Assembly (NCBI GenBank): GCA_022414725.1
Contig: CM039464.1
Span: 46,583,957 to 46,647,956, forward strand
Direction: 5' to 3'
From: Microglena sp. YARC
Lineage: Eukaryota > Chlorophyta > Chlorophyceae > Chlamydomonadales > Chlamydomonadaceae
DNA: 64,000 bases
Each line of letters begins with the position of its first letter. The first letter of the stretch is position 1. Under the pieces are notes generated by a model that saw only the letters and a list, made by a program, of their open reading frames with translations, was not told where the DNA came from and made no database searches. Positions 1-64,000 of this stretch are shown piece by piece. The translations under genes and the position numbers were made by a program.

Positions 1-1236
1 GGGTCAGAGTACTCTGATGGCACACACACCTCGTCGGACTCTTCCCTCCAGGGCGCAGATCCCGAAGGCAACCACAGCTGGGTAGCATGGGGGTGGCATG
101 GGGTGTCAAGCTTCTTCTATGGTCAAGCTGGAACCAGTGCTCCTGTTACGGGAGAGAGGGCGCCTGCCGGTGCTGCAGCAGCCGTGCCAGCGTCGCTATC
201 CTTACAAGACGTGGATGAGCTGTACCATTTGCTGGAGGAGAGAGCGCACCAGCACCAGCAGCACAGCCAGCGCCATCACCGGCGCAGTACTGATGGCTTT
301 GCCCTCGGAGACACTGAGCTAGAGTCTGCACCCGCATCAGTCAAATTGCAACTGAGTGTTGCTGACATGCACTTCTCTCTGAACTCTGACGCTGCCTCCC
401 TCGGTTGCGACCCTCGAGACCCAAGGTCAAGCTCTATATTGACACCTGATGCTGGTGCTGGTGCTGGCGCTGGAGCTAGTGCTGGTGCTGGTACTGGTGC
501 TAGTGCTGGTGCCGGTGCCGGTGCTGGTGCTGGTGCTGGTGCTGGTGCTGGTGCTGGTGCTGGTGCTGGTGCTGGTGCTGGTGCTCTCCCTGTTCGACTT
601 GCCTCAGTCCTCCTCTGCTCCTCTATTATGGACCTCTTGCTTAAGCCCAATGGGACTGGGCTGGTTGAGCTAAGTGTCAACAGCATCCAAGCTTTTGACC
701 ACTGCTCCGAGTCTGACGAGCTCCTGTCCATCATGGCGGGAGGGGCTGGGCGTCCATTGCTCAAGCTTTCCCAATCTAGCCAGACCCTCGACCGGCGTGT
801 CCGCAACCCCTCCTCCTCCGGCGTGCATCCCAGTAGCCGGACCATCAGCCATGAGAACCTGAGTCAGTCCTTGGGTCGACTACGTAGCCATCAATCTCTG
901 AATGAACGTGACATGCTCAGCTGGCATGCCGGCCCCCCCGCTACACCTGTGCCCCTCGCCAGCTCCCTCCATACGAAGTCCGTGCCCCAGGATAGGAGCT
1001 CCACTTCAGTTTTACTTTCAGAAGACAGGCTGGACATTCCTACCAAGACTGCTGTCGTGCCCTTCATCGCTCTGAAAATGTCCATACCGGGTAACTGCGC
1101 AGCCAACCCAGAGCAGTCACCTCCGAGGGCTCGAGTGTCTGTTGACGTCACTCCTATCTATTTCACTTTCCGGCCCAAGTGCCTCGCGACTGTTGAGGCT
1201 GCTTTGAAGGGAATCAAAGTGGGAAACACTCTTCAG
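1..1236 (+). CDS. VPS13: VPS13-family gene, exon e1 (5' end outside window)
   Basis: The frame is open from the first base, so coding continues from upstream. A pyrimidine-rich acceptor ending at base 51 could instead make 52 the exon start (same frame). About 412 codons. Codons ~150-196 are a Gly-Ala run built from a GGTGCT hexamer, followed by a hydrophobic stretch and a Ser-rich linker. The end, with VDVTPIYFTFRP and ATVEAALKGIKVG, looks like the beta-strand-rich middle repeats of VPS13. It ends CAG|GTGCGC in phase 0, matching e2. The family call rests mainly on later exons; alone this exon would be an anonymous low-complexity protein. Confidence 0.6.
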
Positions 1237-1600
1237 GTGCGCAGTATACTTTGATCCTATTTTGGCCTGTCTGGCTTGAAAGAGGGAAGTAGGGAAAAAG
1301 GTGTTCAGGCTGCCTTGAAGGGCATCAAAGTGGGAACCACACTGCAGGTGAGCAAACTTTGATCCTATTTTGGCCTCTTTTTCCTTTTTGGCTTTAAATA
1401 GGGAATAGGTGTTGCGGCTACCTTGAAGGGCATCAAAGTGGGAAATGCACATTCAGGTGAGCATCCTTTGATCCTATTTTGGCCTCTTTTGCCTTTTTGG
1501 CTTTAAATAGGGAATAGGTGTTGCGGCAACCTTCAAGGGCATCAAAGTGGGAACCACACTGCAGGTGAGCATACTTTGATCCTATTTGGGCCTTTTTTGC
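1199..1600 (+). repeat. Donor-type exon-edge array after e1 (period ~109 bp)
   Basis: The last ~40 bases of e1 with the donor recur three more times. CAG|GT junctions fall at 1236, 1347, 1456 and 1564. Each copy carries the AAGGGCATCAAAGTGGGA core and then GTGAGC, followed by the same intronic spacer with CTATTTTGGCC and GGCTTTAAAT. The copies have better donors (GTGAGC) than the exon's own GTGCGC. Confidence 0.85.
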
Positions 1601-2149
1601 CTTTTTGGCTTTAAATTGTCACCAAACACCACCACCACCACCACCACCACCACCACCACCACAACACAAGCTGCCCTGTTGCCAGATGCCTACCCCCCAT
1701 CCCCCCCCTCCCTCCCACACACCCTCCCACACACCCACCCACACTCACACCCACACACACACATGCGCGCGCACCCACCCCCACACACCCACCCACACAC
1801 ACCGCCCACCGCCGCCTTTCCCACACACCCAAACACTCACAAACTCCACCTCACAGACACACGCACACGCACACGCGCACGCACACGCACATTCCAAATC
1901 CTATTCATCCTCGACATCTTGTAGGAACACCAAGTACAAGCAATTTGTGGGTTGCCAGGCCGCACAGCACAGACCCTAGCAAGGTGCCACTACCTCCACT
2001 GCACGCCTCCAACACTACATCTGGATCTAAGGATGGAAGAGGTGGTGGTTCTTGCTCCTCTGGAAACTTGTGACCAGTGCGCTATAGTGCGCATGTGTCA
2101 TATTCAGGTTCAAACTCCTGAGCCTGCGAACATGTCACCAGGTGGGATT
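1601..2149 (+). repeat. Intron 1: CCA microsatellite and CA/CCCA-rich tract
   Basis: A (CCA)n run lies at about 1626-1662. A pyrimidine/CA-rich tract with CACACC and ACGCAC periodicities lies at about 1690-1890. The remainder to 2149 shows no recognisable feature. Confidence 0.8.
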
Positions 2150-2212
2150 TATATAGGGTTTAGGGATTGTAGTTTAGGGTTTAGGGCTTAGAGTTCAGGG
2201 TTTAGGGTTCGC
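2150..2212 (+). repeat. Interstitial TTTAGGG telomere-like repeats
   Basis: Several perfect and near-perfect TTTAGGG heptamers in tandem inside intron 1. This is the plant/green-algal telomere unit. Confidence 0.8.
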
Positions 2213-2344
2213 TTTTTTTGACAAACTTGATTAAGACGTTTTGACACACACATACCCTACCAAAACAATTATATTAAGATATTATGATACACGTGCATGA
2301 AGTTAGCAGGTTGCTAACAAGAAAAGGGCGATGCAACCACATGC

Positions 2345-2704
2345 ATGCAAAGCAAAGCACCAGCAGCAAGCAAAGCAAAGCAAAGCAAAGCAAGAAGCAA
2401 AGCAAAGCAAAGCAAGAAGCAAAGCAAGAAGCAAAGCAAGAAGCAAAGCAAGAAGCAAAGCAAGAAGCAAAGCAAGAAGCAAAGCAAGAAGCAAAGCAAG
2501 AAGCAAAGCAAGAAGCAAAGCAAGAAGCAAAGCAAGAAGCAAAGCAAGAAGCAAAGCAAAGCAAGAAGCAAAGCAAGAAGCAAAGCAAGAAGCAAAGCAA
2601 GAAGCAAAGCAAGAAGCAAAGCAAGAAGCAAAGCAAGAAGCAAAGCAAGAAGCAAAGCAAGAAGCAAAGCAAGAAGCAAAGCAAAGCACCAGCACCAGCA
2701 CCAG
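2345..2704 (+). repeat. 12-bp minisatellite (GCAAAGCAAGAA)
   Basis: About 30 near-identical 12-bp units, with a few AAGCA insertions that shift the register, flanked by AGCACC triplets. The unit has no stop in most frames, so long open frames on both strands (Lys-Gln-Ser-type and Leu-Cys-Phe-type) are artefacts. Confidence 0.9.
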
Positions 2705-2939
2705 CAGTAGGCGCCCACTTTTGTTTTCGACGACACCTCGCCATCCCATTGGTGCATGCAACGCATGGGTCTGGCTAAACTAGACAGAAATGCCCCCCTG
2801 AACCCCCCGGGGTACGCGCTCTGCAGGGATTGGGGGGCAGCGCGTCGCACTGGGGTCGCACCAAGTCGCTTAATTTGTGACGCGTTACACACACACAAAT
2901 GTATGCGCCTGGATTGCTCGTGTTGGTCAGGCATTTTCA

Positions 2940-3150
2940 TCCCCGATATAAATAGCTATCGCTAGTTTTGACTCCGTTTTGGCAAAATTATCCCTTTAAA
3001 AATGTCAGGAAAACGTTTGTTAGCCCTTGATGGCCCTTAAAAGCTATAAATGGCTATAAATGCTATAAAAGCTATAAAACCTGTCCCTGGAGGAGGCCTA
3101 AAACCATCAAGATAGTAAAAACCACTTTCAGATTTACAAAAAACTGGTGT
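2940..3150 (+). mobile_element. Dispersed AT-rich element C, copy 1
   Basis: The segment resembles 29783-29985. Shared stretches include CGCTA-TTTTGAC-CCGTTTT, CTGTCCCTGGAGGAG, TAAAACCAT-AG-TAGAAAAA and CACTTTCA. The TATAAA-rich core is variable. No coding potential or terminal repeat is visible. Two copies in one gene suggest a dispersed non-autonomous element. Confidence 0.55.
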
Positions 3151-3164
3151 TGGCGTGCGTGTTT

Positions 3165-3300
3165 TGTGTTTGTTGTACAATCCAGCCTGTTAAGGCGTTG
3201 CCGAATAAGCTAAATATACTTGCCCAACCTTACTTTTGGGTAGGGCTGTGTACAAAACAAGCTCTGGTGAACTGAACCCCAACAAATCGTAAATGACGGG
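3165..3300 (-). mobile_element. Divergent SINE-like element A, antisense
   Basis: The order CAATCCAGCCTGTTAAGG, ACTTGCCCAACC, then GGTGAACTGAACCCC follows the antisense order of better copies at 26500-26590, 37535-37690 and 45335-45430. Degenerate. Confidence 0.45.
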
Positions 3301-3354
3301 GCCCCAAGTTTGTGCTATGCAGATGATGTGTACCTTACCTGCCCTTAACTGCAT

Positions 3355-3470
3355 CAAGCAACCTGCCCTTGCGTGTCTTTCCCTGCCCTTACCTGCCCTT
3401 ACCTGCCCTTACCTGCCCTTAGTTGCCCTTACCTGCCCTTCACTGTGCCAAGCCACCTGTCCTTACCCGT
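3355..3470 (+). repeat. 10-bp repeat (TGCCCTTACC) before e2
   Basis: About nine TGCCCTTACC/TGCCCTTAGT units. They make a pyrimidine-rich approach to the e2 acceptor. Confidence 0.85.
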
Positions 3471-3492
3471 ATCAGGTGCCAAGCATCTCCAG

Positions 3493-6400
3493 CGGCTGAG
3501 GGCTAATGGTTCAGAGCTAGACCTCCGCCTTACAGCTGCTGATTTGGAGAGGGCTCTTCTTGAAAATCAGCCTACCCCAGCCCACCCCACCCCGCCCACC
3601 CCGCCCCAGCCCACCCCAGCCCAGCCCACCTCAGCCCACCCCACCCCAGGGGACCCTCAAGCCTTGGATGGGTTGCTAGAACTAGAGGACTACCTTCTTT
3701 ATCAGCGGTACAACGTCTCAATCGCATCTGTGCTCGTGGGCTGCTCGACGACCTGTAAAGCAGACAGTGGTGGTGGTGGTGGTGGTGGTGGTAATGGACC
3801 AAATCGTGGTGGTAGTGTTGAACCAAAACGTGGTGGTGGTGTTGTTGGACCAAATCTTGGTGCTGGTGTCGAACCAAATCATCGTGGTGGTGGTGGTGGT
3901 GGTGGAGATTCTGCTCCCAAATCCTCGGCGGCGGGGGTCAGGGCCATGCCTGCCTCTGCAAGAGAAACAGCTCCTGCTCCACCAAGAGACAAAGTCGATG
4001 ATACTCCTTTTGCCCGCTCCAAAAGCTTACCTCGCTTGGATGCCGACAGAGGGTTGATTCTCGAGGGATATCTCTCCGGCCCTGCTGCTTGTGTCGCTCG
4101 GATGCTGTGCCCCTTGCCGGCTGTTGGAGTCAGTGTGCAGACCGCCCTCAACAGAGTACCTGGTGACTCCCTGCTGGCCTCTCCCAGGATGGACGTGAAC
4201 CTGTCGGGGCTTGTGGGCCAAGTCCAGACACAGGAGCTTACTGACTTGGCCCGGATTGTGGACAGTGTCCTGTCTTCGTACCAGGCGCACAGAGAGCAAA
4301 AAGAGCCCAAAGATTGCTCTGATCTCAACCCTAGTTTCTCAAATCAGACCCACAGAGAGCAAAGACAGCCCAACTCTGGCGCTGGGATTGGCTCTGGTTC
4401 ATCACATCAGACCCACAGTGAGCCAAGGCAGTGCAAACCTGGCGCCACTGCGTATGCTACTATCGTTGAGCGCGGCTCATCATCAGCATCAGATGCTCCT
4501 GCTGTTCTACCTTGGGACAGCCATTGTACTGCCTGTACCTCTACTACCGAAGAGCTTGGCTCATCAGCAGCAACAGCAGCAGAGCAGCAGAGCGACAGGT
4601 CAGCAGCAGATGTACCTGCTGCGACACAATCGGCAGAGGGTGGTACAACAGCACCGCCAGTCGCCCCAACCCGGCATTTGGAGAGATTTACTGCGGCATC
4701 TTATGACTTCAAGCCTGAGGCTGACCTTCAGAGTTATTGTGTTACATCGCCAGACCTTGCCAAGCCCCTAAAGCTTGGAAATTTCCGAACTGCGGCATAC
4801 GGCTCCATCCCTGAAGGTGTCGAAACCAAACAATCTTTGGATACAGCAGCCACCCAGCCTTCAAACCAGCCTTCAACCCAGCCGTCCACCCCTGCCACCC
4901 AGCCTTCCACCCCCTCCACCCAGCCTTCCACCCCTTCCACCCAGCTTTCAACCCAGCCGGCCACCCCTGCCACCCAGCCTTCCACCCCCTCCACCCAGCC
5001 TTCAACCCAGCTGGCCACCCCTGCCACCCCTTCCACCCAGCCTTCCACCCCTTCCACCCAGCCTTCCACTCCTGCCAACCAGCCTGCCACCCAGTCTGCT
5101 ACCCCTTCCACCCAGCCTTCCAACCCTGCCACCCAGCCCGCAACACAGCCTTCCACCCCTGCCATCCAGCCGTCCACCCCTGCCACCCAGCCTTCAACCC
5201 CTGCCACCCAGCCTGCCACCCAGTCATGTGTGCAAGCACCTGCTACAGGAACTCCAGTGGACCATCCCCCTCCGGTTGCCAAGCCTGCCGTCCAGATTCA
5301 GGTCGTGATCGAGCCAATCAGCATCACTCTCATTCACAACCTAGTCACATATGAAGAAGGGTTGAGGCCCGAGGCACAGAGGTGGCCCCAGACAGACCCC
5401 AAGGGCTACCCCACCATCTGTTTGACCGTTGCTCTGATCACACTGGAAGCCAGCTCGCGGGCAGGCCGGGCTGTGGTCCAAGGTACATTGGGGCAAATCC
5501 GTTTGGAGAGTCAATATGCTACTGCTTCTGAGTCTGCAGGCACCTTCCTGGCTGCAGGCAAGGTATTCGCAGTTGACGTCGTCACCCTCGACTTCTCGAT
5601 GGATTCTATTAAAATCCGTGATGGTCCGCAGACAGAAGCAGGACCTGTCAGCCACAGCTCCAGCACCCCCCCTGGCAACCCGGGACCCAGCAGCCACAGC
5701 TCCAGCTATCCCCCCGGCAACTTGGGACCCAGCAGCCCCGGCCCCAGCACCCCCCCTGGCACCCCCCCCAGCCGCAACAATGGCAGCTACAGCAGCAACA
5801 GCAATAGCATGAGCAACAGCAGGTATGGCATTAACGGCAGGAAGCAGTCAGATCTGGAGAGTAGGCCAGAAGTGGCTGCAAGGTGGAGCGCATCGATGTC
5901 AATGCTTGCCCCATTTGTTGAGGGTTATGCAGATCAACAAGGGGCTTTTTTAACATCAAACAAACCTATGGTGGATGGCCATGGCTTTTCAGCTGACAGC
6001 TCTATCGCCGGCTCCATCAAATTTGGGGTTCAATGTCTTTCACCTCAGATGAACCATCCGCCCCCTTCTACCCATTCGGGTCATCCCCGCATTGCAACCG
6101 AATCAAGGATCTCAAGTGGTGGTGCTGGTGCTGGTGCTGGTGATGGTGTTGGTTCAAATCCCCCTGCCCAATCCGGGAATGATTCTTATCAACTTAATTT
6201 CTCCAAAGCTCTCCCTTGCTACGAGCTTGAGGTCCGAGCGAAGAATCTGCTTGTTGGGGCAGAGCTCATCCATTCCATCAGGACCGCCAGCAATGCAATC
6301 AGCAACAGCAATGCAATTAGCAACAGCAGCAGCAATACAAGCAACAGCAATGCAGCAGCGGGTTCTGCAGAAGGGGGGTGGGAAGGAAGCAAAAGCAGCA

Positions 6401-7196
6401 GTGAATCAGAGGAATTCAAAAAGCCTGTATCTGGTGCACCAGGTGGACCTGCTGGACCGACCAGAGTTGATACAGGGCATGAGGAAGCCAAGCCAAGCCA
6501 CTTGCCTCTCCCCCACGTAGCACTTCAATTCAGTTTGGAAGACTGTGTTCTGATGGCAGGGGCTCAGGGCGCAAAACATCGGCACGATGCGGGACATGCC
6601 GCAGTAAATCCACGTCGTGGCACGCCCTCTCGACGCATGCAGGCCGTTCCAGGATGCAAAGCAATGTTGTGTGTGCATCGCCTATCAGTGAGCCTCCCCA
6701 TGCACCTGGCCGCTCTCCTCACGCCATCCAATCCAAGTGCCCCGCGCTTTCAGGATACATCAGACAATAAGCTGCTTGGCCTACTATCAGATCCAACATG
6801 GCAACACTCCCATGCAGCAGCTCCTTCCATAGCATCAGCACCAGCATCAGCCCCCCTCCCTCCCCACCCACCCCCTGCCACCCCCCTGCCCCTTGCAGCA
6901 GCAGCAGCAGCAGCAGCAGCAGGGGGCCAGCTTCACCAAGCAACAACTTATTTGAGATTCAAAACCTGTTCTTCTGTATAGCGACATCACTTGACTCTCC
7001 TTTCCTAGCTCCTGTGTTGTCCATCCCCGCTGCTACGCTCAGTCTGGATCAAATCAGACCCTCCCCTCCTTCCACCTCCCTCCTACATGTCTCTTTCGCC
7101 TCGGGTGTGAATTCAACCTACGGCTCCCCCCAGCCTGCAACTTCCCCCCAGCCGGGAACGGCGCAAAAGATCATGCTAGTGTTTGAAGCAGCACAG
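3493..7196 (+). CDS. VPS13: VPS13-family gene, exon e2 (large, one unresolved frame change)
   Basis: The acceptor CTCCAG ends at 3492, phase 0, matching e1. The frame is open to ~6981, then coding continues in another frame to the phase-0 donor CACAG|GTCAGT at 7196. Conserved-looking blocks (YQRYNVSIASVLVG, MDVNLSGLVGQVQTQEL, PTICLTVALITLEASS, KIMLVFEAAQ) resemble VPS13 middle-region strands. They are separated by low complexity: Pro-Thr at 3571-3650, Gly at ~3770-3905, a Thr-Gln-Pro-Ser repeat at ~4855-5225, and Asn/Ser and Ala/Gln runs. The frame change lies between ~6735 and ~6960. It may be a small unrecognised intron (a pyrimidine tract ends in TTGCAG at 6898) or slippage in the CAG run there. 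Confidence 0.65.
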
Positions 7197-7373
7197 GTCA
7201 GTGTTGCATGCTAGTGTTGCAAGCTTGGAATCACCCCTTAGCATGTCACACCACACCCTGCACACCACACAGCACGCCCTACACACCACAAATCACGCCC
7301 TACACACCACACAGCACGCCCTACACACCACACAGCACACCCTACACACCACACAGCACACCCTACACACTTA

Positions 7374-7412
<39 letters not shown>

Positions 7413-7466
7413 ACACATACACACATAGTCACCCCCCCACACACCCCCCCCCACACACATGTACAG
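7197..7466 (+). repeat. Intron 2: CACACC/ACACAGCACACCCTAC and (CA)n repeats
   Basis: About six ~21-bp units with ACACCACACAGCAC(G/A)CCCT lie at 7240-7370, followed by (CA)n to ~7430. The acceptor TGTACAG ends at 7466. Confidence 0.85.
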
Positions 7467-7841
7467 GTGAATGCTACCATGCTGCCCTCCCAAGCCGCCG
7501 TCATCCCTTTCCTTGTGGATGCGCTAAAGGGGCCCCAGGCACAGGATCAAGTCAACCCAGCGAAAAGAGCTCCACAAAAATCACATAGCCAGAGGATGAA
7601 ATCCCCCACTGGCTTGCGCCCGGGTCAAGCAGTACGTGTTTCTGACCCTCTGGCAGTACGGAGAAAGCAAATTGAGCAATTTGAGCGGCTCAGCAGGCTG
7701 ATGAATGTTACAGCTAGGATCGGGGAGATCTGCGTGTCGGCGACATGTGATGAAGGGGACTCAGAGACTGAGCCCTTGAATGGAGGCAACATGGCTGTGC
7801 TGAGCTGCAAGGCCATTGAGCTCAGCTTCAAGAGCAGAGAG
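7467..7841 (+). CDS. VPS13: VPS13-family gene, exon e3
   Basis: 125 codons, phase 0 at both ends (TGTACAG acceptor; GAG|GTGCGG donor). Joins e2 as EAAQ|VNATMLPSQAAVIPFL, a beta-strand plus helix pattern like the VPS13 middle region. A charged helix (VRRKQIEQFERLSRLMN) is followed by the strands ARIGEICVSATC and MAVLSCKAIELSFKSRE. An edge copy of its 3' end with a donor reappears 1.1 kb downstream (~8951-9000), which supports the exon border. Confidence 0.7.
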
Positions 7842-7930
7842 GTGCGGTGTGGCATATATGGGATGGGACGGGATGGGATGGGATGGGATGGGATGGGATG
7901 GGACGGGATGGGATGGTGTGGTATGGGTAC
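7842..7930 (+). repeat. GGGAT pentanucleotide run
   Basis: (GGGAT/GGGAC)n immediately downstream of the e3 donor. Confidence 0.85.
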
Positions 7931-8001
7931 GTAACTGTTTTTGCTGTAAATGGAGTGTACTTCATTTGGAGGGCGCAGGCGACATGGTTGCTGGGCTGGT
8001 G

Positions 8002-8930
8002 AGTCTGTGATGTACAAGCACTATGATGTTGATGTACAAGCTGTGAGTCTTTGATGTACAACCACTATGATGTTGATGTACAAGCTGTGTGTCAGTGATG
8101 TACAACCACTATGATGTTGATGTACAAGCTGTGAGTCAGTGATGTACAACCACTATGATGTTGATGTACAAGCTGTGAGTCTGTGATGTACAAGCACTAT
8201 GATGTTGATGTACAAGCTGTGAGTCTGTGATGTACAAGCACTATGATGTTGATGTACAAGCTGTGAGTCTGTGATGTACGACCACTATGATGTTGATGTA
8301 CAAGCTGTGAGTCTGTGCTGTACAACCACTATGATGTTGATGTACAAGCTGTGAGTCTGTGATGTACAACCACTATGATGTTGATGTACAAGCTGTGAGT
8401 CTGTTATGTACAACCACTATGATGTTGATGTACAGGCTGTGAGTCTGTGATGTACAAGCACTATGATGTTGATGTACAAGCTGTGAGTCTGTGATGTACA
8501 ACCACTATGATGTTGATGTACAAGCTGTGAGTCTGTGATCTACAAGCACTATGATGTTGATGTACAAGCTGTGAGTCTGTGATGTACAAGCACTATGATG
8601 TTGATGTACAAGCTGTGAGTCTGTGATGTACAAGCACTATGATGTTGATGTACAAGCTGTGAGTCTGTGATGTACAAGCACTATGATGTTGATGCACAAG
8701 CTGTGAATCTGTGATGTACAACCACTATGATGTTGATGTACAAGCTGTGAGTCTGTGATGGACAAGCACTATGATGTTGATGTTCAAGCACTATGATGGT
8801 GATGTACAAGCTGTGAGTCTGTGATGTACAAGCACTATGATGTTGATGTACAAGCTGTGAGTCTGTGATGTACAAGCACTATGATGTTGATGTACAAGCT
8901 GTGAGTCTGTGATGTACAAGCTCATGTTAG
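8002..8930 (+). repeat. 44-bp minisatellite, ~21 copies
   Basis: Units contain GTGAGTCTGTGATGTACAA then CACTATGATGTTGATGTACA, with a few substitutions. Each unit has a consensus-like GTGAGT donor motif. The first unit abuts GCTGGGCTG|GTGAGT at ~8001. Confidence 0.9.
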
Positions 8931-8943
8931 TGTATTTTGCAAA

Positions 8944-9070
8944 TTGTACTCCATTGAAGCTGCAAGGCCATTGAGCTGTGCTTCAAGAGCAGAGAGGTGT
9001 GGTATACATGGTATGGTATGGTATGGTATGGTATGGTATGGTATGGTATGGTATGGTATGGTGTGGTGTG
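8944..9070 (+). repeat. Donor-type copy of the e3 end plus GGTAT run
   Basis: Bases ~8958-9000 repeat e3's last 40 bases (GCTGCAAGGCCATTGAGCT and CTTCAAGAGCAGAGAG) and then GTGTGG. As at the true e3 end, a pentanucleotide run follows, here (GGTAT)n. Confidence 0.85.
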
Positions 9071-9088
9071 GATGTTTAAATCAAATTA

Positions 9089-9781
9089 TGCAGGAACAGG
9101 AGTCAGTCCCTCCCACAGTGCATGCCCATGTAACATTCCTCCCACTACGATCAAATGGGTTTGCGATTCTCACCGCATTTTCAATACATTTAAGCAGGAA
9201 CAGGAGCCAGTCCTTCCCTCATTGCGGGAGCATGAAACAGTCCCCCCAATAAGGTCAAGTGGTTTTGCGATTCTCAAAAAAATGTTTCAATCAATTCGCG
9301 CATGAAAAGGAGTCATGACACAGCCCTCCTAATAGTTTTGTGTATACATTTGTAATCTATTTGTGCAGGAGCAGGAGTCAGTCCCTCCCACAGTGCAGGA
9401 GCATGACACAGTCCCCCCACTACGGTCAAATGGTTTAGCGATTCTCACAGCATTTTTTATAAATGAATGCAGGAACAGGAGTCAGTCCTTCCCACAGTGC
9501 ATGCCCATGAAACAGTCCCCCCAATATGGTCAATTGTTTTGCGATTCTCACCGCAATTGTAATCAATTTGTGCAAGAACAGGAGTCAGCCCTTCCCACAT
9601 TGCAGGAGCATGACACAGTCCCCCCAATACGGTCAATTGTTTTGCGATTCTCACCGCATTTTTAATAAATATATGCATGAACAGGAGTCAGTCCTTCCCA
9701 CAGTGCATGCCCATGACACAGTACCCCCAATATGGTCAACTGTTTTGCGATTCTCGCCGCATTTTTAATACATGTATGCAG
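9089..9781 (+). repeat. Acceptor-type exon-edge array before e4 (period ~103 bp)
   Basis: Seven or so units begin TGCAGGAACAGGAGTCAGTC, the first bases of e4 with its acceptor. They continue TTCCCACAGTGCATG, then GGTCAA-TG-TTTTGCGATTCTCAC. One unit near 9300 is degenerate. The last unit runs straight into e4. Confidence 0.85.
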
Positions 9782-10449
9782 GAACAGGAGCCAGTCCTTC
9801 CCACAGTGCATGAGCATGACTCAGTCAGTCCAGTGAGGTCAGGTGCATCCCAGGACTCAACCCCTCCTAGGATGCCAAGCGCTCCCCCTGGAGAATCCAC
9901 GTACGCTAGCAGAAACTCCACGTTCGCTGGCGGAGAGTCCGCGCACGCTGGCGGAAACTCCACGTTCACTGGCGGAGCGTCCGCGCACGCTGGCGGAAAC
10001 TCCACTCACGCTAGCAGAACGAAAGAGACCTGGGAACACTCTTCTGAGGCCGGGGGCATAGATCCCGAGTCCTCCCACTCCCATGCCAGAGAGTGTGAGA
10101 TTGAGGTAGGACTCCAGTGGAGGGAGATGAGCTGCAGCTTGCTGCAAAATGTGCAGATGGTGATGGGGCCCTCTCCTGGTAGCACTGAGCCCCAAACCCC
10201 AGCATGTCCTCCCGGAGCGGCTGATCCCAGGCTCGGACTGGGTCCAGGCCATACAGGGGTGGCAGTATCGCTTAGTGTCAACCCCATATCAGGGCGGAAG
10301 ATTCACTCACCCTCACTGCCTCTGTTCTGCCCCCCCCCCACTTGCCCCCGCCCCTGCCCGTACCCCTGCCCCTGCCCCCGCCACAAAGGCTAGGAGCCCA
10401 AGCACCTTTGAAGATTTAAGCCGACTCAGCAGCATGGAGCCCTCTGGGG
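9782..10449 (+). CDS. VPS13: VPS13-family gene, exon e4 (frame break at C-run)
   Basis: Phase-0 start after TGCAG (9781). Reads EQEPVLPTVHEHDSVSPV, then a Gly/Ala/Ser repeat from a 15-21-bp duplication at 9895-10015, then ECEIEVGLQWREMSCSLLQN and GVAVSLSVNPISG. The frame then has to shift once within ~10316-10380 to give KARSPSTFEDLSRLSS and the donor GGGG|GTGAGT (10449, phase 1). A 9-10 base C-run at ~10329 is the likeliest place for a sequencing or real indel. The gene call comes from continuity with neighbours. Confidence 0.55.
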
Positions 10450-10691
10450 GTGAGTCCCCTCCCTGGACCCCCTGCTGGAATTCACTACTCTGAACAGGCC
10501 CCCACCCCTGGGGACCCCCCAGGGACCAATCTGGACGGCAACCCCCCCTGTTGGGATTCACCACTCTGGACAGGGCCCCCCCCTGGGGACCCCCCAGGGA
10601 CCAATCTGGACGGCAACCCCCCCTGTTGGGATTCACCCCTCTGGAGAGTTCCCCCACCCGGAGACAGGCACTCCTGCAATGCCTGTTCCAG
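10450..10691 (+). other. Intron 4 with an internal 67-bp duplication
   Basis: GTGAGT donor, TTCCAG acceptor, both phase 1. A block with CCAGGGACCAATCTGGACGG and GTTGGGATTCACC is tandemly repeated about two to three times. Confidence 0.6.
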
Positions 10692-10844
10692 GGTCATTTC
10701 ACCGGGATGAGATGGCATCTGGCTCAACCCCCCTGGGGATGTCCCCCACCCTTGGGGGTAGCTACATGGAGGCCCCTCTAGGATCCTTTTTCAGTGTCCA
10801 ATCAGCTTCGTTCGGAGGGCGCAGGGGACAAGGTGTAATGGGTG
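10692..10844 (+). CDS. VPS13: VPS13-family gene, exon e5
   Basis: 51 codons, phase 1 in and phase 1 out. Reads GSFHRDEMASGSTPLG then SYMEAPLGSFFSVQSASFGG, ending at the strong donor GTGAGT (10845). The last ~45 bases resemble sequences at ~7948-8008 and ~10925-10966. A low-complexity linker; no domain of its own recognised. Confidence 0.5.
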
Positions 10845-11404
10845 GTGAGTATGTGGGGCACACTGTGGTTACTGGTGTATTTTACTGCGGTGTACTGTGG
10901 TTGTGTGAATGGAGTGTGCAAAGTGGACTTCATTTGGGCGGCGCAGGGGGCAAGGTGTAATGAGTGGTGAGTCTTGCCTCTCCCTCTCACAGGCTCCCCG
11001 CAGAGGCACACCAACCAAACTAAACCCTGAACCCTGAACCCGAAAACCCTCTCCTTGCCTCTCCCTCTCACAGACTCCCCGCTGAGGCACACCAACCAAA
11101 GTAAACCCTAAACCCTAAAACCCTAAACCCTAAAACCCTCTCCTTGCCTCTCCCTCTCACAGGCTCCCTGCAGCGGCACACCAACCAAAGTAACCCTAAA
11201 ACCTAAACCCTACAACCCTCTCCTTGCCTCTCCCTCTCACAGGCTCCCCGCAGAGGCACACCAACCTAACTAACCCCTAACCCCTAAAACCCTAAAACCC
11301 TCTCCTTGCCTCTCCCTCTCACAGGCTCCCCGCAGAGGCACACCAACCTAACTAAACCCTAAACCCTAAACCCTAAACCTTCTCCTTGCCTCTCCCTCTC
11401 ACAG
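10845..11404 (+). repeat. Acceptor-type array before e6 with telomere-like heptamers (period ~82 bp)
   Basis: CTCTCACAG acceptors followed by the e6 start GCTCCCCGCAGAGGCA end at 10992, 11073, 11162, 11242, 11324 and 11404 (real). The spacer in each unit is CACACCAACC then CCCTAAA-type heptamers, then CTTGCCTCTCCC. A partial copy of the e5 end precedes the array at ~10925-10966. Confidence 0.85.
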
Positions 11405-11764
11405 GCTCCCCGCAGAGGCAAACGTCCTCCCCTCAGCAGCTCCTCTCCGCGCTCAACCCACCCTCTTCCCAGATCCACCCACTGTTAACAAAATCTCCAA
11501 ACACCAAGGCCTCATCATTCCAAGTGCACCGAATGCCTCCGATCAGCAGAGCCAGCCCCAAGGCCCCCCAACGGCCCCCCTCGTCCAAGGTGGCCCCGGT
11601 CGACAGCCGCCAGCTATTTCTTCAAAAAGGGAATAACAACACGACCAGTGGCAGTGGCGCGCTGTACAGTAGCTATAGGGCGACAGAGACGGCACCAGGC
11701 TGCACCTCTGGTGGCTTGGGCATGCATGCGATCATGGACTTGGGAAGGAGCTCTATACCTCCAG
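11405..11764 (+). CDS. VPS13: VPS13-family gene, exon e6
   Basis: 120 codons, phase 1 in and out. Gln/Ser/Pro-rich start (SPQRQTSSPQQLLSALNPP), then VAPVDSRQLFLQKG and LGMHAIMDLGRSSIPPG at the donor CCAG|GTGTGT. Three edge copies of LGMHA-MDLGRSS follow downstream, which confirms the 3' border. Mostly a disordered linker; no domain recognised. Confidence 0.6.
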
Positions 11765-12183
11765 GTGTGTTCACGCCCCCCCCGCCCCCCCCCCCCCCCC
11801 ACCCCCCCCCCCCCCCTACACACACACACTCCCCCCCCCCCACCCCCACCCCCCTACACACACACACTCCCCCCACCCCCCCACCCCCCCCCCCACCCTA
11901 CACACACCACTCCCCTCCCCACCCCCACCCCCTACACACACACACTCCCCCCACCCACCCACCCACCCACCCACCCCACCCCCATACACACTCACACACA
12001 CACACACACACGCCCCCCACCCCCCACCCCACCCTAAACACACACACACGCTCCCCACCCCCCGCCCCTCCACCCCCCACCAACACATACAAACAAACTA
12101 ACCACACCCACTCATCCCCCACACACACACACCCACACCCACACACCACACGCACACGCACCCCCCCACACACACCACTAGCT
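11765..12183 (+). repeat. C-rich/CA-rich intron tract
   Basis: Poly-C, CCCCCACC and ACACAC periodicities. No stable unit is visible. Confidence 0.85.
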
Positions 12184-12493
12184 TCATGGTGGGGTTGCTT
12201 TGGGCTGGGCATGCATGCGCTAATGGACTTAGGGAGGAGCTCTAAACCTCAAGGTGCCCCCCCCCCCCCACCCACCCCCTCTCACACACACACACATACA
12301 CCACTAGCTTCATGGTGGGGTTGCCTTGGGCTGGGCATGCATGCGCTAATGACTTAGGGAGGAGCTCTAAACCTCAAGGTGCCCCCCCCCCCCCTCCCTC
12401 ACACACACACACATACACCACTAGCTTCATGGTGGGGTTGCCTTGGGCCAGGCATGACTGCACTCATGGACTTGAGGAGCTCTATACCTCCAG
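12184..12493 (+). repeat. Donor-type copies of the e6 end (period ~120 bp)
   Basis: Three copies of the last ~65 bases of e6, each starting near GGGGTTGC-TTGGGC. They end AAG|GTGCCC at 12253 and 12378, and CAG|GTAGCG at 12493. The spacer is C-rich plus CACACATACACCACTAGC. Confidence 0.85.
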
Positions 12494-13065
12494 GTAGCGT
12501 ATGTTTGTATTGCTAGTTGTGTTTGTATAGCTATATACATCCAGGTAGTGTATGTTTGTATTGCTCTTTGTGTTTGTATTGCTCTTTGTGTTTTTATAGC
12601 TATATACCCTCAGGTAGTGTATGTTTGTATTGCTCTTTATGTTTGTATACCTCTATATCTCCAGGTAGCGTATGTTTGTATTGCTCTTTGTGTTTGTTTT
12701 GCTCTTTGTGTTTGTATTGCTCTTTGTGTTTGTATACCTATAAACATTCAGGAAGTGCATATTTGTATTGCTACATACAATCAGGAAGTGCATATTTGTA
12801 TTTCTCTTTGTATTTGTATTGCTATAAACATTCAGGAAGTGCATATTTGTATTGCTCTTTGTATTTGTATTGCTCTTTGTATTTGTATTGCTCTTTGTAT
12901 TTGTATTCCTATAAACATTCAGGAAGTGCATATTTGTATTGCTCTTTGTATTTGTATTGCTCTTTGTATTTGTATTGCTCTTTGTATTTGTATTCCTATA
13001 AACATTCAGGAAGTGCATATTTGTATTGCTCTTTGTATTTATATTGCTCTTATTGCCCACGTAGC
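12494..13065 (+). repeat. Minisatellite with TTTGTATTGCTCTT and CCAG|GTAGTG units
   Basis: The first part repeats ATCCAG|GTAGTGTATG plus one to three TTTGTATTGCTCTTTG blocks. The later part replaces CCAGGTAG with TTCAGGAAGTGCATAT. Loss of GT in later units looks like decay of the splice motif along the array. Confidence 0.8.
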
Positions 13066-13099
13066 TACTCAACTTAGACCACAGAAATATGAAGCACAA

Positions 13100-13718
13100 A
13101 ACTGCGAATTGCACTTCCTCACACTCCAGAGCGGCAGCGTGGACCTTCTGAATGGATTTGAGAGCTAGAGCTAAATTTAATTCAATTTAAATGTTCCGCA
13201 TGTCCTGTTTACACACTGTTTAAATTTAACTGTTCCTGATGCCCTGTTTACACTGTTTCAATTTAACTTTTCCTGATGCCCTGTTTACACTGTTTAAATT
13301 TAACTGTTCCTGATGCCCTGTTTACACACTGTTTCAATTTAACTGTTCCTGATGCCCTGTTTACCCACAGTTTCAATTTAACTGTTCCTGATGTCTTGTG
13401 TATACACAGTTTCAATTTGACTGTTCCTGATGCCCTGTTTACCGTTTACACAATGTTTACACCCTACCAATGCTGCTATCTGGCAGGTGATACTGGAGTG
13501 GTTGCTCAATTTGACAGGGTCTCCTCTAGCAGGGGCCTGTCTGACCTAGACGAATCGGACTTCTTCTCGATTCACAGCGGCAGTATGAACCTAAATGGCA
13601 CGGAGGGTCAGGGCCAAATTGAACTAAATTGAAGTGCTTGTTTTTTTTTGAACCTAAATTGAACCTAAATTGATGTGCTTGTTTTGTTTTACACCCTACC
13701 ACTGTTGCTATCTGGCAG
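13100..13718 (+). repeat. 37-bp repeats and acceptor-type copies of the e7 start
   Basis: Bases 13190-13450 hold about seven ~37-bp units with CTGTTCCTGATGCCCTGTTTA. A long copy of the e7 start with its acceptor (CTATCTGGCAG ending near 13487) covers ~13475-13620 and reads almost the same peptide as e7. A shorter fragment of e7 lies at ~13120-13170. Confidence 0.8.
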
Positions 13719-14002
13719 GTGATGCTGGAGTGGTTGCTCGCTTTGACAGGGACTCCTCTAGCAGGGGCCTGTCCGACCTAGAAGAATCGGACTTCTTCTC
13801 GCTTCACAGCGGCAGTGTGGACCTTTTAAATGGCACAGAGGGTCAGGGCCTGCACATCGACGACGTTGAGGACGATGACCTGGCGTACACTGACGGGGAT
13901 GGAGATGACTGCTGGCGTTATGTTCGCCGCGCTGGGGATACAGAGCATGAGATGAGTGAGGAGGACCAGGCCTTGATGGAGGCCATGCACACGAGGCTGC
14001 AG
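13719..14002 (+). CDS. VPS13: VPS13-family gene, exon e7
   Basis: 94 codons plus a split Gly, phase 1 in and phase 0 out. Reads GDAGVVARFDRDSSSRGL, DLEESDFFSLHSGSVDLL, then an acidic stretch with WRYVRR and a helix MSEEDQALMEAMHTRLQ. The donor is CAG|GTGTGT. Edge copies of both ends exist in the flanking introns. Joins e8 as MHTRLQ|EEIEASRMDV. An acidic linker plus helix, plausible for the VPS13 middle region. Confidence 0.65.
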
Positions 14003-15235
14003 GTGTGTGGGTAGGAGGAGGGAGCATGGTGCCTGTCTGATATGGAAGGCCAGAGCATGGACTGAAAGGGAAAGGAAGGGTGGGTGGGTGGGAGGGTGAT
14101 TAAATGGATTGAGGAGGACCAGGCCTTGGTGGAGGCAATGTGCACGAAGCTGCAGGTGTGTGGGTGGGAGGAGGGAACATGGTGCCTGACTGGTGTGACT
14201 GGCTAGAGCATAAGCATGGACTGTAGGGAAGGAAGGGTGGGTGGGTGGGTGGGAGGGTGGTTAGGAGGATTGAGGAGGAGCAGGCCTTGGTGGAGGCCAT
14301 GCACACGAGGCTGCAGGTGGGTGGGTGGGAGGAGGGAACATGGTGCCTGACTGGTGTGACTGGCTAGAGCATAAGCATGGACTGTAGGTAAGGAAGGGTG
14401 GGTGGGTGGGAGGGTGGTTAGGAGGAGTGAGGAGGAGCAGGCCTTGATGGAGGCAATGTGCACGAGGCTGTAGGTGTGTGGGTGGGAGGAGGGAACATGG
14501 TGCCTGACTGGTATGACATGCCAGAGCATAAGCATGGACTGTAGGTAAGGAAGGGTGGGTGGTTGGGAGTGAGGAGGACCAGGCTTTGATGGAGGCCATG
14601 TACATGAGGCTGCAGGTGGGTGGGTGGGAGGAGGGAGCATGATGCCTGACTGGTGTGACTGGCCAGAGCATAAGCATGGACTGTAGGTAAGGAAGGGTGG
14701 GTGTGTGGGAGGGTGGTTAGGAGGATTGAGGAGGACCAGGCTTTGATGGAGGCCATGTACATGAGGCTGAAGGGGGGGAATACCCGAAGGAAAAAATACA
14801 AGATTATTTATTAATGGATTAGCCTATCAAAAGTGTTTGTCCGTGTGTGTCACAAACTACTATTTCAGGTTTGAAGACAAATTAAAAAACGGCACATTCT
14901 ATGCCATAATAGGCCATGTACTTGAGGCTGCTGGTGGGGAATGTAAATATGAGTAGGTTGAGGGTGATTGGGCATGAGTAGGTTTAGGGCATGTATATAT
15001 ATATGAGCAGGTTGAGTATCAGAGGGCATGAATAGGTTGGGGGTCAGAGGGCATGAGAAGGGTGAGGGCATGTATGTAGGGCAGGTGTAGGTTGAAGGTC
15101 AGAGGGCATGAGTAGGTTGAGGGCATGTATATATATGTACATATATATGAGTAGGTTGAGGATCAGAGGGCATGAGAAGGTTTAGGGTGAGAGGATTGAT
15201 AGAGGCCATGTACATGAGGCTGCAGGTGGAAATGT
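14003..15235 (+). repeat. Donor-type array after e7 (period ~135-165 bp)
   Basis: About five good copies (near 14110, 14273, 14430, 14575, 14730) of GAGGACCAGGCCTTG-TGGAG with the CTGCAG|GTG donor, plus a GGGTGGGTGGGAGGAGG spacer. Degenerate copies of AGGCCATGTAC-TGAGGCTG lie at ~14918 and ~15204. Between 14780 and 15180 are AT-rich sequence and a repeat with GAGTAGGTTGAGG and GCATGTATATA. Confidence 0.8.
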
Positions 15236-15238
15236 AAA

Positions 15239-18200
15239 TAGATGCCATATTATAAACAGAAATAGAAGCCATATTAGAAATACTAATAGAAGCCATATAA
15301 ATATAAATGGAAGCCATATAAATATAAATGGAAGCCATATAAATATAAATGGAAGCCATATAAATATAATATATAAATGGGAAGCCATATAATATAAATG
15401 GAGAAGCCATATAAATATAAATGGAAGCCATATAAATATAAATGGAAGCCATATAAATATAAATGGAAGCCATATAAATATAAATGGAAGCCATATAAAT
15501 ATAAATGAGAGCCATATAAATATAAATGGAAGCCATATAAATATAAATGGGAGCCATATAAATATAAATGGGAGCCATAGAAATATAAATGGGAGCCATA
15601 TAAATATAAATGGAAGCCATAGAAATATAAATGGGAGCCATATAAATATAAATGGAAGCCATATAAATATAAATGGAAGCCATATAAATATAAATGGAAG
15701 CCATATAAATATAAATGGAAGCCATATAAATATAAATGGGAGCCATATAAATATAAATGGAAGCCATATAAATATAAATGGGAGCCATATAAATATAAAT
15801 GGGAGCCATATAAATATAAATGGAAGCCATAGAAATATAAATGGAAGCCATATAAATATAAATGGAAGCCATATAAATATAAATGGAAGCCATATAAATA
15901 TAAATGGAGCCATATAAATATAAATGGGAGCCATATAAAATATAAATGGAAGCCATATAAATATAAATGGGAGCCATATAAATATAAATGGAAGCCATAT
16001 AAATATAAATGGAAGCCATATAAATATAAATGGAAGCCATATAAATATAAATGGAAGCCATAGAAATATAAATGGAAGCCATATAAATATAAATGGAAGC
16101 CATATAAATATAAATGGGAAGCCATATAAATATAAATGGAGCCATATAAATATAAATGGAAGCCATATAAATATAAATGGAAGCCAATAAATATAAATGG
16201 AAGCCATATAAATATAAATGGAAGCCATAGAAATATAAATGGAGCCATATAAATATAAATGGAAGCCATATAAATATAAATGGAGCCATATAAATATAAA
16301 TGGAAGCCATATAAATATAAATGGAAGCCATATAAATATAAATGGGAAGCCATATAAATATAAATGGAAGCCATATAAATATAAATGGGAGCCATATAAA
16401 TATAAATGGAAGCCATATAAATATAAATGGAGCCATATAAATATAAATGGAAGCCATATAATATAAATGGAAGCCATATAAATATAAATGGAAGCCATAT
16501 AAATATAAATGGGAGCCATATAAATATAAATGGAAGCCATATAAATATAAATGGAAGCCATATAAAATATAAATGGAAGCCATATAAATATAAATGGAGC
16601 CATATAAATATAAATGGAAGCCATATAAATATAAATGGGAGCCATAAAATATAAAGGGAAGCCATATAAATATAAATGGAAGCCATATAAATATAAATGG
16701 AAGCCATATAAATATAAATGGAAGCCATATAAATATAAATGGGAGCCATATAAATATAAATGGAAGCCATAAATATAAATGGAAGCCATATAAATATAAA
16801 TGGAGCCATATAAATATAAATGGAAGCCATATAAATATAAATGGAAGCCATATAAATATAAATGGAAGCCATATAAATATAAATGGAGCCATATAAATAT
16901 AAATGGAAGCCATATAAATATAAATGGAGCCATATAAATATAAATGGAACCATATAAATATAAATGGGAAAGCCATATAAATATAAATGGAGCCATATAA
17001 ATATAAATGGAAGCCATATAAATATAAATGGGAGCCATATAAATATAAATGGAAGCCATATAAATATAAATGGGAGCCATATAATATAAATGGAAGCCAT
17101 ATAAATATAAATGGAAGCCATATAAATATAAATGGAAGCCATATAAATATAAATGGAAGCCATATAAATATAAATGGAGCCATATAAATATAAATGGAGC
17201 CATATAAATATAAATGGAGCCATATAAATATAAATGGAGCCATAGAAATATAAATGGAAGCCATATAAATATAAATGGAAGCCATATAAATATAAATGGA
17301 AGCCATAAAATATAAATGGGAGCCATATAAATATAAATGGGAAGCCATATAAATATAAATGGAAGCCATATAAATATAAATGGGAAGCCATATAAATATA
17401 AATGCCATATAAATATAAATGGAAAGCCATATAAATATAAATGGGAGCCATATAAATATAAATGGAAGCCATATAAATATAAATGGAAGCCATATAAATA
17501 TAAATGGGAAGCCATATAAATATAAATGGAAGCCATATAAATATAAATGGGGAAGCCATATAAATATAAATGGGAAAGCCATATAAATATAAATGGAAGC
17601 CATATAAATATAAATGGAAGCCATATAAATATAAATGGGAGCCATATAAATATAAATGGAAGCCATATAAATATAAATGGGAGCCATATAAATATAAATG
17701 GGAAGCCATATAAATATAAATGGAAGCCATATAAATATAAATGGGAGCCATATAAATATAAATGGAAGCCATATAAATATAAATGGAGCCATATAAATAT
17801 AAATGGGAGCCATATAAATATAAATGGAAGCCATATAAATATAAATGGGAGCCATATAAATATAAATGGAAGCCATATAAATATAAATGGAAGCCATATA
17901 AATATAAATGGGAAGCCATATAAATATAAATGGAAAGCCATATAAATATAAAATGGAAGCCATATAAATATAAATGGAAGCCATATAAATATAAATGGAA
18001 GCCATATAAATATAAATGGGAGCCATATAAATATAAATGGAGCCATATAAATATAAATGGGAAGCCATATAAATATAAATGGAAGCCATATAAATATAAA
18101 TGGAAGCCATATAAATATAAATGGAGCCATATAAATATAAATGGAAGCCATATAAATATAAATGGGAAGCCATATAAATATATATATAAATGAGCCATAT

Positions 18201-21200
18201 AAATATAAATGGGGCCATATAAATATAAATGGAAGCCATATAAATATAAATGGGAGCCATATAAATATAAATGGAAGCCATAAATGGAAGCCATATAAAT
18301 ATAAATGGAAGCCATATAAATATAAATGGAAGCCATATAAATATAAATGGGAGCCATATAAATATAAATGGGAGCCATATAAATATAAATGGGAGCCATA
18401 TAAATATAAATGGGAGCCATATAAATATAAATGGAAGCCATATAAATATAAATGGAAGCCATATAAATATAAATGGAAGCCATATAAATATAAATGGAAG
18501 CCATATAAATATAAATGGGAGCCATATAAATATAAATGGAAGCCATATAAATATAAATGGGAGCCATATAAATATAAATGGAAGCCATATAAATATAAAT
18601 GGAAGCCATATAAATATAAATGGAAGCCATATAAATATAAATGGAAGCCATATAAATATAAATGGGAGCCATATAAATATAAATGGAAGCCATATAAATA
18701 TAAATGGAAGCCATATAAATATAAATGGGAGCCATATAAATATAAATGGGAGCCATATAAATATAAATGGAGCCATATAAATATAAATGGAGCCATATAA
18801 ATATAAATGGGAGCCATAATAAATATAAATGGAAGCCATATAAATATAAATGGAAGCCATATAAATATAAATGGAAGCCATATAAATATAAATGGGAGCC
18901 ATATAAAATATAAATGGAAGCCATATAAATATAAATGGAAGCCATATAAATATAAATGGGAGCCATATAAATATAAATGGGAAGCCATATAAATATAAAT
19001 GGAAGCCATATAAATATAAATGGAAGCCATAGAAATATAAATGGAAGCCATATAAATATAAAATGGAAGCCATATAAATATAAATGGAAGCCATATAAAT
19101 ATAAATGGAAGCCATATAAATATAAATGGAAGCCATATAAATATAAATGGGAAGCCATATAAATATAAATGGGAGCCATATAAATATAAATGGAAGCCAT
19201 ATAAATATAAATGGAAGCCATATAAATATAAATGGGAGCCATATAAAATATAAATGGAAGCCATATAAATATAAATGGAAGCCATATAAATATAAATGGG
19301 AAGCCATATAAATATAAATGGGAGCCATATAAAATATAAATGGGAAGCCATAGAAATATAAATGGGAAGCCATATAAATATAAATGGAGCCATATAAATA
19401 TAAATGGGAGCCATATAAATATAAATGGAAGCCATATAAAGTATAAATGGAGCCATATAAATATAAATGGGAGCCATATAAATATAAATGGAAGCCATAT
19501 AAATATAAATGGAAGCCATATAAATATAAATGGAGCCATATAAATATAAATGGAAGCCATATAAATATAAATGGAAAGCCATATAAATATAAATGGGAGC
19601 CATATAAATATAAATGGGAAGCCATATAAATATAAATGGAAGCCATATAAATATAAATGGGAAGCCATATAAATATAAATGGAAGCCATATAAATATAAA
19701 TGGAAGCCATATAAATATAAATGGGAGCCATATAAATATAAATGGAAGCCATAGAAATATAAATGGGAGCCATATAAATATAAATGGAAGCCATAGAAAT
19801 ATAAATGGAAGCCATAGAAATATAAATGGGAGCCATATAAATATAAATGGAAGCCATATAAATATAAATGGAAGCCATATAAATATAAATGGAAGCCATA
19901 TAAATATAAATGGGAGCCATATAAAATATAAATGGAAGCCATATAAATATAAATGGGAAGCCATATAAATATAAATGGAAGCCATATAAATATAAATGGG
20001 AAGCCATATAAATATAAATGAAGCCATATAAATATAAATGGAAGCCATATAAATATAAATGGGAAGCCATATAATATAAATGGGAGCCATATAAATATAA
20101 ATGGAGCCATATAAATATAAATGGAAGCCATATAAATATAAATGGAAGCCATATAAATATAAATGGAAGCCATATAAATATAAATGGGAAGCCATATAAA
20201 ATATAAATGGGAAGCCATATAAATATAAATGGGAAGCCATATAAATATAAATGGAAGCCATATAAATATAAATGGAAGCCATATAAATATAAATGGAAGC
20301 CATATAAATATAAATGGAAGCCATATAAATATAAATGGAAGCCATATAAATATAAATGGGAGCCATATAAATATAAATGGAAGCCATATAAATATAAATG
20401 GAAGCCATATAAATATAAATGGGAAGCCATATAAATATAAATGGGAAGCCATATAAATATAAATGGGAAGCCATATAAATATAAATGGGAAGCCATATAA
20501 ATATAAATGGAAGCCATATAAATATAAATGGAAGCCATATAAATATAAATGGGAGCCATATAAATATAAATGGAAGCCATATAAATATAAATGGAAGCCA
20601 TATAAATATAAATGGAAGCCATAGAAATATAAATGGAAGCCATATAAATATAAATGGGAGCCATATAAATATAAATGGAAGCCATATAAATATAAATGGA
20701 AGCCATATAAATATAAATGGAAGCCATATAAATATAAATGGAAGCCATATAAATATAAATGGAAGCCATATAAATATAAATGGAAGCCATATAAATATAA
20801 ATGGAAGCCATATAAATATAAATGGGAGCCATATAAATATAAATGGGAGCCATATAAATATAAATGGAAGCCATATAAATATAAATGGGAGCCATATAAA
20901 TATAAATGGGAGCCATATAAATATAAATGGGAGCCATATAAATATAAATGGAAGCCATATAAATATAAATGGAAGCCATATAAATATAAATGGAAGCCAT
21001 ATAAATATAAATGGAAGCCATATAAATATAAATGAGAGCCATATAAATATAAATGGAAGCCATATAAAATATAAATGGAAGCCATAAATATAAATGGAAG
21101 CCATATAAATATAAATGGAAGCCATATAAATATAAATGGAAGCCATATAAATATAAATGGGAGCCATATAAAATATAAATGGAAGCCATATAAATATAAA

Positions 21201-23875
21201 TGGAGCCATATAAATATAAATGGGAAGCCATATAAATATAAATGGGAGCCATATAAATATAAATGGAAGCCATATAAATATAAATGGAAGCCATATAAAT
21301 ATAAATGGGAGCCATATAAATATAAATGGAAGCCATATAAATATAAATGGGAGCCATATAAATATAAATGGAAGCCATATAAATATAAATGGGAAGCCAT
21401 ATGAAATATAAATGGAAGCCATATAAATATAAATGGAAGCCATATAAATATAAATGGAAGCCATATAAATATAAATGGAAGCCATATAAATATAAATGGG
21501 AGCCATATAAATATAAATGGAAGCCATATAAATATAAATGGAAGCCATATAAATATAAATGGAAGCCATATAAATATAAATGGAAGCCATATAAATATAA
21601 ATGGAAGCCATATAAATATAAATGGAAAGCCATATAAATATAAATGGAGCCATATAAATATAAATGGAGCCATATAAATATAAATGGAAGCCATATGAAA
21701 TATAAATGGGAGCCATATAAATATAAATGGAAAGCCATATAAATATAAATGGGAAGCCATATAAATATAAATGGGAGCCATATAAATATAAATGGAAGCC
21801 ATATAAATATAAATGGAAGCCATATAAATATAAATGGAAGCCATATAAATATAAATGGAAGCCATATAAATATAAATGGAGCCATATAAATATAAATGGA
21901 AGCCATATAAATATAAATGGAAGCCATATAAATATAAATGGAAGCCATATAAATATAAATGGAGCCATATAAATATAAATGGAGCCATATAAATATAAAT
22001 GGAAGCCATATAAATATAAATGGAAGCCATATAAAATATAAATGGGAAGCCATATAAATATAAATGGAAGCCATATAAATATAAATGGGAAGCCATATAA
22101 ATATAAATGGAAGCCATATAAAATATAAATGGGAAGCCATATAAATATAAATGGAAGCCATATAAATATAAATGGAAGCCATATAAATATAAATGGAAGC
22201 CATATAAATATAAATGGAAGCCATATGGAAGCCATATAAATGGAAGCCATATAAATATAAATGGGAAGCCATATAAATATAAATGGAAGCCATATAAATA
22301 TAAATGGAAGCCATATAAATATAAATGGAAGCCATATAAATATAAATGGAAGCCATATAAATATAAATGGAAGCCATATAAATATAAATGAAGCCATATA
22401 AATATAAATGGAAGCCATATAAATATAAATGGAAGCCATATAAATATAAATGGAAGCCATATAAATATAAATGGAAGCCATATAAATATAAATGGAAGCC
22501 ATATAAATATAAATGGAAGCCATATAAATATAAATGGAAGCCATATAAATATAAATGGAAGCCATATAAATATAAATGGAAGCCATATAAATATAAATGG
22601 AAGCCATATAAATATAAATGGAAGCCATATAAATATAAATGGAAGCCATATAAATATAAATGGGAGCCATATAAATATAAAGGGAAGCCATATAAATATA
22701 AATGGAAGCCATATAAATATAAATGGAAGCCATATAAATATAAATGGAAGCCATATAAATATAAATGGGAGCCATATAAATATAAATGGAAGCCATATAA
22801 ATATAAATGGGAAGCCATATAAATATAAATGGAAGCCATATAAATATAAATGGAAGCCATATAAATATAAATGGGAGCCATATAAATATAAATGGAAGCC
22901 ATATAAATATAAATGGAAGCCATAGAAATATAAATGGAAGCCATATAAATATAAATGGGAGCCATATAAATATAAATGGAAGCCATATAAATATAAATGG
23001 AGCCATATAAATATAAATGGAAGCCATATAAATATAAATGGAAGCCATATAAATATAAATGGAGCCATATAAATATAAATGGAAGCCATATAAATATAAA
23101 TGGAAGCCATATAAATATAAATGGAGCCATATAAATATAAATGGAGCCATATAAATATAAATGGAGCCATATAAATATAAATGGGAGCCATATAAATATA
23201 AATGGAAGCCATATAAATATAAATGGAAGCCATATAAATATAAATGGAAGCCATATAAATATAAATGGAAGCCATATAAATATAAGCCATATAAATGGAA
23301 AGCCATATAAATATAAATGGAGCCATATAAATATAAATGGAAGCCATATAAATATAAATGGAGCCATATAAATATAAATGGAAGCCATATAAATATAAAT
23401 GGAAGCCATATAAATATAAATGGGAGCCATATAAATATAAATGGAAGCCATATAAATATAAATGGGAGCCATATAAATATAAATGGAAGCCATAGAAATA
23501 TAAATGGGAGCCATATAAATATAAATGGAAGCCATATAAATATAAATGGAAGCCATATAAATATAAATGGAAGCCATATAAATATAAATGAAGCCATATA
23601 AATATAAATGGAAGCCATATAAATATATATAAATGGAAGCCATATAATATATAAAAGGAAGCCATAAAATATAAATGGAAGCCATATAAATATAAATGGG
23701 AAGCCATATAAATATAAATGGAAGCCATATAAATATAAATGGAGCCATATAAATATAAATGGAAGCCATATAAATATAAATGGAAGCCATATAAATATAA
23801 ATGGAAGCCATATAAATATAAATGGAAGCCATATAAATATAAATTGGAGCCATAGAAATATAAATGGAAGCCAGT
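15239..23875 (+). repeat. 8.6-kb satellite, 21-bp unit (core ATAAATGGAAGCCAT)
   Basis: About 400 tandem copies of a 21-bp unit (ATATAAAT + ATAAATGGAAGCC), with 20-bp (GGAGCC) and 22-bp (GGGAAGCC) variants and an occasional ATAGAAAT. On the - strand the unit has no stop in any frame, so three overlapping ~2,900-codon open frames appear. They encode only Ile-Tyr-Met-Ala-Ser-type repeats and are not genes. The satellite fills one intron and ends in the e8 edge array. Confidence 0.95.
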
Positions 23876-24347
23876 CAAAGGCATGTTTCAGACGCCTCAA
23901 TTTTAGCATTCTGTCTCACCTCACCTTCTTTGCTCGCTGTAGTAAGAAATAGAAGCCAGCTGAATTGGTGTTTCGGATGTCTCAGCTTTAGCATTGCATC
24001 TCACCCCCCCTTCTTTGCTCGCTGCAGTAGGAAATGGAAGCCAACCAAAGACATGTTTCAGATGTCTCAGTTTTAGCATTCCGCCTCATCTCTCCTTCTC
24101 TGCTCGCTGCAGTAAGAAATGGAAGCCAGCCGAATTAGTGTTTCGGATGTCTCAGCTTTAGCATTGCATCTCACCTCACCTTCTTTGCTCACTGCAGGAA
24201 GAAATATAAGCCAGCCAAATTGGTGTCTCAGATGTCTCAGTATTAGCATTGCGTCTCACCCCACATTCTTTGCTCACTGCAGGAAGAAATAGAAGCCAGT
24301 CGAATGGATGTTTCATATGTCTCACCTCCCCCTTTTGATCGCTGCAG
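23876..24347 (+). repeat. Acceptor-type array before e8 (period 85 bp)
   Basis: Acceptors with (C/G)CTGCAG or CTGTAG end at 23942, 24027, 24112, 24197, 24282 and 24347 (real), spaced 85 bp except the last (65 bp). Each is followed by e8's first ~65 bases (AGAAATGGAAGCCAG, then GTTTCAGATGTCTCAG). Upstream copies begin TAAG or TAGG instead of GAAG, so they carry stops. Confidence 0.9.
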
Positions 24348-24612
24348 GAAGAAATAGAAGCCAGTCGAATGGATGTTTCAGACGTCTCAGCTTTAGCATT
24401 GCGTCTCACCACAGCTACGACCCTTCAAGCGTCCCAAGAGCACTTGCTCTTCCAAGTGGGTCCCTCCATCCAACAGTCAGGGGATGGCCACTCTGCAAGT
24501 CACCCTCACACTAATGAGCGACCCCCCTGTAAGATCAGACTCCACATCCTCTCCCAGTCCATCTCCCAGTCCCAGCTCCAGCCCCAGTCCCAGCCCCAGT
24601 CCCAGTCCCAGC

Positions 24613-24644
<32 letters not shown>

Positions 24645-26469
24645 CAGTCCCAGGCCCAGTCCCAGCCCCAGTCCCAGTCCCAGTCCCAGTCCCAGTCCAC
24701 CCCAGTTCACTCAAAGCAGAGCATGGCCAACCAGCCTGAAGGCCACTCCAGGGAGCTGCCTCTGCCATCAATCGAGATCATGCTGAGTGGGATGCATGTC
24801 TTAGGCTCCACTAAGAATTGGGATTATATGCAGCGCTTTGCCAATGTTTTCATCCTGCAGCTCTCGGACTTCAGCCACGCGCCCCAAGCTGCAGACCCAG
24901 ATGAGGCGGCAGCTGTCGCTGCAGCTGCAGCTGCCTTAGCTGCAGATGGCAGCCGCGACGTTAATACCCCTGGGGTCTGGGACGGGCAACGTGTCGCAGA
25001 TAGCAGCCAGGCTGCCAGGCTGTCGGGATTACTCATGGAGCAGTACCTCACTAGTTGTACCTGCATCCTCATGGACTCTTCGGCAACCGCCTTTGTTGGT
25101 AGTTGTATAGAAGAGGAGGTATGTCCAGATGGTGGACTTGGCCTCGGTTCTGAGGACCCTGGTGGAGAGGCTGCGTTTGCAATGTGGGGAAATGCAATGC
25201 AACCCTCTTTCCCTTGTGTGCACCTGGAGGCTGCAGCATCCTTGCATGCCGCCTTTGAGAGGGGAGCACTACAGGCCATTCAATGCGAGCTCCCCATCCT
25301 CACAACATACGTTGGCTCACTCCATCGAAGTCCGCTGCAGGCTCACCAATATCACTTTCCTCCAGATCTCAGATCTCAGATCTCAGATCTCAAAATCTCA
25401 GATCACAAGTTCTACGAGGGATCTCTTCCCATTGAACAGACCAGTGTGGATCTTCACCGCATGCTCCATGTTTCCAACATCCACATCCACGTCTCGCCCC
25501 ACGCTGTGTCATGCTCCGAGGATAGTATGCCCCACGTTGCCTTCACAGTTAGGTCAGCTATGGACAACATCTCAGCCTACGCCTCACGCCCTGCACTCAC
25601 AGCTGCAGCCTACTTTGCTGCTGCTCTGATAAGGGAACCTGACGACCTCCCTAGCAGCTCGCCCAAGGCGACCAACCACCAGCTACAAGGCCTCATGGCA
25701 GAAGACTCCAGATTCCAACCAGGTAGCATTGCTGCGACTTCCGACAGGTTTGGGATGGCCGCAGGTCCAGGTCCAGGTCCAGGTCCAGTCCTCAAACCTG
25801 GGAAGAAAGCCATGAGCGTTGCTCTGGGTCTGTCCTTATTCCCCCCTTGCCACCTAGACCTGATGGTACTGTCTGCTGCCGCCATTGTCACATCTGACAA
25901 ACATGGACACACGCTCCCCCTGTTTGAAGCCTCTGCCTCCCCCTTGACTCTTTCCCTGGTGCTGCACGACTACACGCCTCCAGGAGCTAAGGCAGACCCC
26001 ACCCAGGCAGTCTCCTCCCAGGCGCCGGTCCCTGGTACTGTGGCAAATGTCGAGGCAGCAGAGCGTATTGAGCAGACCCAGACAGACACAGATCAGACTC
26101 TGGCAGGTACAGGTCAGACCCGGACAGACACAGGTCAGACCCGGACAGACGCAGGTCAGACCCGGACAGACACAGGTCAGACAATGGCAGATCCGGGCGG
26201 ACACATCTCCCGGGCTGGGTCTCCACATCCCCCACAGACGAGTGCAGAGGATGCACCTGGAGGAGAGGACAGCCCCGGCACTCTTGCTGGAGACCCGCAG
26301 CAGATAGATACAGCAGGAGATGCCGAATACCGGCATGCCGAAGACGGTGAGCTGGAAAATTGCTGGTTGGAGCCATGTAACCAAGTTCAAGCTCGAGTTC
26401 AAGATACAGCGGATGTGCTTGAGCCACATGATGAGACACCTGGTGGACTGCCTGCACTAACCAAACAGG
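24348..26469 (+). CDS. VPS13: VPS13-family gene, exon e8 (large)
   Basis: 707 codons, phase 0 in. Phase 1 out at ACAGG|GTATGT. Starts EEIEASRMDVSDVSALALRL; a Ser-Gln/Pro-Gln run (CAGTCC hexamer) occupies codons ~70-120. Then follow segments typical of VPS13 beta-rich regions: LPSIEIMLSGMHVLGSTKNW, ALQAIQCELPILTTYVG, VSNIHIHVSPHAVSC, HVAFTVRSAMDNISAY, KKAMSVALGLSLFPPCHLDL and PLTLSLVLHDYTPP. A 10-aa Thr-Asp-Gly-Gln repeat lies near codons 580-610. The end is linker. Confidence 0.7.
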
Positions 26470-26499
26470 GTATGTGTGTATGTATGTTGTTACAGTCCA

Positions 26500-26590
26500 G
26501 GGTTGGGCCCAATATGCTAAATGGACTTTCCCAACTGTGACAGGAGGGGCTAAAACGAAAAAGCACTGATGAACTGAACGCCCGAGGGTT
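26500..26590 (-). mobile_element. SINE-like element A, antisense
   Basis: CAGTCCAGGGTTGGGCC, ACTTTCCCAACTGTGACAGG and GGGCTAAAACGAAAAAGCAC, then TGATGAACTGAAC. Nearly the same as 37535-37650. Confidence 0.7.
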
Positions 26591-26611
26591 TGTATGTTTT
26601 GTTTCTTACAG

Positions 26612-27050
26612 GATGACACTCACAAAGGGCTGGCCACACCAGCAGGACAGGGTATTTATGTTTTTATGTCCAGGGTATTTATATTTTACGTCCAGGGTAT
26701 TTATGCTTTATGTCCAGGGTATTTATATTTTTATGTCCAGGGTATTTATGCTTTTATGTCCAGGGTATGTATGCTTTTATGTCCAGGGTATTTATGCTTT
26801 TATGTCCAGGGTATTTATATTTTATGTCCAGGGTATTTATATTTTGTGTCCAGGGTATTTATGCTTTTATGTCCAGGGTATTTATGCTTTTATGTCCAGG
26901 GTATGTATGCTTTTATGTCCAGGGTATGTAAGCTTTTATGTCCAGGGTATTTATGCTTTTATGTCCAGGGTATTTATATTTTGTGTCCAGGGTATTTATG
27001 CTTTTATGTCCAGGGTATTTATATTTTATGTCCAGGGTATTTATGTTTTC
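26612..27050 (+). repeat. Degenerate copy of the e8 end plus 23-24-bp donor-like array
   Basis: A strong acceptor (TTTCTTACAG, ending 26611) precedes a 40-base segment ending ACAGG|GTATTT. It aligns without gaps to the last 40 bases of e8 (24 identities by eye; D-T--GL-----QG conserved), so it is a diverged edge copy. About 17 units follow with TATGTCCAGG|GTATTTATG. Confidence 0.7.
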
Positions 27051-27174
27051 TTGAAGTCCTCCCCAAATGAACTGACTCCACTCGTGGCCATATTTCCTTT
27101 TTTATTATAAAAATAAATGTATTCAGTTTTTACAGGGTATTTGTTTTACTGTCCACATCTTTACACACCTAAAC

Positions 27175-27175
<1 letters not shown>

Positions 27176-27224
<49 letters not shown>
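27176..27224 (+). repeat. (TA)n microsatellite
   Basis: Uninterrupted TA dinucleotides just upstream of e9. Confidence 0.95.
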
Positions 27225-27227
<3 letters not shown>

Positions 27228-27260
27228 GATACAAACAATATCTCTCCTCAAAGGGCGGAG

Positions 27261-27529
27261 CTGCCCCCAAGATCTCCATCACTAACCCAACACCAACCCC
27301 ACACCAACACCAGACCCCCCACACCCTCTCCCACACCCCCACACCCACATCCCCAGCTTCCACCCAGCTTCCAGCTTCCACCCACCACCCTAACGTGGAC
27401 CTGATCAATCAGAGTCCTGGAAAACAACTAGCAGCAATTAGGTGCGAGATGAGCATGACTTTGCAGCTGGACGTCTTCAACGCCGATAAGATGGGTTGGG
27501 AGCCAATCCTAGAGCCGTGGAATGCTCAG
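27261..27529 (+). CDS. VPS13: VPS13-family gene, exon e9 (WEPILEPW block)
   Basis: Phase 1 in (acceptor GCGGAG ending 27260, chosen because it restores the phase left by e8; AAAG at 27251 is the alternative). Phase 0 out at CTCAG|GTGACA. After a His/Pro/Thr linker it reads MTLQLDVFNADKMGWEPILE then PWNAQ. The (V/A)WEP-(I/L)EPW pattern is a well-known conserved block of VPS13 proteins just before the adaptor-binding region. The 3' edge is copied at ~27638-27676. Confidence 0.8.
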
Positions 27530-28340
27530 GTGACATGATAAATATCTTGGGCAACATTGAGGTTGGGGTTGGGGAGTGGGACAGGTGAGGTGATGGATAT
27601 CTTGGATTACATTGAGGTTGGGATTGGGGAGTGGGGTTGGGGTTGGGAGCCAATCCTAGAACCGTGGAATGCTCAGGTGAGATGATGGACATCTTGGGTA
27701 ACATTGAGGTTGGGGTTGGGGAGTGGGGAGTATATATGGGGGTTGGGGTTGGGGTTGGGGTTGGGGTTGGAGAGTGAGACAGGTGAGATGATGGACATCT
27801 TGGGTAACATTGAGATTGGGGTTGGGGATCGGTTTGGGGTTGGGGAGTGGGGAGTTTATATGGGGGTTGGAGTTGGGGTTGGGGTTGGAGAGTGAGACAG
27901 GTGAGATGATGGACATCTTGGGTAAATTGGGGTTGGAGTTGGGGAGTGGGGTTGGGAAGTGAGAAGTGGGGCAGGTGAGATGATGGATATCTTGGGTAAC
28001 AATGGGTTTGGGGTTGGGGGAGTGGGGTTGGATTGGACCGGGTTGGGTGGTGGGGTTGGGGTTGGGAAGTGGGGTTGGGGTTAGGGAGTGGGTTGGGGTT
28101 GGAGAGTGGGACAGGTGAGATGATGGATATCTTGGGTAACATTGGGGTTGGGGTTGGGGAGTGGGTTGGGATTGGGGACCGGGGTTGGGTGGTGGGTTGG
28201 GGTTGGGAAGTGGGGTTGGGTTGGGGGGTGGGTTGGGGAGTGGGGTTGGGTTGGAGAGTGGGACAGGTGAGATGATGGATAACAGGGATATCTTGGGTAA
28301 CATTGGGGTTGGGGTTGGGGAGTGGGACAGGTGATGGAAC
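27530..28340 (+). repeat. G-rich donor-type array after e9
   Basis: One good copy of the e9 end (TTGGGAGCCAATCCTAGA, then CTCAG|GTGAGATG at ~27676). About seven units follow of (A)CAG|GTGAGATGATGGA + ATCTTGGGTAACATTG + TTGGGG/TTGGGGAG runs. The TTGGGG runs are strongly G-quadruplex-like. Confidence 0.85.
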
Positions 28341-28381
28341 CTTGGAACCATTCTTCTTCTTCCTCGCATGTATCTTCTCAG

Positions 28382-28435
28382 TAGGCTCCCTGGTTTCCAT
28401 GAGAATCGCAAGGGGGGACATGGATTTGGAAGACG
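28382..28435 (+). other. Candidate exon e10, phase unresolved
   Basis: A good pyrimidine tract and acceptor (TCTTCTCAG ending 28381) and the donor GACG|GTGAGC bound 54 bases. In the phase required by e9 and e11 (0/0) it contains two stops. In another frame it reads LVSMRIARGDMDLEDG, which would suit VPS13 directly after the WEPILEPW block. Either a base change or frameshift hides the correct join, or it is a skipped or decayed edge copy. Confidence 0.35.
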
Positions 28436-28487
28436 GTGAGCAGCTCAGAGTTGGCTGAAAAACCATGTAACACTTATTACTCTTCAT

Positions 28488-28937
28488 TGCTGGCGTCCTA
28501 CGCTGGCTTTGCTACCCGTCAGGACGGCCAAGCTGCCACCCACCAAGCAAAAAAAGTGAACATTGACACGCTCCTCAGTCGGCCTAACAGTCTGCGCCAC
28601 CTGAACAACCATGTAACACTTATTACTCTTCCTTCCAGGCATCCTACGCTGGCTTTGCTACCCATCAGGACGGCCAAGCTGCCACCCTCCAGGCCAACAA
28701 AGTGAACATGGACACGCTCCTCAGTTGGCCTAGCGGTCTGCACCACCTGAACAACCATGTAGCACTTATTAGTTATTACTCTTCCTTCCAGGCATCCTAC
28801 GCTGGCTTTGCTACCCATCAGGACAGCCAAGCGGCCACCCACCAGGCCAACAATGTGAACATTGACACGCTCCTCAGTCGGCCTAGCGGTCCACGCCACC
28901 TGAAAAACCACGTAACACTTATTACTCTTCCTTGCAG
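28488..28937 (+). repeat. Acceptor-type array before e11 (period ~150 bp)
   Basis: Four copies (counting e11 itself) of the first ~105 bases of e11, preceded by CTTATTACTCTTCCTTCCAG. Acceptors end at 28638, 28791 and 28937 (real). The first copy (~28490) has lost its AG (GCTGGCG). All copies remain mostly open (ASYAGFATHQD-QAAT). Confidence 0.9.
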
Positions 28938-29467
28938 GCATCCTACGCTGGCTTTGCTACCCATCAGGACGGCCAAGCTGCCACCCACCAGGCCAACAAT
29001 GTGAACATTGACACGCTCCTCAGTCGGCCTAGCGGTCCACGCCACCTGATCAACTTCATGGCAACAAATCTGCTGAACGTGTCCATCACTCCATCGCTCT
29101 TCTCAGTCTATTGCGCGACCCAGGAACTTAGCCAGCAGGTGGAGAGGGAGTCTCAGGTCCTACTCTCGCAGTCCAGGTTCACCTTGCAGACAACCGGTAC
29201 TGTTTCAGGACCGCCTACACCCTCTGCTTTGGATGCCGCTGCTCAGCCTTCTTCCAAATTCGGTTACCAGCCCGCACAGACACTGCCCTTTGCGACAGCC
29301 CACGAGCGCCCCGGCTCATCGGCACTCCCTGGTCTGCATGCCTCACCCATGCAGCATGGCAGGATGCCCCAGCACCAGCACCAGCACCAGCACCAGGATC
29401 TGCCCATTACATCCTTCTGGCTTTTGAATCAGATGGGAGGTGCCGTTGAGTTCTGTATCTCCTCCTG
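28938..29467 (+). CDS. VPS13: VPS13-family gene, exon e11 (start of VAB region)
   Basis: Phase 0 in after CTTGCAG; phase 2 out at CTG|GTATGG, codon completed by e12. Reads ASYAGFATHQDGQAATHQAN, PRHLINFMATNLLNVSITPS, a His-Gln run near codon 150, then ITSFWLLNQMGGAVEF. N-V-S-TPSL followed by a FWL-N block resembles the VPS13 segment leading into the first VAB repeat, whose conserved Asn would be the N of LLNQ. A second copy of its 3' edge with the same donor lies at ~29530-29560. Confidence 0.75.
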
Positions 29468-30310
29468 GTATGGCACTTTTTTTTTTTTTATTATTATTGT
29501 TTTTTATTATTGTTTTTTATTATTATTGGAAGGAGGTCTGCATCTCCTTCTGGTATGGCCACACACCCACACACAACATTAATGTACTTACAGTAATATA
29601 ATAATAAAGGCAACTTTTATTTTTTTATTCAAAGAATTTTCAGATCAGGAAGTGGGACCCCCTACACAAAACAGCAACGCAGGCCTGGCCAGTTTGGTGC
29701 CAAGCCAACTGCCCTTGCGTTCCAACCCAGGAAGTGGGACCCCGTACACAAAACAGTATCACTTAGCAAGGACTGTTTTTCCACTATATATAGTAATCGC
29801 TACTTTTGACCCCGTTTTTGCCCAAATTACGGCTTTTTATTTTTTTGTTTTTAGCCCTAAATGGCCGTAACAAGTTTAAACGGCTACTTCAAGTAAAGCT
29901 GTCCCTGGAGGAGTTATAAAACCATTCAGGTAGAAAAAACCCACTTTCATATTTGAAATTGTTACAAACTACAGTTTTCTTTTCAGCTACGAGCAGCAGC
30001 TTCTAGGAAGCTCCCTGAGCCAGCCACAGGGCTAAGCCCCAAGATTTCGACAGTTCAGGGCAGCGGATTCTGTCAGCTTCCAGACCCACTAGGTTGCATT
30101 AGCTTTGGCTGAATATCCAGTAAGGGGAGCTACCCAGACGCTGATGCTTTTAGCTGAAAAGAAAAACAGCGCTTACAAAATAGTGTCACTGAGGATTCAA
30201 AAAGAAAGGCGGAGAAATACAGAAGTAGGCACCCATTGAAAATAGGGACATGCCAGACCACTGCCAATCGGCACTGGCAACATCCTTCAACATAAAAAAA
30301 AAAAAAGCCA
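29468..30310 (+). other. Intron 11, first part, with dispersed element C copy 2
   Basis: Contains T-rich runs, a donor-type copy of the e11 end (~29530-29567), a duplicated GGAAGTGGGACCCC-TACACAA motif (29648, 29731) and a second copy of element C at ~29783-29985 (compare 2940-3150). Bases 29986-30300 are unremarkable; a TTTTCTTTTCAG at ~29984 is an acceptor-like site with no fitting exon. Confidence 0.6.
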
Positions 30311-30828
30311 TTTACACTCGACCCACCCACCCACCCACCACCACCACCACCAGCCACTTACACTTGACCCACCCACCACCCACCCACCACCATGACCACC
30401 ATCACAACCACCAGCCATTTACACTCGACCCACCCACCCACCCACCACCACCACCACCAGCCACTTACACTTGACCCACCCACCCACCCCACCACCATGA
30501 CCACGATTACCACCACCAGCCATTTACACTCGACCCACCCACCCACCCACCACCACCACCACCAGCCACTTACACTTGACCCACCCACCCACCCACCACC
30601 ATGACCACGATTACCACCACCAGCCATTTACACTTGACCCACCCACCCACCCACCACCATGACCACCATTAGCACCACCAGCCATTTACACTCGACCCAC
30701 CCACCCACCCACCACCACCACCACCAGCCACTTACACTTGACCCACCCACCCACCCACCCACCACCATGACCACCATCACAACCACCAGCCATTTACACT
30801 CGACCCACCCACGTACCCACCCACCCAG
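30311..30828 (+). repeat. Minisatellite with AGCCATTTACACT and CACCCACC units
   Basis: Alternating ~45-60-bp units, AGCCA(T/C)TTACACT(C/T)GACCC followed by CCACC or CACCATGACCACCAT runs, form a ~105-bp higher-order repeat up to the e12 acceptor. Confidence 0.85.
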
Positions 30829-30985
30829 GTCGCCCGCAGCCTCCCACACACATCAGCCAGGCAACAATGAGCCGGAGCTGTTTCAAACTGCCGGGGATCA
30901 TTCCATGGTGCCTTTGTCACTCCTAGACATGCGCGGAGCTCTCACACAGGGCCGCTTCGTCATCCCTCAAGCTCGCTTGCAACAG
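30829..30985 (+). CDS. VPS13: VPS13-family gene, exon e12
   Basis: Phase 2 in (completes a Trp codon with e11), phase 0 out at CAACAG|GTATGG. Reads SPAASHTHQPGNNEPELFQT then LSLLDMRGALTQGRFVIPQ. Short VAB-region exon; identity by continuity. The last ~45 bases and donor are copied once at ~31061-31108. Confidence 0.65.
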
Positions 30986-31389
30986 GTATGGGGAAGTAAC
31001 CCCACAGTTGTTATTTCACGGTATTCCAGGTTATTTCAGGCTATAAGTTAGCCCCCAGGAGCTCTCACCCAGGGCCGCTTCGTCATCCCTCAAGCTTGCC
31101 TGCAACAGGTATGGGGATGTAAGCCCTCAGTTAAGTTAGCCCCCAGTTGGTATTTCAGGCATTTCCACGGTACTCCAGGTTATTCCAGGCTATTTCAGGT
31201 TATTTAGGGACGCACCCCCAAACCCACCTCAAACCCCACCCTAAACCCACCCCAAACCCCACCCCAAACCCACCCCAAACTCCTACCCAAACTCCACCCC
31301 AAACCCCAATCCCACCTCCCCCCCCCCCCCCCCCCCCCCCCCCAACCCCAACCCCCCACCCCACCCACCCCACCCCACCCCCCCAACAG
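30986..31389 (+). repeat. Intron 12: edge copy, TTATTTCAGG repeats, CCCAAACCCCACC array
   Basis: A donor-type copy of the e12 end finishes at 31108. Short CGGTATTCCAGGTTATTTCAGG repeats follow to ~31200. A C-rich ACCCCAAACCC array and poly-C then lead to the CCAACAG acceptor. Confidence 0.8.
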
Positions 31390-31483
31390 GATGCTGAAGC
31401 TCTTCATACAAAGACCATGATCCTCCACCGAACTAGGAACCGGGTGCCAGATGTGTGGTCCTCATTGTTTCCATCCTCTTCAG
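31390..31483 (+). CDS. VPS13: VPS13-family gene, exon e13
   Basis: 94 bases, phase 0 in, phase 1 out (TCTTCAG|GTGATC). Reads DAEALHTKTMILHRTRNRVP then DVWSSLFPSSS. Phase fits e12 and e14. The 3' edge is the seed motif of the ~2.2-kb array that follows. Confidence 0.65.
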
Positions 31484-33690
31484 GTGATCACGCTGTCTTT
31501 GTATTTCATATTTAATGACTTAACCCTCTTCAGGTGATCCTGCTGTCTTTATATTGTATATTTAATATATGTAATTACCTAGTTCTCTTCAGGTGATTCT
31601 GCTGTCCTTATATTGTATATTTAATATATTTAATGACCTAATCCGTGTCAGGTGATCCTGCTGTCTTTATATTGTATATTTAATATATTTAATTACGTAA
31701 TCCTGTTCAGGTGATCCTGCTGTCTTTATATTGTGTATTTAATAGATTTAATTACGTAATCCTGTTCAGGTGATCCTGCTGTCTTTATATTGTGTATTTA
31801 ATAGATTTAATTACGTAATCCTGTTCATGTGATCCTGCTGTCTTTATATTGTGTATTTAATAGATTTAATTACGTAATCCTGTTCAGGTGATCCTGCTGT
31901 CTTTATATTGTGTATTTAATAGATTTAATTACGTAATCCTGTTCAGGTGATCCTGCTGTCTTTATATTGTGTATTTAATATATTTAATTACGTAATCCTG
32001 TTCAGGTGATCCTGCTGTCTTTATATTGTGTATTTAATATATTTAATTACGTAATCCTGTTCAGGTGATCCTGCTGTCTTTGTATTGTGTATTTAATAGA
32101 TTTAATTACGTAATCCTGTTCAGGTGATCCTGCTGTCTTTATATTGTATATTTCATATATATTATTACCTAATCCGTGTCAGGTGATCCTGCTGTCTTGA
32201 TCTGTTATATTTTATATACTTCATCCCCCTCAGGTGATCCTGCTTTCTCCATATTTATATTAAATTGCTTAATCCTCCTCAGGTGATCCTGCTTTCTCCA
32301 TATTTATATTAAATTGCTTAATCCTCCTCAGGTGATCCTGCTTTCTCCATATTTATATTAAATTGCTTAATCCCCCTCAGGTGATCCTGCTTTCTCCATA
32401 TTTATATTCAATTGCTTAATCCCCCTCAGGTGATCCTGCTTTCTCCATATTTATATTAAATTGCTTAATCCTCCTCAGGTGATCCTGCTTTCTCCATATT
32501 TATATTAAATTGCTTAATCCTCCTCAGGTGATCCTGCTTTCTCCATATTTATATTAAATTGCTTAATCCTCCTCAGGTGATCCTGCTTTCTCCATATTTA
32601 TATTTAATTGCTTAATCCTCCTCAGGTGATCCTGCTTTCTCCATATTTATATTTAATTGCTTAATCCTCCTCAGGTGATCCTGCTTTCTCCATATTTATA
32701 TTCAATTGCTTAATCCTCCTCAGGTGATCCTGCTTTCTCCATATTTGTATTTAATTGCTTAATCCTCCTCAGGTGATCCTGCTTTCTCCATATTTATATT
32801 AAATTGCTTAATCCTCCTCAGGTGATCCTGCTGTCTTTATATTTCTATTTAATTACTCAATCCTCCCCAGGTGATCCTGCTGTCTTTATACTCAACATAT
32901 TTAATATATTTAATATACCTCATCCTTCGCTGGTGATCCTGCTGTCTTTATACTCAACATATTTAATATATTTAATATACCTCATCCTTCGCTGGTGATC
33001 CTGCTGTCTTTATACTCAACATATTTAATATATTTAATATACCTCATCCTTCGCTGGTGATCCTGCTGTCTTTATACTCAACATATTTAATATATTTAAT
33101 ATACCTCATCCTTCGCTGGTGATCCTGCTGTCTTTATACTCAAACATGATTTAATATATTTAATATACCTCATCCTTCGCTGGTGATCCTGCTGTCTTTA
33201 TACTCAACATATTTAATATATTTAATATACCTCATCCTTCGCTGGTGATCCTGCTGTCTTTATACTCAACATATTTAATATATTTAATATACCTCATCCT
33301 TCGCTGGTGATCCTGCTGTCTTTATACTCAATATATTTAATATATTTAATATACCTCATCCTTCGCTGGTGATCCTGCTGTCTTTATACTCAACATATTT
33401 AATATATTAATATACCTCATCCTTCGCTGGTGATCCTGCTGTCTTTATACTCAATATATTTAATATATTTAATATACCTCATCCTTCGCTGGTGATCCTG
33501 CTGTCTTTTTGTTATTTATATTTAATATATTTAATATACCTCATCCTTCGCTGGTGATCCTGCTGTCTTTATACTCAACATATTTAATATATTTAATATA
33601 CCTCATCCTTCGCTGGTGATCCTGCTGTCTTTTTGTTATTTTATATTTAATATACTTCATCCTCCTGAGGTGATCCGTCTGTCTTCATAC
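31484..33690 (+). repeat. ~60-bp array with (C)AG|GTGATCCTGCT motif, ~37 copies
   Basis: Each unit repeats the e13 border: pyrimidine-rich TCCTCCTCAG or TCCTGTTCAG directly joined to GTGATCCTGCTGTCTTTAT, then AT-rich ATTTAATATATTTAAT. About the first two dozen units keep AG|GT. From ~32930 on, most units read TTCGCTG|GTGATC, having lost the AG. Confidence 0.9.
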
Positions 33691-33987
33691 TGGACATATT
33701 TCATAAATTTAATTACTGCATTCTAAATCAGTGGAACACTCCAGAGAAGGACTGCCCACCTGGCCGAGCTCCACCCCCCTGTCTTCACCCCCTAGCAAGC
33801 TGTACCAAGCCGCCATACTTGTTTGTCATCTTTTACATATGACAATTGAGTACAGGAGCATGGTCTAGCTTGACGTAAGCGACAAAAGCGGCATAGTATA
33901 CCTTGACAGTAGCTCAGCTTCCCCCCACCACGGCCTCTCCCACCTTTCTAAACAGCACCCACCCCATGCACCGTCTCGGCACTACAG
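33691..33987 (+). other. End of intron 13 with internal copy of e14
   Basis: Bases ~33730-33790 copy an internal part of e14 (GAGAAGGACTG-CCACCTGGC). The acceptor is GGCACTACAG (33987). Confidence 0.7.
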
Positions 33988-34193
33988 GCAGAGCGGTACA
34001 TCAATCTGATTCAGTGGCTCACTCCCGAGAAGGACTGTCCACCTGGCCAAGCTCAGCATCACTATCTTCACCCCCCAACCAAGGCCTCTCCCACCACTCC
34101 AGCCACTCCGCGGCTCATGCTATCGCTGCAAGTAGAAAGAAAGGCGGCAGTGGCAGTGGGGGATGGCCTACCTACACAGCAAGCACAAGCAAG
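33988..34193 (+). CDS. VPS13: VPS13-family gene, exon e14
   Basis: Phase 1 in, phase 0 out (AAG|GTAACA). Reads GRAVHQSDSVAHSREGLSTW, then a Ser/His-rich linker (GLSHHSSHSAAHAIAAS) and GWPTYTASTSK. Likely a disordered insertion in the VAB region. Support is phase continuity and an upstream partial copy. Confidence 0.6.
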
Positions 34194-34600
34194 GTAACAC
34201 CTCTAGGATTTACGTTTTTAGGGTTTAGGGCATAGGGTTTCAGGTTAAATACCTTAGGGTTTAGGGTTTGGGATTTAGGTTAAAGGTTTAATACCTAAGG
34301 GTTTCGGGTTTTAGGTTTAATACCTTCCGCTGCTTGAATCACCCCACACGGACCGAAGGGCAACAGCCAGCCCTGCTGCCCTTGCTTGATGTAACAGATT
34401 GCAAGAAAATACATACAGCCCAAAGACACACACACACACACACACACACAAACACTCACACGCCAGAACACCCCCCCTCCCCCCACACACCCCAGGGCCT
34501 TACCGCCTCTACAACTCACACACCAGAACACACACACACCCAGGGCCTTACCACCTCTACTACTCAACGCCTACCCCCACCCCCCACCCCCCACACACAG
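34194..34600 (+). repeat. Intron 14: TTTAGGG-like repeats and acceptor-type copies of the e15 start
   Basis: Bases 34205-34320 hold TTTAGGG/GGGTTTAGG heptamers. After (CA)n, CCCAGGGCCTTACCGCCTCT-type units place copies of the e15 acceptor at 34495 and 34543 ahead of the real one at 34600. Confidence 0.8.
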
Positions 34601-35254
34601 GGCCTTACCGAGGCATCCTCCGCTGGTCCATCACCGCCGCCACCGCCACCGCCGCCGGCCTCAGACCTGGTTTCGGAGCCAGGTTATGTGCACCCCGCCC
34701 TCAAGCCCCCCCTCCCCCTGCCTGCCGCCTCCCCCCCACTGCCCCCTTCACACAGCTCCTCCAAGGCTAAGCCAGCAGTGACATCAGCCCCGCGCTCCCT
34801 CATTTTCCGCTTGGCCTCTATTAAAGGGTGTGCCTGGGGTCCCATCAACCTAGACCTGGGCACCAACGGGATCCAGTTTTTTCCTCTGTCCCTCCCCTCC
34901 GAAACATATGGCGTAGCCCCAGGCACTGCTCCCAGACGTTCTTGGGCATCGGCAGTACGGGGAGGTGCGCAGGAGCGGTACATCGGTCCCAGGAACTCAA
35001 TTCCGTATGCAGCTGCCACTTCTAGCACTGCCACTGCCACTGCTTCCACTGCCAAGGCAGCCACTGCCGCCTTGCACCCCGCTTTCTCCACGGTGTACGA
35101 GGTGGCGACTTCGCCGCAGACTGGCCGCTGTGTGTTTCTCTGCACTCCAATGTGCAGCTCATCAACAGCACCGACGCTGGAAAATGCTGGTTGGTGAAGA
35201 CCACGAGCATGTTGCTGAAGCACAGCTTACCCTTAAACCCTGATTCACAGCAGG
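34601..35254 (+). CDS. VPS13: VPS13-family gene, exon e15 (VAB block 2; frame break near 35125)
   Basis: Phase 0 in. Reads [20 protein letters not shown], then SLIFRLASIKGCAWGPINLD, then VRGGAQERYIGPRNSIPY, an Ala/Thr run and FSTVYEVATSPQTGR. The frame must then change by one base near 35125 to give LCVSLHSNVQLINSTDAGKC and WLVKTTSMLLKHSLPLNP, ending at GCAGG|GTCAGT (phase 1). NVQLINSTDAGKCWLVK looks like a VAB repeat with its conserved Asn. Without the shift the exon stops within 25 codons of the break. Confidence 0.65.
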
Positions 35255-35501
35255 GTCAGTGCGTGTGTTGACAGCGACTCTGTATTTATATATGATAATA
35301 TATATATATAGTATATATTATAGTATATATATATATGTGTGTATGTATATAATATATTGTGTGGACCCCACTTTTAAAACCCCATCTGTCAATTCAAAAA
35401 ATGTAAACACATGCAAAATCAAATTGTAAACTTATGATAAAAAAATGTAAAGTCCCACTATCACAATTGCCATCTCTCTCAGCTGGTGTCTTGGCTCGCA
35501 G
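35255..35501 (+). other. Intron 15, AT-rich
   Basis: TATATA/GTATATA runs at ~35280-35360, then A/T-rich sequence. Two possible acceptors: TCTCTCAG (35481) and GGCTCGCAG (35501). The latter fits the phase of e15. Confidence 0.6.
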
Positions 35502-35659
35502 CTAGGCACCGTCTCCTCGGACGTGAGCATCATCAGGCGCTTGGCCCTGCTCAGCGCATTGTGGTTACCGAGTCGCAGCTCCTTCGCGCCCTGCCCCGCT
35601 CCTGCTGCCTGCAATCCTGCAGTGGGCACATCAGAAGGTTTCCTCAGAGGCCTGGAGAG
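35502..35659 (+). CDS. VPS13: VPS13-family gene, exon e16
   Basis: Phase 1 in if the acceptor ends at 35501; phase 0 out (GAGAG|GTAAAC). Reads RHRLLGREHHQALGPAQR then IVVTESQLLRALPRSCCLQ and HIRRFPQRPGE. The exon end is copied three times downstream. Function only by position between VAB blocks. Confidence 0.55.
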
Positions 35660-36090
35660 GTAAACAAAGTTGAGGGTTAGGGTTAAGGGGTTCAGGGGTT
35701 TTGAAACCATGAAACATACATACATTACATACGTGACTGTCACGCGCAATCCCTGCAAGTGGGCACATCAGATAGGTGTCCTCAAGAGGCAATGGAGCAG
35801 TTAACACAAAATTTGGGGGTTAGGGTTAAGGGTTTAGGGTTTGGAAACCATTAACATAAATACATTACACACATTGACTGGCAATCCCTGCAGTGGGCAC
35901 ATCAGGTGTCCTCAGAGGCATGGAGCAGGTAAACAAAATTTAGGGTTTAGGGTTTAGGGTTTAGGGTTTAAGGGTTTAGGGTTTGGAAACCATAAACATA
36001 AATACATTACATACATTGACTGGCAATCCCTGCAGTGGGGCAACATCCGATAGGTGTCCTCAGAGGCATGGAGCAGGTAAAACTTAATAA
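35660..36090 (+). repeat. Donor-type array after e16 with TTTAGGG repeats (period ~120-150 bp)
   Basis: Copies of the e16 end (AATCCCTGCAGTGGGCACAT, then TCCTCAGAGGCATGGAGCAG|GTAAA split by a few bases) end at ~35808 (decayed), 35929 and 36078. The spacers contain GGGTTTAGGGTTTAGGG runs and ACATAAATACATTACA. Confidence 0.8.
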
Positions 36091-36674
36091 TACTTGTAGT
36101 TGTGCTCCTCTCAACTAAGTTCACCTTCAACCCACCGTACACATCACATAAGGCATCTCTAAAATAACATACATTGACGCGGCAATCCTAAGTACAGTGA
36201 ACCCCAGAAACTGGCTTGGCGATGACCAAGGAGTCGGTATTAAATATATTATGTGTGAGACTTGGGTGTTGTCAGAGGATAGGAGCCATAGTTCCACATA
36301 CACTAACTTATTAAATAGTTCGGGTGATAATTAAATGTAGCAACTACATCTCTTCTGGGTTAAGCTCACAATTTGAATGTTGAAGTCAGATAGAAGTACC
36401 TTTCGTTCTGAGTATAAATTGGCACGTGCTGTGATATGGTGGTAATTGAGGGTGGAAGAGTGGTAGAAGATGACATGCATTTTCATGTTAGCATGTCCTT
36501 TATCCGCTGAGGATATGACCAGGGTACTACTTCTTGCCAAATTGGTCCCAGCCCGCTCTTTTAAGTTTAGTGCTCAATGAAAGCGCAAAAACTGAGCGCT
36601 GCAAGCCCACCCACAGAGAGATCGGTTGAAAAAACTAAAGTTGCGCGAAACTTAACGAGCGCAGAGGGGCTCTA
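36091..36674 (+). other. Intron 16, unique-looking sequence
   Basis: No repeat or exon recognised. Bases 36550-36670 are richer in CG and GCGC-type words than the surroundings. Confidence 0.5.
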
Positions 36675-37097
36675 ATGCGCTCAAGGTCAGCAAGGCTGCT
36701 ACGCTTTAGTGGTACCTCAACCGCGTGTGTGAATATCTGGAAGAAAGCAGACGGCCTGACACCTAAGGAGGTTGTCTGTTCATTGTTCAATGGTGGTGCA
36801 GAAAGGGCGTTGTACGCGGTTGCGAAGCTGTACCGCACAGGAGTCCTATGCAGGAGGGTCACAAGCAGACGCAGAAAACTGGCGGAGTCGTGTTGTTGCT
36901 ATACAACAGAACGAAGGTGGGCAACGATGGATGCTGACAGAAAGCGAGTTAAGTTTGGCGCGGCGTTGATGACCGTGTGGATGACGTTTGTCAGACGTTT
37001 CAAGAAATTTTTCGGTCGGAGGGACGGACAAATGGGTAAACATGGGGGCTCACAGCCCCGCTTGAAGAGGAGGCTTCCGCCAAAAATACCAGACTGA
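36675..37097 (+). CDS. Hypothetical 140-codon ORF inside intron 16
   Basis: ATG start, TGA stop, basic protein (Arg/Lys-rich, e.g. RRFKKFFGRRDGQMGK; C-terminus RLKRRLPPKIPD), not made of repeats. Unlike its surroundings it has balanced codon content. An overlapping frame also gives a protein-like stretch (ENWRSRVVAIQQNEGGQ), so it may be a frameshifted remnant of a mobile element. It could be a nested gene, a decayed insertion or chance. I do not recognise it. Confidence 0.25.
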   Translation: MRSRSARLLRFSGTSTACVNIWKKADGLTPKEVVCSLFNGGAERALYAVAKLYRTGVLCRRVTSRRRKLAESCCCYTTERRWATMDADRKRVKFGAALMTVWMTFVRRFKKFFGRRDGQMGKHGGSQPRLKRRLPPKIPD

Positions 37098-37221
37098 ATT
37101 GGTTGATAAAGACTGCAGCATGAAAGCTGGTCATATCGAATCCACTGATTCCTTTGAAGGATGGAAAGTACCTCATACCATTTTATTAAAGACGTTTGCA
37201 GTTTGGTTTATCAAAGTTTAC

Positions 37222-37340
37222 GTTCGTGTTCGGTTCATCAATGCTTTTCGTTTTAGCCCTTCCTGTCACGGTTGGCGCAAGGTCCCTTTAGCGGGCTATT
37301 TGGCCTACCCTGGATTGTAAAATACAGACATACAAGGTAG
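37222..37340 (+). mobile_element. SINE-like element A, sense
   Basis: GTTCATCAATGCTTTTCG, TTTTAGCCCTTCCTGTCACGG, then TTGGCCTACCCTGGATTGTA and a short ACATAC tail. Confidence 0.65.
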
Positions 37341-37534
37341 GGCTACTGTTTTTGTGTTTTCTGACTACGCACTCTGGTCAGAAACGTCCCTGCCCTCCCC
37401 AAGCCCGCCCTGGAGCTGTTAGTTATGTAGTGTGTTAGTTGGCGTAGGAAGGGAGGGTCCTCCTTAAAACATCACGCCCTCTTCCAGGCGTATCTCTTTT
37501 TCTGCAGTGTGTAGTATGTAATTGAAACACAGTC

Positions 37535-37690
37535 CCGCAGGGGTAGGCCAAACAGGCTACAGGGACTTGCCCAACCCATGCCGGGACAGGGGCTAAAACG
37601 AAAAAGCACTGGATGGAACTGAGCCCCCTAAATAATGGGATTGACTGACGGGGGCCCTGGGTTCGTGCTACACGTGAACCATGTAATTCT
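37535..37690 (-). mobile_element. SINE-like element A, antisense
   Basis: GGGGTAGGCCAAACAGGC, GGGACTTGCCCAACCCATG, GGGGCTAAAACGAAAAAGCAC and GGAACTGAGCCCC. It continues as GGGGCCCTGGGTTCGTGCTA, also seen near 3300-3330, so the full element may be at least 150 bp. Confidence 0.7.
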
Positions 37691-37955
37691 GCAAGCAGGT
37701 AGAAGGAAGCTGCTGGTCAGCGATTCACTGGCCATTAAGCTGGCTCCTAAAATACCCAAATTTCCTAAACCCTAAGCCAAAAAACCCTAAAGCTGGTCGC
37801 AGCATTGGTCATACAGCTCCTAAACCTGCTAAACCCAAACCTGCCTGAACACACCTAAGACCTCGAGTCTCTTATTTCACCTAAACCACCTAAACCCAAA
37901 ACCCGAAAACCCTGGTCATGGCAAAAGTGCCGGACCAGCATAAGTTGCTGACCAG
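37691..37955 (+). repeat. Intron 16 end: CCTAAACC repeats
   Basis: Irregular CCTAAA/CCCTAAA-type words with two echoes of GCTGGTC-AGC/GCATTGGTCAT. The acceptor GCTGACCAG ends at 37955. Confidence 0.6.
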
Positions 37956-38093
37956 CTTCGCCTGTTCCCCTGGAGCAGCTGCCTGGACGTGAAGCATCTA
38001 GCCATGGAGGTGTACAGTGCCATGCAGAAGGGCTATGTCGACAGCGTAGACGAGGAGGAGGACATGGGGGCACTTCATGCCACCACTGTCCAG
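37956..38093 (+). CDS. VPS13: VPS13-family gene, exon e17
   Basis: 46 codons, phase 0 both ends (GACCAG acceptor; GTCCAG|GTACGT donor). Reads LRLFPWSSCLDVKHLAMEVY then SAMQKGYVDSVDEEEDMGAL. Acidic segment within the VAB region. Supported by open frame, strong donor and matching phases. Confidence 0.55.
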
Positions 38094-38864
38094 GTACGTT
38101 GTGTAAAGGGGCAAGGTTGGTGAGGTGTGTAGAAAGAATGGAAAGTGAATTGTCCCGTATAGAAGTGATCATGGGTCCTCCATTGAAGCCAAGCCAAGCC
38201 AAGCCATTTCGGTCTCCTGGTAGTCAGGGTTATCTTGATTTTTAAAGGTCAAGCAATGCCCTTTTAGCCTAAGACGGCACTGTTTTTCTTTTTGGGGCTA
38301 TGTGTGGCTTGTAGGCAGCTCCCACTCACCAACCAACCCACCAACCAACCAACCAACAGAAACAGACTGGCTTTACCTTGTAGACCTTCCTGGTAGTCCG
38401 TAGTTATCTTGATTATTGGATGTCAAGCAATGCCCTTTAGCCTTGAGGTGCCACTTTTTTTCTTTTTGGGACTATATCTAGCAGCTTCTAGGCAGTAAAC
38501 ACCCATTATCCCGATTATTGGAGAATGCTCAGGGGGGGGGGCAGGAAGGGGAGAATGTGTGTCAGGGGGGGAGGGGGGGAGGGTTGAGAGAATGGGGGGG
38601 GGGAGAGAGGACAGAGGAAAGGGGGAGAAATGGAGGTAGGGTCAAAGGGGAAGTAAATGAGGATATGGGATAGAAACCAGGGAGGGGAGAGATGGAGGGA
38701 GGGTAAAAGGAAGTAGGACAATGGGAGGGGGAGCACAGAAGGGGGAGGAGGGGGGGGAAGAGAGAGGGAGGGGCGAAGAAGGAGGGGGGGCAGGTAGGCG
38801 GGGGCAAACGGCCACACGTGCTACACCCTACTAGTACAGACAGACAGACAGACAGAAAGACAGC

Positions 38865-38925
<61 letters not shown>

Positions 38926-39121
38926 TATACACATAATGATACATAGATAAATACATTCAGACATACAGACATACAGACATGCATACATACGTTCACACAT
39001 ACATACATACATACATACATAATACATACATGCATACATAAATACATACATACATACATACATACATACATACATACACACACATACAAAGTGAACCAGA
39101 ACCCTTGAACGCCATCCGCAG
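38094..39121 (+). repeat. Intron 17: duplicated element, polypurine tract, CAGA and CATA microsatellites
   Basis: A ~160-bp block (CCTGGTAGTC--GTTATCTTGAT, GTCAAGCAATGCCCTTT, TTTCTTTTTGGG) occurs twice at ~38212-38330 and ~38390-38510. A G/A-rich tract fills 38528-38800. (CAGA)n runs 38835-38925 and (CATA)n 38930-39085. Confidence 0.8.
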
Positions 39122-39175
39122 GTCTGCTGTGGAGGTTGTGCTGAGGCAGATCTCCAAATCCACCTCCTGCTACAG
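39122..39175 (+). CDS. VPS13: VPS13-family gene, exon e18 (microexon)
   Basis: 54 bases, phase 0 both ends (ATCCGCAG acceptor; CTACAG|GTAACT donor). Reads VCCGGCAEADLQIHLLLQ, a strand-like DLQIHLLLQ that joins e19's VRLSSDRLSWELELLP well. Its short length makes it tentative; skipping it would keep the frame. Confidence 0.5.
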
Positions 39176-39194
39176 GTAACTTATTGTATCATCT

Positions 39195-39515
39195 ACTTAG
39201 GGTTGTTTGGGATTAAGTTCATCAGTTATTTTTCTTTTAAAGCCTTTCCAACTACAATTGGGCAAGTCACTTAAGCACACACAGGCCCTATCCTGGAGAG
39301 ACCTACTGTGCATATTCTCTTGACAACATATGCTATGTTTGGAACAATGCAGAGAACGGTAATCTAGCTCCTCCTCCTGTCTAGAATTATCTTGATCATT
39401 CGAGGTTGGGCAAGTCCCTGGAGCCTACTTGACTACCCCCCGGACTATAAAGTTTGTGCTTAGCCTATTAAATGGGCCCCATCACACATGTATTTATTTA
39501 TACATACATACATAC
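39195..39515 (+). mobile_element. Fragments of SINE-like element A, sense
   Basis: Bases ~39205-39290 match TTCATCAGTTATTTTTCTTTT, CCTTTCCAACTAC and GGGCAAGTCACTTAAG. A second 3' part at ~39375-39515 has GATCATTCGAGGTTGGGC, AAGTCCCTGGAGCCTA and a TACATACATACA tail. Confidence 0.55.
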
Positions 39516-39689
39516 AAGGGCGTTGGCATTTTAAAACCCAGACAAGGACCCGGCACCTGGGTGGGGGGTTGCCAACGGCCACACAGGCTACCGTACTAGT
39601 ACATACATACACACAGAGACGGTTGGCACAGCCACTGTGTAAGAATGCCACGCACACACTAACACTACAGACACATACCATACACTCCA

Positions 39690-40245
39690 CTCATCTACCA
39701 CTCCACTCCACCCCTCCACCCCACCTCTCTACTCCACCCATCTACCCCTCCACTCAACCCCTCCACCCCACCCTCTACTCCACCCATCTACCCCTCCACT
39801 CCACCCCTCCACCCCACCTCTCTACTCCACCCCATCTACCCCTCCACTCCACCCCTCCACCCACCTCTCTACTCCACCCATCTACCCTCCACTCCACCCC
39901 TCCACCCACCTCTCTACTCCACCCATCTACCCCTCCACTCCACCCCTCCACCCCACCTCTCTACTCTACCCATCTACCCCTCCACTCCACCCCTCCACCC
40001 CACCTCTCTACTCCACCCATCTACCCCTCCACTCCGCCCCTCCACCCCACCTCTCTACTCCACCCATCTACCCCTCCACTCCACCCCTCCACCCCACCCC
40101 TCTACTCCACCCATCTACCCCTCCACTCCACCCCTCCACCCCACCCTCTACTCCACCCATCTACCTCTCCACTCCACCCCTCCACCCCACCCCTCTACTC
40201 CACCCATCTACCCCTCCACTCCACCCTTCTTCCCCTCTCTGCACT
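39690..40245 (+). repeat. ~45-bp pyrimidine minisatellite before e19
   Basis: About a dozen units with CTCTACTCCACCCATCTACC + CCTCCACTCCACCCCTCCACC (written here as two parts). Frequent single-base length changes. Confidence 0.9.
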
Positions 40246-40263
40246 ACACTATGTTCTGTTCAG

Positions 40264-40382
40264 GTTCGTCTATCTTCTGACCGGCTATCCTGGGAGCTGG
40301 AACTCCTGCCCTCTGCTGTGCTACACAATCATACTCCGGTCCAACTCCAAGCTATGATGCTCACCCTGCAAGGGGCACCAAG
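40264..40382 (+). CDS. VPS13: VPS13-family gene, exon e19 (VAB block 3)
   Basis: Phase 0 in (TTCTGTTCAG), phase 2 out (CAAG|GTACAG). Reads VRLSSDRLSWELELLPSAVL then HNHTPVQLQAMMLTLQGAP. The pattern 'P-V-L-H-N-x-T/L-P-x-x-L' is typical of VPS13 VAB repeats; the Asn of HNHT is the conserved residue. Confidence 0.8.
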
Positions 40383-40725
40383 GTACAGCTAAATGATCTG
40401 GCTAACCCTGGACTGTCAAACAAATACACATGTATGCACTGTTTATTGCTCTGGTACTTCGACCTAGCTACACTAAGACTTCAATGCAACCTAACAGGTT
40501 TTTGTTCTTTTGCCCCTCTGCTTTATAGCCTAGTTGCCTTCTTACTTATGCCCATTAAATTGTCATCCACCTGTCTGAACCAAGTGACTGCATTCTGTAC
40601 TAGGGAGTGTGGTGCAATAGTGGTCTGGTAGAAGTGGCTCCCTTGCTTCACAGCTTGTTTTCTTGATTAATTATCTGAAAACACACACACACCTCTCAAA
40701 AACCATCCCCTTCCCACTACTGCAG
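40383..40725 (+). other. Intron 18, unique-looking
   Basis: No repeat apart from a short (CA)n at ~40681. Acceptor CTACTGCAG (40725). One of the few introns here without edge copies. Confidence 0.6.
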
Positions 40726-41080
40726 GGAAATCAAGCAAGCCATCGCGTCACGGTCTGAAATAGCTCTCTACACGTGTGGCTCCGCATTCCTACGAGCAAT
40801 ACTCATCCAGCCACGTGGTTACCACTGGAGTGACTTCATCACGGTCCAAGATTCCATTGCCCAGGGCCGAGCCCCTAACATGGGCGGAGGAGGAATGGGT
40901 CCAGCTAGGGTTGGGGACGAAGATGAGGAGGTGGAAACTGCAGCTGATAGTGAGGAGGCCGTGAAGAGCAAAGGCAGTGTGCTGATATCCTCGTCTAAGG
41001 TGGTGGTGCGCAGTGCATCTCCTGGTGGAGCCAATGTGGTGCTTGACTTCAAGGCACGGAGGGTGATCAGCACCGGACAA
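40726..41080 (+). CDS. VPS13: VPS13-family gene, exon e20
   Basis: Phase 2 in (completes Arg with e19), phase 0 out (GGACAA|GTGAGT). Reads EIKQAIASRSEIALYTCG, ILIQPRGYHWSDFITVQ, a Gly/acidic linker, then VLISSSKVVVRSASPGG and VLDFKARRVISTGQ. 'GYHWSDFITV' fits the WS-x-F-x-(L/V) motif that closes VAB repeats. The terminal ~130 bases with donor are tandemly repeated downstream in the same frame. Confidence 0.8.
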
Positions 41081-42240
41081 GTGAGTGGTGTTTGGGTGTG
41101 GGTGTGGGTGTGGGTGTGGGTGGGTGAGGCCGTGAAGAGCAAAGGCAGTGTGCTGATATCCTCGTCTAAGGTGGTGGTGCGCAGTGCATCTCCTGGTGGA
41201 GCCAATGTGGTGCTTGACTTAAAGGCAAGGAGGGTGATCAGCACCGGACAAGTGAGTGGTGTGCGGGTGTGGGTGAGGCTGGGTGAGGCTGTGAAGAGCA
41301 AAGGCAGTGTGCTAATACCCTTGGCCAAGGTGGTGGTGCGCAGTGCATCTCCTGGTGGAGCCAATGTGGTGCTTGACTTCAAGGCACGGAGGGTGATCAG
41401 CACCGGACAAGTGAGTGGTGTGTGGGTGTGGGTGTGGGTGGGTGAGGCCGTGAAGAGCAAAGGCAGCGTGCTAATCTCCCCGTCTAAGGTGGTGGTGTGC
41501 AGTGCATCTCCTGGTGGAGCCAATGTGGTGCTTGACTTCAAGGCACGGAGGGTGATCAGCACCGGACAAGTGAGTGGTGTGTTGGTGTGGGTGAGGCTGG
41601 GTGAGGCTGTGAAGAGCAAAGGCAGTGTGCTAATATCCTTGGCCAAGGTGGTGGTGCGCAGAGCATGACCTTGTGGAGCCAATGTGGTGCTTGACTTCAA
41701 GGCACGGAGGGTGATCAGCACTGGACAAGTGAGTGGTGTGTGGGTGTGGGTGTGTGTGGGTGAGGCCGTGAAGAGCAAAGGCAGTGTGCTGATATCCTCG
41801 TCAAAGGTGATGGTGCGCAGTGCATCTCCTGGTGGAGTCAATGTGGTGCTTGACTTCAAGGCAAGGAGGGTGATCAGCACCGGACAAGTGAGTGGTGTGT
41901 GATTTTGTGTGTGAATGTGTGTGTAGGTGTGGGTGGGTGTGGGTGTGTGGGTGTGGGTGGGTGGGTGGGTGGGTGTGGGGGGGGGGGACGAGCTGGTAAT
42001 GTGGGTGTGTACGTGTGAGTGTGGCTTCAGAACATGGGGGGTGATCAGCACCAGAAAAGTGAGACAGAGGTGTGGTTGACAAGCATACCTCTATCTAAGG
42101 TTTAGTATTCCTCTATCTGAGGATAAGCATTCCTCTAAATGAGGTGTGGTGTGGTATCAAACATCAAGACCCAGAGGAGGAGGTAATCAGCATTAGACAA
42201 GTGAGGCAGGGAGGAGGGGTACGCAAGCTGAGCTCAATTT
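41081..42240 (+). repeat. Donor-type array after e20, in-frame (period 159-171 bp)
   Basis: GACAAGTGAGTGGTG junctions recur near 41080 (exon end), 41251, 41410, 41570, 41730 and 41889, with decayed ones at ~42058 and ~42200. Each unit repeats the last ~130 bases of e20 (GAGGCCGTGAAGAGCAAAGG to GGACAA) plus a GGTGTGGGTGTGGG spacer. The first three full units keep e20's frame open; the fourth ends at a TGA (~41666). Confidence 0.9.
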
Positions 42241-42243
42241 TGA

Positions 42244-43136
42244 GTTCCTCTATCTCCACTCCACTCCACTCCACTCCACTCCACTCCACTCCACTCCACT
42301 CCACCCACTCCACTCCACTTCATGCCCCTCCACTCCACTCCACTCCACCCACTCCACTCCACTCCACCCACTCCACTCCACTCCACTCCACTCCACTCCA
42401 CTCCACTCCACTCCACTCCACTCCACTCCACTCCACTCCACCCACTCCACTCCACTTCATTGCCCCTCCACTCCACTCCACTCCACTCCACTCCACTCCA
42501 CTCCACTCCACTCCTCTCCACTCCACTCCACTCCACCCACTCCACTCCACTCCACTCCACTCCACTTTACTCCACTCCACCCACTCCACTCTCCACTCTC
42601 CACTCCACTCCACTCCACTTCATGCCCCTCCAATCCAATCCAATCTCCACTCTCCACTCTCCACTCTCCACTCCACTCCACTCCACTCCACTCCACTCCA
42701 CTCCACTCCACTCCACTCCACTCCACTCCTCACCACTCCACTTCATGCCCCTACAATCCACTCTCCACTCTCCACTCTCCACTCTCCACTCTTCACTCTT
42801 CACTCTCCACTCCACTCCACTCCACTCCACTTCATGCCCCTCCAATTCATTCTCCACTCTCCACTCTCCACTCTTTACTCTACACTCTACACTCTACACT
42901 CTACACTCTCCACTCTTCACTCTACACTCTACACTCCACTCCACTCCACTTCATGCCCCTCCAATTCACTCTCCACTCTCCACTCTCCACTCCACTCCAC
43001 TCCACTCCACTTCATGCCCCTCCACTCCACTCTCCACTCTCCACTCTCCAGTCCACTCCACTCCACTCCACTTCATTCCCCTCCAATTCACTCTCCACTC
43101 TCCACTCTCCACTCTCCACTCTCCACTCCACTCCAC
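42244..43136 (+). repeat. CCACT pentanucleotide satellite
   Basis: (CCACT)n with CCACTTCATGCCCCTCCA interruptions every 60-120 bp, and CTCCACT/CTCTCCA heptamer variants in the second half. Open frames of Ser-Thr-Pro-Leu-His type are spurious. Confidence 0.9.
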
Positions 43137-43346
43137 TGCACACGCCCACATGATGAAATCGTCAGGCCTTGGCTATCACCATCCTTCCGCTCTACAAAAA
43201 AAGAAGCAAAGGACGAATAGATACAATGATACATAGAAAAACCTTTTCAAGGTGCAACCTGAAAATAGAAGTTGGCAGGTTGCACCTCGACATCTATCTA
43301 TAAATCTGGGCTTGCACCATCTTAATTTCTGATCCTGTTTCCACAG

Positions 43347-44421
43347 GTTGTGATGACTGTTCGGAGCAGGCTGTGGGTTTACAACTGCACCGGAATGCCT
43401 CTCTCCATCCAGCAAGCCTATGCCAACCAGGCTCCTCTTGATATAGCTCCCATAGGTGGAATGCCTCCTCCTCCGAGCCTGTACTGGATCCCTGCCTCTG
43501 TAGCTCCGGATGGATCACATGTCAACCCTGGCTGTCTGCTCGGTCCTCGCACCTCACACTTGGCTGCAGCACAGGCCATAGTCGAGGACTGTCTACCAGG
43601 AGGGGGGGCTGCGCCCACCCCTTCACAAGATCCCAGGTCGCGTCGGGTGTCAGCAGCTTCATCAGCAGGTCTGTCTTCATTTGCTGCTTCTAGAAGCCAG
43701 GCGCAAGGTCGCAGCCACACGTCAGCCCTAGCTCCCTCGCAGCACCAGCACCAGCAGGCCAGCGGCAGCCACCATTGGCCCCCTATGAGTGGTGGACAAG
43801 CCCGGGTCATCAGTGGCTACCGAGGCGGGGGCTTTGACCAAGACGTCTCGCCCCTGGGCTTGGGCCAGCTAGCTCCGACAAGCGAGGAAGCGGGGAGCAG
43901 CAGAGGTCTTGGTTCTGCGCCCCCATTCAAGGAGGGCCTAGTCCGTGACCCGAGCTCCAGCTCCCTGGGCAGAAGCTTCTTCCGAGCAGCTGACACCCTC
44001 CACCTGCCTACCTCTCGCACCTCGCGAACCAGCTTGTACTCCTGGAACCCTAGCTTGCAGACGGTGGGCTCCCTAGGCACTACTGGGGGAGGGTCGTCCT
44101 CTTCTCCTCTGATGCCCTCAATGTGCGGTGACCAGTTCCTGCCTCACTCAGGCACGCCTCTGCACTTGTCGCTGGCCCCTCAAGGAGCCAACTCCTCCAC
44201 TCTCCCTGCCGCCTTGGAGGACACCCACACCCACTCTCCTCACCCCAACAGGCGCCCGACGTCTTCCTCGGCTAAGGGCTCGGGCAATGTAGACGTGTGG
44301 TCTGCCCTGCTACCACTGTCCATCGAGAACTACAACGCCACGGCTGTGGTTTCCATTCCTTGCCCTGTTCCACAAGGAGATGCATCCGCTGCCGGGGTCA
44401 GTGCAGGGCTGGGCCATACAG
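43347..44421 (+). CDS. VPS13: VPS13-family gene, exon e21 (VAB block 4)
   Basis: 358 codons, phase 0 in (TTTCCACAG). Phase 1 out (ATACAG|GTGGGA). Opens with VVMTVRSRLWVYNCTGMPLS then IQQAYANQAP, a clear VAB repeat start (conserved Asn in YNCTG). A ~290-residue Ser/Gly/Pro-rich insertion follows (e.g. SHHWPPMSGGQARVISG) before LPLSIENYNATAVVSIP resumes beta-strand-like sequence. Long disordered insertions are unusual but match the style of e1, e2 and e8. Confidence 0.85.
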
Positions 44422-44763
44422 GTGGGAAGAGCAGAGGATGAGCACTAGACCCCCCCCCTCCCCCCCCCCCCCCCATACACACACCCCCACACACACACCC
44501 CACACACACTCCCCTCCCCCCCCCCCCCCCACACACACACACCGCACCCACACCACATACACACCCACATACACACCCACATACACACTCACACACACCC
44601 ACACACACTCACACACACAGACACACAGACACACAGCCTCCCCCCCACACACACACAAACCCAGGGCTCGGCGGTACACTCACACCCACAGACACACAGC
44701 CCCCCCCCCCCCCACAACACACACACTCACACACACACCCACACCCAGGGCTCGGCGGTACAG
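44422..44763 (+). other. Intron 21 bounded by copies of one AG|GT segment
   Basis: The donor side reads CAGGGCTGGGCCATACAG|GT and GGGAAGAGCAG. The acceptor side reads CAGGGCTCGGCGGTACAG|GT and GGGAAGGGCAG. A third, partial copy lies at 44661-44692. The rest is C-rich and CACACAC-rich. Confidence 0.8.
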
Positions 44764-44876
44764 GTGGGAAGGGCAGCTCATACCAAGTGGTGGTGCGGTT
44801 GGTTCGAGTGGAGAACTGCCCTGGCTGTTGGGCGCTTCACGTGATGCCTCGTTTTCTGCTCATGAATGCACTGCAG
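44764..44876 (+). CDS. VPS13: VPS13-family gene, exon e22 (VAB block 5)
   Basis: Phase 1 in, phase 0 out (CTGCAG|GTATGA). Reads GKGSSYQVVVRLVRVENCPG then CWALHVMPRFLLMNALQ. RVENCPGCW again places an Asn in the position expected of a VAB repeat. LMNALQ is copied with a GT at ~45068. Confidence 0.75.
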
Positions 44877-45330
44877 GTATGATATGGTATGATATGATAT
44901 GATGCACTGCAGGAAGCTGGGTGGAAGCTTGGTAGATGCTGGGTGGCTGGGTGAGGTGGGGTGGGGGGCGGGATGGATGGGTGGACGGGTGGGTGGGGGG
45001 GACCTCCATTATGACAGACAATTTTTTGCTATATTTCGTATCCTTTCTGATCATGAATGCACTAAAGGTATCATATCATATCATATCATATCATATCATA
45101 TCATATCATATCATATCATATCATGTCATATCAAATCATATCATATCATATCATATCATATCATATCATATCATATCATATCATATCATATCATATGGCA
45201 TGGTATGGTATGGTATGGTATGGTATGATATGATATGTTATGTAATGATATGATCTGAAATGATATGGCGTACTATTTATTTATGTTACAACCCCCTCGC
45301 AGGTCCCCCTGCAGTCATTAAACAATTGAA
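44877..45330 (+). repeat. Donor-type copies of the e22 end and ATATC/GGTAT satellites
   Basis: GATGCACTGCAGG at ~44901 and TCATGAATGCACTAAAG|GTATCAT at ~45047-45068 copy the e22 edge. Pentanucleotide (ATATC)n then fills 45069-45195, followed by (GGTAT)n. Confidence 0.8.
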
Positions 45331-45334
45331 TGTG

Positions 45335-45430
45335 TGTATGTAAGTCCAGGTGTAGGCCAAATAGGCGTAAGGGACTTACCCAACCTTAACAGGAAGGGCT
45401 AAGAAGAAAACCAATCATTATAAACCCCTG
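45335..45430 (-). mobile_element. SINE-like element A, antisense
   Basis: AAGTCCAGGTGTAGGCCAAA, TAGGCGTAAGGGACTTACCC, AACCTTAACAGGAAGGGC. Confidence 0.65.
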
Positions 45431-45499
45431 GTTTGGTGGTTAGCCCCAATGGAACCAAACGGGCTGGCCCCCTCAACCTATCGCCTGGTAATAAGGCGT

Positions 45500-45702
45500 A
45501 CTATGCCTTTATATATTTATTTATTAATTTATTTATGTGTTTATTTATTTATACCCGTTGTAGTTTCTCATGCAGTCCTATGCCATGTAATAAGGCGCAC
45601 AATTTTTTATTTATGCATTTAAACCTCTCTTAGGTTCCCCTGCAGCCTTACGCCTTGTAAAAAGGCGTACTGTTTATTTCTTTATCTCATATTTATTTAT
45701 TT

Positions 45703-45750
<48 letters not shown>

Positions 45751-45759
45751 TTTTTGTAT

Positions 45760-45802
<43 letters not shown>

Positions 45803-45818
45803 TTAAAACCCCCCGTAG
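45500..45818 (+). repeat. (TTTA)n with acceptor-type copies of the e23 start
   Basis: TTTATTTATT arrays carry copies of (C/T)TAG|GTTCCCCTGCAG at ~45627 and weaker ones at ~45300 and ~45560, each followed by CCTTACGCC-TGTAA-AAGGCGTAC. The real acceptor is CCCCGTAG at 45818. Confidence 0.75.
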
Positions 45819-46037
45819 GTTCCCCTGCAGTTGCAACAACCGGGAGCCGGACTGGTCCGCACGTTCCAGCAACCTGGAGAGCGATGGGGGCCCCTGGATT
45901 CTGGTGCGCGCCGCCCTATCCACTGGCCTGACAGTAGCCTTCCTCTCAGGCTCAATATCCGTGTGTATGAGCCAGGCTGGGCTTGGTCTGGTGGAATTTC
46001 ACTGGGAGACGCAACTCCTGGGGATCTTTTTGTTAAG
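45819..46037 (+). CDS. VPS13: VPS13-family gene, exon e23
   Basis: 73 codons, phase 0 both ends (CCGTAG acceptor; GTTAAG|GTATGC donor). Reads VPLQLQQPGAGLVRTFQQPG, then RRPIHWPDSSLPLRLNIR, then EPGWAWSGGISLGDATPG. The order Q-P-G, P-I-H-W-x-D, L-x-(I/L)-R-(I/V), (A)WS-G is a strong match to the inside of a VPS13 VAB repeat. A ~100-base copy of its 3' end with the donor sits at ~46615-46715. Confidence 0.9.
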
Positions 46038-46081
46038 GTATGCATGAATCCAGGGGGTGGTGATTGGGATGAAGTGACTTG

Positions 46082-47815
46082 CCCAGGCGATGGGAAGGGA
46101 TGTGAGGAGAAGGGGAAGGGGGAGGAGAAGGAGAAGGGAAAGGGAAAGGAGGGGCAGGGGAAGGAGGGGAAGGAGAAGGAGAAGGAGGAGGGGAAGGAGA
46201 AGAAGAAGGAAAAGGAGAAGGGAAAGGGCAAGGAGGGTAAGGGGGAGGAGGGGAAGGAGAAGAAGAATGAGAAGAAGGAGAAGGAAAAGGGAAAGGAGGG
46301 GAAGGAGAAGAAGAAGGAGAAGGGAAAGGTGTGGAAGGAGGGGAAGGGGAAGGAGAAGAAGAAGGGGAAGGAGAAGGAGAATGGAAAGGGAAGGGAGGGG
46401 AAGGGGAAGGAGAAGAAGCAGGAGAAGAAGGAGAAGGGAAAGGGAAAGGAGGGGAAGGGGAAGGAAGGGAAAGGGGAAGGGAAAAGAGGCGAAGGGGAAG
46501 GGGAGGTGAAGGGATGGGAAGGGAAAGGAAGGGGATAGAAAGAAAGGGAAAGGCTGCTGGATTCTGGTGCACACCGCCTAATTCACGGGAGTCTCTCCAT
46601 TAGACTCCGTGAACCAATTTGTGTATGAGCCAGGCTGGGCTTGGTCTAGCAGAATTTTACTGGGAGACGCCACTCCTGAGAACCTCTTTGCTAATGTATG
46701 CATGAATCCAGGCGTAGCTGATAGGGATGGACGGACTTGCCCAACTGATGGGAATGGAAGGAGGGGGCAGGGATTGGCAAGGGAAGGGGAACGAAGGGAA
46801 GGAAGGGGAAGGGAAGGAAGGGAAAGGAGGGGAAGGGAAGGAAAGGGAAAGAAGGGAAGGGACGGAAGAAGCAGGGAAGGAAGGGGAAAGAAGGGAAGGG
46901 ACGGAAGAAGCAGGGAAGGAAGGGTAAGGAAGGGGAAGGGAAGGAAGGGAAAGGGAAGGAAGGTGTAGGGAAGGAAGACAAGGAAGGAAGGGAAAGAAAG
47001 GAAGGGAAGGGAAAGAAGGGGAAGGGGAAGGGAAGGGAAGGAAGGAAGGGGCAGGGAAGGAGAAGGGAAAGGAGGAGAAGAGGAAGGAGGAGAAGAGAAG
47101 GGGAAAGAAGGGGTAGGGAAGGAAGGGAAGGAGAATAAGGGAAGGGGAAGGAGGGAAGGGATGGGTAGGGAAAGGAAATAAAGGGAGGGGGAGGGTAGGG
47201 AAGGGAAAGAAAAAGGGGAAGGGAAGGGAGGGAAGGGCGGGAAAGAAAGGGAAGGGAGGGAAGGGAGGGTAAGGGAAAGGAAAGGAATGGAGGGTGAGGG
47301 AATGGAAGGGAGGGCAAGGGGAGGTAGGGGAAGGGAAAGGGAGGGAGGGGAAGGGAAAGGAATGGAGGGAAGGGAGGGAAAAGGAAGGGAGGGGAAGGGA
47401 AGGAAGGCAAAGGGAAGGAAGGAAGGGTAAGGAAGGAGGGGGAAGGGATAGAAGGGGAAGGTAAGGAAGGGAGGGGGAGGGAAAGAAGGGGAGGGGAAGG
47501 AAGGGAAGTAAGGGGCAGGAAGGAGAGCGGAAAGGGGGGAAGTAGGAGAAGGGAAGGAGGGGAAGGGGAAGGGAGGGGAAAGGGAGGGGAAGGATGGGAA
47601 ATGGAATGGAAGGTAGGGGGAGGGAAAGGAGGGTAAGAGAGGAAAGGAGGTAAGGGTAAGAAAAGGAAGGGAGGGGAAGGGAGGGCAGGGAGGGAAGGGA
47701 GGGTAGGGAGGGGAAAGGAAGGGAGGGAGGGAAGGGAAAGGAAGGGGGGGGGGGAGGGAAGGTAAGGGATGGGAAAGGAGGGAAAAGGAAGGGAGAGGAA
47801 GGGGTAGGGAGGGGA
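46082..47815 (+). repeat. 1.7-kb polypurine tract (GGGAAGGA-type) with edge copy
   Basis: Nearly unbroken purine (+ strand) built from GGGAAGGAGAAG, GGAAGGGAAGG and GGGAGGG units. It is interrupted only by a donor-type copy of the e23 end (~46600-46760). Long Pro/Ser/Leu-type (- strand) and Glu/Lys/Gly-type (+ strand) open frames are by-products. Confidence 0.9.
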
Positions 47816-48542
47816 ATTTAAAATTTGAATTTTCAATCTAGCCCCAATTGATAGTCCACAATAATCTTGATTTGTGTCAGTTGAGGAAGTCCCTTAAGCG
47901 TAATTGGCTATCTTTTGGACTGTTACATGCATACGTGCACAAGTTTCATATTTTAATAGTTTCAATTCCAGCTTTGTAGGTTGGACAAGTCCCGTTCACC
48001 TAGTAGGCTACCACTGGGCTGTAGCAAACATACATACACAATCCAGGATTTACTGTTAAATCTGCAGTGATCCCCACTGAGTTCATGGTCCACCTTTTCT
48101 TTCACACATTGCTTTTAAAAGTCCACCTTGCCTTTCATACATTCCCCACTGAGTCCACAGCCCGCCTTTCCTTTCATACCATGCCTGTCTTGCTTTTAAA
48201 AGTCCACCTTGCCTTTCATACTTCCGCACTGAGTCTCAAGTCCGCCGCAAGGGGAAGGAAAGGAAAGGAAGGGGAAGGGAAGGAGAAGGAAAAGGAGGGG
48301 CAGGGAAGGGAAGGGAAGGGGAGGAAGGGGCAGGGAAGGAGAAGTCCGCCTTGCCTTTTATTTATGCAGCTGAGTCAATCCTTTTTCTTTTTAGCCTTTC
48401 ATGCCACGGTTGGGACAGTCCCTTAAGGCTATTTAGCCTACCCCTGGACAGATACATGCATACATACATACATACATACATACATACATACATACATACA
48501 TACATACCGGTACATACATACATACATACATCATTTATGCAG
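47816..48542 (+). mobile_element. Several SINE-like element A fragments before e24
   Basis: 3' parts at ~47858-47940 and ~47958-48040, and a fuller copy at ~48372-48535 (TTTTAGCCTTTCATGCCACGG, TTGGGACAGTCCCTTAAGG, AGCCTACCCCTGGAC) with a long (CATA)n tail. Between them lie CCTTTCATAC and GTCCACCTTGCC direct repeats and another short purine tract (48248-48345). Confidence 0.65.
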
Positions 48543-48658
48543 CTGCGTCACCGGAACCTTCACGAGACTCTGTTGGTTCGAGTGGACATGCGAACCAATG
48601 GAAGCAACACTATGCTGGTGACCTTGTCACATCAGCCTTCAACGTTCTCACCCTACAG
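48543..48658 (+). CDS. VPS13: VPS13-family gene, exon e24
   Basis: Phase 0 in (TTATGCAG), phase 2 out (CCTACAG|GTAGGT). Reads LRHRNLHETLLVRVDMRTNG then SNTMLVTLSHQPSTFSPY. Strand-rich and ends with a residue shared with e25, giving SPYRVDNCTG. Two further copies of its 3' half with donors follow. Confidence 0.8.
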
Positions 48659-48860
48659 GTAGGTTTGGTGTGGGTTTGGTGTGGGTTTGGGTGGTGGAAG
48701 CAACACTATGCTGGTGACCTTGTCACATCAGCCTTCAACGTTCTCACCCCACAGGTAGGTTTGGTGTGGGTTTGGTGTGGGTTTGGGTGGTGGAAGCAAC
48801 ACTATGCTGGTGACCTTGTCACATCAGCCTTCAATGTTAACACCCCACAGGTCGGTTTGG
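48659..48860 (+). repeat. Donor-type array after e24 (period ~94 bp)
   Basis: Copies of GGAAGCAACACTATGCTGG to CCCCACAG|GTAGG end at ~48752 and ~48850. The spacer is GTTTGGTGTGGGTTTGG. Confidence 0.9.
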
Positions 48861-48964
48861 TGTGGGTTTTTTTGTTTTTTGTGGTTGCAGCAACGGAATG
48901 GCAATGTGTTGTCGGGGGGAAAGTGTCTATAAACGGTCTATAAACGGTTTAAACCTGTGGTGAT

Positions 48965-49245
48965 AGTAGTACCCATGCTTACGTTCTTGTACTGCCCATG
49001 TTTACCTTTTTATACTACCCATGGTTACGTTTTTGTACTACTCATGTTTACGTTGTAGTACAACCCATGTTTACATTTTTGTACTACCCATGTTTACGTT
49101 TTTGTACTGCCCATGTTTACTTTTTTGCACTACCCATGTTTACGTTTTTGTACTGCCTATGTTTACTTTTTTGCACTACCCATGTTTACGTTTTTGTATT
49201 GCCCATGTTTACTTTTTTGCACTACCCATGTTTACGTTGCCTGCA
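48965..49245 (+). repeat. ~23/46-bp repeat (CCCATGTTTACGTTTTTGTA)
   Basis: About eleven units alternating TACGTTTTTGTACTGCCCATG and TACTTTTTTGCACTACCCATG. Confidence 0.9.
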
Positions 49246-49419
49246 TACGGTGAGCAGCCTGAAGGCTGGTAGGCTGGTAGGCCATGTGAAAGTGTGTGGG
49301 TTTGTGTGTATGCATGGGTGCAGGCATGGGTGTGTATGTATGGGTGTGTGTAAACATGTGTGTGTTGATGTGGCTATGCATGTGTATGTATGCATGAGCT
49401 TCTATGGTGAGCTACCAAA

Positions 49420-49620
49420 CCTGTAATGATAACGCCTAGTGGGGCGTGGTGTTAAGGGAGCCCCGTCTTTCGGCGGTAGGGAACGGGCTGCTACTTCACC
49501 TGGACAAAGCTACCATGGCGGTTGACAGCGAACACTAAATTGCACCCGTGGGGATTCAAACCCAGCAACTTCTTCGTTCTTTCTAGGAGCGGCTGGTAGA
49601 CCTAATCAAACCAAGCCTGG
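49420..49620 (-). mobile_element. SINE-like element B (tRNA-related), antisense
   Basis: AATGATAACGCCTAGTGGGG, CGTGGTGTTAAGGGAGCCCC, TCTTTCGGCGGTAGGGAA and AGCTACCATGGCGGTTGAC, then GGGGATTCAAACCCAGCAAC (a degenerate box B on the - strand). Near-identical 10-bp flanks, ACCAAACCTG (49414-49423) and ACCAAGCCTG (49610-49619), look like a target-site duplication. Confidence 0.7.
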
Positions 49621-49770
49621 TGTTGTTCTGGCTGGTGCCTAGGCAAATATCCTCGGCTGGCTGGTGCCTGGCTGGTGCCTGGTGCCTAGGCAAATATCCT
49701 CGGCTGGCTGGTGCCTGGCTGGTGCCTGGTGCCTGGCTGGTGTCTGGTGCCTAGGCAAATATCCTCGTGG
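49621..49770 (+). repeat. GGCTGGTGCCT repeats
   Basis: GGCTGGTGCCTGGCTGGTGCC and TAGGCAAATATCCTCG, two to three units. Confidence 0.85.
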
Positions 49771-49839
49771 ATGAATCTCCTAGGATGTTATGATCTCTGC
49801 TTTGCCACCCTATGCTGGTATTTCCTGTAAGGACCTTAC

Positions 49840-50207
49840 CTTATTTGCATTCAAATTCTCAAATTCCATATTCAAAGTCACATTCAAATGTCCGCTGCTG
49901 CCCAGGGTGGATAACTGCACTGGAGAGTCGCTCCATATCCAACATATTGGGTGCTCAGGGCAAGCAGGCGCAGGTCGTTTGTACAGCTGCCTGCCATGCA
50001 TTCAATTTTTCAAATTCTATATTCAAATTCAAATTCAAATTTCCGCTGCTGCCTAGGGTTGATAACTGCACTGGAGAGTCGCTCCATATCCAACAAATTG
50101 GGTGCTCAGGGCAAGCAGACGCAGGTCGATTGTACAGCTGCCTGCCATGCATTCAATTTTTCAAATTCTATGTTCAAATTCAAATTCAAATTTCCGCTGC
50201 TGCCTAG
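49840..50207 (+). repeat. Acceptor-type array before e25 (period ~151 bp)
   Basis: Units with TTCAAATTCAAATTCAAAT, CCGCTGCTGCC(C/T)AG|GG, then the first ~95 bases of e25. Junctions end near 49906, 50057 and 50207 (real). Because the period is not a multiple of three, each copy opens in a different frame. Confidence 0.9.
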
Positions 50208-50353
50208 GGTTGATAACTGCACTGGAGAGTCGCTCCATATTCAGCAGGTTGGGTGCTCTGGGCAAGAAGACGCAGTACGACCGTACAGCTGCCTGCCATA
50301 CGCCTGGGACGAGCCCAGCCTTTCCAACCGACAGTTGATGGTACTGCTTCCAG
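50208..50353 (+). CDS. VPS13: VPS13-family gene, exon e25 (VAB block 6, LPYAWDEP)
   Basis: Phase 2 in (CTGCCTAG acceptor; gives Arg with e24), phase 1 out (CTTCCAG|GTACAG). Reads RVDNCTGESLHIQQVGCSGQ, then RPYSCLPYAWDEPSLSNR and QLMVLLPG. The string N-x-T--S-x-x-I-x-Q and then P-x-x-x-x-PYAWDEP is a hallmark of the last VAB repeat of VPS13 proteins, one of the clearest family signatures here. Confidence 0.93.
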
Positions 50354-50506
50354 GTACAGTTTTGCTTTAAATAAATGCAGTACAGAGCTTGATGCTCCCC
50401 CTTTTCCCCTTCACATTGATTATTAATTATTTATGATTGATCATTGATAAATGATAATGGATAATAAAGAATTCCCTTCACGTTGATAATTACAGTGTTA
50501 GAGTGT

Positions 50507-50650
50507 GATCAAACGGAAGGTCCCGGTGAATCACACCGGGACCTTCCGTTTGATCTTACGTTCACCCACAGAATTCGGGACCTTCCGTGTGATCACACGT
50601 TCACCAACAGAATTCAGGACCTTCCGTTTGATCACACGTTCACCCACAGA
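50507..50650 (+). repeat. 22-bp perfect palindrome (5-nt loop) followed by direct repeats
   Basis: Arms 50507-50528 (starts GATCAAACGG, ends CCCGGTG) and 50534-50555 are perfect complements; the loop is AATCA. The right arm begins a direct repeat with GGACCTTCCGT-TGATC and ACGTTCACC-ACAGAATT, occurring three times to 50650. Confidence 0.95.
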
Positions 50651-50655
50651 ATTGA

Positions 50656-51204
50656 TTCAAATAATTAATCATACAGTGCAGAGCTTGATTCTCATCTCAT
50701 AGCGATCAAGGTGCAACTTTGCGTTAGTTGCAATTTGTATCGGAATATAGATAGGCCCTCGTCTTTTGGCAGAAGATGTTTTCAGGCCAGGTGTGTGTGT
50801 GTGGGTATGGGTGGGTGGGGGTGTGGGGGGTTGGTGGGTGGGTGTGTTTTCGTGTGTGTGTGTGTGTGTGTGTGCTGCCCCCCCCCAAACCCCACCCCAC
50901 CCCACCCCCTGTGAACAGGTGGGAAACGTTTGGGCAAGTTCGCTTAGGATGAGCTAGGTCAGCGCTGCCAAATCGTGTGTATGCCAAAGCTGCATAGCTC
51001 AAACCTGCGCCCCTATAGGCAGCAGTTCGTTCGCTCCCAGTAACACAAGTCAACTACGACGGATGAGCACCCGGGTCGACCTCCAGGGGACCCACCAGGG
51101 CACCCTACTATTTCCTAGACCATATAACCCCCTACCCGGAAAGAAACTTTCATCCCCCCACCCTCACCCCCACCCTTACTCCCACCCCCACCCCCTATGA
51201 ACAG
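50656..51204 (+). repeat. Intron 25: GT-rich tract and acceptor-type copy of the e26 start
   Basis: GTGTGTGTG/GTGGGTGGG sequence at 50790-50880. A copy of CC(C)TGTGAACAG|GTGGGAAACG plus GGGCAAGTTCGCTTAGGATGA lies at ~50905-50965 and resembles e26's start. C-rich runs follow to the real acceptor ATGAACAG (51204). Confidence 0.8.
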
Positions 51205-51665
51205 GTGGAAAACGTCTGGGCAAGTTCGCTTTGGATGAATTAGGTCAACGCTGCGACCTAGCAATGGCAAGGTCACCCGATGGTGCTGTACAGCAAGCAA
51301 AGCACATCACTGCAGTTGTTGTAGCCGATGGGCCCACGCGCGTGCTCAAGATTGTGGACCTGGACGTCCACCCTACGTTCAGCCTCACCCTCAAGCCTAG
51401 ACCCAAGGGGCTGATGCGCAAGCTCACCACATTCTTTACCCCGGACACAGCAGTCTCCAATCTGGGCCCGGACCTGCAAGCCCTGCACACTCCTCTGCTG
51501 AGCAGTAGCAGCTGTCAAATCATGGAGGTGGTGGTTTGCCTTAAGGGTGTGGGCTTGTCTCTGGTTTCGGAGACAGAGGAGCTAGGCTACTTCCTCATGC
51601 AAGACCTACGCGCCACCGTTGGCCTGACCCCAGTGCAGATGTCTGTGAACGCCTCCATTCAACAG
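51205..51665 (+). CDS. VPS13: VPS13-family gene, exon e26
   Basis: Phase 1 in, phase 0 out (CAACAG|GTGAGC). Reads GKRLGKFALDELGQRCDLAM, then ITAVVVADGPTRVLKIVDLD, later IMEVVVCLKGVGLSLVSETE and LGYFLMQDLRATVGLTPVQ. The sequence V-x-A-D-G-P-T-(R)-V-L-x-I, then G-(I/V)-G-x-S-L-(I/V)-(N/S)-x-x-x-E-E-(L)-x-Y, is the conserved order in the VPS13 C-terminal region directly after the adaptor-binding repeats. The last ~13 bases with donor recur at ~51868. Confidence 0.93.
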
Positions 51666-52170
51666 GTGAGCTTGGGCAAGCCTATGTGGGCCATGTGGGC
51701 CATGTGACTTGCCCACTATGCTCCCTACTCAACCCTTCGACATTCCGCCCACCCATCCACCCACAACCCACACCCCCAACCCACCAGTATACCAGAATGG
51801 GCGTTGTGGGCAAACTACCAGAATGCTCACTATGCCCAATACTCTCAACCCTTCGACATTCAACAGGTGAGCTTGGTCAAGCCTCTTACGCCTTTGGAAT
51901 ACATCGTCATACAGGGGGTGCAAGCCACTATCATACATATGAGCGGGAGGGGGGAAGCTACCCTCCAGTGAGCTAGCATCCACAAGCCAGATCTCCTATA
52001 CCCTAAAACCTAAAGCCTAAGGCTTGACTTACGCTTGACTTAGGCTTGACTTAGGCTTGACTTAGACTTTCCAGTTGTTATCTGCAATGTCAACCTCACT
52101 GACACCTCCCTAGTCCTCTTTCCTGCCCACCACCACCATCACCACCACCACCCGCACCCGCACCACCCAC
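51666..52170 (+). repeat. Intron 26 start: copy of the e26 end, CTTGACTTAGG repeats
   Basis: TCGACATTCAACAG|GTGAGCTTGG at ~51868 copies the e26 border (a partial echo, CCCTTCGACATTCCG, at ~51737). Four CTTGACTTA(G/C)G units lie at 52024-52066. The intron is otherwise irregular. Confidence 0.75.
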
Positions 52171-53224
52171 CCACTCACCCACACCACGCCCACCACCACA
52201 TGCAACACACAGGTGCAGGAAGACAACTGCTTAGCTCCGGCGTCCTTTCCAGTTGTGATCTGCACTGCCAACCTCACTGACACCTCTCCTGTCCTCTTCC
52301 CCGACCACAACCACCACCACCACCCCACCTACCGACCCACCCACCCACCCCCACCACGCCCACCACCACATTTCAACACACAGGTGCAGGTAGACAACTG
52401 CTTAGCTTCGGCGTCCTTTCCAGTTGTGATCTGCACTGCCTACCTCACTGACGCCTCTCTCCTGCCCACCACCACCACCACCACCCGCACCACCCACCTA
52501 CCGACCCACCCACTCACCCACACCACGCCCACCACACATTCAACACACAGGTGCAGGTAGACAACTGCTTAGCTGCGGCGTCCTTTCCAGTCGTAATCTG
52601 CACTGCCAACCTCACTGACACCTCTCCTGCCCACCACCACCACCACCACCCGCACCACCCCACCTACTGACCCACCCACTCACCCACACCACGCCCACCA
52701 CCACATTCAACACACAGGTGCAGGTAGACAACTGCTTAGCTTCGGCGTCCTTTCCAGTCGTAATCTGCACTGCCAACCTCACTGACACCTCTCCTGCCCA
52801 CCACCACCACCACCACCACCACCCGCACCACCCCACCTACTGACCCACCCACTCACCCACACCACGCCCACCACCACATTCAACACACAGGTGCAGGTAG
52901 ACAACTGCTTAGCTTCGGCGTCCTTTCCAGTTGTGATCTGCACTGCCTACCTCACTGACGCCTCTCCTGCCCACAACCACCACCACCACCCGCACCACCC
53001 CACCTACCGACCCACCCTCTCACCCACACCACGCCCACCACCACATTCAACACACAGGTGCAGGTAGACAACTGCTTAGCTGCGGCGTCCTTTCCAGTCG
53101 TAATCTACACTGCCAACCTCACTGACACCTCTCCTGCCCACCACCACCACCACCACCCGCACCACCCCACCTACTGACCCACCCACTCACCCACACCACG
53201 CCCACCACCACATTCAACACACAG
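52171..53224 (+). repeat. Acceptor-type array before e27 (period ~167-173 bp, seven acceptors)
   Basis: CAACACACAG|GTGCAGGTAGAC with the first ~55-90 bases of e27 and a CCACCACCACC/CACCCACACCACGCC spacer. Junctions end at 52212, 52383, 52550, 52717, 52890, 53057 and 53224 (real). Confidence 0.92.
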
Positions 53225-54216
53225 GTGCAGGTAGACAACTGCTTAGCTTCGGCGTCCTTTCCAGTCGTAATCTGCAGCCCTGTATCTCGCTCCATGTTCA
53301 ACATTGCTGTAATGGTGTACCCTGGTGGCAGCTTCGGCCAGCTGCCCCTTAATAGGATGGGTGCTGGAGATATCACCCCCCCTGCTGTGGGCTGGGCCCC
53401 CACGGTTGTGGGAGATGCTGAGCAAGGCTCGCATGCCAGCAGCTACGAAGAAGCTGCCCTGAAGCTGCAGAAGCTGCAAGAAGCTGTAGATGCCAGCAGC
53501 TGCCAAGAAGCTGCCCTGAAGCTGCAGAAGCTGCAAGAAGCTGAGGATGCAGTGGCAATGGCTCCAACCCTGTACCCTGTGAAGGATCCTCGCCTCCCGG
53601 AGGCCGTCACGGTGCAGTGCTGTGTGTGGCGGAGCAGACGTGGGGGAGTGCTGTGCGTGCAACATATGTCCGTTGAAGCCGCGCCACTTGCGGTTTGTGT
53701 GGAAGAAGCCTACTTGCACCGAATTGCAGCGTTTGCTATGTCCTCTTTGGCGACTGCCTCAGGGAAGGGCACGAAGGCTGGTAAGAGCCGGCGGCATGGT
53801 AAAGCCTCTGGTGTTATGGAGGGAAGAGGAAGGAGGTCGCAAGTGGCTTCACATGAACCCAACACTAGCTTGATCTCTGGGGCTGTACCCCTGGAGCATG
53901 TTCTTCTCCGCCCTAAAGTATACATCGAGCGAATGGTTTTCTCAGCCATTCGACTTGCCGTCAGCTTTGCTCCCAGCACAGCGGGGCCCCTGGAGGCAGC
54001 CCAGTGGTTGAAGGGCGAGGGGGGCATGCATGCGCAAGCTAGTCATTTCAAAGCAGCGCAGACGGTGAAGGGAAGAGCAAGCAGCGGTGTGCTGCGCACG
54101 CTGCTCTCATTAGCTCATGTTGAGAGCGCTTGGGTCCAGCTTCGCGGCCTGGAGCTGCGTCACCCCCTCATGGGCCATGATGCCCTGGCTCAAGTGATTG
54201 GCTGGCATTATGTCAG
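53225..54216 (+). CDS. VPS13: VPS13-family gene, exon e27
   Basis: 330 codons, phase 0 in, phase 2 out (TGTCAG|GTATGA). Starts VQVDNCLASASFPVVICS, the V-D-N-x-L-x-x-x-x-F-P-V-(V/L) block of VPS13. After a linker comes a 21-residue unit duplicated in tandem (ASS-EEAALKLQKLQEA, coiled-coil-like, codons ~75-115). Then AVTVQCCVWRSRRGGVLCVQ, LEHVLLRPKVYIERMVFS and VQLRGLELRHPLMGHDALAQ. The last block is the conserved stretch before the C-terminal VPS13 domain. Six copies of this last ~110 bases follow. Confidence 0.9.
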
Positions 54217-55106
54217 GTATGATTTTTATGGATCGGCTAAAACTCATGATACAACTCATGTTACAACTCATGTTAAAAATCTCATTAGCTCACGTTGAGA
54301 GCACTTGGGTCCAGCTTCGCGGCCTGGAGCTGCGTCACCCCCAAATGGGCCATGATGCCCTGGCTCAAGTGATTGGCTGGCATTATGTCAGGTATGATTT
54401 TTACGGATGGCTAAAACTCATGTTACAACTCATGTTAAAAATCTCATTAGCTCACGTTGAGAGCGCTTGGGTCCAGCTTCGCGGCCTGGAGCTGCGTCAC
54501 CCCCTCATGGGCCATGATGCCCTGGCTCAAGTGATTGGCTGGCATTATGTCAGGTATTATTTTTACGGATGGCTAAAACTCATGTTACAACTCATGTTAA
54601 AAATCTCATTAGCCTATGTGGAGAGCGCTTGGGTCCAGCTTCGCGGCCTGGAGCTGCGTCACCCCCTCATGGGCCATGATGCCCTGGCTCAAGTGATTGA
54701 CTGGCATTATGTCAGGTATGATTTTTACGGATGGCTAAAACTCATGTTACAACTCATGTTAAAAATCTTATTAGCCTATGTGGAGAGCGCTTGGGTCCAG
54801 CTTCGCGGCCTGGAGCTACGTCATCCTCTCATGGGCAATGATGCCCTAGCACAAGTGATTGGCTGGCATTACGTCAGGTTTGTTTTTAATGGATATCTAA
54901 AACTTATGCTACATCTCATGTTAAAAACCTCATTAGCCTATGTGGAGAGCGCTTGGGTCCAGCTTCGCGGCTTGGAGCTGCGCCACCCTCTCATGGGCCA
55001 CAATGCACTAGCTCAAGAGATCGGCTGCCATTACGTCAAGCATGTTTTTTACGGATGGCTAAAAGCTATGTTTCAACTCGTGTTACAACTCATGTCCAAA
55101 CCTTAG
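54217..55106 (+). repeat. Donor-type array after e27, open in one frame (period ~162 bp)
   Basis: TATGTCAG|GTATGATTTTTA junctions at 54216, 54391, 54553, 54715 and 54877 (weakened), and a mutated one near 55040 (CAAG|CATG). Each unit repeats GAGAGCGCTTGGGTCCAGC through GGCTGGCATTATGTCAG plus a TACGGATGGCTAAAACTCATG spacer. Four periods are 162-163 bp, so a ~300-codon frame spans the array. Confidence 0.92.
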
Positions 55107-55560
55107 CGGGACTGAGATATGCGGGACTGGGGGGGGGGGGGGGGGGGGGGGTAGGGTTAACTACACACACAGACATAAACACGCACACACAAACACACAC
55201 ACAGGCACAGATAGACATGCACACACAGACACACAAACACATACACACACAGACATAAACACGCACACACAGACACACACACAGGCACAGATAGACATGC
55301 ACATACAGACACATAAACACAGACACACAGGTATGCCTTCTGGTGGCTAAACATGAGTTTTACCTATTTTGGATGTGGGTTTGTCAGTCTTCAGCCATCC
55401 CATCCGGTAAACCTAGTTCTGGTGTGGTGTGTGTGGTTTGGTGTGGTGTGTGGTGTGGTAGTGTGGTGGTGGTGTGGTGTGTGGGTCAGTCTGTCTTCAG
55501 CAATCCCATCAGGTAAACCCAGGACTGTAGTATTACATCGTCATATCATTTCCTCATCCC
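55107..55560 (+). repeat. Poly-G, CA-rich (ACACACAGACA) and GGTGTGGTGTG tracts
   Basis: Poly-G at 55128-55152. An ~80-bp unit with ACACACAGACATAAACACGC is duplicated to ~55335. GTGGTGTGTGG and the twice-occurring CAGTCTTCAGC-ATCCCATC-GGTAAACC block lie at ~55383-55515. Confidence 0.8.
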
Positions 55561-56618
55561 CTGTCATCCACCCCCCGCCCCACATCCCACGCTCCATGCC
55601 AAACACCACACATCACACATCCCAAGTTCCACATCACACGTCACACGTCACACGTTCCTCATCCCCCACCTCCTACCCCCCGCCCCTTCCCACCCACCCA
55701 CCCACCCCAATCCGTCCCCCATCCCCATCCCCATCCCCACACCCCCACACCCCCCACCCCACCCCCACACACACACACCCATCCCGCCCCCCACTCTCCA
55801 GTGCTGTATTGGGTGAGCTCCTCAAGGTGGTCGGCTCTCTTGACATCTTCGGTCATGCTGTCCGCCTGGTTCAGACACCCACACACACCCCTCACACACA
55901 CACATCCACAACCCCGCACCCACCCACACACACACCTATCCCACACCCACAACCCCACAACCCCACACCCACAATCCCACAACCCCACACCCACACACCC
56001 ACAAACTCACACACCTATCCCACACCCACACACCCACAACCCCCCACCCACAATCCCACAACCCCCCCCACACACACACGCAAACTCACACACCTATCCC
56101 ACACACACACACCCACAGCCCCACACCCACAGCCCCACACCCACACACCCACAAACTCACACACCTATCCCACACCCTCACACCCACCACCCCACACCCA
56201 CAATCCCACAACCCCACACCCACCCATCCCACACCCACACACCCATCCGGCCCCCCACCCTCCAGTGCTGCTTTGGGTGAGCTCCTCAAGGTAGTCGGCT
56301 CTCTTGGCATCTTCACTGACGCTGTCCGCCTGGTTCAGACACCCGCACACACACCCCTCACACACCCACGTCCACAACCCCACACCCACACACCCACTCA
56401 CCCACACACCTATCCCACACCCACACACCCACAACCCCACACCCACTCACCCACACACCTATCCCACACCCACACACCCACACACCTATCCCACACCCAC
56501 ACACCCACAACCCCACACCCACAAACTCACACACCTATCCCACACCCACACACCCACAACCCCACACCCACACAACCACAACCACACATACACACCCATC
56601 CCGCCCCTCACGCTCCAG
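55561..56618 (+). repeat. CACACCC array with acceptor-type copies of the e28 start
   Basis: Two upstream copies of (T)CCAG|TGCTG then TGGGTGAGCTCCTCAAGG and the next ~60 bases of e28, with acceptors ending at 55801 and 56265. They are separated by CCCACACCCACAACCCC repeats. The real acceptor is at 56618. Spacings are 464 and 353 bp. Confidence 0.9.
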
Positions 56619-56799
56619 TGCTGCTTTGGGTGAGCTCCTCAAGGTGGTCGGCTCTCTTGACATCTTTGCTGACGCTGTCCGCCTGGTTCAGGGCCTTGGC
56701 TTGGGCGTGTGGAAGCTGCTGGCTACTCCCGCCCATGCCGCACTTCATGGCTCCGTGTTCAAATTCTTTGCGGGCCTCGTAGGAGGGATCTCTGGAATG
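56619..56799 (+). CDS. VPS13: VPS13-family gene, exon e28 (C-terminal VPS13 domain)
   Basis: Phase 2 in (gives Ser with e27), phase 0 out (GGAATG|GTGCGT). Reads SAALGELLKVVGSLDIFADA, VRLVQGLGLGVWKLLATP, then FKFFAGLVGGISGM. VGSLD-(I/L)-(F/L)-x-x-x-V-x-L, then G-V-x-x-(L/F), then G-L-x-G-(I/T)-x-G matches the C-terminal VPS13 (ATG2-C-like) domain. If the donor were not used, the frame would stop at 56823, leaving a truncated protein; downstream matching exons argue against that. Confidence 0.9.
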
Positions 56800-56939
56800 G
56801 TGCGTGGTGATCTGGAATCATGATGGGGAGTAGGAGGGGGGACGAAGGTGGTGGTGGTGGTGGTGTGTGTGTGGTGGGGATGGGGGGGGGATGAGAAGGA
56901 GGATGTTGGTGGTGGTGAAGATGAGGAACCTGGAATCAT
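56800..56939 (+). repeat. GGTGGTG-rich tract with echoes of the e28 border
   Basis: GATCTGGAATCATGATGG (56810) and AACCTGGAATCATGAGGG (56930) echo CTCTGGAATGGTGCG at the exon end. The rest is GGTGGTGGTG and GGGATGG. Confidence 0.6.
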
Positions 56940-57205
56940 GAGGGTTCAGTTCATCAGTTTTTTTTTTTTTAAGCCCTTCCTACTACGGTTGGTAAGTCCC
57001 TTTAGCCTATTTGACCTACCCCTGGACTGATACATACATACATACATACATACATACATACATACATACATGCATACATGAGGGGGAGGAGGAGGGGGAG
57101 GATGGTGGTGGTGGTGGTGTGTGTGGTGGTGGTGGTGGTAGGGGGGGGTGATGAAGATGAGGAGGAGGATGGTGGGGGTTATGATGATAATGCATGTACA
57201 CCTGC
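56940..57205 (+). mobile_element. SINE-like element A, sense, with (CATA)n tail
   Basis: AGGGTTCAGTTCATCAG, poly-T, AAGCCCTTCCTACTACGG, TTGGTAAGTCCCTTTAGCC and GACCTACCCCTGGACTGA, then (TACA)n at ~57030-57080. The best full-length sense copy in the window. A GGTGGTG/GGAGGAGGA tract follows to ~57180. Confidence 0.75.
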
Positions 57206-57329
57206 ATGGCGCAGTCCAGGTTTATCTAGATAGATTCAAGTGGCTCGTCAAGTGGCAACGCTCATCCGAGGCCAACGGGTCATTCAAGAAGCAGCCTATT
57301 CCTCTGGGCGGTACCCCCCCATAAACAGG

Positions 57330-57615
57330 GGCATTGGCCGGTACCCCAAGTCTGAGGCAGCTTTTAGCTGTCTTACACGGGCAACCCGCTGCTAACACCC
57401 AAGTGGCTCGTCCCGGTTCTGCGAGTGGTTCAATGGTTGATCATTTTGCTGGACTGAAGAAGGTGCTGGGTTCGAGCCCCTACGGGTGTGCTTCAGCGTT
57501 CTCGGTCTTTGTCAACCGCCATGGTAGCACTGCCTAAGTAAAGTAGCAGCCCATTCTCTACCGCCGAAAGACAGGGCTCCCTTAATACCACGCCCCACCA
57601 GGCTTTATCATCAAT
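57330..57615 (+). mobile_element. SINE-like element B with tRNA-type promoter boxes
   Basis: TGGTTCAATGG (57427-57437) fits box A and GGTTCGAGCC (57469-57478) fits box B, about 40 bases apart as in tRNA genes. The T-arm and acceptor stems do not pair properly, so this is not a functional tRNA. The body then reads GTCAACCGCCATGGTAGC, CTCTACCGCCGAAAGACAGG and AATACCACGCCCCACCAGGC, shared with 49420-49620 and 63204-63416. Confidence 0.75.
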
Positions 57616-58735
57616 TTTCATGGGATTCGCCAAACCTTGAAAACTCGAGATCAACAATGCTGGCAACAATAATTAAGACCAAGTCTACCCGTATGTGCAA
57701 CATGTAATGGCAAGAATGAACATTGGCAAATGTGGTTATTAACCTTATTTCATGGATCACAAATGTGTGGCAAAACTAATTTGGCACAGGGTTTGGGTCT
57801 GGGACTTGCTCAAGTATTGACTTGGAAACATTTGGCAAAGCTCCAATTTGCTTGTTACATTTCCTTCTTCCATGTTTAAAAGTAGGTTGCGTGGGATTGC
57901 ATTAAAAAGCAGTTCCTCTTGGTCATAGTCTGGAAAAGAAATGATCCAAATCAGGGCTCTGCTTGGCTAACGACTGAGGAAATCTGATAACCTCGTTACT
58001 AATGTTGGTGATGTTGGGGAAATGGTCGGTGCATCGAATCTCTTTTGTGGGACACGTATGTGTGGGCAGTGACCTCCATATGTGGTAGTCCAGGCTCGGG
58101 GCAGATCCTTGCAACGGAACGGTGGTGGGCGAATCACCCTTCGGGTCTGGGACATAGAAACGTGGCATCCGGCTAGCGTTCAAACCGCTGCCGTTCAAAC
58201 CGCTGGCGGTCAAACCAGTCAGTGCAATAGGTGCGACCAGCTTCGACAGGCGCGACCAGCTTCAATAGGCGCGACCAGCTCATTGTATCTCGAAAACAGT
58301 GCATGCAAGGAACGATCAAGGCGATCCGGACCAGTCGACCTGAGTTTGTTTGAATCGAAGGTGTTGGGCAAACTTGGCAAACGCCGGTGACCCGGGACCG
58401 GCTCACTTATGTGCTGAAACGACGTTGGCAAATGGTCGTTTGCCAAATCATTTGCCATTACATGTTGCGCATACGGCATTGGGAATGTTTGAAACATAGA
58501 AAATCATCATCATCAATGTTACATTGTTTGGTGTGGGTTGTGGGTCAGGCCCCCTTGGCCCCTAATGTGCCCACCTTCAATATTCTTCAATAATCAGGCC
58601 TTCAATCCAAGCTTCAATCAGGCATTAAATAATCAGCCAAGCACAAAGGCGCTCATTCTAATAATAAACAATGTGGTGTTCCTTTAGGTCATGGACCTTG
58701 ACACGTCATTGAACTGTCGAAATTGAGATCTGGAC
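57616..58735 (+). other. Unique-looking intron sequence with TTGGCAAA motifs
   Basis: Eight or more TTGGCAAA/TTTGCCAA words between 57720 and 58460 and a short repeat CGCGACCAGCTTC-A at 58236-58280 (three units). No exon compatible with e28/e29 and no repeat array. Possibly an old insertion. Confidence 0.4.
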
Positions 58736-59694
58736 ATGTCTATAATGAATTATCACTAAGGTTGGGAAGCAAACGTATATTTTGATTTTTGTATGCCGTA
58801 TAAATGTATGAACGCATGAACGTATGCATACAAACGTACGAAAACGTATGCTAATTTTATGTACTTCAGGAAAAAATACTTTCAAATGGGTTTGCCTAAT
58901 TTCATTGGCGTCACATATCAACTATAAAAAATAAATCTGGCAAGTTTAGGTTGTCCAACTCTCAAAAAAATAAATCACGACCAGAAAGCGCGCAGACAAA
59001 GAAGCGCGGTGCCAATCTAAGGGAGCCATTCAACGCCAGTTGGTCTATTATATAAATGTATACGTGTATAATTAATTATTGATATATGTATGTAACTATA
59101 TTGCAATATTGTCTATGTTCACATTTCACTAAGCTTGCACCATCAATCCACCGAGCCCACATGGGAGCACAATGGAATGGAAGGCTAGGTGACACTCTGA
59201 TATCTATGCCTGATACGTGGCTATCTAAATCAAACTTTGGGCAACATTTAAATAAAGTGGTGCACTTAAAAGTTTAAATAAAGTGGTGCACTTAAAAGTT
59301 TAAATAAAGTGGTGCACTTCAAAGTTTAATTGTATTCCGTGATTGTATTCTATGATTGTGTTGTTTTGTATTTGATTGTATTGTATTTGATTGTACTGTA
59401 TTTGATTTGATTTGATTGTATTTGATTGTATTTGATTGTATAATATTCTATAATTGTATTGCATTCTATGATAGAGGAGTTCAATAGCTTTCCAATGAGC
59501 TATCTAAATCAAAAATTTAATGAAAATCGAGAAAGTTAAATGCCGGGAAGTGTACTGTACTTTTTGACGCACACAACTCATACGTTTGGACATACACATG
59601 AGTATACGTTTCGGGTAAAAAAACATATATATGAATATACGTATGAATATATGAACGTATGAGCATACGTTCATATGTTGGCCCAGTCCTAATC
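58736..59694 (+). other. AT-rich segment bounded by ACGTATG-rich ends
   Basis: Both ends are rich in inverted CATACGT/ACGTATG words (58760-58860 and 59575-59680), including a perfect 11-bp palindrome ATGAACGTATG/CATACGTTCAT at 59651-59674. The inner part has AAATAAAGTGGTGCACTTAAA direct repeats (59249-59320) and TTGATTGTATT repeats (59350-59450). It may be a decayed inverted-repeat transposon. Confidence 0.4.
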
Positions 59695-59697
59695 ATC

Positions 59698-59897
59698 ATG
59701 TTTGACAGTTATGATGACTACTTGAAGAAAAAAGGAAAAGCGAAACAGGGTCTGCGTAAACCTCTACGACCCTCTTCCACCCTCTTCGACCCTCTTCGTT
59801 GCGCACGAAGAGAGTTGAAGAGGTTCGAAGAGGTTTACGCAGACCCTGGTTTCGCTTTCCTTTTTTCTTCAAGTCGTCATCATAACTGTCAAACGTG
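59698..59897 (+). mobile_element. Fold-back MITE with ~95-bp arms
   Basis: Arms ~59700-59793 and ~59802-59895 are near-perfect inverted repeats. Outer ends are GTTTGACAGTTATGATGAC and its complement; inner parts include AAAAGGAAA-GCGAAAC-GGG and GGTTTACGCAGACC. Centre near TTCGTTGCGCACGAA. No coding capacity. Confidence 0.85.
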
Positions 59898-59900
59898 ATA

Positions 59901-60500
59901 ATGGGTCTGAGTTCAAACCCTGTCACACTCCTTGATTTCCATGGATATCGCACGGGGGGAAGTATTGCACTCCGCAGACGGTTCAACGCTATATTGCCGG
60001 TGTATGGAACCGTGTAACGATTAACCTGCTATCCTCAAGATGGCACAAGTAGCTGCAAGACTTTGAGGGGCCATATCTCTACGGCAGCCTGCACCTGTTC
60101 AGCTTGCTAAACAGGCGTTCAGGTTGTTAACAGGTGTTCATGGTGTTAATCACCTGTTCAACAACAGCATGTTTAAACAATGATGTACATAAACAGGTGC
60201 TCAACACCCTGTACACCTCTTTAGCAACCAGAGCACCTGTTTAACAACCTAAACATCTGTTTAACAACCTGAACAGCTTAACAGAGCCAAGATGGACTTA
60301 TGAACATCATGCAAACAAAAACAAGTATATATAATCATCCCTCTGATGCCCAATCCCTAAACCCTAAACCCTAAACCCTAAACCCTAAACCCTAAAAAGA
60401 TAGAATCATCCCCCTGATGCTGAATCCTTCCTCCAGCAGTACATCAGCCATTGTTTCGTCGTTGGGGCTATTCGTAGCAGCTTCCACCCAGCTCCATTAG
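59901..60500 (+). repeat. Intron 28 end: CCTGTTNAACAACC repeats and CCCTAAA run
   Basis: Bases 60085-60280 hold many direct and inverted CACCTGTTTAACAACC/GGTTGTTAACAGGTG words. Bases 60354-60398 are six tandem CCCTAAA heptamers. GCAGCTTCCACCCAGCTCC leads to the acceptor CATTAG. Confidence 0.75.
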
Positions 60501-60744
60501 CAAGCGACTGATTCAAGCCCACAAATGACCGCAGCATTGGAACGTTCCCTACATGTTACTGCTGGTCAACCAACACTTATTCTTTTTAACATGATGCAGA
60601 TCCATAGCACCGCCTTTGCGACTAGCAACTCGCTTGCAAAGGGGACCAGGCGAGCTAGAGCCACGCTTCTAGCTTTGTGCACGGATGAAGTGGCAGACGC
60701 TATTCTGAGACCCCCGCTGTCTCATGCCCAGTCTCACTTCTCAG
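60501..60744 (+). CDS. VPS13: VPS13-family gene, exon e29
   Basis: Phase 0 in if the acceptor CTCCATTAG (60500) is used; phase 1 out (TCTCAG|GTACCT). A TAG in frame just upstream limits how early it can start. Reads QATDSSPQMTAALERSLHVT, then FNMMQIHSTAFATSNSLAKG and TRRARATLLALCTDEVADAI. The S-N-S-L-A-K-x-T-R pattern resembles the helical part of the VPS13 C-terminal domain. The 3' edge is copied at ~60922-60973. Confidence 0.7.
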
Positions 60745-61129
60745 GTACCTTGTTTGTTGAAATGTTATCTTACTTCTCAGTTACGCGTCACTTTTTCATG
60801 TTTTCATATTTGTGGGTGGGGTGTGGGGTGGGGGTGGGTGGGGGTGGGGGGTGTGGCTGTGGGGGGTGGGGTGGGGTGGGGGGTGGGGGGGGGGGAGGGG
60901 GGGGGGCACAGACATATTGGTCGCCGCTGTCCTGAGACCCCCACTGTCTCACCCTCAATCTCATCAGGTACCTGTTACGCCTTGCCACGGGGCGTGAAAC
61001 TGAATGAATGGAACTGAATGAAGCTTCCCATTCGGTGGCACTGTAGAATGGTTACTGTGGGTTTTGATTTTGCAGACCACTACTGCGCCTTAGCTCGGAG
61101 TACAAGTGATCTGTATGATTCCCACTCAA
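60745..61129 (+). repeat. Intron 29 start: GGTGGGG tract and donor-type copy of the e29 end
   Basis: G-rich 60810-60905. CCTGAGACCCCCACTGTCTCA and CTCATCAG|GTACC at ~60928-60967 copy the e29 border. Then unremarkable sequence. Confidence 0.8.
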
Positions 61130-62056
61130 AAGAGTGGTCTGCAAATCAATTCATAAGTTACTAAGTCTCCCAACACCCCGGCCCCGGCCCCCTCTCCGCC
61201 CCACCCTCAGCCACAGCCACCATGAAGCCATCTATGTACTATCATCATGGATCTGCCCAAGCCACTCAAAACAGTGGTCTGCAAATCAATTCATAAGTTA
61301 CTTAGTCTCCCAACACCCCTGCCCCGGCCCCTTCTCCGCCCCACCCTCATCCACAGCCACCATGAAGCCATCTATGTACTATCATCATGGATCTGCCCAA
61401 GCCACTCAAAATAGTAGTCTGCAAATTAATTCATAAGTTACTTAGTCTCCCAACACCCCTGCCCCGGCCCCTTCTCCGACCCACCCTTAGCTACAGGCAC
61501 TGTCAAGCCATCTATGTATCATCACTCCGGACCTGCCCAAGCCACTCAAAACAATGGTCTGCGAATGAATCAATAAGTTACCAAGTCTCCCAAAACCCCT
61601 GCCCCGGCCCCTTCTCCGTCCCACCCTCAGCCACAGGTACCAAGAAGCCATCTATGTATCATCACTCCGGATCTGCCCAAGCCACTCAAAACAATGGTCT
61701 GTGAATGAATCAATAAGTTACCAAGTCTCCCAACACCCCTGCCCCGGCCCCTTCTCCGTCCCACCCTCAGCCACAGGTACCATGAAGCCATCTATGTATC
61801 ATCACTCCGAATCTGCCCAAGCCACTCAAAACAATGGTCTGTGAATGAATCAATAAGTTACCAAGTCTCCCAACACCCCTGCCCCGGCCCCTTCTCCGTC
61901 CCACCCTCAGCCACAGGTACCATGAAGCCATCTATGTATCATCACTCCGAATCTGCCCAAGCCACTCAAAACAATGGTCTGTGAATAAATCAATAAGTTA
62001 CCAAGTCTATCAACACCCCTGCCTCGGCCCCTTCTCCGCCCCACCCTAAGCCACAG
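61130..62056 (+). repeat. Acceptor-type array before e30, exact 140-bp period
   Basis: Acceptors GCCACAG (or GCTACAG) end at 61216, 61356, 61496, 61636, 61776, 61916 and 62056 (real), each exactly 140 bases apart. Units contain the first ~60 bases of e30 (GAAGCCATCTATGTATCATC, then CTGCCCAAGCCACTCAA) and a spacer with TCTGCAAATCAATTCATAAG and CCTGCCCCGGCCCCTTC. Confidence 0.95.
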
Positions 62057-62376
62057 GCTCTGCCAAGCCATCTATGTATCATCATCCGAGATCTACCCAA
62101 GCCACTCAACCGCCTGCAGCCTATGCCAGACCCCCACTCCTCCTCTCTGACCCATATGGGGTCGCTAACGGTGGCGGGGAGCCAAGCCGCCACGCAACCC
62201 AGGAGCACAGCTCTGGTTCAGAACAGCCTCACCGATATTCCTTGCAGCACCAGCAGCGACGAGATGTGCTACATGTGCTGGGCTCTGGCTACAGTGCACT
62301 GCTGGGCAGGCTGGGCCGCGAGGCTGTGTCTGTGAATGTGTCAAAAGAACTGCTGAACGGCTGCCTGCAAGCAGCG
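62057..62376 (+). CDS. VPS13: VPS13-family gene, exon e30
   Basis: Phase 1 in, phase 0 out (GCAGCG|GTGGGT). Reads SAKPSMYHHPRSTQATQPP, then ARPPLLLSDPYGVANGGG, YSLQHQQRRDVLHVLGSGYS, ALLGRLGREAVSVNVSKELL and NGCLQAA. RPP-(R/L)-x-x-x-x-D, then Y-S-L--Q-x-x-x-x-(D/E)-(M/V)-L, is the arrangement near the end of VPS13 proteins, before the final PH-like part. Two copies of the last ~110 bases with donors follow. Confidence 0.8.
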
Positions 62377-62880
62377 GTGGGTATGCTTACCTCGTGGCTT
62401 GTGTGTGTGTGTGTTTATGTGTGTGCCTCACAGTCCATGGCCTATTTGGGTACCCCTGGACTGTAACATACATACATACATACATACATACATACATACA
62501 TACATACATACATACATACATACATACACACATACATACATACATACATACACACATACATACACACAGTCCATGGGATATGCTGCATGTGCTGGGCTCT
62601 GGGTACTGTGCGCTGCTGGGCAGGCTGGGCCGCGAGGCTGTGTCTGTAAATGTGGCAAAAGAACTGCTGAACGGCTGCCTGCAAGCAGCGGTGGGTATAC
62701 TTGCCTCGTGGCTTGTGTGTGTGTTTATGTGTGTGCCTCACAGTCCATGGGATGTTCTGCATGTGCTGGGCTCTAGGTACTTTGCGGTAGTGGGCAGGCT
62801 GGGCTGGGAGGCTGTGTCTGTAATTGTGGCAAACGAATTGCTGAACGGCTGCATGCAAGCAGCGGTGTTTATTCTTGCCT
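62377..62880 (+). repeat. Donor-type copies of the e30 end, with CATA microsatellite
   Basis: Copies of GATGTGCTACATGTGCTGGG to AAGCAGCG|GTG end at 62690 and 62864. The second keeps the reading LGSRYFAVVGRLGWEAVS. The first spacer holds an element-A tail, CCTATTTGGGTACCCCTGG + ACTGTAACATACATAC, with (CATA)n at 62466-62570. Confidence 0.9.
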
Positions 62881-63203
62881 CATGACTTGTGTGTTTATGT
62901 GTGTTTGTCAATGTCTATGGGCAGCCAGTTTATATTTTGTCTACACTTTTTCCTACAAAAACAAACCTCCTGTTGCGCCTATATGGGCGATGGTGGTGGT
63001 GGCGGCGGTGGTGATGGTTGTGGTGGCGAGGGTGGCGGCTGTGTTGGTGGTGGTGGTGGCAGTGGTGATGCCGTTGATCTGTATGTAACAATCTTGAGAT
63101 ACTGTATGCCTGGGTACTACATGACACACGCTGTTGCTATTGCGCACTGGGCACTGCGCACTGGGCACATGACACGCGCTATTGAGACACAAGACATGCG
63201 CAC
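62881..63203 (+). other. Intron 30 middle: GGTGGC tract and GCGCACTGGGCAC words
   Basis: GGTGGTGGCGG at 62990-63072, then short repeats of GCACTGGGCAC and ACACGCGCTATTGAGACAC that resume after the element-B insertion. Confidence 0.6.
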
Positions 63204-63416
63204 CAAAAAGGTAATGATAACGCCTGGTGGGGCGTGGTGTTAAGGGAGCCCGTTGTACGCGGGTGGGGAGCGGTCTCCTACCTCAACTGGACAAGCTACC
63301 ATCGCGGTTGACGACAACCTGCAACGCCAAGAGCGACCGAAGGGGGAGTCCCCCGACTCTTCATCCTCAAGCGATCTGGTCTACCATTTGACCATGGTAT
63401 ATCACTGAAAGGGGCT
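63204..63416 (-). mobile_element. SINE-like element B, antisense, with 11-bp flanking repeats
   Basis: AATGATAACGCCTGGTGGGG, CGTGGTGTTAAGGGAGCCC, ACAAGCTACCATCGCGGTTG. Near the other end, GGTCTACCATTTGACCA holds a box-A-like sequence on the - strand. GACATGCGCAC flanks it exactly at 63193-63203 and 63417-63427. Confidence 0.75.
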
Positions 63417-63427
63417 GACATGCGCAC

Positions 63428-63640
63428 AAGACACTAGGCACGCGCTATTGAGACACTAGACACGCGCACTGGGCACATGACGCGCTATTGCGCGCTAGAA
63501 CACAAGGTTTTGGAGCCCGACTGCGCGATAGATTTTGTAAACGCCCTCTGGGCGCTGAGCACAGATTTCTATTTTCAGTCAAAAGCGCAACCCAAAAGGA
63601 GGCATTTGCATCAAAAGCGCAACCCAAAATGACAAAATGT
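63428..63640 (+). other. CGCGC-rich words and a duplicated AAAAGCGCAACCCAAAA
   Basis: ACACGCGC/GCGCTATTG words continue from before the element-B insertion. AAAAGCGCAACCCAAAA occurs twice at ~63581-63630. No exon seen. Confidence 0.5.
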
Positions 63641-64000
63641 AGTACCCTGCTGTATGCACACTGCTGCATTGAACTGTTTTAAAACACAACTGGGCTACAG
63701 GCCATGCCAGTGATAGTGTTCATTGAACTGTTTTAAACATGACTCTATTACAGGCCGTGCCAGTTATCGTGCTTATGAAAGGTTTTTTTAATCAAATTTG
63801 GCTACAAGCCATGCCAGTTATTGTGCTCATCGAATTGTTTTAAAACAAACCTCTGTTACAGGCCATGCCAGTGATTGTGCCATTTGACTGTTTTTAACAC
63901 AACTCTGTCACAGATTTACAGGCCATGCCAGTGATCGTGCTCATTGAACTGTTTTAAACACTCCTCTATTACAGGCCATGCCAGTTATCGTGCTATTGAA
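63641..64000 (+). repeat. Acceptor-type array of the next exon (period ~53-60 bp), cut by window end
   Basis: (C/T)TACAG|GCCATGCCAGT then (T/G)ATCGTGCTCATTGAA and CTGTTTTAAACAC. Acceptors end near 63700, 63753, 63861, 63921 and 63974; one unit has CAAG instead (~63807). In phase 0 after e30 the start would read AMPVIVLIE. Whether 63975 begins the real exon or another copy cannot be told from the window. Confidence 0.85.

Follow-up and report, generated by a model that had tools for sequence, protein, structure and literature searches.

A VPS13-family gene lying in a 64,000-nt window (the whole stretch of DNA analysed) carries, in 20 of its 30 modelled introns, extra head-to-tail copies of the intron's own exon edge together with its splice site, and the same border copying is present in all three gene sets that we sampled, so that it is not peculiar to this one gene, as a sequence-only reading of the window had supposed. 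Across the three sets a tandem unit spans the exon-intron boundary in 55 of 79 introns, and the phenomenon looks genome-wide. The explanation we favor, with a probability of roughly 0.6, is that these arrays are "mirage" minisatellites at the scale of a genome, produced by ordinary local tandem duplication and minisatellite growth that are tolerated at splice borders.

Results

The gene's computational model of 31 exons was obtained with a codon/splice-site HMM followed by curation by reading frame and the Pfam VPS13_VAB match; the borders of intron 1 (acceptor) and of introns 2, 5, 14, 17-19 and 28 are uncertain. Intronic exon-edge copies were called as exons by the HMM, and likewise by the kinesin search. 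Each border (up to 250 bp of exon plus 60 bp of intron) was aligned locally against its own intron, a copy being taken as border-crossing when it held at least 8 bp of exon and at least 4 bp of intron. With this independent gene model 18/30 donors and 13/30 acceptors have copies, which reproduces both the totals and the proportion of about two thirds of introns given by the sequence-only reading. The neighboring copy lies 80-232 bp away in 26 of the 31 border cases, and the exon part of the copied units measures 10-150 bp. A stricter ungapped test (12+12 bp, at least 19/24 matching) retains 13/30 donors and 13/30 acceptors, and an ungapped 20+12 bp test, run on a slightly different gene model, 9/30 and 11/30. 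Four cases are weak, with a best score below 30 (D11, A14, D26, D29), and A22 and D13 are supported by just 11-20 bp of exon.

All features lie on the forward strand (+). Donor-type arrays occur at exon 1/intron 1 (1191..1616; real edge plus 3 copies, unit about 108 bp, exon 46 bp), exon 7/intron 7 (11717..12495; 2 copies listed, exon 53 bp), exon 8/intron 8 (13951..14777; 4 copies, unit about 155 bp, exon 52 bp), exon 10/intron 10 (27493..28334; nearest copy 147 bp, exon 37 bp), exon 16/intron 16 (35611..36083; 3 copies, unit about 141 bp, exon 49 bp, the copy at 35800 lacking GT), exon 20/intron 20 (40955..41942; 5 copies, unit 159 bp, exon 111-126 bp, with an extra degenerate copy beyond, at 42058), exon 24/intron 24 (48599..48894; 2 copies, unit 96 bp, exon at most 60 bp), exon 27/intron 27 (54105..55095; 5 copies, unit 162 bp, exon 100-112 bp, the last copy, at 55039, lacking GT) and exon 30/intron 30 (62263..62921; 2 copies, 314 and 174 bp apart, exon 118 bp, the copy at 62868 lacking GT), while exon 13/intron 13 holds a minisatellite (31470..33716; units 49-62 bp, exon 11-20 bp). 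At exon 4/intron 4 (7803..9056) a single copy (border 8996, exon 39 bp) lies 1155 bp downstream, with a 44-bp interior array between it and the real edge. Further donor-type copies are found at exon 6/intron 6 (10806..10972; single, 122 bp), exon 12/intron 12 (30935..31132; single, 123 bp, exon 51 bp), exon 22/intron 22 (44853..45094; border 45067, exon 24 bp) and exon 23/intron 23 (45889..46754; single and diverged, border near 46695, GT present, exon about 150 bp, distance 658 bp), and weak ones at exon 11/intron 11 (29448..29559; 85 bp, score 20), exon 26/intron 26 (51656..51884; exon 10 bp) and exon 29/intron 29 (60698..60973; single, diverged).

Acceptor-type arrays precede exon 5 (9075..9845; 6 copies, unit about 103 bp, exon at most 64 bp, the copies at 9678 and 9575 lacking AG), exon 7 (10973..11423; 5 copies, unit about 80 bp, exon 19 bp), exon 9 (23862..24416; 4 copies, unit 85 bp, exon 66 bp), exon 11 (28455..29054; 3 copies, unit 146 bp, exon at most 117 bp, the copy at 28492 lacking AG), exon 25, which starts at 50208 (49846..50299; 2 copies, unit 151 bp, exon about 92 bp), exon 27 (52067..53276; 6 copies, unit 167 bp, exon 52 bp), exon 30 (61122..62109; 6 copies, unit 140 bp, exon 53 bp) and exon 31, which leaves the window (63662..64000; unit about 108 bp, 23-26 bp of exon in-window). 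Copies also precede exon 23 (45276..45831; borders 45302, 45563 and 45633, exon 12-13 bp) and exon 28 (55742..56691; borders 55801 and 56265, exon 73 bp); single ones stand before exon 8 (13455..13850; 232 bp, exon 132 bp) and exon 26 (50896..51254; distance 286 bp, exon 50 bp), and a weak one before exon 15 (34474..34610; 105 bp, exon 10 bp).

The further samples, chaperonin and kinesin genes, come from other parts of this 568-Mb genome, on several large contigs, and have well-defined introns whose borders were placed by conserved profiles. Border copies are present in 12/23 chaperonin and 23/26 kinesin introns, and over the three gene sets 40 donors and 42 acceptors, out of 79 each, have them; tandem families to which the intron's own border belongs account for 35% of the sampled intron bases. 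When borders were instead compared with introns of the other gene sets, copies were found for only 2/237 donors and 0/237 acceptors, which excludes chance and bears out the earlier view that unrelated sequences are involved each time, i.e. many separate local duplications and not one spreading family.

The copies consist of contiguous exon and intron sequence in nearly always direct orientation (inverted copies in 1/79 and 0/79). Spliced exon-exon copies of an intron's own junction inside that intron number 0/79, and the sole window match to a spliced junction (junction 21) lies at the acceptor end of the AGGT intron itself, described below. The median best identity of border families is 89.4%, reaching 100% in 1/77. 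Diverged, unspliced and nearly all direct, the copies are therefore neither assembly doubles nor retro-copies; their contiguity across the border, the lack of spliced junctions, the direct orientation and the equal involvement of donors and acceptors speak against an origin from splice products or from reverse transcripts, the latter having been proposed from the sequence. Within the units the position of the border is broadly spread (mean 0.47, sd 0.24) and slightly non-uniform (KS p=0.04; p=0.03 in the window). Joining the outer sites lets the Pfam profile continue with zero residues gained or lost at 43/49 chaperonin/kinesin junctions, a figure that arises partly by construction, since deviation was penalised in junction choice and ill-fitting junctions were dropped. 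Among arrays with a period of at least 4, the frame is kept in 15/21 exonic as against 25/95 intronic ones (Fisher p=2e-4), whereas the lengths of border units modulo 3 are spread 11/10/10 in the window and 33/25/20 over the 79 introns (p=0.19), a lack of significant frame preference that gives no clear sign of copy translation.

In collapsed coordinates, tandem-unit coverage is 0.49 (0.41-0.58) at borders and 0.15 (0.12-0.18) in intron interiors, a ratio of 3.4 (2.6-4.2), or 2.9 (2.3-3.6) with dispersed repeats partly masked. Border families number 77 of 120 where blind placement in the present collapsed introns predicts 34.8; the expectation rises to 57.3 (P about 1e-4) for introns of 280 bp at the time of duplication, and the excess is gone if they measured about 175 bp. 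Twelve introns are free of families, and the five shortest among them measure 270-343 bp. Long introns (collapsed length above 1200 bp) hold 10 border families against 1.7 expected. Among families with a best identity of at least 90%, 33/45 are at a border, where blind placement predicts 16.2, and 24.4 if introns measured 280 bp (P=0.0036); at 94% or more the count is 12/20 against 9.8 (P=0.21). Two-copy families reach 26/52 against 20.2 under 280-bp blind placement (P=0.05), and 5/10 against 4.8 at 90% identity or more. Border contact is commoner in longer units, from 8/22 (20-60 bp), 12/26 (60-90 bp) and 19/28 (90-120 bp) to 18/19 (120-160 bp) and 18/23 (160-300 bp), which matches geometric expectation. 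Without copy-number correction, borders are not distinct from intron interiors: donors score 0.60 against 0.39-0.53 and acceptors 0.43 against 0.40-0.58 at random intron points, and an ungapped test gives 0.43 for borders as opposed to 0.66.

Intron 21 (44422-44763) stands apart in that its two ends are mutual copies (feature 44407..44778): exon end plus intron start resembles intron end plus exon start around AG|GT with a local score of 23, the next best score among the 79 introns being 14 and the median 6. To judge from this self-similarity, intron 21 apparently arose when an AGGT segment was duplicated in tandem.

Discussion

The sequence-only reading knew of no named system that behaves in this way. 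The kind, however, already has a name: the amphioxus mirages of Adh3, the globins BflGb6 and BflGb9, TnC and PGBD5 are described, in the passages cited, as tandem duplications across the 5' or 3' exon-intron boundary with units of 10-160 bp, many copies carrying AG/GT and reportedly harmless to splicing (PMC3087553, PMC3902484). Our arrays share the boundary-spanning unit, the involvement of both boundaries and the AG/GT in many but not all copies. As far as those passages go, the amphioxus cases concern single genes of a cephalochordate, whereas here most sampled introns of three unrelated gene sets are affected, in a probable green alga, with units of up to several hundred bp and a quantified excess over the intron interior. 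A literature search found no report of mirages on this scale, nor in algae. In human segmental duplications, too, exon-intron boundaries carry internal tandem repeats, which splicing can remove, but the passages concern few recent paralogues with 27 intron modifications and no genome-wide state (PMC2812944). Tandem repeats of Chlamydomonas and Volvox are densest in introns and denser near intron-exon junctions; they were counted near junctions, and units containing exon edges are not described in the passages concerned (PMC3887541).

Mass intron change across a genome is also known from introner elements, in which one sequence family occupies many introns. Here every intron repeats its own unrelated border, and an introner was rejected as a candidate on the near absence of matches between borders and other introns.

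Under the mirage reading, local tandem duplication, by replication slippage, staggered-break fill-in or unequal exchange, would double segments of roughly 80-230 bp, and a segment overlapping an exon edge would yield extra copies that hold a splice site but no more than part of the exon. Since the intact exon would still be flanked by the last acceptor and the outermost donor, normal mRNA could be made and the copies removed with the intron, and border duplications would consequently be nearly neutral. Exon definition would presumably favor the outer sites, because a copied half-exon has no partner site. Duplications inside exons would survive mostly when in frame, selection keeping exons clean, whereas arrays at borders would expand, contract and drift like any minisatellite and so lengthen introns that were probably shorter than today when the duplications struck them.

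A bolder, and in our estimation doubtful, proposition is that throughout the genome of this alga tandem duplication strikes splice borders preferentially, making them hotspots from which introns grow inward by a process linked with transcription, with splicing or with chromatin at exons. As sampled, mirages sit on about half of exon edges and in 70% of introns, about threefold over the intron interior. That borders themselves provoke duplication, through damage linked to transcription or splicing, positioned nucleosomes or some property of the border sequence, which puts the sequence-only idea at the level of DNA, is likewise a tentative and rather unlikely alternative to mirage growth: it agrees with the coverage ratio, with the persistence of the excess at 90% identity and in long introns, and with the junction-near repeats of Chlamydomonas and Volvox (PMC3887541), but two-copy families exceed the 280-bp expectation only weakly, families of at least 94% identity do not significantly do so, the border has no fixed place in the unit, and uncorrected borders resemble interiors. 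Of the splice-site-centred process suggested earlier, the border excess is real, while mutation centred on the splice site is tentative; blind placement accounts for only part of that excess, given the shortfall at 280 bp, the need for introns of about 175 bp, the excess in long introns and the non-uniform border position.

That selection retains the copies, for example because they serve as spare splice sites, as decoys or as alternative exons, is improbable. In the window GT is intact in 44/47 donor copies and AG in 39/42 acceptor copies, and both are conserved above neighboring positions when copies are compared with the real border; yet comparison of copy with copy gives no such peak, so the signal may stem from how the copies were found, the site is lost in 6/89 copies, and no frame is significantly favored among the unit lengths. 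Still less probable is an origin of the introns as in the Rogers model, in which AGGT exon segments are duplicated in tandem, with the arrays as remnants. In the AGGT cases described (Rogers; Hellsten ATP2A1; potato RdRp; PMC4974935, in the passages available) a boundary-crossing duplication supplies the splice signals, and intron 21 has exactly that structure; its mark, however, is clear in 1/79 introns only, and mirage copies are arranged oppositely, repeating exon end plus intron start or intron end plus exon start. The other 78 introns bear no such birth mark; there, existing introns are lengthened. An artefact of assembly or heterozygosity, or false exons in the model, is hardly credible and already mostly refuted: the VPS13-family model is computational, but copies differ by about 10%, the other genes have profile-placed borders on several large contigs, and the mismatch control is near zero.

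There is also a practical warning for gene finders and six-frame searches, which will report as exons the exon-edge copies that lie in introns. These introns are, moreover, a natural system in which to study spliceosomal choice of one site among many near-identical copies (exon versus intron definition), the birth of introns through AGGT duplication, with intron 21 as the case in point, and whether local duplication is set off by splicing or transcription. Intron lengthening is usually ascribed to transposons; in this genome, exon-edge duplication may be a main route of intron growth.

Results

The exons of the window (contig C3, 46,583,957-46,647,956, + strand; assembly of 568 Mb in 2,390 contigs) are supplied by one large + strand gene, to which our own model assigns 31 exons. 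Joining exons 21-28 gives a protein of 1,099 aa whose residues 385-546 match Pfam VPS13_VAB (E=6.9e-17), and the product of exons 21-26 matches the solved Vps13 structure 7u8t (E=6.6e-7); seven single open frames gave no Pfam match, a protein search with a single exon gave none, and a second protein search gave one match, at 35%. Minisatellites are abundant in the coding exons (446-585, 3574-3648, 4866-5200, 24552-24698 and others).

Alignment of each exon-intron border to its own intron reveals extra border-crossing copies in 20 of 30 introns, on the donor side in 18 and on the acceptor side in 13, so that the proportion of about two thirds proposed by the sequence-only reading is upheld by an independent gene model and alignment. 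Clear donor arrays follow exons 1, 8, 16, 20, 24, 27 and 30, clear acceptor arrays precede exons 5, 7, 9, 11, 25, 27 and 30, the adjacent copy lies 80-232 bp away in 26 of 31 cases, and the exon part measures 10-150 bp. These window counts come from a corrected model, and the family and coverage tests described below from one in which the end of exon 23 and the start of exon 25 are one base off. TRF assigns 67% of the window's intron sequence to tandem repeats (56% with a period of at least 20). A 21-bp unit repeated over 8.6 kb (15251-23873; ~409 copies, 94% matches) makes up most of intron 8 and touches no exon border. The acceptor-type copies before exon 11 (28455-29054) bear donor-like GTAACA/GTAGCA at their 3' side and, judged from sequence, could be complete cassette exons; an HMM gene finder took some of them for exons.

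The phenomenon had been described as a feature of this single gene, a restriction that does not survive the mapping of chaperonin (PF00118) and kinesin (PF00225) exons in the same genome: border copies also occur in 12/23 chaperonin and 23/26 kinesin introns, counting well-defined introns only, from 10 and 20 genomic intervals, respectively. Pooling the three sets yields 55 positive introns among 79 (40 donors, 42 acceptors), and 53 at an alignment score of at least 30. As far as sampled, that is, in one window and two gene families, border copies are thus genome-wide. Chaperonin and kinesin junctions were set by our own scoring from adjoining profile coordinates, phase and splice scores; the outer sites prolong the profile without gain or loss of residues at 43/49 junctions, an outcome that the scoring itself favoured. 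Excluded were 3/26 chaperonin introns with poor junction scores (2 of the 3 positive), three chaperonin exon pairs lacking a junction, further pairs because of unmatched gaps in the profile, and 9/35 kinesin introns (6 of the 9 positive). Kinesin exon pairs, some of them paralogues, were hand-picked from 128 matches by near-adjacent profile coordinates; loci L017, L018, L042 and L044 were retrieved and left out. One kinesin exon at C2:15919754 (profile 191-296) is adjoined by partial matches at 15920133 (251-296) and 15920320 (243-296). At loci L025 (C1:145291615-145292182), L022 and L041 the profile likewise matches two or three times in succession at exon edges, and such repetition implies that a six-frame search takes the edge copies in introns for exons.

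The copies lie head to tail in direct orientation. Used as queries, the borders match introns of the other sets in only 2/237 (donors) and 0/237 (acceptors) cases, a mismatch control that rules out chance similarity as well as a single spreading repeat family, and bears out the earlier claim that unrelated sequence is involved each time. Doubling in the assembly is ruled out by the divergence of the copies: the median best identity in border families is 89.4%, and 1/77 reaches 100%. Retro-copying is rejected, and the reverse-transcript origin that the sequence-only reading put forward as one possibility finds no support: a spliced exon-exon copy of the intron's own junction was found in 0/79 introns, and inverted border copies number one donor and no acceptor among the 79. 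Window copies retain GT in 44/47 donor and AG in 39/42 acceptor cases, and although this looked like selection, the copy-to-copy conservation profile has no peak at GT/AG.

Borders were compared with intron interiors both per raw base and with each unit counted once. Per raw base, uncorrected for copy number, the border is hardly special: real donors are positive at a rate of 0.60 and real acceptors at 0.43, and random intron points used as pseudo-borders reach 0.39-0.53 when treated as donors and 0.40-0.58 when treated as acceptors; in an ungapped test the positive fraction is 0.43 for borders and 0.66 for intron positions. This baseline is inflated by high-copy arrays; with each unit counted once, coverage is 0.49 (0.41-0.58) at borders and 0.15 (0.12-0.18) inside introns. 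Masking of dispersed repeats drew on the sampled introns only. Among non-simple families 77/120 span a border, whereas blind placement predicts 34.8 in collapsed introns (each unit counted once) and 57.3 if introns measured 280 bp when duplication took place. Against the 280-bp expectation, the window has 27 border families (18.8 expected, P=0.005), the kinesins 34 (24.8, P=0.003) and the chaperonins 16 (13.8, P=0.26).

The ratio of this excess climbs with collapsed intron length from 1.65 to 5.7. Families of at least 90% best identity lie at borders in 33/45 cases (16.2 expected collapsed, 24.4 at 280 bp), and those of at least 94% in 12/20 (7.4 expected, P=0.017; 9.8 at 280 bp, P=0.21). Two-copy families have a weaker excess (26/52 against 12.8 collapsed and 20.2 at 280 bp), which is gone among the ten of at least 90% identity (5 against 4.8 at 280 bp). 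A placement test on TRF arrays alone (18 donors against 5.2 expected) was discarded, since TRF misses arrays found by alignment, and the distance profile of the ungapped test was set aside for its faulty weighting of copies. Blind placement matches the total border count at an intron length of ~175 bp; the shortest family-free introns at present are 270-343 bp. The border excess is statistically real, and geometry explains most of it, perhaps not all.

Intron 21 (44422-44763) harbors the only border family covering both borders (1/77). Around its two junctions 20/24 central bases are alike (local score 23, where the median intron scores 6), and by its sequence it looks as if it arose when an exon segment containing AGGT was duplicated in tandem.

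Two dispersed elements recur in the window. One (49420-49590, 57456-57611 in reverse, 63211-63312; copies 77-86% alike) has matches in 5 sampled sources and is possibly a SINE, given a tRNA-type B box lookalike seen by eye around 57440-57480. The other (26477-26561, 37240-37345, 37541-37604, 45326-45500, 56962-57043; copies 77-83% alike), with (CATA)n tails on some copies, has matches in up to 9 sampled sources. Interstitial stretches resembling the Arabidopsis-type TTTAGGG/CCCTAAA repeat lie in introns at 2154-2209, 34205-34300, 35820-35984 and 60355-60400. These repeats point to a chlorophyte, as do matches to a kinesin exon of the same genome: among the 120 matches listed, the highest-placed with a species name come from Tetraselmis (59%) and Dunaliella salina (57%), and one EukProt gene model has 100% identity across the exon.

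Discussion

Although the sequence-only reading knew of no named system that behaves gene-wide in this manner, tandem repeats across exon-intron boundaries have been named 'mirages' in amphioxus (PMC3087553, with more cases in PMC3902484). Related cases are repeats at human exon-intron boundaries (PMC2812944) and near junctions in two green algae (PMC3887541); no report of genome-wide or algal mirages was found in the open-licence literature searched, where most hits were judged from their listing. Intron creation through boundary-crossing or AGGT duplication is likewise described (PMC4974935), and intron 21 resembles such a case.

A local tandem duplication across an exon edge would leave an intact exon between its outermost sites, and an exon-defining spliceosome would pass over the inner half-exons because each lacks a partner site. 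Border duplication would then be nearly neutral and the array free to grow, which would also account for the equal involvement of both intron ends and for the small part played by frame. The rarity of families covering both borders may be understood in the same terms, since a unit holding both borders and the intron between them would add an exon.

Exonic arrays have a period divisible by three in 15/21 cases, against 25/95 intronic arrays (periods of at least 4; Fisher p=2e-4), whereas the length of border units modulo 3 has no significant frame preference (11/10/10 in the window; 33/25/20 in the three sets, p=0.19). It follows that duplication is general in the sampled genes, that exons filter it by frame, and that border copies largely escape this filter, as they should if splicing removes them.
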